A stretch of 64,000 nt of DNA, from contig NC_133232.1 of assembly GCF_040436345.1 (NCBI RefSeq), positions 33,617,315-33,681,314 on the forward strand, given 5' to 3'. Shown here one piece after another: positions 1 through 64,000 of the stretch. The position numbers were made by a program, and so were the translations under genes. The stretch is from Pagrus major (taxonomy: Eukaryota; Chordata; Actinopteri; Spariformes; Sparidae). Each line of letters begins with the position of its first letter. The first letter of the stretch is position 1. The notes under the pieces were generated by a model. The model was not told where the DNA came from and did not search any database. It saw nothing but the letters and a program-made list of their open reading frames with translations.

Positions 1-1439
1 TAATCTGACCATTTTGAGAACAACTGAAGAAGACGAGGGAATGTATCACTGTGCAGTCATTTACTGGACTAAGAGTTTTTGGAGTGGAACCTATTTGTCA
101 TTAAAAGGTAATTATGTGATTTATTTTTTGCAATGTTTTGGAGTCACTTTAACCACTTTCAGCTTCATTGTGTTAATGTTCTTTAACTTAACTGACTTAC
201 TGTCACTAAATGTGTTAAGCTCTGATTAATTTGAACTTTAAACATGCATTTAACACAGTTTTGCATCACACAGGAAACACTCAGAGGACATCGACCTACG
301 CTGTTGTTCAGCGGCCGACAGCCTCTGATCCAGTCTGTCCAGGAGACTCGAAGACTCTCCAGTGTGCAGTCCTCTCTGACTCTGAGACTAAAACATGTCC
401 AGGGGATCACAGTGTGTTCTGGTTCAGAGTCGGATCAGATAAATCTCATGCAAACATCCTCTACGCTGATGGAAACAGACGTGATGAATGTGAAGACAGA
501 TCTGACACTCAGAAAAGCTGCGTTTATCACTTCTCTAAGAACGTCAGCTCCTCTGATGCTGGAACTTACTACTGTGCTGTGGCCACATGTGGAGAGATCC
601 TGTTTGGAAATGGATCTAAAGTGGAAACCGGTATGATTCTGTATTTAATACTGGTATTCATAACATTTTAATAACATCATGACTGGTAAGTTTTTCTCTT
701 TGTTGTCTAGAGCGAAGAATGAGTCCTGAATGTATTGCTCTGGTGATAGCAATAATCTGCTTGGTCATTTCTCTGATTGGAAATATTGTTTTCATCTGTC
801 GCCGAACTTCAGGATCAATATGTGAACAAGTTAAAGGTAAGTGTTGTTGACTGAACCTACAATTTTAATACTCCAATTGTATGACTTCAAAAGTTCTTAT
901 AATGTAGAAAGATTACCATCACACAAACATTTCAGTAAATATCTGTCATTTTTCACATTATTAATTAATGTATCATCGAACATGCAGCACAATTTAATTC
1001 ACCAAATTTCATTTTCTTCCTTGTACATTACACAATCTCAGTAATGAATGATTTCCAACTGTATTCACTTTTAATTTTGATTGAAATGTGTTGAATCAGT
1101 GGAGGATCCTTATGGAAAAATCAGATTTTGCACAAAATGCTCTTGTTTTTATTGAATGTCAGGAATAGAAGGCATACCTTCACAAGCAAGAAATGACAAC
1201 TCCAGCCAACCAGTACGTGATATTGTAAGTACTGCTATTTTATAAACATATTTCCCAGCAGCTCTGCATAAAAACATAACTATACTGTCTAAAAGAGCCT
1301 TTTATCTGCTGCACAGATGGAAGGTGGAGATGATCTGAACTATGCTGCGTTGCATTTAACTGGACGGAAAGCTACAAGAGGACGTATGAAGAAAGAGTTG
1401 AAGACTGAAGAAAGTGTGTATTCTCAAGTTAGATGCTGA
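1..1439 (+). CDS. nitr: NITR-1: NITR gene with ITIM tail, 5' end cut by window edge
   Basis: Partial novel immune-type receptor. Visible exons: end of V (1-107), I (274-630), transmembrane (711-836), cytoplasmic (1163-1224), terminal (1317-1439), all with GT-AG borders and continuous phase. The V remnant keeps DEGMYHC and the J-like FWSGTYLSL. The I exon has the six NITR cysteines, TYYC and FGNGSKVE; one extra Cys stands where its relatives have Arg (PVCPGD). The transmembrane exon encodes about 23 hydrophobic residues with no charge. The last exon carries a canonical ITIM, LNYAAL, and a second, SVYSQV, so inhibitory SHP-phosphatase signalling is likely by analogy with the family. AATAAA lies at 1506-1511. 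Everything from the I exon onward is almost identical to NITR-2, its tandem neighbour. The leader and most of the V exon lie outside the window, so completeness cannot be judged. Confidence 0.88.
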
Positions 1440-3453
1440 ATGTGAAAGTGTGTCCATGAAATCGTGTGAATCGTTGGTTTACAGTACTGGCTGACTGACA
1501 GTGTAAATAAATAACGTGGCTTCCCTTCAAACTATAATGAGAATGAGGTGTTTCATGATAAACCATCCTGCAGCACATGCTCTTTATATTTCATGTTTGT
1601 ATATTGATCATTGCATTATATTATGTGTTTGCATTTACTTTCCCTGGCTGACTTAAGTCAAGAAATAATACACACAAACTTTAACAGAGCTATTAAAGTC
1701 TATAACTTTTTCATTACATATCTTTCAAACAATTTGATTTCTGCTTTTATTGTATTAGTTGAAAGAATTGATTCTGTATTTGAGATCTGAGGATTAAAAC
1801 AATTTGATCAAAAGCTGTGTGAGTGTTAAATGTTGATGTTTAGTTAAAGCCCTATGAAAATTCAACTTTGTGTTACTATTTCTCCAATGTGGCTCAGCAA
1901 GACAACACAGTGCATGAAAACATAAAGAGGGAATATAAATACATAATATTATACATTATACATAATATATATAATACCACACAACCAAAACAAACGTGAA
2001 GTAGCAACATAGAGGAACTTTCAGTTTTAACTTGTCTGTGGTTTTGCAAAAACATACTTAGCTCACAATTATTATGTGCTTCATTATCGAATCCATTCCA
2101 CTTTCTTTTTGGGAAAATTCCCAAATCAATGAAACTCCATACCACGTTCTAACTGCTACCTCGCACCCAGGTAGATTGACACATAGGACACACACATACA
2201 CACACACACTTACACACACACTTACACACACTCACACACACACACACATGTTCTTGCAAGACCTGCCCTACTCTGCCTCTGATTGGTTGGCATTGTTGGT
2301 TACGGTCTCTGTGCTCAACTTAAACTGTTAGCTCACACAGTAGCTCTGGTGATGTCTGCTTTTGGTGGTTTATAAGCTGTAGTTTTACGGTAAACACACC
2401 GACCTCTTCAGCTTCTCTCTCTGTCTTCTGCTGCTCCTGTCTGGATTATTCACCCTCTGGAGCTGCTCTTCAGAGGGTCTCTGAGCTTGTTAGGTAGAGT
2501 GGACAGGTGGGCTGCCCTGCCGCTGCTCCGCTACCCGGCCTGTCTGCTCTACCTAACGAGCCCAGAGACACTGCAGCTGTGAAAGCCAGTCGTTGTGGTG
2601 TGTTTACCAGGGCAACTCAACTCACACTCTGCCGATCCACTGTTGTATGTTTGTTTTACAAACTGCCCAGAAGGGAGAAAGATTTTCGTGAATCTTGTAG
2701 TTTACTGGACAAAAGGGACGGAGACCAAGTTGAGAGACCTGGTAGTCCAATGTGCAACCAGAGAGAGGGAGGGAGCTCAGTGGGCCACGATAAATTTACT
2801 GATAAATCTCTTTTGTCACCAGCCACCATTCCCCTTCCTCCCCACCCCTTCCTATAAAACTAACGTCTCCCGACTCGGCAGACTGTGAGACAAGAGTATC
2901 AGTGAAGAAGTGATTGAGTAGTCAGATAAACTGCCTTTGGTAACAGCCCAGTCACCAGGACAAAATGTTGACGGTTAATGTTTCTGCTAACACTGACACA
3001 TTCACACCATACTGACATTTCTAAAAACATGTCACACCACGTTTAAATTACAATTTTATAACTTGACTTTCATATGAAGAGGTGGAAGTGAAGAAAGCTA
3101 CCAAGGCAGCGACCACAGTCTGTAACTGCGTTTCAACATTTGTGAGTATGAAACCAGTGACCACGGGACGTTTTCAGGCCTGTTTGTAGCAAGTGGGTTT
3201 TGTAGCGATAAACTCTTGCTAATATGTTCACTCAGAGTATGTTGGTGTGCATGTGTGTGTGTATTATGTGTTTATGTGAGTGTGGTGGTGGTGAGGGGAC
3301 AACTGCAGCTGCAGGAGGCAGCATGATGCAGTGGAAAAACCTTTATTAACATCAAATAGTGAGTGCGTGAGAAAGAGAGGTAACATGCTCCACACAGAGC
3401 AGGACAACACCCATGTGGCAGGAAATGCACTTTGAATGTATATTCTGTGATAA
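1440..3453. repeat. Intergenic flank copy 1 (tandem with 5257-7313)
   Basis: Gene-free stretch between NITR-1 and NITR-2, almost identical to 5257-7313. It holds the 3' UTR of NITR-1, a (CA)n run at 2187-2249, a promoter-like module (inverted CCAAT near 2280, TTTATAAG near 2369), a long hairpin (2477-2569), and about 1 kb of NITR upstream sequence (2590-3549) that recurs at 10645-11641. Short open frames in it have no domain and are explained by the duplication. Confidence 0.8.
2477..2569 (+). other. Long imperfect hairpin, copy 1
   Basis: The arms 2477-2507 and 2539-2569 (31 nt each) are reverse complements except at four positions. Three of these become G-U wobbles in a plus-strand RNA and one is an A-C mismatch. 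The loop is 31 nt and GC-rich. The core of the left arm is GTTAGGTAGAG. The same structure is present at 6303-6395. Function unknown. Confidence 0.7.
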
Positions 3454-3462
3454 CCAATCAGA
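3454..3462 (+). promoter_or_regulatory. CCAATCAGA box of NITR-2
   Basis: CCAATCAGA with 87 nt to the ATG at 3550. The same box stands at the same spacing in NITR-3 and NITR-11 and slightly further out in the other types. It is a CCAAT-box-like proximal promoter element by position; factor binding is inferred. An ACGTCA half-site lies just downstream, near 3492. Confidence 0.55.
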
Positions 3463-3549
3463 AGCATTAGATGGTCTGAGCGTCTTGACCACGTCACCAC
3501 CTTCACTCTCTGAAATACAAACAAGCTTCCTAATAAAGTCAGTGTCAAG

Positions 3550-5256
3550 ATGATCGTGTTCTGCGTTACACTGCTTCTCCTTCATCAAGGATGTAAGTGC
3601 TGTCGAATCATGACCATTATATTTTCTCATTTAAGTATCTGTATGTAAACTAGATGTAGAGTATGGTGGTTAGTGTGATTATCTTTTATCTTATTTATGT
3701 TTTTACATTATACTCTAATTGTCATTTACTGATTCATCCATTGTACGTTTTAATTTCATTTAGATGCACTGGTTCCAGTGACCACAGTTCAACTTGGTGA
3801 AGCTGTGACCTTCACATGTCTTCTGCCTTTTGATGAGTTGGGCAGTGAACCTCTTTACTGGTACAAGCAGAGTGTCGGAGTTAATCTAAAATTAATTGTA
3901 ACACTTATGAAACATACGGACCCTGCGTACGGACCAGATTTTTCTGCCTCTAGATTGGATCTGAAAGTTGAGAAGAATATTAGTAATCTGACCATTTTGA
4001 GAACAACTGAAGAAGACGAGGGAATGTATCACTGTGCAGTCAATTTCTGGAATAAGAGTTTTTGGAGTGGAACCTATTTGTCATTAAAAGGTAATTATGT
4101 GATCTATTTTTCTTTTGCAATGTTTTGGAGTCACTTTAACCACTTTCAGCTTCATTGTGTAAATGGTCTTTAACTTAACTGACTTACTGTCACTAAATGT
4201 GTTAAGCTCTGATTAATTTGAACTTTAAACATGCATTTAACACAGTTTTGCATCACACAGGAAACACTCAGAGGACATCCACCTACGCTGTTGTTCAGCG
4301 GCCGACAGCCTCTGATCCAGTCCGTCCAGGAGACTTGAAGACTCTCCAGTGTTCAGTCCTCTCTGACTCTGAGACTAAAACTTGTCCAGGGGATCACAGT
4401 GTGTTCTGGTTCAGAGTCGGATCAGATAAATCTCATCCAAACATTCTCTACACTGATGGAAACAGACGTGATGAATGTGAAGACAGATCTGACACTCAGA
4501 AAAGTTGCGTTTATCACTTCTCTAAGAATGTCAGCTCCTCTGATGCTGGAACTTACTACTGTGCTGTGGCCACATGTGGAGAGATCCTGTTTGGAAATGG
4601 AGCTAAAGTGGAAACTGGTATGATTCTGTATTTAATACTGGTATTCATAACATTTTAATAACATCATGACTGGTAAGTTTTTCTCTTTGTTGTCTAGAGC
4701 GAAGAATGAGTCCTGAATGTATTGCTCTGGTGATAGCAATAATCTGCTTGGTCATTTCTCTGATTGGAAATATTGTTTTCATCTGTTGCCGAACTTCAGG
4801 ATCAATATGTGAACAAGTTAAAGGTAAGTGTTGTTGACTGAACCTACAATTTTAGTACTACAATTGTATGACTTCAAAAGTTCTTATAATGTAGATGATT
4901 GAAATGTGTTGAATCAGTGGAGGATCCTTATGGAAAAATCTGATTTTGCACAAAATGCTCTTGTTTTTATTGAATGTCAGGAATAGAAGGCATACCTTCA
5001 CAACCAAGAAATGACAACTCCAGCCAACCAGTACGTGATATTGTAAGTACTGCTATTTTACAAACATAATTACCAGCAGCTCTGCATAAAAACATAACTA
5101 TACTGTCTAAAGAGCCTTTTATCTGTTGCACAGATGGAAGGTGGAGATGATCTGAACTATGCTGCGTTGCATTTAACTGGACGGAAAGCTACAAGAGGAC
5201 GTATGAAGAAAGAGTTGAAGACTGAAGAAAGTGTGTATTCTCAAGTTAGATGCTGA
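3550..5256 (+). CDS. nitr: NITR-2: intact two-domain NITR with two ITIMs
   Basis: Complete inhibitory-type NITR of 345 residues. Exons: leader 3550-3592, V 3764-4090, I 4261-4617, transmembrane 4698-4823, cytoplasmic 4981-5042, terminal 5134-5256. All borders are GT-AG; the Ig exons are phase 1, as expected for this superfamily. The leader starts MIVFCVTLLLLH. V (about 15-123) has Cys in TFTC, core Trp in WYKQS, DEGMYHC and J-like FWSGTYLSL. I (about 124-242) has six cysteines, VFWFR, TYYC and FGNGAKVE. The transmembrane segment is about 250-272. ITIM LNYAAL is centred on Tyr314 and SVYSQV on Tyr340. AATAAA is at 5323-5328. The start is fixed by the signal peptide and the leader splice. The ligand is unknown. 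Near-identical neighbours make transcript assignment difficult. Confidence 0.92.
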
Positions 5257-6004
5257 ATGTGAAAGTGTGTCCATGAAATCCCGTGAATCGTTGGTTTACA
5301 GTACTGGCTGACTGACAGTGTTAATAAATAACGTGGCTTCCCTTCAAACTATAATGAGACTGAGGTGTTTCATGATAAACCATCCTGCAGCACACGCTCT
5401 TTATATTTCATGCTTGTATATTGATCATTGCATTATATTATGTGTTTGCATTTACTTGCCCTGGCTGACTTAAGTCAAGAAATAATACTCACAAACTTTA
5501 ACAGAGCTATTAAAGTCTATAACTTTTTCATTACATATCTTTCAAACAATTTGATTTCTGCTTTTATTGTATTAGTTGAAAGAATTGATTGTCTGTATTT
5601 GAAATCTGAGGATTAAAACAAATTGATCAAAAGCTGTGTGAGTGTTAAATGTTGATGTTCAGTTAAAGCCCTATGAAAATTCAACTTTGTGTTACTATTT
5701 CTCCAATGTGGCTCAGCAAGAAAACACAGTGCATGAAAACATAAAGAGGGAATATAAATACATAATATTATACATTATACATAATATATATAATACCACA
5801 CAACCAAAACAAACATGAAGTAGCAACATAGAGGAACTTTCAGTTTTAACTTGTCTGTGGTTTTGCAAAAACATACTTAGCTCACAATTATTATGTGCTT
5901 CATTATCGAATCCATTCCACTTTCTTTTTGGGAAAATTCCCAAATCAGTGAAACTCCATACCACGTTCTAACTGCTACCTTGCACTCAGGTAGATTGACA
6001 CATA

Positions 6005-6078
<74 letters not shown>

Positions 6079-7313
6079 TCTTGCAAGACCTGCCCTACTC
6101 TGTCTCTGATTGGTTGGCATTGTTTGTTACGTTCTCTGTGCTCAACTTAAACTGTTAACTCACACAGTAGCTCTGGTGATGTCTGCTTTTGGTGGTTTAT
6201 AAGCTGTAGTTTTACGGGTAAACACACCGACCTCTTCAGCTTCTCTCTGTCTTCTGCTGCTCCTGTCTGGATTATTCATCCTCTGGAGCTGCTCTTCAGA
6301 GGGTCTCTGAGCTTGTTAGGTAGAGTGGACAGGTGGGCTGCCCTGCCGCCACTCCGCTACCCGGCCTGTCTGCTCTACCTAACGAGCCCAGAGACACTGC
6401 AGCTGTGAAAGCCAGTCGTTGTGGTGTGTTTACCAGGGCAACTACTGCTCACACTCTGCCGATCCACTGTTGTATGTTTGTTTTACAAATTGCCCACAAG
6501 GGAGAGAGAATTTCGTGGACCTTGTAGTTTACTGGACAAAAGGGACGAAGACCAAGTTGAGAGACCTGGTAGTCCACTGTACAACCAGAGAGGGAGGGAG
6601 CTCAGTGGGCCACGATAAATTTACTGGTAAATCTCTCTTGTCACCAGCCACCATTCCCCTTCCTCCCCACCCCTTCCTATAAAACTAACGTCTCCCGACT
6701 CGGCAGACTGTGAGACAAGAGTATCAGCGAAGTGATTGAGTAGTCAGATAAACTGCCTTTGGTAACAGCCCAGTCACCAGGACAAAATGTTGACGGTTAA
6801 TGTTTCTGCTAACACTGACACGTTCACACCATACTGACATTTCTAAAAACATGTTACATCACGTTTAAATTACAATTTTATAACTTGACTTTTATATGAA
6901 GAGGTGGAAGTGAAGAAAGCTACCAAGGCAGCGACCACAGTTTGATCTGCGTTTCAACATTTGTGAGTACGAAACCAGTGACCACGTGACGTTTTCCGGC
7001 CTGTTTGTAGCAAGTGGGTTTCTTTGACCAGGAAGTCGCAGCATCTCCAGCTGTGTTTTGTAGCAACAAACTCTTGCTAATATGTTCACTCAGAGTATGT
7101 TGGTGTGCATGTGTGTGTGTATTATGTGTTCATGTGAGTGTGGTGGTGGTGAGGGGACAACTGCAGCTGCAGGAGGCAGCATGATGCAGTGGAAAAACCT
7201 TTATTAACATCAAATAGTGAGTGCGTGAGAGAGAGAGAGGTAACATGTTTCACACAGAGCAGGACAACACCCGTGTGGCAGGAAATGCACTTTGATGGTA
7301 TATTCTGTGATAA
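5257..7313. repeat. Intergenic flank copy 2
   Basis: Tandem duplicate of 1440-3453, with a longer pure (CA)n run (6008-6074), the hairpin at 6303-6395 and the same upstream sequence before NITR-3. No gene seen. Confidence 0.8.
6303..6395 (+). other. Long imperfect hairpin, copy 2
   Basis: Arms 6303-6333 and 6365-6395 match those of the hairpin at 2477-2569 exactly. The only differences between the copies that I noted in this segment are in the loop. Confidence 0.7.
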
Positions 7314-7322
7314 CCAATCAGA
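7314..7322 (+). promoter_or_regulatory. CCAATCAGA box of NITR-3
   Basis: Same box, 87 nt before the ATG at 7410. Confidence 0.55.
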
Positions 7323-7409
7323 AGCATTAGATGGTCTGAGCGTCTTGACCACGTCACCACCTTCACTCTCTGAAATACAAACAAGCTTCCTAATAAAGTC
7401 AGTGTCAAG

Positions 7410-9141
7410 ATGATCGTGTTCTGCGTTACACTGCTTCTCCTTCATCAAGGATGTAAGTGCTGTCGAATCATGACCATTATATTTTCTCATTTAAGTATCT
7501 GTATGTAAACTAGATGTAGAGTGTGGTGGTTAGTGTGATTATCTTTTATCTTATTTATGTTTTTACATTATACTCTAATTGTCATTTACTGATTCATCTA
7601 TTGTACGTTTTAATTTCATTTAGATGCACAGGTTCCAGTGACCACAGTTCAGCTTGGTGAACCTGTGACCTTCACATGTCTTCTGCCGTCTGAAGAGTTT
7701 ATCAGTCAACGTCTTTACTGGTACAAGCAGAGTGTCGGAGATAATCTGAGATTAATTGCAACACTTATGAAAGATACGGACCCTGTGTACGGACCAGAGT
7801 TTAATGCCTCTAGATTGGATCTGAAATTTGAGAAGAATATTAGTAATCTGACCATTTTGAGAACAACTGAAGAAGACGAGGGAATGTATCACTGTGCAGT
7901 CATTTACTGGAATAAGATTTTTTGGAGTGGAACGTATTTGTCATTAAAAGGTAATTATGTGATCTGTGTTTTGCAATGTTTTGGAGTCACTTTAACCACT
8001 TTCAGCTTCTTTGTGTAACTGTTCTTTAACTTAACTGACTTACTGTCACTAAATGTGTTAAGCTCTGATGAATTTGAACTTTAAACATGCATTTAACACA
8101 GTTTTGCATCACACAGGAAACACTCAGAGGACATCGACCTACGCTGTTGTTCATCGGCCGACAGCCTCTGATCCAGTCCGTCCAGGAGACTTGAAGACTC
8201 TCCAGTGTTCAGTCCTCTCTGACTCTGAGACTAAAACATGTCCAGGAGATCACAGTGTGTTCTGGTTCAGAGTCGGATCAGATGAATCTCATCCAAACAT
8301 CCTCTACACTGATGGAAACAGACGTGATGAATGTGAAGACAGATCTGACACTCAGAAAAGCTGCGTTTATCACTTCTCTAAGACCGTCAACTCCTCTGAT
8401 GCTGGAACTTACTACTGTGCTGTGGCCACATGTGGAGAGATCCTGTTTGGAAATGCAGCTAAAGTGGAAATCGGTATGATTCTGTATTTAAAATTCTACA
8501 ATAAGTCAAATAAAATCTATGAAAATCAACTATTGAGTGTCTTATTTTGTATTTTAAATAATTATTGGTAACAAGGAGGTAACATGATCAAATTTTAACC
8601 ATTTGTAATTTTCTATGTTTTTTCCTTTTGATAATGTTTCAGGATCCAGGATGTGGTCACCGACAGCTGATGCGCTAACTTATCTGCTGTGTGCTGCCTT
8701 GGCTATAAGTCTGGTTGTTATAGCCTTCCTCATTTGCGCCATGAAGAAACAAGAGTCTGGTTGTTACAACGGTAATAGAAGTTACTCATAGTTCTCTATA
8801 CAATGCTATAACATTAAAGCTACTCCTTCCTTATTTATTGTTAAATATATACTTTCTGTTTCTAAATCCAGCTGCTGTTGCCGGGCAGAAAATCCGTGGT
8901 GGTCAAAAAAGTCAACAGGTGAGGAATTTAAATGATGGATTAACCTTATTGAAACAGTTGAGGTTGTTTGTGTTTTTTAACGTTGTCTTCTGGTGTATTT
9001 TCACAGAGAGATGTGGACATGAGGCTTTATTCTGCGGTTGTTTTCACCATGATGAAAACTGACAGAGGTGCGATGAAGCATGCAGGAGCAGCAGAGAGAG
9101 AGAGGATCTACACTGCTGTCAAGGCTTTTGGGTTGGATTAG
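7410..9141 (+). CDS. nitr: NITR-3: NITR with exchanged transmembrane and tail
   Basis: Intact 345-residue NITR. Exons: leader 7410-7452, V 7624-7950, I 8117-8473, transmembrane 8643-8771, cytoplasmic 8872-8918, terminal 9007-9141. Leader, V and I closely match NITR-2, but the transmembrane segment (ALTYLLCAALAISLVVIAF), juxtamembrane KKQESGCY and tail are unrelated to NITR-2 and match NITR-8 and NITR-11. The tail has YSAV (Tyr309) and YTAV (Tyr336), both with Arg at -2, so they are ITIM-like rather than canonical. The J-like motif is FGNAAKVE, with Ala replacing the second Gly. Two overlapping AATAAA signals lie at 9491-9500. V shows WYKQS and DEGMYHC; I has all six cysteines. Signalling may still be inhibitory but is less certain than for the ITIM type. 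Confidence 0.9.
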
Positions 9142-10510
9142 TGACTTAAAATGATGTGTTTGGTTGATGTCAGTCCATTTAGAGCTCAATGGGTTTATAT
9201 ACAGTAGCTAGTAGTGGCTATTAGGTCAAGCTTATATACATATTATACACATATAACTGTAGAAACAAGTTAGATTGAAATAGATGGAAATACACTGAAT
9301 GTGGGGTTGAACTTTTCTGATCATTGTATTTACCTGCTTATTCTGTGCAGGGTCTCCAGAGGCTCCAATGTATCAGTGTAGGCACCGACATGTTAGATGG
9401 CTCAGATATCAGAGGAACAGATCTGATCAGAAATTAGAGAAGAGCACTGATTTCTGATCAGTACGACTGTAATATGTAACAAACTGTTTCAATAAATAAA
9501 ACACACTGTGCTTCGTAGTGCTAAACTACTGACTCCATCTGTTATTGTGTCAAACAACTTTTGGTTATTCTGCAGATTTCCTATCTCTTGACATAATCAC
9601 TGAAATCCAGCCAGTATTTAAGTTTTACAAAAACTATCAAGTTCCTGACCTTCACAGTTTCACATGGATATCGCAGCAGAGTGTGTTTGCACTTCATGTT
9701 GTATTTGTAGTGAGTTCAGATGAAGTTATTTCCTGATAGAAGACAATATAAACATCCATTTTATGCCAACAAAACACAAATCAGATGTCCACAGACATGT
9801 TGACGACATGTCCCCTTACAGAAACACTGGTAAATGCTGTTAATTACCAAGACAACTGAAAAGCTGGAGCTCTCTCACAAAAACACTGATCAATATTTAC
9901 ACAGTCTGACTGATACACAACTACCTCTAGTCAATATGTTGTCAGTGGGGATAAAATGTTGTGTGTGAACACTCCCTAATTAAACTGAAGTCCTTTGAAC
10001 ACAGAGAGGCTGCCTGTTAAAACAAACCACAGAGAATTGAACTTCATTTAATTTCCTACATACATACAAGTACGTTTCTACGAAAACCGCAGATAACTTA
10101 AACATTGGCTCAAGTGCATCTGAAGTTGAAAGAGTAGCATGGCTCCTTTCAGAACGGGGCAGTGCATGGCATGTGTGTGGCTGAATGAGAGGGAGACAGA
10201 GCAATGGTCGGTGGCTGCTCAGAGCAGACAGGTGTCGGCTATTGGAGCAGAGGGAAAGTTCAGCGGTGAGGTCGTCTGGTGGCAGTAAATGTACAGTATG
10301 TTTGCCCATAAATAAACTCTGCAGCTCCTCAATACACAAGAAGGCCTCATGTTTGAGTGACAGATGTCCTTCCTATTATCAATGTTATAGCTATCAATGC
10401 TAAGGATGTTGATTTTGCTAGAATGGCAGTCTGGTCGCTCAAGTTCTACCGTCACCAATTTACCCTGTTTCCAAAATGTTTGAAAGCATGGGTAAACGTT
10501 TTCATAAATC
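9142..10510. repeat. 3' flank of NITR-3, inverted relative to later copies
   Basis: Gene-free. From about 9545 to 10510 this is the reverse complement of sequence near 41032-41870 and 48903-49740; from 9142 to about 9500 it is the reverse complement of flanks beside NITR-8 to NITR-11 (for example 30480-30890). It is the ordinary downstream flank of NITR genes with this tail type. A minus-strand open frame at 9980-10339 has no recognisable domain. Confidence 0.7.
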
Positions 10511-10626
10511 TACAATCTAAGTGCTGTATCGTTGGCAACTGGACTTGTTTCATTTTGTTGAAGACGTTTCACCTCTCATCCAAGAGGCTTCTTCAGTTAT
10601 AACTAACTGGAGGGGAGTTGCAGGCT
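10511..10626 (-). mobile_element. Terminal remnant of a Penelope-like element
   Basis: About 110 bp matching the 3' end of the Penelope-like elements at 38706-41017 and 46530-48888, in reverse orientation. It ends next to a slightly diverged copy of the same target-site sequence, so it is probably the same ancient insertion reduced to its end. It includes a hammerhead-like core at 10563-10596. Confidence 0.7.
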
Positions 10627-10644
10627 CTTAAGCTTTTACGGACA

Positions 10645-11542
10645 GACAGTCGTTGTGGTGTGTTTACCAGGGCAACTATGGTCACACTCTGCCGATCCAC
10701 TGTTGGCTGTTTGTTTTATAAACAGGGGAGAGAGATTTTCGTGAATCTTGTAGTTTACTGGACAAAAGGGACGGAGACCAAGTTGAGAGACCTGGTAGTC
10801 CAATGTACAACCAGAGAGAGGGAGGGAGCTCAGTGGGCCACGATAAATTCACTGGTAAATCTCTCTTGTCACCAGCCACCATTCCCCTTCCTTCCCACCC
10901 CTTCCTATAAAACTAACGTCTCCCGACTCGGCAGACTGTGAGACAAGAGTATCAGTGAAGTGATTGAGTAGTCAGATAAACTGGCTTTGGTAACAGCCCA
11001 GTCACCAGGACAATATGTTGACCGTTAATGTTTCTGCTAACACTGACACGTTCACACCATACTGACATTTCTAATAAACATGTCACATCACGTTTAAATT
11101 ACAATTTTATAACTTGACTTTTATATGAAGAGGTGGAAGTGAAGAAAGCTACCAAGGCAGCGACCACAGTTTGATCTGCGTTTCAACATTTGTGAGTACG
11201 AAACCAGTGACCACGGGACGTTTTCCGGCCTGTTTGTAGCAAGTGGGTTTCTTTGACTAGGAAGTCGCAGCATCTCCAGCTGTGTTTTGTAGCAACAAAC
11301 TCTTGCTAATATGTTCACTCAGAGTATGTTGGTGTGCATGTGTGTGTGTATTATGTGTTTATGTGATTGTGGTGGTGGTGAGGGGACAACTGCAGCTGCA
11401 GGAGGCAGCATGATGCAGTGGAAAAACCTTTATTAACATCAAATAGTGAGTGCGTGAGAGAGAGAGAGGTAACATGCTTCACACAGAGCAGGACAACACC
11501 CATGTGGCAGGAAATGCACTTTGAATGAATATTCTGTGATAT
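10645..11542 (+). repeat. Upstream region of NITR-4, third copy
   Basis: Homologous to about 2590-3453 and 6410-7313 upstream of NITR-2 and NITR-3. The hairpin module of those copies is missing here; the Penelope remnant takes its place. No gene seen. Confidence 0.75.
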
Positions 11543-11551
11543 CCAATCAGA
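11543..11551 (+). promoter_or_regulatory. CCAATCAGA box of NITR-4
   Basis: Same box, 90 nt before the ATG at 11642. Confidence 0.55.
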
Positions 11552-11641
11552 GGCATGAGATGGTCTGAGCGTCCTGACCACGTCACCACCTTCACTCTCT
11601 GAAAAACAAACAAGCTTCTTCCGAAAAAAGTCAGTGTCAAG

Positions 11642-13041
11642 ATGATCGTGTTCTGCGTTACACTGCTTCTCCTTCATCAAGGATGTAAGTGCTGTCGAAT
11701 CATGACCATTATATTTTCTCATTTAAGTATCTGTATGTAAACTAGATGTAGAGTATGGTGGTTAGTGTGATTATCTTTCATCTTATTTATGTTTTTACAT
11801 TATACTCTAATTGTCATTTACTGATTCATCTATTGTACGTTTTAATTTCATTTAGATGCACTGGTTCCAGTAACCACAGTTCAACTTGGTGAACCTGTGA
11901 CCTTCACATGTGTTCTGCCTTTTGAAGAGTTGGACCGTGAACCTCTTTTCTGGTACAAGCAGAGTGTCGGAGATGATCTGAAATTAATTGTAACACTTAT
12001 GAAACATTCAAACCCTGTGTACGGACCAGAGTTTTCTGCCTCTAGATTGGATCTGAAAGTTGAGAAGAATATTAGTAATCTGACCATTTTGAGAACAACT
12101 GAAGAAGACGAGGGAATGTATCACTGTGCAGTCATTTACTGGAAAAAGATTTTTTGGAGTGGAACCTATTTGTCATTAAAAGGTAATTATGTGATCTGTT
12201 TTTTGCAATGTTTTGGAGTCACTTTAACCACTTTCAGCTTCATTGTGTAAATGTTCTTTAACTTAACTGACTTACTGACGTGAAATGTGTTAAGCTCTGA
12301 TTAATTTGAACTTTAAACATGCATTTAACACAGTTTTGCATCACACAGGAAACACTCAGAGGACATCGAACTGCACTGTTGTTCAGCAGCCGACAGCCTC
12401 TGGTATGATTCTGTATTTAATACTGGTATTCATAACATTTTAATAACATCATGACTGGTAAGTTTTTCTCTTTGTTGTCTAGAGCGAAGAATGAGTCCTG
12501 AATGTATTGCTCTGGTGATAGCAATAATCTGCTTGGTCATTTCTCTGATTGGAAATATTGTTTTCATCTGTCGCCGAACTTCAAGATCAATATGTGAACA
12601 AGTTAAAGGTAAGTGTTGTTGACTGAACCTACAATTTTAGTACTGCAATTGTATGACTTCAAAAGTTCTTATAATGTAGATGATTGAAATGTGTTGAATC
12701 AGTGGAGGATTCTTATGGAAAAATCTGATTTTGCACAAAATGCTCTTGTTTTTATTGAATGGCAGGAATAGAAGGCATACCTTCACAAGCAAGAAATGAC
12801 AACTCGAGCCAACCAGTACGTGATATTGTAAGTACTGCTATTTTATAAACACAATTCCCAGCAGCTCTGCATAAAAACATAACTATACTATCTAAAGAGC
12901 CTTTTATGTGCTGCACAGATGGAAGGTGGAGATGATCTGAACTATGCTGCGTTGCGTTTAACTGGACGGAAAGCTACAAGAGGACGTATGAAGAAAGAGT
13001 TAAAGACTGAAGAAAGTGTGTATTCTCAAGTTAGATGCTGA
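11642..13041 (+). CDS. nitr: NITR-4: V-only NITR with two ITIMs
   Basis: Intact reading frame of 244 residues lacking the I domain. Exons: leader 11642-11684, V 11856-12182, short stalk 12349-12402, transmembrane 12483-12608, cytoplasmic 12766-12827, terminal 12919-13041. The stalk exon is the I exon reduced from 357 to 54 bp: 303 bp (101 codons) are gone, with frame and splice donor kept. Three bases (CTG) are shared at the break, which suggests a microhomology deletion. The 18-residue stalk carries Asn-Cys-Thr, giving an N-glycosylation sequon and an unpaired Cys that could form a dimer. ITIMs LNYAAL (Tyr213) and SVYSQV (Tyr239) are kept. Single-V NITRs are known in other teleosts, so this layout can be functional, but here it arises from a recent two-domain gene. 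A possible AATAAA is at 13347-13352. Confidence 0.88.
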
Positions 13042-14009
13042 ATGTCAAAGTGTGTCAATGAAAACCTGTGAGTTGGTTTACAGTACTGGCTGACTGACAG
13101 GACAAGAAAATAATGCTGTGGCTTCCCAACAGACTTTAATGAGAATGAGGCATTTACATTGATTGTTACATCATAGTGTGTTTGGATTTTGTTGCCCTAG
13201 CTGACTTAATACACAGAATACTTTAATAGCATTAAAGTCTACAACTTTTTTATTCTATATTTTTACAACAATTATATTTCAGATTTTAATCATGTAAGTT
13301 TAAAAATGTATTGACTGTATTTGAAATATGAGGATTTGAGGATGAAAATAAATGGATCAAATGCTTTGTGAAGTTTAAATTTCCTTACCGTGGTCTGGGT
13401 GTCAAGCAATTCCTGATGTATGGACACCAATGAAACTACTAAGTTGTTATATAATATATATTATAATACGCTATACTAAGTATTTTACTGGTGCTCAACT
13501 CTACACAGTAGTATAACATTGGCTCTGTGGCTAATATGTGAGCTGGAGGGCTGCATGAGTCGAGTGGTCTAGGTTTTCTCTTGTTAAAATAAAGGTTTGA
13601 ATAACATATCAGTGGTTTTTATTCCGATACATTCCAAACAATGACATCTGTAATCTGACCATATATATTGTGAACAACTTTGACATTGATTTTTTATAAA
13701 ATAGATACACACAGCGCAACACACAAGACTGTCCGGAGACTATTCACCTGCCCATGACGCTTATTGCCACACGGATTGAAAAAGTCGTACGTTAGTTATC
13801 CTGGGGCTCTACCAGTGAAAAGTGTTTGGACCAGAGGAGCTGACAAGGTCTGTCCAAAAGAATTGAGACTCGTGGCTCTAGTGAGCCAGTCACAGAACGC
13901 CTCTCACCTGCTTGTCTTTAGTTGCTCGTAGTTTCTGTTTGAAGACCAACAAAAGCCAGAGTACCATCAAAGTGACACTGAACAGAGGCGGATGTCTTAG
14001 ACCCCATCT
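13042..14009. other. Gene-free convergent region
   Basis: 3' UTR and flank of NITR-4, diverged from the flanks of NITR-1 and NITR-2. No coding feature, RNA gene or repeat recognised. It begins the stretch where the rightward and leftward gene blocks converge. Confidence 0.5.
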
Positions 14010-14212
14010 GTACACAAGGCAGCTTTATTTACACATCGCATGCTTCAGTTACAGAGGCAATTCAAAGTGTTTTACACGGGTAAAGAAAAGCCTTAGAATG
14101 ATATTCAAAACAGAAGACATTAAAACCAAAGTAAAATACAAATTGAATAAACAAGAACTATAGTAAGAGTGCAGCTAAGGTACAGTGAATGTTTGTAAAT
14201 TGTCCCAAATGC

Positions 14213-14288
<76 letters not shown>

Positions 14289-15020
14289 TGCATTAGAGAA
14301 ACCAAAAGTACTTGAAAGTGGCCAAGGCTGGGCTGCATTTGACATCATCAGGAAGTTGTTTTTTTTTCAGTGTACAGCACAGTAGCTAACAGTAGCGTCG
14401 CCATGTTTGGTTACAGCACCTAACTACTTCCAAAAGATCTAAGTGCAGTACTGGGTTTATATATATCTTTTTCTATTGCCTGAGATAATCAAGTCCTTTA
14501 AGAAATATTTAAAAATCTATTCTATAAGTAGAATAGTGTACTGCTGCCATGCCAGAAAAAGAAAAATGGATCAGTATGACATTATAACGTCAACAGTTTA
14601 TAGTTTAAAAAGATAAATTACCATTATCAGGTCATACAAAAGGTGTCACTATAGCGATGTTATAATAATATACCATTTATCTAGTATAACATGACAACAA
14701 TTGTTAACACAAAAAGTAAAAGTGAAAATATCTTGTTACAATGTTTCACAATTTAACAAGTCAATAATATATGAACAGCCCTTTTGGGAAGACCAGTCAA
14801 GCTAAGGATAGAATAACTTTCCTCTTTCTTCCATGTTGCCAAAGACGATCTCTGTCTTTTCTTCATTTAATTGAAGAAAATGTAATTGTATCGCACCAGT
14901 AGAGTGTCATCTGCGTAACTGTGATAAGCTGTTATTGTCATGTCTGATTTGACATAAAAAGGATGAATGTACAGATTAAGTAGTGGTCCACGAATCAAAC
15001 CCTGGGGGACTCCACGTCAT
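14010..15020 (-). mobile_element. Degraded LINE fragment with reverse transcriptase motifs
   Basis: On the minus strand, 14999-15012 encodes GVPQG and 14906-14917 encodes the catalytic YADD, followed in another frame by LNEEKTEIVFGN; these are the RT palm motifs of fish non-LTR retrotransposons of the L2/CR1/Rex sort. Stops and frame changes make it inactive. About 900 bp further along, at 14015-14115, is a common fish repeat tail (GGCAGCTTTATTT and GGCAATTCAAAGTG), plausibly its 3' end. The exact clade is not assignable by eye. It contains a (GA)n microsatellite. Confidence 0.6.
14216..14284. repeat. (GA)n microsatellite
   Basis: Uninterrupted GA dinucleotide run of about 69 bp inside the LINE remnant. 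Confidence 0.95.
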
Positions 15021-15503
15021 GGTGATCTGGATCTCATATTAACATCTGTTCTGTATCTTGACTATAACATTTCAACAGTTACTTTGTACATGAAGATTGA
15101 ATTAAATAACATCCGGATAGTAATTAGGACAACTGATGTGTTCAATACTGAACAATCTGATATCTTAGCCTTAGGATTTTTTTTTTAATGAAGACTATGA
15201 ATATTTAGAACTAATATAACAAACAGAGCAGAGAAATTTAACAACAAAGGTTTAGGCTTTAATAACTATTACGAAAACCAGCTAGGGTTAATATTACTAA
15301 GATGAGAGAATGACAAAACAAACCAGTAATAGTAAAAAAACTGGAACATAAGCACGTCTGTATGCTATGATTTTGGCTTTTATCATGAAACACTTCACTC
15401 TGTAAAGTTAAAAGTGAATCATTTGTAATGTATATCGCCGTCAGAGGTCAATCCGATACACATTCATCATTCAATCTTTTTTGATGTGGACACAGATTCA
15501 CAT

Positions 15504-17823
15504 TCAGCGTCTAACTTGAGAATACACACTTTCTTCAGTCTGCAACTCTCTCTTCTTCCTCCCGCTTGTAGCTCTTCTTCCAGATAAATGCAACGCAGCA
15601 TAGTTCAGATCATCTCCACTTTCAGTCTGTGCAGCAAAAGTCTCATTAGACACTGTAGTTTTAAAAAAAACTGTTCTGGAATAATGTTATTAAAAAAAGA
15701 AATAACCTAAATTGGTATCAGCACTTACAATATCATGTACTGATTGACTTGAGATGTCAGGTCTTGCTTCTGAAGCTGTGCTTTCTATTGCAGACATCGA
15801 ATGAAAACAGGAATGTTATGTTACAAAACCATCAGAGTATTAATGTTTTGATTCAGTCAACAACACTTACCTTTAACTTGTTCACATATTGATCTTGAAG
15901 TTCGGCGACAGATGAAAAGAATATTTCCAATCAGAGAAATGACCAAGCAGATTATTGCTATCACCAGAGCAATACATTCAGGACTCACTCTTCGTTCTAG
16001 ACAACAAAGAGAAAAACTTACCAGTCATGATGTTATTAAAATGTTATGAATACCAGTATTAAATACAGAATCATACCGGTTTCCACTTTAGCTCCATTTC
16101 CAAACAGGATCTCTCCACATGTGGCCACAGCACAGTAGTAAGTTCCAGCATCAGAGGAGCTGACGTTCTTAGAGAAGCGATAAACGCAGCTTTTCTGAGT
16201 GTCAGATCTGTCTTCACATTCATCACGTCTGTTTCCATCAGTGTAGAGGATGTTTGGATGAGATTTATCTGATCCGACTCTGAACCAGAACACACTGTGA
16301 TCTCCTGGACACGTTTTAGTCTCAGAGTCAGAGAGGACTGAACACTGGAGAGTCTTCAAGCCTCCTGGACGGACTGGATCAGAGGCTGTCGGCCACTGAG
16401 CAACAGTGTAGGTCGATGTCCTCTGAGTGTTTCCTGTGTGATGCAAAACTGTTAAAACGATGCACATTTTGTATGTCTCAAATGTTACTTTAATAGTTTG
16501 ACATGATAGTATACTGATTGAACAAATGTAGAGCCGTTTCATCCAGCACAAGAGATCTCAGAGTAAAATAAAAACAAATAGATGAACTGTACCTGAATAC
16601 TATAATAGGACTGAAATAAGACATTTGTGTTTTTCAAAACAGGCTTGTGATACTTAAGGGGCACTACGTAGTTTAGGGAGAAAAAAAATTCAAACTCAGA
16701 ATTTAATACTCAAAATATTAATGGAGGTAATTAAGCAAACTCAGACATATATTTTTTCCATAACTGAATAAACAAGCTGTTTTCAGAACACTGAAGCTAG
16801 AAAGATGGCAGGGTCAGCCAAATATAAACAAATTAAAACAGTATGAAATTTTGTTGTCCTTTAACATCAGTTTGTTTACTCAGTTTATTGAGTCATGAAA
16901 ATGGAGAGTTTGTTTCGGCAAATTTCCCCCCCCAAAACTACACTGTGCACCTTTAAAGCTACTGCAAGGAACCTTAACTTTTTGTCAAGCCCCGCCGCCC
17001 CTTTGGACAAAAAATGAGGCTGAAACAAACTAAACTTTATAGTAGTGTAGAGTGTGAGACTCCTCAATTCATCCTCAGCACTCTAACATAACATTTTTTT
17101 TAAATTTTATGACTCATCCAACCTGGATAAGTGGGAATCCAACCTGGTTACAGGCATTAAAAGCAACGATAATAACTATACATTCATAACATGTTAAAAG
17201 CTGCTTGTAGTACATTTAAAAGGTTCTTTTTCGTAAACATTTATATCCTGCAGCTTTTGATCAATGTGAAGTGTGAGCAAAAGACTTTATAAAAGTAGAC
17301 AAGATTACCTTTAAGTAACAAATATGTCCCGCTCCATTCCGTTTTCATAATCCACTCCATTATTGCACAGTGATACATTCCCTCATCTTCTCGCCTTGTC
17401 CTCAGAATGGTCAGGTTGCTAAAGTGATCATCACTGTTAACCTCAAATCTTGATTCAGAAAACTCTGGTGCATAATCCGGTTGCGTAGATTTCTGCTGAT
17501 TCATGATTAATTTCAGTACATCTCCGGCACTCTGCTTGTACCAATAGATGCTTCTACGGCTGACCTGAGCATTAGGAAAAGCACACGTGAAGGTTGCAGG
17601 TTCACCGAGTTCAACTGTGGTTACTGGCACCAGCGTATCTGAGTGAAATGAAAAAAAACAAACAAAAAAAAACATACAATACACAAAACAGTAAATAACA
17701 ATTAACGTAGGATAAAGAAAATGTAGGAATTTCCGTACATCTGATTGACATTCTTAACTGAATAATTAGATATCACTTACATCCTCGATGAAGAACAAGC
17801 AATGTAAACCATAAGAGGATCAT
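15504..17823 (-). CDS. nitr: NITR-5: NITR with divergent V and two ITIMs
   Basis: Intact 344-residue NITR on the minus strand. Exons (5' to 3'): leader 17823-17781, V 17638-17309, I 16433-16077, transmembrane 15996-15871, cytoplasmic 15784-15729, terminal 15626-15504. The V domain is clearly distinct from its neighbours (VTTVELGEPATFTC, IYWYKQS, DEGMYHC, then TEWSGTYLLL). By contrast the I exon and transmembrane exon are almost identical to those of NITR-1 and NITR-2, including intron edges. The cytoplasmic exon is 6 bp shorter. ITIMs are LNYAAL (Tyr313) and SVYSQV (Tyr339). The V-I intron is enlarged to about 875 bp by a TTAA-flanked miniature transposon. No CCAATCAGA box is visible upstream, unlike the other genes. 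The mixed divergence suggests gene conversion of the downstream exons. Confidence 0.9.
16654..16956. mobile_element. TTAA-flanked miniature inverted-repeat element
   Basis: The ends are inverted repeats: TTAAGGGGCACTACGTAGTT on the left, and TTAAAGGTGCACAGTGTAGT on the right read in reverse complement. Both are bounded by TTAA, the piggyBac-type target site. About 300 bp, no coding capacity. It lies in the V-I intron of NITR-5. Assignment to the piggyBac superfamily is inferred from the target site only. Confidence 0.65.
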
Positions 17824-18840
17824 CTTGACATTGTGTCCTCTCAGGAACCTCGTTGGTATTTAACTGAATACAAGGGGTGACGTGACATGGGAACTACACT
17901 GTATGTAACACCATCAATTGCATCACAGGACACAGATCAAGGCCACTTCCTGTCACATTGGTCTCATTCATGTCTTTGCGAAGCCTCGTGTCTTATCCGT
18001 CCACTACACCTCAATGAACCAGCATGCAGCGAGTGTAACGCACAAGAAAGCAGATGGCTTTGAAGTTTTCACTGGAAACAGGAAACCACAGGGTTAAGAT
18101 TCCCTGAACAACAACAACGTTATTGTAAATGTGAGATGGTGTAGTAAGAAGGAAACTGGATTCACAAAGCAAAGAACAGCTTTCATTTTAGTGCCTTGTG
18201 CTTCATGTCAGGAAAAGTATCGCTCGTGAAAGATCAACATTAAGTACTCATAAAAAGCAGAACTCAGTGGGAAAGAGTTAAAAAAGATAACAGTTCATTA
18301 ACAGATATGTAGAAAGTTGCATTAGCAGTACATTAGCCGGAGACAGCTAGTGAAAAAAGATGTCTGTTCATTTCTGTACAAGTCACAGATTTGACAAAAT
18401 AGTGGATGTAACAATGTCAGTTAAACTGCAACTGCTTTGGATCTTCAACAGAAACCGACTGATGGCAGCAGACAAGTCCATCAATCAAGGTCTGTGACGA
18501 GACGAGTCAAAATCTGCAACTACTCAGGATGTGCCGGCCGTCAGCGTTCTGAAAACCTTCCAGTTCACAGCAGTGCAACTACAAGACTCTGGACTCTTTG
18601 TACTTCCATTCAAACTGCTGGATATAATTTGTAGCAGCTTAAAATATGAATGAGCATAGTGTGCATGATGCAAAGGGTTAGGGCCAGGGGTGAGAGAGAC
18701 AGAGGGTTTGGGAGGGCTGTGAATGAGAGCAGAGCAGTGGAAAAGTGGTGAATTGCATGATGTGTATTTCGTTCTTTAACCACAAGCTGAGTTGAAGGCA
18801 ACACCATCAGCCGGCCTGACTCAAGCTGAGAGGGGCAGGT
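17824..18840. other. Upstream region of NITR-5
   Basis: Gene-free. It does not match the upstream regions of the other NITR genes and lacks their CCAATCAGA box. No repeat family recognised. Confidence 0.4.
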
Positions 18841-18844
18841 TCAC

Positions 18845-19420
18845 ACTGCTGCAACTTTCCCCTGCGGGTATACGGACGACACCACCATCGTGCACCGCAT
18901 TTTAAACAATAGTGGGAGGAAATCAACAATCTTGCAGAGTGGTGCACAGAGCAGTCTACTGCTCACTGCTGATTGTTGATTTTAGAAAAAAAAGGAGGCA
19001 AAGACACACCGAGATGGAGCACGTGAACAGTTACAGGTTCCTTGGTATTACCATCACTGAGTCATCACACATCACCACCCAGATTTAAAAAAGCACAAAT
19101 AAGGCTCCACTTCCAACAGAAAGCATCCTGGCTGGAAACATCACAAACTGATATGGTTCATCACGACCCAGGACAGGAAGGATTTACAGCCGGTGATTAA
19201 AACCGGCCAGAACATCACTGGTACCATATTCAGAGCATCAGCAACATCGGTGAAGTCAGATGTCTGCACAGAGCCCAAAGGATACTAAAAGACGACACCC
19301 ACCCAGCCACAGTCTGTTCACCCCGCTGCCACCTGGCAAAAGATACAGAAGTATCTGCTGCCGTACCACCAGACTATGGAGCAGCTTCATTCCCCATAAA
19401 TTGAATCTTTGGTCTGAACT
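18845..19420 (+). mobile_element. Degraded LINE fragment, RT C-terminal part
   Basis: Plus-strand translation in shifting frames gives GYTDDTTIVHRIL (RT catalytic region), then a stretch around YRFLGITITESSH, then HRAQRILKDDTHPAT and a PLPPGKRYRSI-like ending; these are the order and motifs of a widespread fish non-LTR retrotransposon RT. Several frame breaks and gaps show that it is dead. The upstream RT and endonuclease are missing. Confidence 0.7.
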
Positions 19421-19689
19421 GGACTTTACAATGACGATTAAACTGCAGCTGCTGTCGAGCTGTGCCACTAGTGGTTGCTATAGCAACTGAATGATGAACT
19501 GAAACCAACTGCTGATGGCAGACCAGTTCCTCCCTGTCAGAAACCACTCCCTCATCCACTTATTCACTGCTCACTTTATGATACACAATCAACAGATTTC
19601 TGATGCTTGCTCATTATCATATTACATCATCACTGACAGCTGTAGGTTTGCATTAAGGTCACTTTTGCATTGGCAAGCTGCAGAGCTGT

Positions 19690-20170
19690 TACAGTTTGGC
19701 AAAAAGGTGAGGACCCAAATGCAGAAACACTCAGGATTGGGAATGAAAAGCAGGCTTTAAAAAAAAACACTAGGAAGAGCAAAAACACCCAAAACAAAGT
19801 ATCAACCGAGAGAGGCTAATTACAACTCAGGAAAAACAGGAATAAAGCAGAAACATGAAGCCAGGAACAAAAAACAGAAAAACATACCGTGGGGAGACAC
19901 TGGAAGACTCGGGAACGGGTTCAGGAAATAACAGGTGAGAACACAGGACAAGACAAGAGGCAGCACAAAGACTATACACACACACACACACTAACGAGGG
20001 GATGAGGTGCAGGTGGAGTGAGGCGGGGAAAGGACAGGTGAGGGAAAGGAACGGAAAAACACCGGAAGGAGGGAAAATCACACAGAGGGAGGAACTGAAA
20101 AGCAACACGCAACACATGAGGGCACAATTTCAAAATAAAACAGGAAATACGAGACCAGGATCATGACACA
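19690..20170. repeat. Purine-rich dispersed-repeat-like sequence
   Basis: Begins near GGTGAGGACCCAAATGCAG and ends near ACCAGGATCATGACAC, with a strongly G/A-rich middle and a short CA run. It resembles a common interspersed fish repeat, but I cannot name the family. No coding potential. Confidence 0.35.
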
Positions 20171-20961
20171 GAGTATTCATTGTGGGATTGTTTTCAGAAA
20201 GTAGTGTACATGTCAACACATTCTTATACTCGCCATATAAATGTTATTACTGATAAATGTTTTGGTAATAAGTAGACAATCTACAGAAATATCAGTGTGT
20301 TTAAATAAAGTTAAAACTGCTGTTTTTTGTCTGGGATACAAGTTATAGAGAGCAACCTTATCAAGTTGAAGCATTTTCATTTAAATTGATAAACATCATA
20401 TGTGTAAATCATGGGACGATTCAAGCGGGGTAGTAAATTATACATAGGCTTTATTTACATGTATGTATGTACTGTATGTCACAGGTCAATAGATCAGTTG
20501 AATCATCAGTTTCAAGATGTGCTGCTTTGGCTCTGATGACTTCACTGATAACAACAGGTAATATTTTTATCGGTTGTTTCTGCACTCATTCATCAAACAA
20601 GACATTCAAGGTTGAAACTTGTATCTTTAATCAGTTTGGTATCATATCTAGTCACAGTGTGTATTTATTTATGAAGAAGAAAGAAAAAGGTTTCCTCGTA
20701 GTGCAACACCTCTGCATGGCACTGACACAAATGGAGAATATGAGACATGGAGGAAGTTCAAGAGTGATGACTCACAACGAAACACACAGACAGATATAGG
20801 ATCCCTGCAGTAAAGGTCAAAAAGTGCCAAAAGCTTATCTATGATATTATTGATGCATCATCAGGAGTCTTCATCTTTACAAAACATATAAATACAATGT
20901 GAAATTAGATATAATTCATGTTTTAAATTATTATAAATAAGAAAAATAATGACGCTGACTT
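20171..20961. other. Gene-free stretch 3' of NITR-6
   Basis: AT-rich, no recognisable gene or repeat. A 110-codon open frame at 20467-20799 has no domain and no homology that I recognise. Confidence 0.4.
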
Positions 20962-22374
20962 TTAATCCAACTCCAGAGCCTTGACATTAGTGTAGATACA
21001 CTCCTCCTCCCCTGCTTTTGCTTCCCTTCTGTTTGCTCGGCCAGATTTTCTGCTGGTGAATGTCGGCGCGGAATAAACCAAAGAGGCCTCACTTGTCTGA
21101 GAAAATATATAGAGACATGTTATGAGACGGCCGATGACAAACATGCTGATAACTTCACAGCTACATCTTTTTTCTTTATACCTCACCTGCTGACTTTGGT
21201 GATCGACACCGCCTGCTGCCGCGTCTGTTTGCAGAGCAACAGCAGCTGTATCACAAAATAAAAAGCAAAAATATGAATCCAGTTTTACCAAATACTGTAT
21301 GATAGATCCATGTGTGAGTGAGTTTGCTTACCAGTGCAACAACCACACGATTTTTTCTTGAGTTTCTTGATTGAATAAAGGAGAAAGGCTGTGACGATCA
21401 GACTCAGAGTCAAAGCAGCACAAAGCAGGTAGAGAACTGCATCTTTCTGCTGATCCCATCTGTCGGCTGCTGACGCAACATAAAAATGAGAAAATAGTAT
21501 TAAGAGCAAAAACTTGAACTCAATAAAACAAAAATGCTCATTTCCATATAAAGAACTATGATGCAGTTACCTTCGCTGTCAGGTTTTGATCTGTTGCCAC
21601 AATCTATCTCCCCACACGTGGCCACGGCACAGTCACAAGTCGCTGCATCAGAGGAGCTGACGTTCCAGAAGAAGCCGTAGATACATTTCTTTGTGGAGAG
21701 TCCTTCTGGGTTTTCTTGAATATAATTAAAACTTGGATCAACATCTGATCCGGCTCTGAAACAGCACACACTGTGTCCTCCTGGACATGTTTCATCCTCA
21801 GAGTCAGAGAAGACTGAACACTGCAGAGTCACTGAGTCTCCTGGACGGACTGGGTCAGTAGGAGGGACTGTAGTCAGCTTTTCTGTGATGTATTTACCTT
21901 GAACTCTCAGGTCCACTCCTTTCAAAAATGTCAAGTTTTGTTTTTCTATTTTTAAACAGTAGTAAACTCCAGTATCTGTCGGCATTGCATTTGTGATGCG
22001 CAGGACAAAAGTTCCAGACTCTTCTGTGGATCTGATGCGAGGATCAACACTTGCAGAGCTAAATGTTTTATACAATTCAGGAGGTTTTCCGGAGACAGGT
22101 CTGATCCAAAACACAGTATCTAACTGCTCACGGCGACATGTCAGAGCCACATTATCTCCAACTGCAGCAGTCTGTGTCTCAAAGATCTGCTGAACTGTGC
22201 ATCCTGAAAAGACATTATTGTAAATCAACAAAAGATAAAGAATGATGTATGCCCTATCCTAAATAAGTCTAAGAGGATATACAATACTTTAAATGCTTAT
22301 CTGGAGTAAATCTGATGCCTCTACTTGTACTCACCCACTCCGCTGAGCGTCAGCAGTAAATAAAATAGAATCAT
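20962..22374 (-). CDS. nitr: NITR-6: NITR with fused V-I exon and Cys-rich I domain
   Basis: 334-residue NITR-type receptor. Exons: leader 22374-22335, single V+I exon 22203-21571 (633 bp), transmembrane 21469-21332, cytoplasmic 21245-21187, terminal 21096-20962. In the sister gene NITR-12 an intron separates V and I; here most of it is deleted and about 20 bp of its 5' end are now read as codons (KYITEKL). V has ALTC, VFWIRPVSG and TGVYYC. I departs from the family: the core Trp is Cys (VCCFRAGSD), TYYC is TCDC, and the J-like Phe is Cys (CGNRSK). The transmembrane segment is VLYLLCAALTLSLIVTAFLL, followed by a KKLKKKSCGCC stretch. Tail tyrosines are VYSAP (Tyr298) and IYTNV (Tyr325, a YxN Grb2-type site rather than an ITIM). 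The transmembrane acceptor is a CAGCAG tandem. Confidence 0.86.
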
Positions 22375-22477
22375 TTTCTGGTTATTCCTCTTGAGACTGC
22401 AGTCGAATCAGAGGAAATTAAAAGAAGATTCACTTTAATATAATCATATCAAGTGGGAGGCGACAGTTTCAGAGCAC

Positions 22478-22486
22478 TCTGATTGG
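22478..22486 (-). promoter_or_regulatory. CCAATCAGA box of NITR-6
   Basis: CCAATCAGA on the minus strand, 103 nt before the ATG; identical spacing in NITR-7, 8, 12 and 13. Confidence 0.55.
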
Positions 22487-24670
22487 CCTCTCGTTACGTT
22501 GGCGTGTCGCTGTGATACCACAGAGGATATAAATATCAACCATCTTTCCAACCTGAACACACGACACGACCCCAGCTGCAAGCTTCTGTTTCATGGTGGG
22601 TTTCTATAACTGACACTGAAACTAAACACAAGAAATGACTTGATTTGAACTTGATTTTCCACTTCAGTTGATGCTCACTTATATTGTTAAGCTGTTTAGG
22701 AAACACACACGTCACTAAATGAAATGTAGTTGTAACTTGTTTGGTTTGTGTGTCAGAAGACACAACACAGCACGTGTTTGTGTTGTTCATCTTTGGTGTG
22801 TTGCCTTCATTCACGACCATATTTATTGAGGTTGTAGTTCGATTCCCAGAAACGCTAAAATAGATGACAGGTGCTAATATTTTAGTGATTTATGGGGTGT
22901 GATATTGTCTTAACTTGGATGTTAAGCGAAGCGATGTGGCCTGCCAAACCGCAGTTTGAGTGTGTGTTTCAGCAGTAGTAGGTGTGAAATTACTGCATAT
23001 TTTAGATGAGGGACCACAGAGTTTCAACATCTGTAAGCAGGAAACTTCTGGATATTTTTCAGAAGAACTCAGGACAATTTCCAGCTGTGCTTCTTGTGAT
23101 GAAAACCTGGTATTTTTCATGGGGAGTCGTGCCATCTCCAGCCATGTTTGAGTTTTAAGCCAGACCATTATGTCTTCCTCACCATAACCAGGTGTTTTAT
23201 GTGCCTAAAGCTAACCAGAGCACAGCCTTGTGACAAGAGAGGGACAGAAAATTGAACCTAAGAAAACAACTGACTTGTTTGGTTTAAGTTCTCTGTGGTT
23301 TAGCAGAAACGTACTTAGCTCACATTTATTCTGGTGATTGAGTTGCAAATGGACAAAAATAACCTCCCTGGTGGAGAAATGCTAAAAACCACAATGGTGA
23401 CAGGAACCACAGTATCAGAGGCTGATTCTCTGTGGTTTGTTTTAACACGCAGCCTCTCTCACATACAGGAAGTGATGAGATCCATTGTTGATGTCAAATT
23501 ATTGATCGTAGGAATTTAATTGATTGGTTTAAAACATTAAAAACATGTCGAGGTATCTGACGGTGAAACATGTTGATGAACTTTCGTTCATCTGACTGAC
23601 TCAGGTGAGAAGGAGACTCAGGAGACGTGATGCCTTATGTTGAAGTATTTAATGATGCTCGATCGAGGAGAACAGGCTCAACAGTACACGTAGTAACACA
23701 GTGACTATGTAACCCTAACGATCAATATCCATATTAGGCTGTGCCTGAACCCCAAATATATATAATGGGTGTCAGCACATCACAAGGAGGAGCACAGTGG
23801 ACACAGTCATGGGGCTGCTACACCATCCTACTATACCGCACTAGTTTGTAATTCAGCTGACCCACATATGATCTGAAGGAGGGAGCTGAGTGAAAAATAA
23901 AAATAAAAGAACAACAGATTTGAACCAAACACCTTGTTATGAAGCAGCACGACGACATTAGCCTACACCTGCCAGTGTAAAACAGTCCATTACATCACCA
24001 CAGACTCTGGGCGGAGGCCTCTTGAACAACTTCACCTGACTTACAAGACACCACATATAGATCGCCAACTGAGAGAGTCAAAGCTGCAGCAGCATTGTGG
24101 TTTGTGGCCTTCAGCAGGGTCAGCGTATTGTTGACCACAAGCCAAAACATGTTGGTTTGATGATAAAGTTGTTAAAGATAAAGTGGTGCTGGAGGTGTGA
24201 CTCATTAAAAATGACCACACATTTAAATCAGCAGCTCCCTGACACAGTGCTGTGTTCAGCCCCTGTACACATGATACACACACACAGTTAAATACAGCAG
24301 GGTGGACACAGGACAAGCTACAACTGTTAAATGTCTTGCAGTGAATACTTTCATGTACTTTGTGTCCTTTGTACTTTCACATGCACAGACACACACAAAC
24401 ACACATTTACAGACACCAGTGACAAACGAATGATGCATGGAAACTTTGGCCTTGTTGTGGTTGGGCTTCAAACTAAGGTGTGAATACAGAGGGGCTTTCT
24501 CTGCCTCTCTCATTTTCTGCTTTAGACTCAGGAAGTTGGGCTCGAAGTGGAATAAAACTACAGTGTATTACTTTTTGAAGTGTATTTTATGTTACACTTT
24601 GGTCCCTCTGAAGGTAACACCTGGTCCCACCCTGATCTTTTAGGCGAGAGCAGGAGCTTGAATTGTGATC

Positions 24671-24931
24671 TTAAAGGAACAGTACTCCACATAAACATTT
24701 CGAGAGCTTCACAGCAAAACAGTGGTGCAGCGTTCTCTGAGATACCTGAAGTAGCTGAACACAAAAATATAACCTCCAAATTAAAAATTGATATATTAGG
24801 CCAAAGTCTAAGCTAAAAGCATTAGTGTGCATTCATCTTTTCAAATGAATTTGAATGTTTTTGTCCAGTCTTTTTATTCCTACATCTTTACAACGACTAC
24901 ATCTTTATTTCTGGGTGAACTGCTCCTTTAA
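24671..24931. mobile_element. TTAA-flanked miniature element
   Basis: The left end TTAAAGGAACAGTACTCCAC and the right end, TTAAAGGAGCAGTTCACCCA in reverse complement, form imperfect terminal inverted repeats bounded by TTAA. About 260 bp, non-coding. Duplicated at 59575-59860. Confidence 0.65.
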
Positions 24932-25325
24932 AAAGGTCTGACACTGTCTCTTTAAGGCCTCCCCCTCCTGAAAAAGTCTGCTCTGATTCGTCAGCTCTCG
25001 ACGCACTAAGCTGATGTATGTGGTTGCATCTTAAAAAAAAACATGATGCATAGACTATATTTATTCTTTAAATGATTAATCAGGAAGAAAAAATGAATGA
25101 AGACACTTTGTTCAACTAAAAAGCGACGTGCTGAGACCTCGTGCAGGCGCCTCTTCCCTCACTGCATCGTTACCTTCGCTACATATCCTGTTGAAGCACA
25201 TAGTCAGGTCTGTTCTGAGTAAACAGCCTTGATGGTCGGTCAAAGGGTGGAAAAATGGCCCACCGCAGCTTGTGTCAGGCCGTGTAGTTGTTGCATGTGG
25301 CTTTGCTTGTTGTTTTCTCAAGATA

Positions 25326-25365
25326 CACATGCGCGCACACACACACACACACACGCACACACGCA
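25326..25365. repeat. (CA)n microsatellite
   Basis: CA-rich run with a few CG steps. Confidence 0.85.
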
Positions 25366-26289
25366 GAGGGCCTTTACAAAGTGCTCTGAGACGAGGAAGA
25401 TGGAGGACTTTATTCATTTGAGTAATTGTCCGCAAACACTTTTTGCACTCTATATATTTTTTTGTGTCTCAACAAAGATTAACTGTGTCTACAACATTAA
25501 ATACTGTGTGTGTATTTTATGTGTGTTGTGATCACACAACCAGCAACACCCTCTCAGAGCAGGCCTGTGAACCACGACTGTTTCAGACCCTTTGTTTGCG
25601 TTTTGGTCCGATTCAGGGACTAACTGAATATAAATTTTGTATTTGCAGCGTTGTTCGTTTGTTTTGTGCAATCAGCATTTACTGACAAAAATGTGTCTCA
25701 GTAGTTTGAATAAATAAAATATCCAGTTGCACACAGTATCTACACTGCAACTAGAAAACAATGTCAGGATGCATTATGTTATCAGAACATGTGCCACCTC
25801 AAGAGTTTGCTGTTAGAGATGTGCTCTGACGGGCGCACAACACCGCACACTCACACGACAACTGATCTTTAAACAAGATATTAAGTCAGTCTCATTTTCT
25901 TATACTAGTTGCATCCTGCAGTGATTACTACTGTAGTGATTTTAACAAAATAAATTAATCATGGCGAACAAACTGAATATGGAAAGTGATGAAATAAGAA
26001 AAACAAACAAGGAAACTGAAAATGGTGCACATTAAAGTAAACAGGTTTTAATTTAATTATTTTTGCACTGCATTGAGACATATAGGAGAAGTTAACAACC
26101 ATAAAATTGCATCAGACAGATTGGGAACCTCACTCAACAACCTTTTCAAAAGTCTGTTCGATCAGTAGCATGATTTACCTCCTCAACAACAAAAACTGCA
26201 CAAAAATAAAGCGAGACTGAAATTGTTGTGAAGCTGTAACTTTTTCCAAATGATACTGTGTTGAATTAGCAAATCCATAGTTCAGATTG

Positions 26290-27999
26290 TTAATCTCTCA
26301 CAAAAGTCCTGATGTCAGAGTAGGTCGTCTCTGCCTCTGATGTTTTTACCTTCAGTCTCTCTGCTTTGCGAGCTTTCTTCTTGGTGAAGGTCGGTGCAGA
26401 ATAAGTCAATGAGTCCTCATGTCTCTGAGCAAAGATATGGAAAAAATGTCATGAGAAGACAGATGTTAATATTTAGATGTTAATATTTACATACAGTAAT
26501 AACTTTCCAACTCATCTCTTTTCTTTGCATTCCTTACCTGCTGTCTTTGCTGACCACCACTGGCATTTGTTTCCAGGACAGCATCTGTATTAAAATAATA
26601 AATAATAAAAACATATATTAGATAAAAAGATGCTGTCTGTTAATTCAGATTTATTTATGGATATATCAATGTAAATCCTGTGTAGTTAGCTTTTCGCAAA
26701 AAGCTGTTTGATGGATTGAAGTATGAGAAACTTCTGTTACCTTTGCAACAACCACAAGATTTCTTCTTCATGGTGTAACTCAGGCAGGAAATAACAATCA
26801 GACTCATCACCAGAGCAGCACAGAGCAGAAACACGACTATATTGGCCGTCTGCAGATCCCACATGTTGACTGGTGAAACAATATGAAAAGGAGAAAATAA
26901 TAAAAGTCAACAATTATTTTAATAAGACGTTAAAATACATTTGTGGTACAACTTAATAGATTTGATGAGATCAGAATGAATGATTATTATCGATTTCTCG
27001 AAATCTTTACCTTCAATGTCCAGTTTTGTTCCATTTCCAAATAAAATCTCTCCACATGAGGCCACAGCGCAGTAATAAGTCCCAGCATCAGAGGAGCTGA
27101 CGTTCTTAGAGAAGCTGTAGACACATTTCTGTGCAGAGTGAGCCTCAGGACTCGTCTCACATTCATCACCACTGTTTCCATGAGTGTAAATGAAAGAGGG
27201 ATTAGATTCTGATCCGGCTCTGAACCAGAACACATTGTGTCCTCCTGGACATGGTTTGTTCTCAGAGTCAGAGAGGACTGAACACTGCAGAGACACTGAG
27301 TCTCCTGGACGGACTGGATCAGATGGAGGGAGTTGAATGACGGTGGTGATATCAGGTTCTGCTCCTGCAAAATAAAACATTTTACTCCCTTTAATGAAAA
27401 TAAAAGTATTTATATATGTTCATTTATAGTTTAAGGAAACATGTGACATCTTTATATATAAATTAAAACTTCTAAATATGTAAAGTGCTGTTATAAATGA
27501 TGTTTACCTTGAATTCTTAGAAATATTCCTTTCACAAATGTCAAGTTAAGTTTGTCTACTTTTACACAGTAGTAAAGTCCAGTATCATTTAACTGTGCTT
27601 CACTAATATTCAGAAGAAATGTTCCATCGCCTTGTTTTGCTGTAATGCGAGGAGTTTCGTTCACACCAGGATAATCAAAGCTATGTGTTCCTCCCAAGAA
27701 TTCAGGCACGTTTCCAGAAACCAGCCTGATCCAAAACAATGTAGGTGCTGAAAGCAAAGACTTCTGACGGGCACAGGTCAGAGTCACATTATCTCCAACA
27801 GTCTTCACCTCAAAGTTCAGATCGTCTGTGCATCCTAAAGATAAAATTAAATAGAGCAGTGATTAACAACAGACAGAGTCAAATGTTCTCTGCTCTAAAC
27901 TGATGCGTGAATATAACAAACCTAAACTATATATGGATAAAAGTCTGACTACTTACGCCCGACTCTGAGCATCGGCAGTAGATAAAACACGATCAGCAT
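26290..27999 (-). CDS. nitr: NITR-7: two-domain NITR with ITSM-like tail
   Basis: Intact 344-residue NITR. Exons: leader 27999-27957, V 27834-27508, I 27364-27011, transmembrane 26869-26741, cytoplasmic 26584-26538, terminal 26424-26290. V: VTLTC, LFWIRLVSG, NDTGLYYC and J-like LTFVKGIFLRI. I: begins EPDITTVIQLPPSDPVRPGD, has six cysteines, VFWFRAGS, TYYC and a clean J-like FGNGTKLDIE. The transmembrane segment is VFLLCAALVMSLIVIS and onward, followed by MKKKSCGCC. Tail tyrosines are LTYSAP (Tyr308) and TTYSDI (Tyr335); the second fits TxYxxI, the ITSM form, rather than a strict ITIM. Closest relatives are NITR-13 (whole gene) and NITR-8 (leader, V and I only). Confidence 0.9.
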
Positions 28000-28102
28000 T
28001 TTCTTGTTGATTCACTCGAGACAGCAGTTAAATTAGATCGTATTAGAGGAAGATTCATCTTAATGTAGCGGCAGCGAGTGGGAGGGAATGATTTCAGAGC
28101 AG

Positions 28103-28111
28103 TCTGATTGG
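28103..28111 (-). promoter_or_regulatory. CCAATCAGA box of NITR-7
   Basis: Minus-strand box, 103 nt before the ATG. Confidence 0.55.
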
Positions 28112-28401
28112 CTCCTTGTTATGATGTAGTTTCAGTGAACCACCACAGTGGAAATAATATCGACCACTTTTCCAACCTGAACACATGAAACAACACTAAC
28201 AGCAAGCTTCTGTTTAGAGTTTCATGTGGACACACCAGAGGATTTTATTGGACTTGACTTTTAATCTGATACTGACTCAAATGATGAAAATGTTTAGGAA
28301 ACACACACACATCACCCTAAATGACATGTAGTAAGATCATTTTCTGACCACAAGGAAGAACAATGCACAATACAGCACACTTTTGTGTTAAGGTAAGGTT
28401 G

Positions 28402-30899
28402 CCATGCCGAAGCACGACTGTCCCTCCTCCCCAGTCCCCCGCTGGCCTGCACTCACATTGCTCCGGCTGCAACCGGGCCTGAGCACAGTTACCTCTTGTA
28501 CATACGTCATCATGTCATAGTGCGGTCGCAATGGAGAACAACACAGAGAACATGACTAACTTTACTGACTTTTTTGTGGCTTATTTTGTGTTGTTATATA
28601 CGCATGATTATACTTCATGTTCATGTTGCGCACCCTCAGCCATTAGACACGGTGATACACAAAGACCCAGGAGCCATTTTTAAAAAATTCAGATGCTTTA
28701 CATCATCAGTGATGACCCGCCCCTCTGCCTGTCACTCACATAAGCAGGAAGAGCGCAGCGTTCATCCTCTACACTCGCTTCACTTCTTGTCAGAGGGCTG
28801 GTGAAAGTCAGCAGCAGAGCGACACTCTCACAGTATCACACAAACACATTCACCTGAAGGCCACTGAGAGTTTCTGAACTATGTATTTTTATCTGAGGAG
28901 AAAACCACAACATAACACAATCCAATACAACACCACACACTGACACACACAACCTATCTATCTATAGGGCCTGCAGTAAATCTGTTGGACCAGTGTGTTG
29001 TGGTCTGTGGTCTTCATCAGGGTCAGTGCTGTCCTTTGTTTTCTGCTTCGTACTTTTGAAAACAGACGCACATGAACACACATTCACAGTCACCACTGAG
29101 AAACAAACAATGCATGGAAACTGAAGCGTTGTTGTGGTCGGCTTCAAACTGAGGTGAGACTCTTCGACCTCTCTCACTTACTATTTCAGCCTCAGAAAGT
29201 GGCCTGTACCACTACAGTGCCTTCCTTTTATGGCTCGTGTTTAATATCACAACAACTTCAAAAGGGGCAGTTACAAGAAACAGGACGGTTGGAGACACAC
29301 CTACCCAGTCACGCTACGTCATGATCGCCTTCAGCTCAGTTTTCTGTGATTCAGTCCTTCTGATTGGTCGTTCATGTCAGAGGGGGGAGGTGCTGATCAC
29401 TCACTGGTCTCAACCCTGATCTGTTCGACAAGAGCATGAGTTCTTAAATGAAGGAGAACTTACATGAAGTCTGCCTGATTATCCACAAACAGGTTTCACA
29501 TGTGTGCTGAAGTCTAAAGTGATGGACAGGAATCAATAAACTAATATAAGGATCGTATGTTTCAATATAACTGATCCATACGGTTGTAGATCCCTTTTGT
29601 TGTATCTTTAAAAACCCAATTTATAATCAGTAGTTGTCCTCTGAATGACATTAACCAGAAAATAAAACCAAAACTTTGTCTTTTGTTCAACTAAAATTAG
29701 CCTTCTGAAACCTGTTTTAGCTCTTCCTCGCTACGTATCCTGTTGAAGCCTGTAGTCAGGTCCTGTTCTGAGTAAACAGCCTTGATGGTCAGTCTGACGG
29801 CCCACCGCAGCCCATAGCTGTCAGTGCAGCTTGTTGCATGTGGCTTTGCTCGTTGTCATGACAGATGTGCAGAAGAGCTTCACAAAGTGTTGCAGCAACA
29901 GGACGAAGGAGGAGTTCATTAAATTCAGTGGTTTTTCTCTCACGTTATTCATGCAATGTATTTTCTTATCAGTGCATTTCTCTGAAGAAAGATTAATTGT
30001 GACTAAACCATCAAAGTTTCCATAAGTTTTTGTCTACAGTTGTGCTGAACAGACACACAGCAGTTCACTGTCAAAACCTCAAAATGTCTGTCTGCTAGTC
30101 GAGCCTCTAACTACTGATAACCGGCACTTATACACCAGTATTGGTAGAGGAGAGAGTCGCCGCAAGAGTGTTTGTCCTCTGTTGTTAGAGCAGCTCACCA
30201 CAACCAGCAGCACCTTTCTCTACAGGCAGAGCAGCGCCTGTCAACTGCTCTGCAAATGTGTTCAAAGGACATTTTATCCCCAACTGACAACATATTGACT
30301 AGAGGTAGTTGTGTATCAGTCAGACTGTGTAAATATTGATCAATGTTTTTTGCTTTTCAGTTGTCTTGGTAATTAACAGCATTAACCACCAGTGTTTCTG
30401 TAAGGGGACATGTAGTCAACATGTCTGTGGACATCTGATTTGTGTTTTGTTTGACGTTTAGGAAATCTGCAGAATAACCAAAACTTGTTTGACACAATAA
30501 CAGATGGAGTCAGTAGTTTAGCACTACGAAGCACAGTGTGTTTTATTTATTGAAACAGTTTGTTACATATTACAGTAGTACTGATCAGAAATCAGAGCTC
30601 TTCTCTAATTTCTGATCAGATCTGTTCCTCTGATATCTGAGCCATCTAACATGTCGGTGCCTACACTGATACATTGGAGCCTCTGGAGACCCTGCACAGA
30701 ATAAGCAGGTAAATACAATGATCAGAAAAGTTCAACCCCACATTCAGTGTATTTCCATTTATTTCAATCTAACTTGTTTCTACAGTTATATGTGTATAAT
30801 ATGTATATAAGCTTGACCTAATAGCCACTACTAGCTACTGTATATAAACCCATTGAGCTCTAAATGGACTGACATCAACCAAACACATCATTTTAGTCA
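28402..30899. repeat. Intergenic unit Y, copy 1
   Basis: About 2.5 kb of gene-free DNA lying between the NITR-7 promoter and the NITR-8 3' end, repeated at about 33879-37053, 42361-44858 and 50226-52658. The copies are highly similar. Short frames recur in every copy (for example 28574-28804 and 29237-29419) but have no domain and differ mainly by scattered base changes, so I treat them as non-coding. AATAAA signals for NITR-8 lie on the minus strand near 30542-30551. Confidence 0.8.
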
Positions 30900-32547
30900 C
30901 TAATCCAACCCAAAAGCCTTGACAGCAGTGTAGATCCTCTCTCTCTCTGCTGCTCCTGCATGCTTCATCGCACCTCTGGCAGTTTTCATCATGGTGAAAA
31001 CAACTGCAGAATAAAGCCTCATGTCCACATCTCTCTGTGAAAATACACCAGAAGACAACGTTAAAAAACACAAACAACCTCAACTGTTTCAATGAGGTTA
31101 ATCCATCATTTAAATTCCTCACCTGTTGACTTTTTTGACCACCACGGATTTTCTGCCCGGCAACAGCAGCTGGATTTAGAAACAGAAAGTATATATTTAA
31201 CAATAAATAAGGATGGAGTAGCTTTAATGTTATAGCGTTGTATAGAGAACTACGAGTAACTTCTATTACCAATGTAACAACAAATGAGGAAGGCTGTAAC
31301 AACCAGACTTATAGCCAAGGCAGCACACAACGGAAGAAGTACATCAGCCATACTGGTTCCTGAAACTCATCAAAATGAAAAAAGAAAGAAAATTACCACA
31401 GGGTGAAATCTGATAGTGTTAATGTTACCTCCTTGTTACCATAAAATATTTAAAACACAAGAAAACACTTAATAGTTGATCTTGATGGATTTTATTTGAC
31501 TTATTGTATAATCTGACACTTAAATATTTGAATTATCTAAACAACAAAACAAAAATACCTTCAATGTCCAGTTTTGTTCCATTTCCAAATAAAATCTCTC
31601 CACATGAGGCCACAGCGCAGTAATAAGTCCCAGCATCAGAGGAGCTGACGTTCTTAGAGAAGCTGTAGACACATTTCTGTGCAGAGTGAGCCTCAGGACT
31701 CGTCTCACATTCATCACCACTGTTTCCATGAGCGTAAATGAAACTGGGATTAGATTCTGATCCGGCTCTGAACCAGAACACATTGTGACCTCCTGGACAT
31801 GGTTTGTTCTCAGAGTCAGAGAGGACTGAACACTGCAGAGACACTGAGTCTCCTGGACGGACTGGATCAGATGGAGGGAGCTGAATGACGGTGGTAATAT
31901 CAGGTTCTGCTCCTGCAAAATAAAACATTTTACTCCTTTTAATAAAAATAAAAGTATTTAAATATGTTAATTTATAGTTTAAGGAAACATGTGACATCTT
32001 TATGTATAAATTAAAACTTCTAAATATGTAAAGTGCTGTTATAAATGATGTTTACCTTGAATTCGTAGAAATGTTCCTTCCACAAATGTCAAGTTAAGTT
32101 TGTCTACTTTTACACAGTAGTAAAGTCCAGTATCATTTAACTGTGCTTCACTAATATGCAGAAGAAATGTTCCATCGCCTTGTTTTGCTGTAATGCGAGG
32201 AGTTTTGTTCACACCAGGATAATCAAAGCTATGTGTTCCTCCCAAGAATTTAGGCACGTTTCCAGAAACCAGCCTGATCCAAAACAATGTAGGTGCTGAA
32301 AGCAAAGACTTCTGGCGGTCACAGGTCAGAGTCACATTATCTCCAACAGTCTTCACCTCAAAGTTCAGATCGTCTGTGCATCCTAAAGATAAAATTAAAT
32401 AGAGCAGTGATTAACAACAGACAGAGTCAAATGTTCTCTGCTCTAAACTGATGCGTGAATATAACAAACCTAAACTATGTATGGATAAAAGTCTGACTAC
32501 TTACGCCCGACTCTGAGCATCAGCAGTAAATAAAACACGATCAGCAT
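30900..32547 (-). CDS. nitr: NITR-8: chimeric NITR (NITR-7 ectodomain, NITR-3 tail)
   Basis: Intact 331-residue NITR. Exons: leader 32547-32505, V 32382-32056, I 31912-31559, transmembrane 31359-31270, cytoplasmic 31169-31123, terminal 31034-30900. Leader, V and I are nearly identical to NITR-7 (EVKTVGDNVTLTC, LFWIRLVSG, FGNGTKLDIE). The transmembrane and tail exons instead match NITR-3 and NITR-11 (LCAALAISLVV, YSAV at Tyr295, YTAV at Tyr322). The transmembrane exon is 90 bp rather than 129 bp; part of the loss is about 24 bp that encode the juxtamembrane lysine segment (CAMKKQESG in NITR-3), leaving FLICCYIG directly after the membrane. The frame is kept. Loss of the stop-transfer lysines may affect topology or adaptor contact. 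Confidence 0.9.
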
Positions 32548-32650
32548 TTTCTTGTTGATTCACTCGAGACAGCAGTTAAATTAGATCGTATTAGAGGAAG
32601 ATTCATCTTAATGTAGCGGCATCGAGTGGGAGGGAATCATTTCAGAGCAG

Positions 32651-32659
32651 TCTGATTGG
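32651..32659 (-). promoter_or_regulatory. CCAATCAGA box of NITR-8
   Basis: Minus-strand box, 103 nt before the ATG. Confidence 0.55.
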
Positions 32660-33878
32660 CTCCTTGTTATGATGTAGTTTCAGTGAACCACCACAGTGGA
32701 AATAATATCGACCACTTTTCCAACCTGAACACATGAAACAACACTAACAGCAAGCTTCTGTTTAGAGTTTCATGTGGACACACCAGAGGATTTTATTGGA
32801 CTTGACTTTTAATCTGATGCTGACTCAAATGATGAAAATGTTTAGGAAACACACACACATCACCCTAAATGACATGTAGTAAGATCATTTTCTGACCATA
32901 AGGAAGAACAATGCACAATACAGCACACTTTTGTGTTAAGGTAAGGTTGTACACGAAGGTCCACCCACACAGGTGTTTTCACACATGTTGTTTATAATTA
33001 GACCTTTGACAGAACTGTCAGAACCTGCATTTAGTTGAAATAATCTCACTCTTCCTTTGCTGGTATAAACCTTCATGATCCTCAACAGGACGTCAAGTTT
33101 AATGACATCAACGTGTCTTCACCCAACTCCCACCTGACAGGGTGAAAGATGTGTTGGAGGGCAGGACAGGGCCTTTAAAGAGGAGGTAAAGGTTTGTTTT
33201 TACCATGCTGCATTAAAGACACAGTGCAGTAGTTCCTAAACATTAGTAGTGGATGTATCTCGCCATAATGTGTAATACACTCGCTGGTCCACTGTGAAAC
33301 TGTTGCCTTTGCACTCGCCTGCTCCTGAAAACACCACGGCCTCATTCAGTGGTCAAGTCAGTGATAACAAACACTTGATGTTCGATTACACTTTCAAAAT
33401 AAAGGCACCAAAACTACTAAGTTAAGTTTAGGAGAAAATCGTGGTTTGACTTAAAATAACAATTTCAGTCACCATTAAATGAAGTTCAGACAAGAAGATA
33501 ACTCTACTGCGTGCTTTGTCGTTTAGTTTATTACTCGTACCATCATGTCATTCACTCCTCCCACACATGCTCATGATGTCCTGATTTCCTGCCTCATTAT
33601 TTGGGGCAGTCAATTGACATCAGCTGGTCACATCCATCCAATAGACAGTGACACGTGTTCACTGTTAGCCTATCATCTTGTTGCTGTCTTTTTGAATATG
33701 ATGCTTTTAGTCCATTTCTACTGCTGTTTTGCGCGCCCCACCACTGTCACCAACACCACCAGCGTCTGGACTCTATAGGGGGATTTTTCTTGCTGCTGCT
33801 CAGGGCAGATGCCCCTCGATCATGAAGTCTCCCTGTAGATCCTGAGGGAGCACTCCCACTTGGCCCAGTTGCTTCTCA
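32660..33878. other. Gene-free region upstream of NITR-8
   Basis: 32660-33200 matches sequence upstream of NITR-13 (63418-64000), and in part 28112-28395. 33200-33878 is found only once in the window, and I recognise nothing in it. Confidence 0.5.
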
Positions 33879-36800
33879 CCATGCCGAAGCACGACTGTCC
33901 CTCCTCCCCAGTCCCCCGCTGGCCTGCACTCACATTGCTCCGGCTGCAACCGGGCCTGAGCACAGTTACCTCTTGAACATACGTCATCATGTCATAGCGC
34001 GGTCACAATGGAGAACAACACAGAGAACATGACTAACTTTACCGACTTTTTTGTGGATTATTTTGTGTTGTTATATACGCAGGATTATACTTCATGTTCA
34101 CGTTGCGCACCCTCAGCCATTAGACACGGTGATACACAAAGACCCAGGAGCCATTTTTAAAAAATTCAGATGCTTTACATCATCAGTGATGACCCGCCCC
34201 TCTGCCTGTCACTCACATAAGCAGGAAGAGCACAGCGTCCATCCTCTACACTCGCTTCACTTCTTGTCAGAGGGCTGGTGAAAGTCAGCAGCAGAGCGAC
34301 ACTCTCACAGTATCACACAAACACATTCACCTGAAGGCCACTGAGAGTTTCTGAACTATGTATTTTTATCTGAGGAGAAAACCACAACATAACACAATCC
34401 AATACAACACCACACACTGACACACACAACCTATCTATCTATAGGGCCTGCAGTAAATCTGTTGGACCAGTGTGTTGTGGTCTGTGGTCTTTATCAGGGT
34501 CAGTACTGTCGACTTCATTGGTTTTTACAAGAAAAGCACCAACTGTAAAATAGAGTTTCAAACAGGAGATCATCATGTTCTTCGTTTTCTGCTTCGTACT
34601 TTTGAAAACAGACGCACATGAACACACATTCACAGTCACCACTGAGAAACAAACGATGCATGGAAACTGAAGCGTTGTTGTGGTCGGGCTTCAAACTGAG
34701 GTGAGACTCTTCGACCTCTCTCACTAACTATTTCAGCCTCAGAAAGTGGCCTGTAACACTACAGTGCCTTCCTTTTATGGCTCGTGTTTAATATCACAAC
34801 AACTTCAAAAGGGGCAGTTACAAGAAACAGGACGGTTGGAGACACACCTACCCAGTCACGTTATGTCATGATCGCCTTCAGCTCAGTTTTCTGTGATTCA
34901 GTCCTTCTGATTGGTCGTTCATGTCAGAGGGGGGAGGTGCTGATCACTCACTGGTCTCAACCCTGATCTGTTCGACAAGAGCATGAGTTCTTAAATGAAG
35001 GAGAACTTACATGAAGTCTGCCTGATTATCCACAAACAGGTTTCACGTGTGTGCTGAAGTCTTAAGTGATGGACAGGAATCAATAAACTAATATAAGGAT
35101 TGTATGTTTCAATATAACTGATCTGTACGGTTGTAGATCCCTTTTGTTGTATCTTTAAAAACCCAATTTATAATCAGTACTTGTGCTCTGAATGACATTA
35201 ACCAGAAAATAAAACCAAAACTTTGTCTTTTGTTCAACTAAAATTAGCCTTCTGAAAGCTGTTTTAGCTCTTCCCTCGCTACGTATCCTGTTGAAGCCTG
35301 TAGTCAGGTCCTGTTCTGAGTAAACAGCCTTGATGGTCGGTCTGACGGCCCACCGCAGCCCATAGCTGTCAGTGCAGCTTGTTGCATGTGGCTTTGCTCG
35401 TTGTCATGACAGACGTGCAGAAGAGCTTCACAAAGTGTTGCAGCAACAGGACAAAGGAGGAGTTCATGAAGTTCAGTGGTTTTTCCCTCACGTTATTCAT
35501 GCAATGTATTTTCTTATCAGTGCATTTCTCTGAAGAAAGATTAATTGTGACTGAAACATCAAAGTTTCCATAAGTTTTTGTCTACAGTTGTGGTGAACAG
35601 ACACACAGCAGTTCACTGTCAAAACCTCAAAATGTCTGTCTGCTAGTCGAGCCTCTAACTACTGATAACACGTCACTTATACACCAGTATTGCAACAAAC
35701 TGATATACTGATGCTTCTTTTAAAAAAACTCACTGTGCTACATTTACTGAATTTAGAAGCAAGGACAAATAATTGAGAATTTGTTGTAGACAGGGTTTAA
35801 CAAAGTTTACAAGTGTCTCTTAACTCAGCCACTCACTAAACTTTTTAAGGGAGTCTGGGGCTGATTTTCTTTGAAGGACAGAGATCTGATCTTACTGAAG
35901 GGTAATGAGACAGAGACATGGGTGATAAATATTCTTCCTTCTCTGAGCCTTTCTTTCATTCATAAGATCCTCTGGATGGGACACACATATAATATTTCTC
36001 TCTATAATATATAACTGTTGAGTAGCTGCAACATAATAACTGCTAGTATGGTTAGTATGAGAAACTGCATACGTTAAGCTCAAGCTTTAGTCAATCCTGC
36101 ATATGTCTTCTATACTCGACTGATCTTGATGCTGCAGCCCGAATCTCTGACATATTTGTCATTTACACACAAACACTATCATATATCTTGCAGGACAGTG
36201 AAGTGGAGGCAGCTAGTTAACGTTGCAGCACTTGATTTGACCACAAGGAAAGTGAAAAGACGAAAGAAGAGGAGAGAGTCGCCGCAAGAGTGTTTGTCCT
36301 CTGTTGTTAGAGCAGCTCACCACAACCAGCAGCACCTTTCTCTACAGGCAGAGCAGCGCCTGTCAACTGCTCTGCAACTGTGTTCAAAGGACCTCAGTTT
36401 CATTAGGGAGTGTTCACATGTAACATTTCATCCCAACTGACAACATATTGACTAGAGGTAGTTGAGTATCAGTCAGACTGTGTAAATATTGATCAGTGTT
36501 TTTTGCTTTTCAGTTGTCTTGGTAATTAACATCATTAACCGCCAGTGTTTCTGTAAGGGGACATGTTGTCAACATGTCTGTGGACATCTGATTTGTGTTT
36601 TGTTTGACGTTTAGGAAATCTGCAGGATAACCAAACCTTGTTTGACACAATAACAGATGGAGTCAGTAGTTTAGCACTACGAAGCACAGCGTGTTTTATT
36701 TATTGAAACAGTTTGTTACATATTACAGTCGTACTGATCAGAAATCAGTGCTCTTCTCTAATTTCTGATCAGATCTGTTCCTCTGATATCTGAGCCGTCT

Positions 36801-37053
36801 AACATGTCGGTGCCTACACTGATACATTGGAGCCTCTGGAGACCCTGCACAGAATAAGCAGGTAAATACAATGATCAGAAAAGTTCAACCCCACATTCAG
36901 TGTATTTCCATCTATTTCAATCTAACTTGTTTCTACAGTTATATGTGTATAATATGTATATAAGCTTGACCTAATAGCCACTACTAGCTACTGTATATAA
37001 ACCCATTGAGCTCTAAATGGGCTGACATCAACCAAACACATCATTTTAAGTCA
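33879..37053. repeat. Intergenic unit Y, copy 2
   Basis: Homologous to 28402-30899, with an extra stretch of about 0.6 kb (35690-36280) not in the other copies. No gene seen. Confidence 0.75.
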
Positions 37054-38057
37054 CTAATCCAACCCAAAAGCCTTGACAGCAGTGTAGATCCTCTCTCTCT
37101 CTGCTGCTCCTGCACGCTTCATCGCACCTCTGGCAGTTTTCATCATGGTGAAAACAACCGCAGAATAAAGCCTCATGTCCACATCTCTCTGTGAAAATAC
37201 ACCAGAAGACAACGTTAAAAAACACAAACAACCTCAACTGTTTCAATGAGGTTAATCCATCATTTAAATTCCTCACCTGTTGACTTTTTTGACCACCACG
37301 GATTTTCTGCCTGGCAACAGCAGCTGGATTTAGAAACAGAAAGTATATATTTAACAATAAATAAGGATGGAGTAGCTTTAATGTTATAGCGTTGTATAGA
37401 GAACTATGAGTAACTTCTATTACCGATGTAATAAAAAGGGTCTTGTTTCTTCATGACGTAAATGAGGAAGGCTATAACAACCAGATTGAGAGCCAAGGCC
37501 GCATACAGCTGATAAATAAGTACAGCTGTCAGTGACCACATCCTGGTTCCTGAAACAATATCAAAATAAAAACAACAAAGAAAATCATCAATGGGTAAAA
37601 GTTGATCACTTCTTCAAATATTTTATTTGACTTACTGTCTGAGTTTTTCCTGTGTGATGCAAAACTGTGTTAAATGCATGTTTGAAGTTCAAATTAATCA
37701 GAGCTTAACACATTTAGTGACAGTAAGTCAGTTAAGTTAAAGAACATTAACACAATGAAGCTGAAAGTGGTTAAAGTGACTCCAAAACATTTTAAAAAAC
37801 AGATCACATAATTACCTTTTAATGACAAATAGGTTCCACTCCAAAAATTCTCAGTCCAGTAAATGACTGCACAGTGATACATTCCCTCATCTTCTTCAGT
37901 TGTTCTCAAAATGGTCAGATTACTAATATTCTTCTCAACTTCCAGATCCAATCTAGAGGCAGAAAACTCTGGTTTGAACGCAGGGTTGGTATGTTTAATA
38001 AATAAAGCACTTACATCCTTGATGAAGGAGAAGCAGTGTAATGCAGAACACGATCGT
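37054..38057 (-). pseudogene. NITR-9: NITR pseudogene
   Basis: Broken NITR of the NITR-11 kind. Present: leader remnant 38057-38015, 3' half of the V exon ending at 37816, transmembrane 37549-37424, cytoplasmic 37323-37277 and terminal exon 37188-37054. The start codon is ACG instead of ATG; the leader-V intron and the first half of V, with its first Cys and core Trp, are deleted; and the I exon is reduced to about 14 bp before the downstream intron. A long frame from an ATG at 38194 runs through the leader and the half V, but it would give no signal peptide or Ig fold. The promoter box (minus strand, 38145-38153) and splice sites of the later exons survive, so transcription is possible. The same lesions occur in NITR-10. 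Confidence 0.88.
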
Positions 38058-38222
38058 CTTGACACTGACTTTATTAGGAAGCTTGTTTGTATTTCAGAGT
38101 GTTGACGTGGTGATGTGGTCAAGACGCTCAGACCATCTAATGCTTCTGATTGGTTATCACAGAATATACCATCAAAGTGCATTTCCTGCCACACGGGTGT
38201 TGTCCGGATCTATTTGAAGCAT

Positions 38223-38226
<4 letters not shown>

Positions 38227-38261
<35 letters not shown>
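38227..38261. repeat. (CT)n microsatellite
   Basis: Pure CT run upstream of NITR-9; the matching run at 46023-46084 is nearly twice as long. Confidence 0.9.
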
Positions 38262-38262
<1 letters not shown>

Positions 38263-38705
38263 GCACTCACTATTTGATGTTTGACAGATTCTCATTAATT
38301 TGAATTTCAGGAATTGTGCAACATTTGTTCTCAATTTGGAATAGTTTTTATTTTTATCCATTTCTGCTAATACATCCCTCTCTCAGATACCAGATAGCAC
38401 CTCTCGCTTTGCTTCATAGTAAAACAGACAGTGAGCCGCCATGCAGATTGGCATTTCGCTCCAGTGCAACACTTCTCAAATTGGAGGCTGAAGATTGATC
38501 GACGTCAGCACAATTTAAATCCATCTATCGGTTGGGGAATATAGTTTAGTGAATGGAGTAAGGCTGTGCAAGAATCAGACCTGGGGCTTCATTTGTAACC
38601 ATTGTATAAAAACCAAAAAGGGGCATAAAATGTACCTATGCCACTTTCTCAGCTTTAATTGGGATTTACAAAAAAAACTTCACGAGGAAATATCGTAGAT
38701 TTATG

Positions 38706-41017
38706 TTGATGAAGGTTCTCAGTCCTCCAGGTCATGGTAAATCTAGGTACTGTACCATAACTTTACAGGCACGTCAAAGCAACTCGCATAGAACAGAAGC
38801 TCTCGCCTGGAGAAATAAGGACATCAACAACACAGCACATCTGGACATACAAGAGTGGGTGAAAAACTTGTCCAACAGAGAGCTCACCCAACCAGAGAAG
38901 GATGTCCTTGCCAAAGTGACTGATCTTTGCAGTAGCTCCAGAACAGATACTGGTAGTAGATCTCATCACAGCAACAGAGTCAGCCATCAGAAACAATAAG
39001 CTGGCAGACACAGCGGCAGAACAGCTACGGTTGAAGGTATCAGCTGCTCTTGCTGATGCAAAAGCACCCCCCTCCAACTTCACTACTGAGGAAAGGAAGG
39101 CCCTGGCATCACTCAAAAGAGACAGGAAAATCACCATCTTGCTGGCAGACAAAGGGAGATGCACTGTGGTGCTAAACACAGCAGACTACCACACCAAAGT
39201 CACTGATCTGCTCAGTGATACTAACACCTATGAGGCTCTGAGGCGAGATCCTCCCAGTAGCTACAAAAAGAAGGTTACAGATCATCTGCAAAAACTGGAA
39301 AAGGACAAAGCCATTGACAGGCCATTATATTACAGACTGTAGCCCGGGGAAGCCATCCCATGTATCTATGGACTCCCCAAGATACACAAGGAAGGAGCAC
39401 CACTCAGAGCCATCAGCAGCAGCATTAACTCAGTTACTTATAACATATCCAAGCACATAGCCAGCATCCAAGCTCCTTTGGTTGCTAACACTCAACACCA
39501 CATCCAAAACTCACAGGACTTCGCCAACACAGTGAGAGAGATAACACTGGACTCAGACAAAACAATGGTTACTTATGATGTCACATCACTATTTACATGC
39601 ATTCCCACTCAAGATGTGGTTAAGATGGTGAAGATACGCCTGCAACAGTACAGCAGTCTGTCCAGCAGAACCAACTTCACCCCAGATCACATTTGTGCCT
39701 TACTTGACCTCTGTCTGACGACCACCTACTTCCAGTACAGTGAAGGCTTTTACAGACAGATGCACGGCTGTGCCATGTGCTCACCGGTGTCCCCAATAGC
39801 GGCCAACCTCTATATGGAGGAAGTTGAGAGCAGAGTCTTGATCACATTCACAGGAACTGTTCCAAGCCACTGGCTCAGGTATGTGGAGTCAAAATCAGAG
39901 CAAGGGAACTGGAAGCCTTCACAGAAGATATAAATGCTGTGGACAATAACATCAAGTTTTCACAGGAAGATGTCAGAGGAGACAGTCTGCTCTTCTTGGA
40001 CTGTGCCGTTCACACTGAAGAAGACAGAAGCCTCAACATTAAGGTGTACAGAAAACCTACACACACACATCAGTACTTGCTGTTCGACTCTCATCACCCA
40101 TTGGGCTGACACCGTGCCCACTAAGTCAGAGGGGAAGGAGAAGGAACAGAAGCACATCAGGGGAGCACTTAAAACCTGTGGCTACCCAAACTGGACCTTT
40201 GTCAAAACCTCTAAAAGATCCAGAGCAGACAGAGAGGAGGAGACAAGAAAACATAACAACATCATCATTCCCTATGTCGCAGGAACATCTGAGAAACTCA
40301 GGAGGATCTTCAATAAACATCATATCCCGGTTCACTTTAAAAACTACCAACACACTGAGGCAGAAACGGGTCCATCCGGAGGACAAAACACCCAGGTATA
40401 AACAGAGTAGTGTAGTTTATGCTGTTCAATGCAGCCAGGACTGCACAGATCTGTACATTGGGGAGACAAAACAACCTCTCCATAAACGAATGGCACAACA
40501 CAGGAGGGCCAACTCCTCAGGTCAAGACTCTGCTGTCCACTTACATCTGAAGAAGAGAAATCATCCCTTTGAGGACAACATTGTGAACATATTGGCCAGA
40601 GAAGACAGATGGTTTGAAAGAGGAGTAAAGAATCCATATATTTCAAACTGGAACGACCGTCTTTGAACAGAGGAGGTGGCCTAAGACATTACTTATCACC
40701 CCACTTACAATGCAGTACTGAGTTCCCTCCCCAGACAGCTTAACAACCATTCGCACCTGGGCTCACCTGGCCCTAGCAACCCACATGAAGACGGGTTGGA
40801 CCAACGACTTCAACCAACGACCCACAAGTGGCCCTAACGACTCTGACACTCAGAGTTCACACGTGTCCTCAACGACTCTGTAAGGACACTCCCACACAGA
40901 GTTTGTAAGCCTGCAACTCCCCTCCAGTTAGTTATAACTGAAGGAGCCTCTTGGATGAGAGGTGAAACGTCTTCAAGAAAATGAAACAAGTCTAGTTGCC
41001 TACGATACAGCACCTAG
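38706..41017 (+). mobile_element. Penelope-like element, copy 1 (broken)
   Basis: Penelope-like retroelement fossil of about 2.3 kb, flanked by a perfect 14-bp direct repeat, ATCGTAGATTTATG, at 38692-38705 and 41018-41031. Parts in order: N-terminal region with the LSNRELT motif, RT region (LADKGRCTVVLN, YGLPKIHK, MVTYDVTSLFT), a linker, a GIY-YIG endonuclease (LYIGETKQPLHKR), then a non-coding tail of about 350 bp with a hammerhead-like segment. It has several breaks, is more decayed than copy 2, and is not functional. Some breaks are common to both copies, so it was dead before the segment was duplicated. Confidence 0.88.
40938..40971 (+). ncRNA. Hammerhead-ribozyme-like segment in Penelope tail, copy 1
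   Basis: Five-base stem CCTCT/AGAGG followed by TGAAACGTC. It resembles the hammerhead core described for Penelope-like elements, but the first conserved box is altered in this copy, so cleavage is unlikely. Confidence 0.35.
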
Positions 41018-41031
41018 ATCGTAGATTTATG

Positions 41032-41870
41032 AAAACGTTTACCCATGCTTACAAACATTTTGGAAACAGGGTAAATTGGTGACTGTAGAACTTGAGCGAC
41101 CAGACTGCCATTCTAGCAAAATCAACATCCTTAGCATTGATAGCTATAACATGGATAATAGCATGGAAATCTGTCACTCAAACATAAGGCCTTCTTGTGT
41201 ATTGAGGAGCTGCAGAGTTTATTTATGAGCAAACATACTATACATTAACTGCCACCAGACGACCTCACCGCTGAACTTTCCCTTTGCTCCAATAGCCAAC
41301 ACCTGTCTCCCTCTCATTCAGCCACACACATGCCATGCACTGCCCCGTTCTGAAAGGAGCCATGCTACTCTTTTAACTTCAGATACACTTGAGCCAATGT
41401 TTAAGTTCTCTGCGGTTTTCGTAGAAACGTACTTGTATGTAGGAAATGTACCTCAGTTTAATTAGGGAGTGTTCACACGCAACATTTTATCCCCACTGAC
41501 AACATATTGACCAGAGGTAGTTGATCAGTCAGACTGTGTAAATATTGATCAGTGTTTTTGTGGGAGAGCTCCAGCTTTTCAGTTGTCTTGGTAATTAACA
41601 GCATTAACCGCCAGTGTTTCTGTAAGGGGACATGTTGTCAACATGTCTGTGGACATCTGATTTGTGTTTTGTTGGCATAAAATGGATGTTTATATTGTCT
41701 TCTATCAGGAAATAACTTCATCTGAACTCACTACAAATACTACATGAAGTGCAAACACACTCTGCTGCGATATCCATGTGAAACTGTGAAGGTCAGGAAC
41801 TTGATCACATAATAGTTTTTGTAAAACTTAAATACTGGCTGGATTTCAGTGATTCTGTCAAGAGATGTCA
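41032..41870. repeat. Fossil 3' flank of a tail-type-2 NITR
   Basis: Reverse complement of 9545-10510 downstream of NITR-3. Together with the Penelope element it preserves the gene order seen between NITR-3 and NITR-4, but no gene body is left next to it. Confidence 0.65.
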
Positions 41871-41879
41871 AGTGGTGAA

Positions 41880-42360
41880 ATGTCCTGGTTTTCATTGTTT
41901 TACATTGGGCCATTAAATTGACGCTGTATGTGACATAATCCCTGAGAAGCTGCTACATTTACACTCACAACGAGCAAGCAGACAGCCATAGCAGTCTTGC
42001 CTGCATCATTATGCCGAAGCGTAAATGCACATTTAACGATGAGCTACAAAAGAAATTCCCCACTTACCGTCCCGGTCGGGACAAGTGGGAGGCTTCGTGC
42101 ACCGTGTGCAAACCCGGTACATATGTTTCGGTGTCCAATGGGGGTGCCAGGGACCTCAAAGCCCACATGGACACCGAAAAACATAAAAAAAAGTGTGCAA
42201 GGTGAGTGTAGTAACTACACTCTTACATACATTCATACAACATACATTTAAAGTTTAAATGTATGTTAATTTTAAGGCATCTTTGAGTAAATTTTGAGTA
42301 TCATATCTCGTTGCTGGGCCGAGTGTCCTGGTTTTTGGTAATCAAAATATGGTCACCCTA
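41880..42360 (+). mobile_element. hAT-like DNA transposon fragment, copy 1
   Basis: 42011-42205 encodes MPKRKCTFNDELQKKFPTYR and onward, with a CTVC...AH...KH pattern like a BED-type zinc finger at the N terminus of hAT-family transposases; it ends at a GT splice donor (AAGGTGAGT). The right border reads, in reverse complement, TAGGGTGACCATATTTTGAT, a terminus typical of hAT-like elements. The catalytic body is absent and I see no matching left terminus. Family assignment is from recall. Confidence 0.5.
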
Positions 42361-44858
42361 ACATACGTCATCATGTCATAGTGCGGTCGCAATGGAGAAC
42401 AACACAGAGAACATGACTAACTTTAGTGACTTTTTTGTGGCTTATTTTGTGTTGTTATATACGCATGATTATACTTCATGTCCACGTTGCGCACCCTCAG
42501 CCATTTGACACGGGGATACACAAAGACCCAGGAGCCATTTTAAAAAAATTCAGATGCTTTACATCATCAGTGATGACCCGCCCCTCTGCCTGTCACTCAC
42601 ATAAGCAGGAAGAGCACAGCGTCCATCCTCTACACTCGCTTCACTTCTTGTCAGAGGGCTGGTGAAAGTCAGCAGCAGAGCGACACTCTCACAGTATCAC
42701 ACAAACACATTCACCTGAAGGCCACTGAGAGTTTCTGAACTATGTATTTTTATCTGAGGAGAAAGCCACAACACAACACAATCCAATACAACACCACACA
42801 CTGGCACACACAACCTATCTATCTATAGGGCCTGCAGTAAATCTGTTGGACCAGTGTGTTGTGGTCTGTGGTCTTCATCAGGGTCAGTACTGTCGACCTC
42901 ACTGGTTTTCACAAGAAAAGCACCAACTGTAAAATAGAGTTTCAAACAGGAGCTCTTCATGTTCTACGTTTTCTGCTTCGTACTTTTGAAAACAGACGCA
43001 CATGAACACACATTCACAGTCACCACTGAGACACAAACGCATGGAAACTGAAGTGTTTATGTGGTCGGGCTTCAAACTGAGGTGAGACTCTTCGACCTCT
43101 CTCACTTACTATTTCAGCCTCAGAAAGTGGCCTGTAACACTACAGTGCCTTCCTTTTATGGCTCGTGTTTAATATCACAACAACTTCAAAAGGGGCAGTT
43201 ACAAGAAACAGGACGGTTGGAGACACACCTACCCAGTCACGCTACGTCATGATCGCCTTCAGCTCAGTTTTCTGTGATTCGGTCCTTCTGATTGGTCGTT
43301 CATGTCAGAGGGGGGAGGTGCTGATCACTCACTGGTCTCAACCCTGATCTGTTCGACAAGAGCACGAGTTCTTAAATGAAGGAGAACTTACATAAAGTCT
43401 GCCTGATTATCCACAAACAGGTTTCACGTGTGTGCTGAAGTCTAAAGTGATGGACAGGAATCAATAAACTAATATAAGGATTGTATGTTTCAATATAACT
43501 GATCCGTACGGTTGTAGATCACTTTTGTTGTAGCTTTAAAAACCCAATTTATAATCAGTAGTTGTCCTCTCAATGACATTAACCAGAAAATAAAACCAAA
43601 ACTTTGTCTTTTGTTCAACTAAAATTAGCCTTCTGAAACCTGTTTTAGCTCTTCCCTCGCTACGTATCCTGTTGAAGCCCGTAGTCAGGTCCTGTTCTGC
43701 GTAAACAGCCTTGATGGTCGGTCTGACGGCCCACCGCAGCCCATAGCTGTCAGTGCAGCTTGTTGCATGTGGCTTTGCTCGTTGTCATGACAGACGTGCA
43801 GAAGAGCTTCACAAAGTGTTGCAGCAACAGAACAAAGGAGGAGTTCATTAAGTTCAGTGGTTTTTCCCTCACGTTATTCATGCAATGTATTTTCTTATCA
43901 GTGCATTTCTCTGAAGAAAGATTAATTGTGACTAAAACATAAAATTTTCCATAAGTTTTTGTCTACAGTTGTGCTGAACAGACACACAGCAGTTCACTGT
44001 CAAAACCTCAAAATGTCTGTCTGCTAGTCGAGCCTCTAACTACTGATAACACGTCAGTTATACATCAGTATTGGTAGAGGAGAGTCGCCGCAAGAGTGTT
44101 TGTCCTCTGTTGTTAGAGCAGCTCACCACAACCAGCAGCACCTTTCTCTACAGGCAGAGCAGCGCCTGTCAACTGCTCTGCAACTGTGTTCAAAGGACCT
44201 CAGTTTAATTAGGGAGTGTTCACATGTAACATTTTATCCCCACTGACAACATATTGACTAGAGGTAGTTGTGTATCAGTCAGACTGTGTAAATATTGATC
44301 AGTGTTTTTTGCTTTTCAGATGTCTTGGTAATTAACAGCATTAGCCACCAGTGTTTCTGTAAGGGGACATGTTGTCAACATGTCTGTGGACATCTGATTT
44401 GTGTTTTGTTTGACGTTTAGGAAATCTGCAGAATAACCAAAACTTGTTTGACACAATAACAGATGGAGTCAGTAGTTTAGCACTACGAAGCACAGCGTGT
44501 TTTATTTATTGAAACAGTTTGTTACATATTACAGTCGTACTGATCAGAAATCAGTGCTCTTCTCTAATTTCTGATCAGATCTGTTCCTCTGATATCTGAG
44601 CCATCTAACATGTCGGTGCCTACACTGATACATTGGAGCCTCTGGAGACCCTGCACAGAATAAGCAGGTAAATACAATGATCAGAAAAGTTCAACCCCAC
44701 ATTCAATGTATTTCCATCTATTTCAATCAAACTTGTTTCTACAGTTATATGTGTATAATATGTATAAAAGCTTGACCTAATAGCCACTACTAGCTACTGT
44801 ATATAAACCCATTGAGCTCTAAATGGACTGACATCAACCAAACACATCATTTTAGTCA
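42361..44858. repeat. Intergenic unit Y, copy 3
   Basis: Homologous to 28402-30899; it starts directly at the right border of the hAT-like fragment (ACATACGTCATC). No gene seen. Confidence 0.75.
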
Positions 44859-45859
44859 CTAATCCAACCCAAAAGCCTTGACAGCAGTGTAGATCCTCTC
44901 TCTCTCTGCTGCTCCTGCACGCTTCATCGCACCTCTGGCAGTTTTCATCATGGTGAAAACAACCGCAGAATAAAGCCTCATGTCCACATCTCTCTGTGAA
45001 AATACACCAGAAGACAACGTTAAAAAACACAAACAACCTCAACTGTTTCAATGAGGTTAATCCATCATTTAAATTCCTCACCTGTTGACTTTTTTGACCA
45101 CCACTGATTTTCTGCCCGGCAACAACAGCTGGATTTAGAAACAGAAAGTATATATTTAACAATAAATAAGGATGGAGTAGCTTTAATGTTATAGCGTTGT
45201 ATAGAGAACTATGAGTAACTTCTATTACCGATGTAATAAAAAGGGTCTTGTTTCTTCATGACGTAAATGAGGAAGGCTATAACAACCAGACTGAGAGCCA
45301 AGGCCGCACACAGCAGATAAGTAAGTACATCAGCTGACCACATCCTGGTTCCTGAAACAATATCAAAATAAAAACAACAAAGAAAATAATCAATGGGTAA
45401 AAGTTGATCACTTTTTCAAAGATTTTATTTGACTTATTGTCTGAGTGTTTCCTGTGCGATGCAAAACTGTGTCAAATGCATGTTTAAAGTTCAAATTAAT
45501 CAGAGCTTAACACATTTAGTGACAGTAAGTCAGTTAAGTTAAAGAACATTAACACAATGAAGCTGAAAGTGGTTAAAGTGACTCCAAAACATTTTAAAAA
45601 ACAGATCACATAATTACCTTTTAATGACAAATAGGTTCCACTCCAAAAATTCTCAGTCCAGTAAATGACTGCACAGTGATACATTCCCTCATCTTCTTCA
45701 GTTGTTCTCAAAATGGTCAGATTACTAATATTCTTCTCAACTTCCAGATCCAATCTAGAGGCAGAAAACTCTGGTTTGAACGCAGGGTTGGTATGTTTAA
45801 TAAATAAAGCACTTACATCCTTGATGAAGGAGAAGCAGTGTAATGCAGAACACGATCGT
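44859..45859 (-). pseudogene. NITR-10: NITR pseudogene, twin of NITR-9
   Basis: Same structure and same lesions as NITR-9: ACG in place of the start codon, 5' half of V deleted with the leader intron, and I exon reduced to GAAACACTCAGA before it joins the downstream intron. The transmembrane exon is better kept than in NITR-9 (LTYLLCAALALSLVVIAFLI). Shared lesions show that the gene died before the 8-kb duplication. The promoter box survives on the minus strand at 45941-45949. Confidence 0.88.
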
Positions 45860-46018
45860 CTTGACACTGACTTTATTAGGAAGCTTGTTTGTATTTCAGA
45901 GTGTTGATGTGGTGATGAGACGCTCAGACCATCTAATGCTTCTGATTGGTTATCACAGAATATAACATCAAAGTGCATTTCCTGCCACACGCATGTTGTC
46001 CGGATCTATTTGAAGCAT

Positions 46019-46022
<4 letters not shown>

Positions 46023-46084
<62 letters not shown>
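46023..46084. repeat. (CT)n microsatellite
   Basis: Pure CT run, the duplicate of 38227-38261. Confidence 0.9.
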
Positions 46085-46086
<2 letters not shown>

Positions 46087-46529
46087 GCACTCACTATTTT
46101 ATGTTTGACAGATTCTCATTAATTTGAATTTCAGGAATTGTGCAACATTTGTTCTCACCTTGGAATAGTTTTCATTTTTATCCATTTCTGCTAATACATC
46201 CCTCTCTCAGATACCAGATAGCACCTCTCACTTTGCTTCATAGTAAAACAGACAGTGAGCAGCCATGCAGATTGGCATTTCGCTCCAGTGCAACACTTCT
46301 CAAATTGGAGGCTGAAGATTGATCGACGTCAGCACAATTTAAATCCATCTATCGGTTGGGGAATATACTTTAGTGAATGGAGTAAGGCTGTGCAAGAATC
46401 AGACCTGGGGCTTCATTTGTAACCATTGTATAAAAACTAAAAAGGGACATAAAATGTACCTATGCCACTTTCTCAGCTTTAATTGGGATTTACAAAAAAA
46501 ACTTCACGAGGAAATATCGAAGATTTATG

Positions 46530-48888
46530 TTGATGAAGGTTCTCAGTCCTCCAGGTCATGGTAAATCTAGGTACTGTACCATAACTTTACAGGCACGTCA
46601 AAGCAACTCGCACAGAACAGAAGCTCTCGCCTGGAGAAATAAGGACAACAACAACACAGCACATCTGGACATACAAGAGTGGGTTAAAAACTTGTCCAAC
46701 AGAGAGCTCACCCAACCAGAGAAGGATGTCCTTGCCAAAGTGACTGATCTTTGCAGTAGCTCCAGAACAGATACTGGTAGTAGATCTCATCACAGCAACA
46801 GAGTCAGCCATCAGAAACAACAAGATGGCAGACACAGCGGCAGAACAGCTACGGTTGAAGGTATCAGCTGCTCTTGCTGATGCAAAAGCACCCCCCTCCA
46901 ACTTCACTACTGAGGAAAGGAAGGCCCTGGCATCACTCAAAAGAGACAGGAACATCACCATCTTGCTGGCAGACAAAGGGAGATGCACTGTGGTGCTAAA
47001 CACAGCAGACTACCACACCAAAGTCACTGATCTGCTCAGTGATACTAACACCTATGAGGCTCTGAGGCGAGATCCTCCCAGTAGCTACAAAAAGAAGGTT
47101 ACAGATCATCTGCAAAAACTGGAAAAGGACAAAGCCATTGACAGGCCATTATATTACAGACTGTAGCCCGGGGAAGCCATCCCATGTATCTATGGACTCC
47201 CCAAGATACACAAGGAAGGAGCACCACTCAGAGCCATCAGCAGCAGCATTAACTCAGTTACTTATAACATATCCAAGCACATAGCCAGCATCCAAGCTCC
47301 TTTGGTTGCTAACACTCAACACCACATCCAAAACTCACAGGACTTTGCCAACACAGTGAGAGAGATAACACTGGACTCAGACGAAACAATGGTTACTTAT
47401 GATGTCACATCACTATTTACATGCATTCCCACTCAAGATGTGGTTAAGATGGTGAAGATACGCCTGCAACAGTACAGCAGTCTGTCCAGCAGAACCAACT
47501 TCACCCCAGATCACATTTGTGCCTTACTTGACCTCTGTCTGACGACCACCTACTTCCAGTACAGTGAAGGCTTTTACAGACAGAAGCACGGCTGTGCCAT
47601 GTGCTCACCGGTGTCCCCAATAGCGGCCAACCTCTATATGGAGGAAGTTGAGAACAGAGTCTTGATCACATTCACAGGAACTGTTCCAAGCCACTGGCTC
47701 AGGTATGTGGACGACACCTGGGTCAAAATCAGAGCAAGGGAACTGGAAGCCTTCACAGAACATATAAATGCTGTGCACAATAACATCAAGTTCTCACAGG
47801 AAGATGTCAGAGGAGACAGTCTGCTCTTCTTGGACTGTGCAGTTCACACTGAAGAAGACAGAAGCCTCAACATTAAGGTGTACAGAAAACCTACACACAC
47901 ACATCAGTACTTGCTGTTCGACTCTCATCACCCACTGGAGCACAAGTTGGGGGTCATCAGAACCCTAAACCATTGGGCTGACACCGTGCCCACTAAGTCA
48001 GAGGGGAAGGAGAAGGAACAGAAGCACATCAGGGGAGCACTTAAAACCTGTGGCTACCCAAACTGGACCTTTGTCAAAACCTCTAAAAGATCCAGAGCAG
48101 ACAGAGAGGAGGAGACAAGAAAACATAACAACATCATCATTCCCTATGTCGCAGGAACATCTGAGAAACTCAGGAGGATCTTCAATAAACATCATATCCT
48201 GGTTCACTTTAAAACTACCAACACACTGAGGCAGAAACGGGTCCATCCTGAGGACAAAACACCCAGGTATAAACAGAGTAGTGTAGTTTATGCTGTTCAA
48301 TGCAGCCAGGACTGCACAGATCTGTACATTGGGGAGACAAAACAACCTCTCCATAAACGAATGGCACAACACAGGAGGGCCAACTCCTCAGGTCAAGACT
48401 CTGCTGTCCACTTACATCTGAAGGAGAAAAATCATTCCTTTGAGGACAACATTGTGAACATATTGGCCAGAGAAGACAGATGGTTTGAAAGAGGAGTAAA
48501 GAATCCATATATTTCAAACTGGAAAGACCGTCTTTGAACAGAGGAGGTGGCCAAAGACATTACTTATCACCCCACTTACAATGCAGTACTGAGCTCTCTC
48601 CCCAGACAGCTTAACAACCATTCGCACCTGGGCTCACCTAGCTCTAGCAACCCACATGAAGACCGGTTGGACCAACGACTTCAACCAACGACCCACAAGT
48701 GGCCCTAACGACTCTGACACTCAGAGTTCACACGTGTCCTTAACGACTCTGTAAGGACACTCCCACACAGAGTTTGTAAGCCTGCAACTCCCCTCAAGTT
48801 AGTTATAACTGAAGAAGCCTCTTGGATGAGAGGTGAAACGTCTTCAAGAAAATGAAACAAGTCTAGTTGCCTACGATACAGCACCTAG
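46530..48888 (+). mobile_element. Penelope-like element, copy 2 (broken, longest open stretch)
   Basis: Same insertion as 38706-41017, with flanking 14-bp repeats at 46516-46529 and 48889-48902 (one difference). This copy shows the RT catalytic motif in LRYVDDTWVKI and a continuous stretch of 411 codons (47302-48537) covering most of the RT palm, the linker and the GIY-YIG endonuclease (YAVQCSQDCTDLYIGETKQP). It still has at least one break, shared with copy 1, and is a fossil. It is in the opposite orientation to the NITR genes around it. Confidence 0.9.
48809..48842 (+). ncRNA. Hammerhead-ribozyme-like core in Penelope tail, copy 2
   Basis: CTGAAGA (the CUGANGA box), a five-base stem CCTCT/AGAGG with a TGGATG loop, then TGAAAC and GTC. 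Stem III would be the self-complementary ACGT, as in dimer-forming minimal hammerheads. Stem I is weak by eye. Penelope-like elements are known to carry hammerheads. Confidence 0.5.
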
Positions 48889-49739
48889 ATCGTAGATTTA
48901 TGAAAACGTTTACCCATGCTTACAAACATTTTGGAAACAGGGTAAATTGGTGACGGTAGAACTTGAGCGACCAGACTGCCATTCTAGCAAAATCAACATC
49001 CTTAGCATTGATAGCTATAACATGGATAATAGGAAGGACATCTGTCACTCAAACATGAGGCCTTCTTGTGTATTGAGGAGCTGCAGAGTTTATTTATGAG
49101 CAAACATACTGTACATTTACTGCCACCAGACGACCTCACCGCTGAACTTTCCCTTTGCTCCAATAGCCAACACCTGTCTCCCTCTCATTCAGCCACACAC
49201 ATGCCATGCACTGCCCCGTTCTGAAAGGAGCCATGCTACTCTTTAACTTCAGATACACTTGAGCCAATGTTTAAGTTCTCTGCGGTTTTCGTAGAAACGT
49301 ACTTGTATGTAGGAAATGTACCTCAGTTTAATTAGGGAGTGTTCACACGCAACATTTTATCCCCACTGACAACATATTGACTAGAGGTAGTTGTGTATCA
49401 GTCAGACTGTGTAAATATTGATCAGTGTTTTTGTGGGAGAGCTCCAGCTTTTCAGTTGTCTTGGTAATTAACAGCATTAACCGCCAGTGTTTCTGTAAGG
49501 GGACATGTTGTCAACATGTCTGTGGACATCTGATTTGTGTTTTCTTGGCATAAAATGGATGTTTATATTGTCTTCTATCAGGAAATAACTTCATCTGAAC
49601 TCACTACAAATACTACATGAAGTGCAAACACACTCTGCTGCGATATCCATGTGAAACTGTGAAGGTCAGGAACTTGATCACATAATAGTTTTTGTAAAAC
49701 TTAAATACTGGCTGGATTTCAGTGATTCTGTCAAGAGAT

Positions 49740-50225
49740 GTCAAGTGGTGAAATGTCCTGGTTTTCATTGTTTTACATTGGGCCATTAAATTGACGCTGT
49801 ATGTGACATAATCCCTGAGAAGCTGCTACATTTACACTCACAACAAGCAAGCAGACAGCCATAGCAGTCTTGCCTGCATCATTATGCCGAAGCGTAAATG
49901 CACATTTAACGATGAGCTACAAAAGAAATTCCCCACTTACCGTCCCGGTCGGGACAAGTGGGAGGCTTCGTGCACCGTGTGCAAACCCGGTACATATGTT
50001 TCGGTGTCCAATGGGGGTGCCAGGGACCTCAAAGCCCACATGGACAACGAAAAACATGTGTGCGAGGTGAGTGTAGTAACTACACTCATACATACATTCA
50101 TACAACATACATTTAAAGTTTAAATGTATGTTAATTTTAAGGCATCTTTGAGTAAATTTTGAGTATCATATCTCGTTGCTGGGCCAAGTGTCCTGGTTTT
50201 TGGTAATCAAAATATGGTCACCCTA
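49740..50225 (+). mobile_element. hAT-like DNA transposon fragment, copy 2
   Basis: Duplicate of 41880-42360 with the same N-terminal zinc-finger-like frame (49884 onward), changed near its splice donor (KHVCEVS in place of KHKKKCAR). Right border at 50225. Confidence 0.5.
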
Positions 50226-52658
50226 ACATACGTCATCATGTCATAGTGCGGTCGCAATGGAGAACAACACAGAGAACATGACTAACTTTACTGACTTTTT
50301 TGTGGCTTATTTTGTGTTGTTATATACGCATGATTATACTTCATGTCCACGTTGCGCACCCTCAACCATTAGACACGGTGATACACAAAGACCCAGGAGC
50401 CATTTTAAAAAAATTCAGATGCTTTACATCATCAGTGATGACCCGCCCCTCTGCCTGTCACTCACATAAGCAGGAAGAGCACAGCGTCCATCCTCTACAC
50501 TCGCTTCACTTCTTGTCAGAGGGCTGGTGAAAGTCAGCAGCAGAGCGACACTCTCACAGTATCACACAAACACATTCACCTGAAGGCCACTGAGAGTTTC
50601 TGAACTATGTATTTTTATCTGAGGAGAAAGCCACAACATAACACAATCCAATACAACACCACACACTGACACACACAACCTATCTATCTATAGGGCCTGC
50701 AGTAAATCTGTTGGACCAGTGTGTTGTGGTCTGTGGTCTTCATCAGGGTCAGTACTGTCGACCTCATTGGTTTTTACAAGAAAAGCACCAACTGTAAAAT
50801 AGAGTTTCAAACAGGAGCTCTTCATGTTCTTCGTTTTCTGCTTCGTACTTTTGAAAACAGACGCACATGAACACACATTCACAGTCACCACTGAGAAACA
50901 AACGATGCATGGAAACTGAAGCGTTGTTGTGGTCGGGCTTCAAACTGAGGTGAGACTCTTCGACCTCTCTCACTTACTATTTCAGCCTCAGAAAGTGGCC
51001 TGTAACACTACAGTGCCTTCCTTTTATGGCTCGTGTTTAATATCACAACAACTTCAAAAGGGGCAGTTACAAGAAACAGGACGGTTGGAGACACACCTAC
51101 CCAGTCACGTTATGTCATGATCGCCTTCAGCTCAGTTTTCTGTGATTTGGTCCTTCTGATTGGTCGTTCATGTCAGAGGGGGGAGGTGCTGATCACTCAC
51201 TGGTCTCAACCCTGATCTGTTCGACAAGAGCATGAGTTCTTAAATGAAGGAGAACTTACATGAAGTCTGCCTGATTATCCACAAACAGGTTTCACATGTG
51301 TGCTGAAGTCTAAAGTGATGGACAGGAATCAATAAACTAATATAAGGATTGTATGTTTCAATATAACTGATCCGTACGGTTGTAGATCACTTTTGTTGTA
51401 TCTTTAAAAACCCAATTTACAATCAGTAGTTGTGCTCTGAATGACATTAACCAGAAAATAAAACCAAAACTTTGTCTTTTGTTCAACTAAAATTAGCCTT
51501 CTGAAACCTGTTTTAGCTCTTCCCTCGCTACGTATCCTGTTGAAGCCTGTAGTCAGGTCCTGTTCTGAGTAAACAGCCTTGATGGTCGGTCTGATGGCCC
51601 ACCGCAGCACGTAGCTGTCAGTGCAGCTTGTTGCATGTGGCTTTGCTCGTTGTCATGACAGACGTGCAGAAGAGCTTCACAAAGTGTTGCAGCAACAGAA
51701 CAAAGGAGGAGTTCATTAAGTTCAGTGGTTTTTCCCTCACGTTATTCATGCAATGTATTTTCTTATCAGTGCATTTCTCTGAAGAAAGATTAATTGTGAC
51801 TAAAACATCAAAGTTTCCATAAGTTTGTGTCTACAGTTGTGGTGAACAGACACACAGCAGTTCACTGTCAAAACCTCAAAATGTCTGTCTGCTAGTCGAG
51901 CCTCTAACTACTGATAACACGTCACTTATACACCAGTATTGGTAGAGAGAGTCGCCGCAAGAGTGTTTGTGGTGAGCTGCTCTAACAACAGAGGACAACC
52001 AGCAGCACCTTTCTCTACAGGCAGAGCAGCGCCTGTCAACTGCTCTGCAACTGTGACAACATATTGACTAGAGGTAGTTGTGTATCAGTCAGACTGTGTA
52101 AATATTGATCAGTGTTTTTTGCTTTTCAGTTGTCTTGGTAATTAACAGCATTAACCACCAGTGTTTCTGTAAGGGGACATGTTATCAACATGTCTGTGGA
52201 CATCTGATTTGTGTTTTGTTGGCATAAAATGGACGTTTAGGAAATCTGCCGAATAACCAAAAGTTGTTTGACACAATGACAGATGGAGTCAGTAGTTTAG
52301 CACTACGAAGCACAGTGTGTTTTATTTATTGAAACAGTTTGTTACATATTACAGTAGTACTGATCAGAAATCAGTGCTCTTCTCTAATTTCTGATCAGAT
52401 CTGTTCCTCTGATATCTGAGCCATCTAACATGTCGGTGCCTACACTGATACATTGGAGCCTCTGGAGACCCTGCACAGAAAAGAAAAGTTCAACCCCACA
52501 TTCAGTGTATTTCTATCTATTTCAATCTAACTTGTTTCTACAGTTATATGTGTATAATATGTATAAAAGCTTGACCTAATAGCCACTACTAGCTACTGTA
52601 CATAAACCCATTGAGCTCTAAATGGACTGACATCAACCAAACACATCATTTTAAGTCA
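50226..52658. repeat. Intergenic unit Y, copy 4
   Basis: Homologous to 28402-30899. A small local inversion is visible near 51965-52000, where a stretch present as TGTTGTTAGAGCAGCTCACC in other copies is reverse-complemented. AATAAA signals for NITR-11 lie on the minus strand at 52321-52330. Confidence 0.7.
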
Positions 52659-54489
52659 CTAATCCAACCCAAAAGCCTTGACAGCAGTGTAGATCCTCTC
52701 TCTCTCTGCTGCTCCTGCATGCTTCATCGCACCTCTGTCAGTTTTCATCATGGTGAAAACAACCACAGAATAAAGCCTCATGTCCACATCTCTCTGTGAA
52801 AATACACCAGAAGACAACGTTAAAAAACACAAACAACCTCAACTGTTTCAATGAGGTCAATCCATCATTTAAATTCCTCACCTGTTGACTTTTTTGACCA
52901 ACAATGATTTTCTGCCCGGCAACAGCAGCTGGATTTAGAAACGGAAAGTATATATTTAACAATAAATAAGGATGGAGTAGCTTTAATGTTATAGTGTTGT
53001 ATAGAGAACTATGAGTGACTTCTATTACCAATGTAACAACCAGACTCTTGTTTCTTCGTGGCGTAAATGAGGAAGGCTATAACAACCAGACTTATAGCCA
53101 AGGCCGCACACAGCAGATAAGTAAGTGCATCAGCTGTCGGTGACCACATCCTGGTTCCTGAAACATTATCAAAAGGAAAAAACAAAGAAAATTACAAATG
53201 GGTAAAAGTTGATCATGACTTATTGTATAATTTGAGATTTAAATGTTAGATAACATGATGAAGGTCTAAGTACCGAAACATTGTCAAGAAACTTAATCGC
53301 AAGTGAAGTGGGAAGTGTGCGGGAGTATTTTTCCTGATTTTGTCGGCCTTTGGTCTTCTCCTACGCACCTGTCGACCCTAAGGTGACTTAAATGGTCAAA
53401 TTTCCTAAATAACAGAACAATGTTACCTTCAATGTCAAGTTTTGTTCCATTTCCAAACAGGATCTCTCCACATGTGGCCACAGCACAGTAGTAAGTTTCA
53501 GCATCAGAGGAGCTGACGTTCTTAGAGAAGTGATAAACGCAGCTTTTCTGAGTGTCAGATCTGTCTTCACATTCATCACGTCTGTTTCCATCAGTGTAGA
53601 GGATGTTTGGATGAGATTCATCTGATCCGACTCTGAACCAGAACACACTGTGATCTCCTGGACATGTTTTAGTCTCAGAGTCAGAGAGGACTGAACACTG
53701 GAGAGTCTTCAAGTCTCCTGGACGGACTGGATCAGAGGCTGTCGGCCGCTGAACAACAGTGTAGGTCGATGTCCTCTGAGTGTTTCCTGCATGCAAAACT
53801 GTGTTAAATGCATATTTAAAGTTGAAATTAATCAGAGCTTAACACATTTAGTGACAGCAAGTCAGTTAAGTTAAAGAACATTAACACAGTGAAGCTGAAA
53901 GTGGTTAAAGTGACTCCAAAACATTTTAAAAACAGATCACATAATTACCTTTTAATGACAAATAGGTTCCACTCCAAAAATTCTCAGTCCAGAAAATGAC
54001 TACACAGTGATACATTCCCTCGTCTTCTTCAGTTGTTCTCAAAATGGTCAGTTTACTAATATTCTTCTCAACTTTCAGATCCAATCTAGAGGCAGAAAAC
54101 TCTGGTTTGAACACAGGGTCGGTGTGTTTCATAAATGTTACAATTAATCTCAGATCATCTCCGACACTCTGCTTGTACCAGTGAAGAGGTTTACTGCCCA
54201 ACTCTTGGAAAGGCAGAAGACATGTGAAGGTCACAGGTTCACCAAGCTGAACTGTGGTCACTGGAACCAGTGCATCTAAATGAAATTAAAACGTACAATA
54301 GATGAATCAGTAAATGACAATGAGAGTATAATCTAAAAACATAAATAAGATAAAAGATAATCACACTAACCACCATACTCTACATCTAGTTTACATACAG
54401 ATACTTAAATGAGAAAATATAATGGTCATGATTCGACAGCACTTACATCCTTGATGAAGGAGAAGCAGTGTAACGCAGAACACGATCAT
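52659..54489 (-). CDS. nitr: NITR-11: NITR with hybrid I exon
   Basis: Intact 346-residue NITR. Exons: leader 54489-54447, V 54275-53949, I 53786-53427, transmembrane 53157-53029, cytoplasmic 52928-52882, terminal 52793-52659. V is of the NITR-2 type (VTTVQLGEPVTFTC, LHWYKQS, DEGMYHC, FWSGTYLSL). The I exon begins like NITR-2 and NITR-5 (TSTYTVVQRPTASDPVRPGD) but ends like NITR-7 (FGNGTKLDIEG in place of FGNGAKVETG) and is 3 bp longer, so a conversion tract ends inside the exon. Transmembrane and tail match NITR-3 (Tyr in YSAV and YTAV, Arg at -2). The I-transmembrane intron holds a Penelope-type tail fragment at 53250-53390. Confidence 0.9.
53250..53390 (+). mobile_element. Penelope-type tail fragment with hammerhead-like core
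   Basis: Short insertion in the last Ig intron of NITR-11, absent from the matching introns of NITR-3 and NITR-8. It contains TGATGAAGGT, a loop, ACCGAAAC, ATT and GTC (53256-53285), the order of a minimal hammerhead core, although the C preceding TGATGA is A here. The remainder (GTGTGCGGGAG, TCTTCTCCTACGCACCT) resembles a common fish repeat tail. Family assignment is from recall. Confidence 0.45.
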
Positions 54490-54576
54490 CTTGACACTGA
54501 CTTTATTAGGAAACTTGTTTGTGTTTCAGAGAGTGAAGGTGGAGACGTGGGCAAGACGCTCAGATCATCTAATGCT

Positions 54577-54585
54577 TCTGATTGG
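54577..54585 (-). promoter_or_regulatory. CCAATCAGA box of NITR-11
   Basis: Minus-strand box, 87 nt before the ATG, as in NITR-2 and NITR-3. Confidence 0.55.
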
Positions 54586-54690
54586 TTATCACAGAATATA
54601 CCATCAAAGTGCACTTCCTGCCACATGGGTGTTGTCCTGCTCTGTGTGAAGCATGTTACCTCTCTCTCTCATGCACTCACAAAACTGTTT

Positions 54691-54896
54691 GTTGATGAAG
54701 CTTCTCAGTCATCCAGGTCAGGGTAAATCTAGGTGCTATATTGTAGGCAACTTATTCATTATTTCATTTTCTTGAAGATGTTTCACCTCTCATCCAAGAG
54801 GCTTCTTCAGTTATAACTAACTGGAGGGGAGTTGCAGGCTTTTAAACTCTGTGTGGGAGTGTCCTCACAGAGTCGTTAAGGACACGTGTGAGCTCT
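54691..54896 (-). mobile_element. Isolated Penelope-like terminal fragment
   Basis: Reverse complement of the tail of the Penelope-like elements, joined to the TTGATGAAG start sequence. Because it is not flanked by the 14-bp repeat of the other copies, it is probably a separate insertion of just the element's end. Hammerhead-like core at 54777-54810. Confidence 0.6.
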
Positions 54897-55664
54897 GAAA
54901 ACGAGCTCAGATTGTTATTTAAAGAATCTGACATTATGAAGAGGATCCCTTCAGAGACAGTCGGACAAAAGAACTGGCTGAAAGTCTAATGAGAATAATG
55001 GAGGCCGACACAAAGATCACAAAATCACAAATTAAGTTTCCACCATATACACAATGCAACGTATTTTAATAAAGCACAGCAGCAGAAAGAGACAGACAAC
55101 CCCTTGGCTTTCCTAAGTGGTACTGTGAAATTTGTGAGTGTGACCCTTATTAACCAGAGGCCAAGAACCTGCCAGTGGTTAACCACCAGCTCATACAACT
55201 CGTCGTAACAATATCAAGAAAAATAAAGACAGGGAAATATATCTTTCTGTTCTTGCGACAACAGAGATGACTGGCCAATTAATATAAACACTTAAAATAA
55301 AAGATGCATGTATAAACACCATCAAAATAATACTGATAATAAAGAAATAGTTATAAGCGATACATATACACATATATTTTCTTATGTTTAGTATGGAAAT
55401 CAATCAGCATGTATATTTTTATGTTGTTGTAGTAATAACAGAATGCAGTGTAAACTTAGCACATGCAGAATCTACAGAGAATATACTGTACAGATACATA
55501 TGCATGTATTTTACTAATGGAGATGAAAAATATAAAACGTAAAGTCTGGGTTACAAATGAAGATGTGTTTGATGATTTAACCAAAATGTTAAAAATGGAA
55601 GGAGGGTCAAATAATTTATAACAAACCATCTTACACAAACATTTTGTTTTGCTGGACCGCGTTG
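54897..55664. other. Gene-free stretch 3' of NITR-12
   Basis: AT-rich, no recognisable gene or repeat. Confidence 0.4.
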
Positions 55665-57358
55665 CTAATTCAACCCAAAAACTTTGACAGCAGCGTAGAT
55701 CTTCTCTCTCTCTGCTGCTTTTACATCTCCCGTTCCACCACTGCCTTTTTTCATAACGGTGAAGACGGCAGCAGAATAAACCTGAGAAAATATATGGCAA
55801 ATTCTGTCAGATGATTATCCTGATGAATGCATTTAAAAAGAACAACAGTGCTAACTTTATTTTAGAAGGTTAAGCCTACCCTTAAATTGCTTAAATTCTG
55901 GTTTTGCTGCCCACCAGCGTTTTGCATGCCTGTTAATCAAAAATGAGAAATGTATTATAAAATGTACAGCAAATGAATACAGTAACAATAATACAACAAA
56001 TAAACAAACAAACAGATGAATGAATAAAAAGGATTGAGTGAATGTCACTAAATCAAAGAGTAACGGTTCTGTAGGTTGATTATATTTTATAGACTATTAA
56101 TGTGAATCCAGTGAAGTTCGCTTTTCCCAAATTGAACAATGTGTAAGTAATGTATCCTTACCTTTGCAAATGTCACAAGATTTTCTGGAATAAATGAGGA
56201 CAGCTATCACAATCAGACTTACAGCCAAGGCAGCACATAGCATGAACAAAATCGTATTGGCCCACATGTTGAGTGCTGAAAAATAAAAAAGGACGAATAA
56301 TAAAAATGTAAAAAAGTGTAACTAACTGTAACATCATCATAAAATGTAAGGACAATTATTTGTCAGAGTATATCTTAATGGACTTCCAAGTAAACATACA
56401 CTGATGCGGACTTCACCAGTATGTGAAAATGTTCTCCAGCTACCTTCAGTGTCGGGTTTTGATCTGTTGCCACAATCTATCTCCCCACATGTGGCCACAG
56501 CACAGTCACAAGTCGCTGCATCAGAGGAGCTGATGTTCCAGAAGAAGCCGTAGATACATTTCTTTGTGGAGAGTCCTTCTGGGTTTTCTTGAATGTAATT
56601 AAAACTTGGATCAAAATCTGATCCGGCTCTGAAACAGCACACACTGTGTCCTCCTGGACATGTTTCTTCATCAGAGCCAGAGAGGACTGAACACTGCAGA
56701 GTCACTGAGTCTCCTGGACGGACTGGGTCAGAAGGAGGGACTGCGGTGGTATCAGGTTCTGATCCTGAGGAATTGCAAAAAGATTAAAAAAAACAAAAAA
56801 CGTGCAAAACAAAAGTAAAAGCTGTTAGTTTTTAGTTGTTTTTTCTTTACTCTCTAACCTTTTCTGTGATGTATTTACCTTGAACTCTCAGGTCCACTCC
56901 ATTCAAAAATGTCAATGTCAATGTTTTGTCTATTTTTAAACAGTAGTAAACTCCAGTATCTCTCAGCTTTGCATTTGTGATGCGCAGGACAAAAGTTCCA
57001 GACTCTTCTGTGGATCTGATGTGAGGATCAACACTTGCAGAGCTAAATGTTTTATAGACTTCAGGAAGTTTTCCAGAAACAAGTCTGATCCAAAACAAGG
57101 TTTCTGACTGCTTGTGACGACATTTCAGAGCCACGTTAACTCCAACTGCAGCAGTCTGTGTCTCAAGGATCTGCTGAACTGTGCATCCTGAAAAGACATT
57201 ATTGTAAATCAACAAAAGATAAAGAATGATGTATGCCCTTTCCTAAATAAGTCTAAGAGGATATACAATACTTTAAATGCTTATCTGGAGTAAATCTGAT
57301 GCCTCTACTTGTACTCACCCACTCCGCTGAGCGTCAGCAGTAAATAAAATAGAATCAT
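55665..57358 (-). CDS. nitr: NITR-12: NITR with Cys-rich I domain
   Basis: Intact 316-residue NITR. Exons: leader 57358-57319, V 57187-56879, I 56764-56444, transmembrane 56275-56162, cytoplasmic 55929-55880, terminal 55781-55665. Leader, V and I are sister to NITR-6 but keep the V-I intron. I has the same unusual residues as NITR-6: VCCFRAGSD in place of VFWFR, TCDC in place of TYYC, and CGNRSK in place of FGNG. The transmembrane and tail exons are not those of NITR-6: LFMLCAALAVSLIVIAVLIY, then KSCDICKG, and a short tail with VYSAAV (Tyr280) and IYAAV (Tyr307, Lys at -2), which is nearer the NITR-3 tail type. The cytoplasmic exon border (AGG before GTAGGC) is the least certain of the splice calls. 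Confidence 0.85.
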
Positions 57359-57461
57359 TTTCTGGTTATTCCTCTTGAGACTGCAGTCGAATCAGAGGAA
57401 ATTAAAAGAAGATTCACTTAAATGTAATCATATCAAGTGGGAGGCGACAGTTTCAGAGCAA

Positions 57462-57470
57462 TCTGATTGG
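57462..57470 (-). promoter_or_regulatory. CCAATCAGA box of NITR-12
   Basis: Minus-strand box, 103 nt before the ATG. Confidence 0.55.
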
Positions 57471-57539
57471 CCTCTCGTTACGTTGGCGTGTCGCTGTGAT
57501 ACCACAGAGGATATAAATATCAACCATCTTTCCAACCTG

Positions 57540-60500
57540 AACACACGACACGACCCCAGCTGCAAGCTTCTGTTTCATGGTGGGTTTCTATAACTGACAC
57601 TGAAACTAAACACAAGAAATGACTTGATTTGAACTTGATGTTCCACTTCAGTTGATGCTCACTTATATTGTTAAGCTGTTTAGGAAACACACACGTCACT
57701 AAAATAAATGTAGTTGTAGTAGACTACATAATACAACACAGCACGTGTTTGTGTTGTTCATCTTTGGGGTGTCGCCTTCATTCACGACCATATTTATTGA
57801 GGTTGTAGTTCGATTCCCAGAAACGCTAAAATAGATGACAGGTGCTAATATTTTAGTGATTTATGGGGTGTGATATTGTCTTAACTTGGATGTTAATTAA
57901 CTTAGTAAAGCGAAGAGACGAGGCCTGCCAAACCGCAGTTTGAGTGTGTGTTTCAGCAGTAGTAGGTGTGAAATTACTGCATATTTTAGATGAGGGACCA
58001 CAGAGTTTCAACATCTGTAAGCAGGAATCTTCTGGATATTTTTAAAAAGAACTCAGGACAATTTCCAGCTGTGCTTCTTGTGATGAAAACCTGGTATTTT
58101 TCATGGGGAGTCGTGCCATCTCCAGCCATGTTTGAATTTTAAGCCTGACCATTATGTCTTCCTCACCATAACCAGGTGTTTTATGTGCCTAAAGCTAACC
58201 AGAGCTCAGCCTTGTGACAAGAGAGGAACAGAAAATTGAACCTAAGAAAACAACAGACGTTCTCTGTGGTTTAGCAGAAATGTACTTAGCTCACATTTAT
58301 TCTGGTGATTGAGTTGCAAATGGACAAAAATAACCTCTCTGGTGGAGAAATGCTAAAAACCACAATGGTGACAGGAACCACAGTATCAGAGGCTGATTCT
58401 CTGTGGTTTGTTTTAACACGCAGCCTCTCTCACATACAGGAAGTGATGAGATCCATTGTTGACGTAAAATTATTGATCGTAGCAATTTAATTGATTGGTT
58501 TAAAACATTAAAAACATGTCGAGGTATCTGACGGTGAAACATGTTGATGAACTTTCGTTAATGAGGCTCGATCGAGGAGAACAGGCTCAACAGTACACGT
58601 AGTAACACAGTGACTATGTCACCCTAACGATCAATATCCATATTAGGCTGTGCCTGAACCCCAAATATATATAATGGGTGTCAGCACATCACAAGGAGGA
58701 GCACAGTGGACACAGTCATGGGGCTGCTACACCATCCTACTACTATACTGTACTAGTCTGTAACTCAGCTGACCCACATATGATCTGAAGGAGGGAGCTG
58801 AGTGAAAAATAAATATAAAAGAACAACAGATTTGAACCTAACACCTTGTTATGAGGCAGCACGACAGCATTAGCCTACACCTGCCAGTGTATAACAGTCC
58901 ATTACATCACCACAGACTCTGGGCGGAGGCCTCGTGAACAACTTCACCTGACTTACAAGACACCACATATAGATCGCCAACTGAGAGAGTCAAAGCTGCA
59001 GCAGCATTGTGGTTTGTGGCCTTCAGCAGGGTCAGTGTATTGTTGACCACAAGCCAAAACATGTTGGTTTGATGATAAAGTTGTTAAAGATAAAGTGGTG
59101 CTGGAGGTGTGACTCATTAAAAATGACCACACATTTAAATCAGCAGCTCCCTGACACAGTGCTGTGTTCAGCCCCTGTACACATGATACACACACACAGT
59201 TAAATATACAGCAGGGTGGACACAGGACACAGGACAACTGTTAAATGTCTTGCAGTGAATACTTTCATGTACTTTGTACTTTCACATGCACAGACACACA
59301 CAAACACACATTTACAGACACCAGTGACAAACGAATGATGCATGGAAACTTTGGCCTTGTTGTGGTTGGGCTTCAAACTAAGGTGTGAATACAGAGGGGC
59401 TTTCTCTGCCTCTCTCATTTCTGCTTTAGACTCAGGAAGTTGGGCTCAAAGTGCAATAAAACTACAGTGTATTACTTTTAGAAGTGTATTTTATGTTACA
59501 CTTTGGTCCCTCTGAAGGTAACACCTGGTCCCACCCTGATCTTTTAGGCGAGAGCAGGAGCTTGAATTGTGATCTTAAAGGAACAGTACTCCACATAAAC
59601 ATTTCGAGAGCTTCACAGCAAAACAGTGGTGCAGCGTTCTCTGAGATAACTGAAGTAGCTGAACACAAAAATATAACCTCCAAAAAATATAAGCTCCAAA
59701 TTCAAAATTGATATATTAGGCCAAAGTCTAAGCTAGAAGCATTAGTGTGCACGTGGGTGCATCATCTTTTCAAATGAATTTGAATGTTTTTGTCCAGTCA
59801 TTTTATTCCTACATCTTTACAACGACTACATCTTTATTTCTGGATGAACTGCTCCTTTAAAAAGGTCTGACACTGTCTCTTTAAGGCCTCCCCTCCTGAA
59901 AAAGTCTGCTCTGATTCGTCAGCTCTCGACGCACTAAGCTGATGTATATGGTTGCATCTTAAAAAAAAAACATGATTCATAGACTATATTTCTTCTTTTA
60001 ATGATTAACCAGGAAGAAAAAGTGAATGAAGACACTTTGTTCAACTAAAAAACGATGTGCTGAGACCTCGTGCAGGCGCCTCTTCCCTCACTGCATCGTT
60101 ACCTTCGCTACATATCCTGTTGAAGCACATAGTCAGGTCTGTTCTGAGTAAACAGCCTTGATGGTCGGTCAAAGGGTGGAAAAATGGCCCACCGCAGCTT
60201 GTGTCAGGCCGTGTAGTTGTTGCATGTGGCTTTGCTTGTTGTTTTCTCAACACACACACACACACACACACTAACACGCGCACACACTCAGAGGGCCTTT
60301 ACAAAGTGCTGTGAGATGAGGAAGATGGAGGACTTTATTCATTTGAGTAGTTGTCCGCAAACACTTTTTGCACTATATATTTTTTTGTGTCTCAACAAAG
60401 ATTAACTGTGTCTACAACATTAAATACTGTGTGTGTATTTTATGTGTGTTGTGATCACACAACCAGCAACACCCTCTCAGAGCAGGCCTGTGAACCACGA

Positions 60501-61597
60501 CCGTTTTCAGACCCTTTGTTTGCTTTTTGTTCCAATTCAGGGACTAACTGAATATAATTTTGTATTTTCAGCTTTGTTTGTTCGTTTGTGTTCACATGGC
60601 AACATTCAAGAGCGTCTAAAACTTGTAATGGCTGAGCAAGCTCTTCTCTCATTGGTCAGAAATATTACCAGGAAGGAAGGCTTCCTCCTCTTTGTTTTTT
60701 TCTTTTTCATTATGCAGCACAAGCAGTGTGTATGGCTTTGTTTTAATTGCATGTACGTATATGGTTTATATTACCAGTGGTCATTAAAATCGAAACATGT
60801 AACTTTTCCCTCCCCAGCAAAATTCATAGTGAAAGTGAGACGTATAGTGAACCAGTGTAAATGCCGATGGTGTCGTTACTGTATAGAGATTACATTGCAT
60901 TATGTTATCAGAACATGTGCCACCTCAAGAGTTTGCTGTTAGAGATGTGCTCTGACGGACGCACAACACCGCACACTCACACGACAACTGATCTTTAAAC
61001 AAGATATTAAGTCAGTCTCATTATATATTATTATATTATACTAGTTGCATCCTGCAGTGATTACTACTGTAGTGATTTTAACAAAATAAATTAATCATGG
61101 CGAACAAACTGAATATGGAAAATGATGAAATAAGAAAAACAAACAAGGAAACTGAAAATGGTGCACATTAAAGTAAACAGGTTTTAATTTAATTGTTTTT
61201 GCACTGCATTGAGACATATAGGAGAAGTTAACAACCAGAACATTACATCAGACAGATTGGGAACCTCACTCAACAACCTTTTCAAAAGTCTGTTCGATCA
61301 GTAGCATGATTAACCTCCTCAACAACAAAAACTGCACAAAAATAAAGTGAGACTTAATATATATGAGCTGCAGGATATTACTGACAGCCATTAAAACTGA
61401 AATGTTCTTGTCACGAACATTTCCATCATGATAATCTATTCCCTTTTATACATTTTTTACAGTGATTATAAACAGATAAACTAATGTCAGGTTATCCAAA
61501 TAAAACCTTGTTACGATATCAGGTGTGAAATTGTTGTCAAGCTGTAACTTTTTCCAAATGATACTGTGTTGAATTAGCAAATCCATAGTTCTGATTG
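57540..61597. repeat. Intergenic block between NITR-12 and NITR-13
   Basis: Near-identical to 22560-26289, with extra sequence at about 60590-60890 and 61350-61520. Contains a miniature transposon copy (59575-59860) and a CA run (60250-60288). The 169-codon frame at 60433-60942 has no domain and is not kept in the sister block. Confidence 0.75.
59575..59860. mobile_element. TTAA-flanked miniature element, duplicate
   Basis: Same element as 24671-24931, carried by the segmental duplication. Confidence 0.6.
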
Positions 61598-63305
61598 TTA
61601 ATCTCTCACAAAAGTCCTGATGTCAGAGTAGGTCGTCTCTGCCTCTGATGTTTTTACCTTCAGTCTCTCTGCTTTGCGAGCTTTCTTCTTGGTGAAGGTC
61701 GGTGCAGAATAAATCAATGAGTCCTCATGTCTCTGAGCAAAGATATGGAAAAAATGTCATGAGAAGACAGATGTTAATATTTAGATGTTAATTTTTATAT
61801 ACAGTAATAACTTTCCCACTCATCTCTTTTCTTTGCATTGCTTACCTGCTGTCTTTGCTGACCACCACTGGCATTTGTTTCCAGGACAGCATCTGTATTA
61901 AAATAAGAAATAATAAAAACATATATTAGATAAAAAGATGCTGTCTGTTAATTTAGATTTATTTATGGATATATCAATGTAAATCCTGTGACGTTAGCTT
62001 TTTGCAAAATGCTGTTTGATGGATTGAAGTATGAGAAACTTCTGTTACCTTTGCAACAACCACAAGATTTCTTCTTCATGGTGTAACTCAGGTAGGAAAT
62101 AACAATCAGACTCATCACCAGAGCAGCACAGAGCAGAAACACGACTGTATTGGCTGTCTGCAAATCCCACATGTTGACTGCTGAAACAATATGAAAAGGA
62201 GAAAATAATAAAAGTCAACAATTATTTTAATAAGACGTTAAAATACATTTGTGGTACAACTTAATAGATTTGATGAGATCAGAATGAATGATTATTATCG
62301 ATTTTTTGGAAATCTTTACCTTCAATGTCCACTTTTGTTCCATTTCCAAATAAAATCTCTCCACATGAGGCCACAGCGCAGTAATAAGTCCCAGCATCAG
62401 AGGAGCTGACGTTCTTAGAGAAGCTGTAGACACATTTCTGTGCAGAGTCAGACTCAGGACTCGTCTCACATTCATCACCGCTATTTCCATGAGCGTAAAT
62501 GAAACTGGGATTAGATTCTGATCCGGCTCTGAACCAGAACACATTGTGTCCTCCTGGACATGGTTTGTTCTCAGAGTCAGAGAGGACTGAACACTGCAGA
62601 GACACTGAGTCTCCTGGACGGACTGGATCAGATGGAGGGAGTTGAATGACGGTGGTGATATCAGGTTCTGCTCCTGCAAAATAAAACATTTTACTCTCTT
62701 TAATGAAAATAAAAGTATCTAAATATGTTCATTTCTAATTTAAGGAAACATGTGACATCTTTATATATAAATTAAAACATATAAATATGTAAAGTGCTGT
62801 TATAAATGATGTTTACCTTGAATTCTTAGAAATGTTCCTTCCACAAATGTCAAGTTAAGTTGTGTATGTTTTACACAGTAGTAAAGTCCAGTATCATTTA
62901 ACTGTGCTGCACTAATATGCAGAAGAAATGTTCCATCGCCTTGTTTTGCTGTAATGCGAGGAGTTTTGTTCACACCTTCATAATCAAAGCTATATGTTCC
63001 TCCCAACACTTCAGGCATGTTTCCAGAAACCAGCCTGATCCAAAACAATTGTGTTGAAAGCCAAGACTTCTGGCGGTCACAGGTCAGAGTCACATCATCT
63101 CCAACAGTCTTCACCTCAAAGTTCAGACCGTCTGTGCATCCTAAAGATAAAATTAAATAGAGCAGTGATTAACAACAGACAGAGTCAAATGTTCTCTGCT
63201 CTAAACTGATGCGTGAATATAACAAACCTAAACTATATATGGATAAAAGACTGACTACTTACGCCCGACTCTGAGCATCAGCAGTAAATAAAACACGATC
63301 AGCAT
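61598..63305 (-). CDS. nitr: NITR-13: two-domain NITR with ITSM-like tail
   Basis: Intact 343-residue NITR, sister of NITR-7. Exons: leader 63305-63263, V 63140-62817, I 62673-62320, transmembrane 62177-62049, cytoplasmic 61892-61846, terminal 61732-61598. V is one codon shorter than in NITR-7 and differs mostly in two places: around RQKSWLSTQLFWIR (the first binding loop) and CVKHTQLNLTF (the CDR3-like loop), where NITR-7 and NITR-8 read CVKVDKLNLTF. I has six cysteines and FGNGTKVDIE. The tail keeps LIYSAP and TTYSDI (TxYxxI, ITSM form). The transmembrane acceptor is a CAGCAG tandem that could add or drop one residue. Confidence 0.9.
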
Positions 63306-64000
63306 TTTCTTGTTGATTCACTCGAGACAGCAGTTAAATTAGATCGTATTAGAGGAAGATTCATCTTAATGTAGCGGCATCGAGTGGGAGGGAATCATTT
63401 CAGAGCAGTCTGATTGGCTCCTTGTTATGATGTAGTTTCAGTGAACCACCACAGTGGAAATAATATCGACCACTTTTCCAACCTGAACACATGAAACAAC
63501 ACTAACAGCAAGCTTCTGTTTAGAGTTTCATGTGGACACACCAGAGGATTTTATTGGACTTTGACTTTTAATCTGATACTGACTCAAATGATGAAAATGT
63601 TTAGAAAACACACACACATCACCCTAAATGACATGTAGTAAGATCATTTTCTGACCACAAGGAAGAACAATGCACAATACAGCACACTTTTGTGTTCAGG
63701 TAAGGTTGTACACGAAGGTCCACCCACACAGGTGTTTTCACACATGTTGTTTATAATTAGACCTTTGACAGAACTGTCAGAACCTGCATTTAGTTGACAT
63801 ATCACCTGCATTTACTTGACATATCACCTGCATTTAGTTGACATAATCTCACTCTTCCTTTGTTGGTATAAACCTTCATGATCCTCAACAGGACGTCAAG
63901 TTTAATGACATCAACGTGTCTTCACCCAACTCCCACCTGACAGGGTGAAAGATGTGTTGGAGGGCAGGACAGGGCCTTTAAAGAGGAGATAAAGGTTTGT
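63306..64000. repeat. Upstream region of NITR-13
   Basis: Homologous to 32548-33200 upstream of NITR-8, including the CCAATCAGA box on the minus strand at 63409-63417 (103 nt before the ATG). A short sequence near 63790-63845 (CATATCACCTGCATTTA) is locally triplicated. No gene seen. Confidence 0.7.

Follow-up and report, generated by a model that had tools for sequence, protein, structure and literature searches.

Hybrid NITR genes in a Pagrus major cluster: probable ectopic recombination with the I exon as main hinge

In this report, we find that a cluster of NITR genes in Pagrus major is a mosaic, in which closely similar heads are joined to different tails; the trees of the two halves conflict, most junctions fall at the 3' boundary of the I exon, and the frames of the intact hybrids are open. 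These genes probably arose by ectopic homologous recombination with the I exon as the main hinge. Exchange at this exon, by unequal crossing-over and gene conversion among NITR copies in tandem and inverted arrangement, would re-pair a head (5' flank, leader (L), V and most of I) with a new tail half (TM, the cytoplasmic exons C1 and C2, and 3' flank).

Results

The window, by which we mean the whole stretch of DNA analysed, comprises 64,000 nt of the forward strand of Pagrus major (GCF_040436345.1, NC_133232.1 positions 33,617,315-33,681,314). A tblastn search with window-derived peptides located 13 NITR V loci (four on the plus strand, nine on the minus strand), the number given by the initial annotation. 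In splice models, the predicted coding sequence is intact in 10/13, the hybrids g3, g8 and g11 included; g9 and g10 are pseudogenes, and g1 is truncated at the edge of the window. The hybrids stay in frame because V, I and TM exons each have a length divisible by three and their phases match.

The ectodomains are of the V-set and related to solved NITR V domains, as is characteristic of NITRs. All four V exons submitted (g3, g5, g6 and g7) pass the Pfam V-set cut-off, and the A-type V matches the solved NITR10 (2qhl, 3b5t) and NITR11 (2qte, 3bdb) with E 1e-8 to 2e-6, slightly outscored by ten T-cell receptor delta chains. The six cysteines of an NITR I domain occur in 7/9 I exons counted, with seven in g1 and nine in g12 (g4, g6, g9 and g10 were left out). 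Of two I exons submitted to Pfam, that of g7 lies above the V-set cut-off and that of g3 below it. The J-like motif of NITRs (FGXGTXLXV) is represented by FG.[GA]..[LV] in 8/9 counted I exons, g12 being the exception, and a variant can be read by eye at the ends of the V exons. A general reading of the window's ORF list recognised no NITR synteny gene such as map4k2l/men1 or fgfrl1b.

Head types A (g1-g4, g9-g11), B (g7, g8, g13) and C (g6, g12) each occur with two tail types, and the V of g5 is divergent. The tails fall into P (g1, g2, g4, g5), Q (g3, g8-g11), R (g7, g13), S (g6) and T (g12). Gene positions come from tblastn and splice models, aided by alignment for g4 and g6, by motifs for g2, g3, g4 and g6, by nearest-relative maps for g3, g8 and g9, and by a junction alignment for g8. 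On the plus strand, A heads with P tails make up g1 (1-1439; V end 1-109, I 274-630, TM 711-836, C1 1163-1224, C2 1317-1439), g2 (3550-5256; L 3550-3592, V 3764-4090, I 4261-4617, TM 4698-4823, C1 4981-5042, C2 5134-5256) and g4 (11642-13041). An A head stands on a Q tail in g3, also on the plus strand (7410-9141; L 7410-7452, V 7624-7950, I 8117-8473, TM 8643-8771, C1 8872-8918, C2 9007-9141), and in g11 on the minus strand (52659-54489; L 54447-54489, V 53949-54275, I 53427-53786, TM 53029-53157, C1 52882-52928, C2 52659-52793). The remaining genes are all on the minus strand. The pseudogenes g9 (37054-38250) and g10 (44859-46050) have Q tails, as does the B-headed g8 (30900-32547; L 32505-32547, V 32056-32382, I 31559-31912, TM 31270-31359, C1 31123-31169, C2 30900-31034). 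B heads with R tails form g7 (26290-27999; L 27957-27999, V 27508-27834, I 27011-27364, TM 26741-26869, C1 26538-26584, C2 26290-26424) and g13 (61598-63305; L 63263-63305, V 62817-63140, I 62320-62673, TM 62049-62177, C1 61846-61892, C2 61598-61732). The C head is joined to the S tail in g6 (20962-22374) and to the T tail in g12, where V and I are two exons (55665-57358; L 57319-57358, V 56879-57187, I 56444-56764, TM 56162-56275, C1 55880-55929, C2 55665-55781). Finally, g5 has its divergent V with a P tail (15504-17823; L 17781-17823, V 17309-17638, I 16077-16433, TM 15871-15996, C1 15729-15784, C2 15504-15626).

The initial annotation held that exons within single genes have different nearest relatives, citing g2/g3, g7/g8 and g6/g12, and that this goes beyond simple tandem duplication. 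We examined these pairs by 100-base nearest-relative maps, codon divergence and junction alignments, and all three agree with the first statement; the maps, tree conflict and jumps in dS uphold the second. For g2/g3, dS is 0.059 in V and 0.091 in I, with TM and C2 saturated; for g7/g8 it is 0.027, 0.038, 1.37 and 0.23 in V, I, TM and C2, and for g6/g12 0.106, 0.093, 0.88 and 0.96. The g3-g8 pair has a dS of 1.29 in V versus 0.036 in C2, and g5-g2 has 0.76 in V, 0.09 in I and 0 in TM. In the g6/g12 map, 20/22 bins are 88-100% identical through the I exon (the other two 84 and 75%), and beyond it the two genes do not match; neither of their tails has a close relative within the window that could be its donor. 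Introns are unalignable across families, and identity maps were therefore used in place of intron trees.

Separate V, I and TM+tail trees, named beforehand as the check, have conflicting topologies by AU tests. The tail clade Q (100/99 in the TM+tail tree) is rejected by the V exons (lnL -343, p-AU 2e-51) and by the I exons (lnL -200, p-AU 1e-70), which within this clade exist only in g3, g8 and g11. Conversely, the tail tree rejects heads B and A (p-AU 1e-6 and 5e-7). Its rejection of g6 with g12 is weak (p 0.04), so that the conflict for this pair is indicated chiefly by the identity map. Tail class P is not rejected by V (p 0.19).

Four of the five distinct head/tail junctions align at the 3' end of the I exon. 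Those of g3, g8 and g6/g12 are found between 0 and about 18 nt beyond it; in g3 (8474-8500, plus strand), ~18 bases of A/P-type intron are followed by Q-type intron. The g11 junction falls inside the final ~31 nt of the exon (53427-53465, minus strand), which is A-like up to the common 12-mer TTTGGAAATGGA, containing the J-like FGNG codons, and B/Q-like thereafter. The fifth junction, that of g9/g10, comes after the first ~12 bases of the I exon, whose remainder is deleted. We regard the I exon as the main hinge because by far the longest inter-family identical stretches are found there: 22-33 nt, against at most 14 nt in other compared segments, in all six pairs tried, two of which involve g1, whose V side is missing. 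The I exon has a lower dS than the V exon in each of the eight (non-independent) pairs tried across head families. Rather low dS is also seen in the R and Q cytoplasmic exons (g7-g8, and g11-g13 with 0.29 in C2); thus, the I exon is not the sole young stretch, and its appearance as a hinge may be partly due to junctions being alignable only there. No transposable element was seen at the junctions in the window sequence, and nothing of appreciable length elsewhere in the window matches the insert in a g11 intron.

V, I and the 5' flank mostly move as a block, and the 3' flank accompanies the tail in Q (5/5 loci), g1/g2 and g7/g13. The basic pattern is thus bipartite, the hinge between the two halves lying close to where the I exon ends; in the fusions, head and tail have different nearest relatives with the frame preserved. 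The earlier idea of exchangeable cassettes stands insofar as near-identical ectodomains are repeatedly re-paired with unrelated tails; free shuffling does not, given that V, I and the 5' flank mostly move as one.

The two-halves pattern has exceptions. In g5, a conversion-like tract of ~600 bp (15851-16452, minus strand) spanning the I exon, I-TM intron and TM exon is shared with the A family, being 94-100% identical to g2 per 50 bases; the flanking 50-base bins reach only 34% and 66%. In g4, similarity stops just beyond C2. A second step inside the Q tails lies at the TM exon: in each of the ten pairwise comparisons of Q loci, the TM exon with the 80 bases of I-TM intron before it differs by 5.4-26.8%, versus 1.2-2.9% from the TM-C1 intron through the 3' flank. 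Part of the I-TM intron aligns poorly, but without the intron bases the TM exon still differs by 6-20%. A single I-exon crossover is therefore insufficient for g8 or for the A+Q genes, which call for either a further exchange at the TM exon or a donor that is not seen. This divergence rules out that g8 arose by one clean crossover. Nor can duplication of one original A+Q fusion account by itself for the A+Q genes, as the TM segments of g3/g11 and g9/g10 are far more divergent than the rest.

Spacer F, between g8 and g7 (28402-30143), has further copies near 33879-35692, 42360-44073 and 50225-51941, with six pairwise divergences of 1.75-2.80%; the non-coding divergence of the g7 and g8 heads is close to these (10/666, 1.5%). 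The gene order (A+Q) F (B+Q) F (B+R), together with these similar divergences, fits the product of one unequal crossover. An 8-kb tandem duplication (36274-52055; copies 36274-44188 and 44080-52055, 97.0% identical) includes one pseudogene per copy, g9 or g10, with a reverse-transcriptase element upstream of it. In g9, the leader start codon is altered, the 5' half of V is gone and the I exon is reduced to its first ~12 bases; the lesions of g10 are identical in kind.

Two further loci have altered ectodomains. The I exon of g4 (12349-12402) is 54 nt long rather than 357, owing to an in-frame 303-nt deletion reaching the splice donor, and the gene model predicts a V-only receptor. In g6, the V-I intron is lost and V and I form a single open 633-nt exon (21571-22203). 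Both forms look like recent local origins.

All four P tails have two canonical ITIMs each. The other 9/13 loci, g3 and the remaining Q tails included, lack a canonical ITIM but have other tyrosine sites in their cytoplasmic tails; the g7 R tail contains the ITSM-like TTYSDI. In none of the 13 loci does the most hydrophobic 19-residue TM window contain a charged residue, and an activating tail acting through such a residue was dropped as a candidate. The tails thus conform to the NITR arrangement of a cytoplasmic ITIM or variant without a charged TM, the alternative being a charged TM. With two canonical ITIMs in P tails and none in Q, it is plausible from the motifs that re-pairing changes output; signalling would have changed where the head of a dual-ITIM gene gained a tail without canonical ITIMs.

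Discussion

Recombination at the I exon has three competitors. The first, that segmental duplications happened to end within genes, giving one-off non-homologous joins without hinge or recurrence, is unlikely. The g6/g12 similarity is indeed the terminal part of a ~7-kb block (21.56-28.40 k versus 56.44-63.71 k), and the deletions in g4 and g9/g10 have little homology at their ends; however, this account does not anticipate the clustering of four of the five junctions at one exon end, nor a g5 tract bounded on both sides. Less probable still is an artefact of assembly, with alleles of a very variable cluster set in tandem and mis-joined. The block copies are about 92-98% identical across kilobases, which is possible for alleles here, and a herring NITR cluster is located within a region of high diversity, of a kind that varies in copy number (PMC11088111). 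Against this, splice sites, phases and open frames are correct in the hybrids, and one head with different tails would be a mosaic even among alleles. Plain tandem duplication and divergence, with a mosaic look produced by unequal exon conservation, is hardly tenable: although the window contains large blocks in tandem and inverted arrangement and conservation is higher in I than in V exons (pooled pN/pS 0.62 and 0.36 versus 1.24 and 1.88), synonymous sites and introns jump in the same way as coding sites, and AU tests and dS contrasts refute it for the A and B heads, less strongly for g6/g12.

Ectopic recombination of heads and tails has a direct precedent in the KIRs, a receptor family other than NITR but likewise of clustered Ig-type NK receptors. 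In primates, KIR recombination shuffles head- and tail-encoding exons, and rhesus KIR3DL20 has swapped cytoplasmic tails with KIR2DL04 and KIR1D (PMC7516082). Breakpoints in the few fully sequenced human KIR fusions lie in intragenic transposable elements (PMC7516082), whereas in our within-window comparison they mostly coincide with a conserved exon end. Paired receptors offer another parallel: CD300A/CD300C (PMC12447643) and canine CEACAM1/CEACAM28 (PMC2110893) are kept alike by gene conversion and, like the window NITRs, combine common ectodomains with different tails through local recombination. Those pairs, however, match an inhibitory with an activating receptor, whereas the charged TM core that marks activating NITRs is absent from all 13 loci here.

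The medaka and zebrafish NITR clusters share with the window the V and I domains, six-cysteine I, J-like motif, tails (ITIM or itim), expansions, and fused or I-less members, their V-I exons being fused or separate (PMC2442602). That work accounts for the family by birth and death, and a term match of its main text finds no mention of shuffling, recombination, conversion or crossing. A supplementary legend flags NITR families having inhibitory and activating forms; thus, two tail kinds within a single V family are already on record (PMC2442602). Among the matches listed from the open-access literature, no title or abstract opening describes shuffling or conversion in NITRs. A common ancestor was suggested for most fused and most I-less NITRs (PMC2442602), in contrast to the recent, local look of g6 and g4. 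We raise, tentatively, the possibility that the I exon, its J-like FGNG codons included, is a standing germline hinge in NITR clusters that repeatedly re-wires fast-evolving V domains to ITIM-bearing or ITIM-free tails, and that V-only and single-exon V-I forms are made afresh, recurrent rather than ancestral.

If recombination at the I exon is correct, this single fish locus displays several steps in the origin of paired immune receptors: binding loops that change in V, an I domain that hardly varies, and signalling tails replaced repeatedly. The I exon as hinge, and heads that keep their ligand while output changes, would become testable, and NITR family names drawn from V alone would fail to predict signalling.

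NITR loci and gene models

Searches with peptides taken from the window (tblastn) recovered 13 V loci of a fish novel immune-type receptor (NITR) cluster, bearing out the 13 loci of the initial annotation. Numbered along the window, g1-g4 lie on the + strand (four) and g5-g13 on the - strand (nine). Splice-consistent models give an intact predicted coding sequence in 10 of the 13 (g2-g8, g11, g12 and g13). The window edge truncates g1, and g9 and g10 are pseudogenes: the leader's start codon is altered, V lacks its 5' half, and the I exon is reduced to its initial ~12 bases. All four V exons submitted passed the Pfam V-set cut-off. The V of the A-type genes (see below) matches the solved NITR10 and NITR11 V domains, and T-cell receptor delta chains score slightly above these. 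Of the nine I domains counted, seven have six cysteines and eight have an FG-type J-like motif; passages on medaka NITRs describe both features as well (PMC2442602).

Heads and tails have different relatives

Each gene comprises a head (5' flank, leader, V and most of the I exon) and a tail (transmembrane (TM), C1 and C2 exons). Heads are of type A (g1-g4, g9-g11), B (g7, g8, g13) or C (g6, g12), with that of g5 divergent; tails are of type P (g1, g2, g4, g5), Q (g3, g8, g9, g10, g11), R (g7, g13), S (g6) or T (g12). In a map of nearest relatives by 100-base bins, disregarding self-comparison bins from overlapping extracted regions, g3 is closest to g1, g2, g4 and g11 through the I exon and then to g8-g11; g8 passes from g7 and g13 to g3 and g9-g11 at the same place, and g6 from g12 to no close relative. 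Similarity in the 5' flank follows head type, and that in the 3' flank follows the Q tails and the g1/g2 and g7/g13 tails; the g4 and g5 tails do not have the 3' flank of their class.

The initial annotation had held that V, I and TM/tail exons differ in nearest relative within g2/g3, g7/g8 and g6/g12, and synonymous divergence (dS) agrees, being low in the heads and 0.88 to saturated in TM. For g2-g3, dS is 0.059 (V) and 0.091 (I), with TM and C2 saturated; in the order V, I, TM and C2 it is 0.027, 0.038, 1.37 and 0.23 for g7-g8, 1.29, 0.56, 0.31 and 0.036 for g3-g8, 0.106, 0.093, 0.88 and 0.96 for g6-g12, and 0.76, 0.09, 0 and 0.20 for g5-g2. These contrasts weigh against exon conservation alone as the source of the mosaic.

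The separate exon trees that had been proposed conflict: V and I reject Q, and the tail tree rejects heads A and B. The V tree had 12 rows (g1, being cut, omitted; g9 and g10 partial), the I tree 10 (g4 omitted; g9 and g10 having no I exon) and the TM+tail tree 13. Q is a clade in the last (100/99); forcing it lowers lnL by 343 in V (p-AU 2e-51) and, for g3, g8 and g11, by 200 in I (p-AU 1e-70). In the tail tree, forcing together head A costs 254 (p 5e-7), head B 37 (p 1e-6), and g6 with g12, or A with g5, 7.3 each (p 0.04). Tail class P (g2, g4, g5) is not rejected by the V tree (p 0.19), and the I tree groups it (g1, g2, g5) at 67/71, with no conflict with the tails. Head B lacks resolution in the V tree yet is not rejected (p 0.47), nor is head A minus g5 in the I tree (p 0.08), where A plus g5 receives 100/100. 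Within A heads the V tree is mostly without resolution, {g9, g10, g11} excepted (97/97).

Junctions and a probable mechanism

The g11 gene switches from A-like to B/Q-like within a common 12-mer, TTTGGAAATGGA, which codes for the J-like FGNG. For ~135 bases of its I-TM intron (53251-53385, -), the rest of the window has no sizeable counterpart. In g3, 18 bases of A/P intron are retained before Q-like intron; g7 and g8 diverge at most 4 bases beyond the I exon, and g6 and g12 within ~7. A fifth distinct junction, common to g9 and g10, has Q intron directly after the initial ~12 I-exon bases and could reflect a later deletion. Between ~16450 and 15851, g5 is 94-100% identical to g2 per 50 bases, and identity drops to 34% and 66% in the flanking bins, as in a bounded, conversion-like tract. 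If only heads found with two kinds of tail are counted, a minimum of three re-pairings is needed, in addition to this tract.

Exact matches between head families reach 22-33 nt in the I exon and no more than 14 nt in any other segment compared (6/6 pairs, two involving g1 without its V side). All eight between-head-family pairs tried, which are not independent, have a lower dS for I than for V. Both observations fit homologous exchange that began within the I exon. Synonymous divergence is also fairly low (0.23-0.29) between R and Q cytoplasmic exons. With F denoting a spacer repeated between loci, the order (A+Q) F (B+Q) F (B+R) is found; the g7-g8 heads diverge by 1.5% and F copies by 1.75-2.80%. 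Unequal crossover between a B+R and an A+Q gene would leave that order and similar divergences.

Q pairs differ by 5.4-26.8% over the end of the I-TM intron and the TM exon, and by 1.2-2.9% from the TM-C1 intron to the 3' flank; part of the former intron aligns poorly, and the TM exon by itself differs by 6-20%. The TM side is more divergent than the remainder of the tail in 10/10 pairs (p 4e-3 to 1e-31), which speaks against a single event for the Q hybrids. This step places a second boundary, of exchange or homogenisation, at the TM exon. Q-type TM segments may have been joined to A heads on more than one occasion (g3/g11 vs g9/g10), or one of them may have been replaced.

Altered loci and mobile elements

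The g4 gene is 94-100% identical to g2 until ~13100, then 48-84% over eight bins. Its I exon has lost 303 nt in frame, in a deletion ending at the donor that leaves a 54-nt exon, and its product is predicted to be a V-only receptor. Relative to g12, g6 has lost the V-I intron, giving an open 633-nt V-I exon (21571-22203, -). This exon still contains the V donor sequence, so that a V-only form spliced in frame to the TM exon could exist. Passages of the medaka paper suggest that most I-less NITRs share an ancestor, as do most fused ones (PMC2442602), whereas the g4 and g6 architectures look local and recent.

A reverse-transcriptase element whose end is GIY-YIG-like, and which we take to be Penelope-like, is present twice (38610-40666 and 46434-48537, both +); each copy lies upstream of a pseudogene (g9, g10) inside an 8-kb duplicate. 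Pfam RVT_1 and GIY-YIG fell marginally below cut-off in the second, the sole copy scanned. A short repeated ORF (MPKRKCTFNDELQKK...; 41939-42205 and 49812-50123, +), presumably a DNA-transposon fragment, had no Pfam match above cut-off in the one copy scanned.

Selection, signalling output and known systems

Point estimates of pooled pN/pS are 1.24 (A) and 1.88 (B) in V and 0.62 (A) and 0.36 (B) in I. The ratio does not exceed 1 in V of the C pair (dS 0.106, dN 0.096) or of g7-g8 (dS 0.027, dN 0.025). With loop limits drawn by eye on the alignment tested, 20/32 variable V residues of A heads fall in 30 loop-like of 108 positions (Fisher p 5e-7); enrichment is not significant in B (10/20, p 0.06) or C (8/19, p 0.17).

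Tails were scanned with ITIM/ITSM-type motif definitions. All four P tails carry two canonical ITIMs, and none of the nine others has any; a P to Q swap would thus probably remove ITIM signalling. R tails have the ITSM-like TTYSDI. The S tail of g6 (20965-21096, -) contains CIYTNV, a YxN-type site that we assume to be a Grb2-like consensus and that was not seen in the 12 other tails. No charged residue was found in the TM window of any of the 13 loci.

Among the titles and abstract openings listed in searches of open-access literature, none describes NITR shuffling or conversion. Primate KIR clusters contain fusion genes with shuffled heads and tails (PMC7516082), and the g1-g13 cluster likewise re-pairs heads with tails. 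Excerpts on CD300 (PMC12447643) and CEACAM (PMC2110893) describe paired ectodomains held alike by conversion, and a legend in the medaka paper marks NITR families having both inhibitory and activating forms (PMC2442602). Given these precedents, the process at this cluster is of a known kind.
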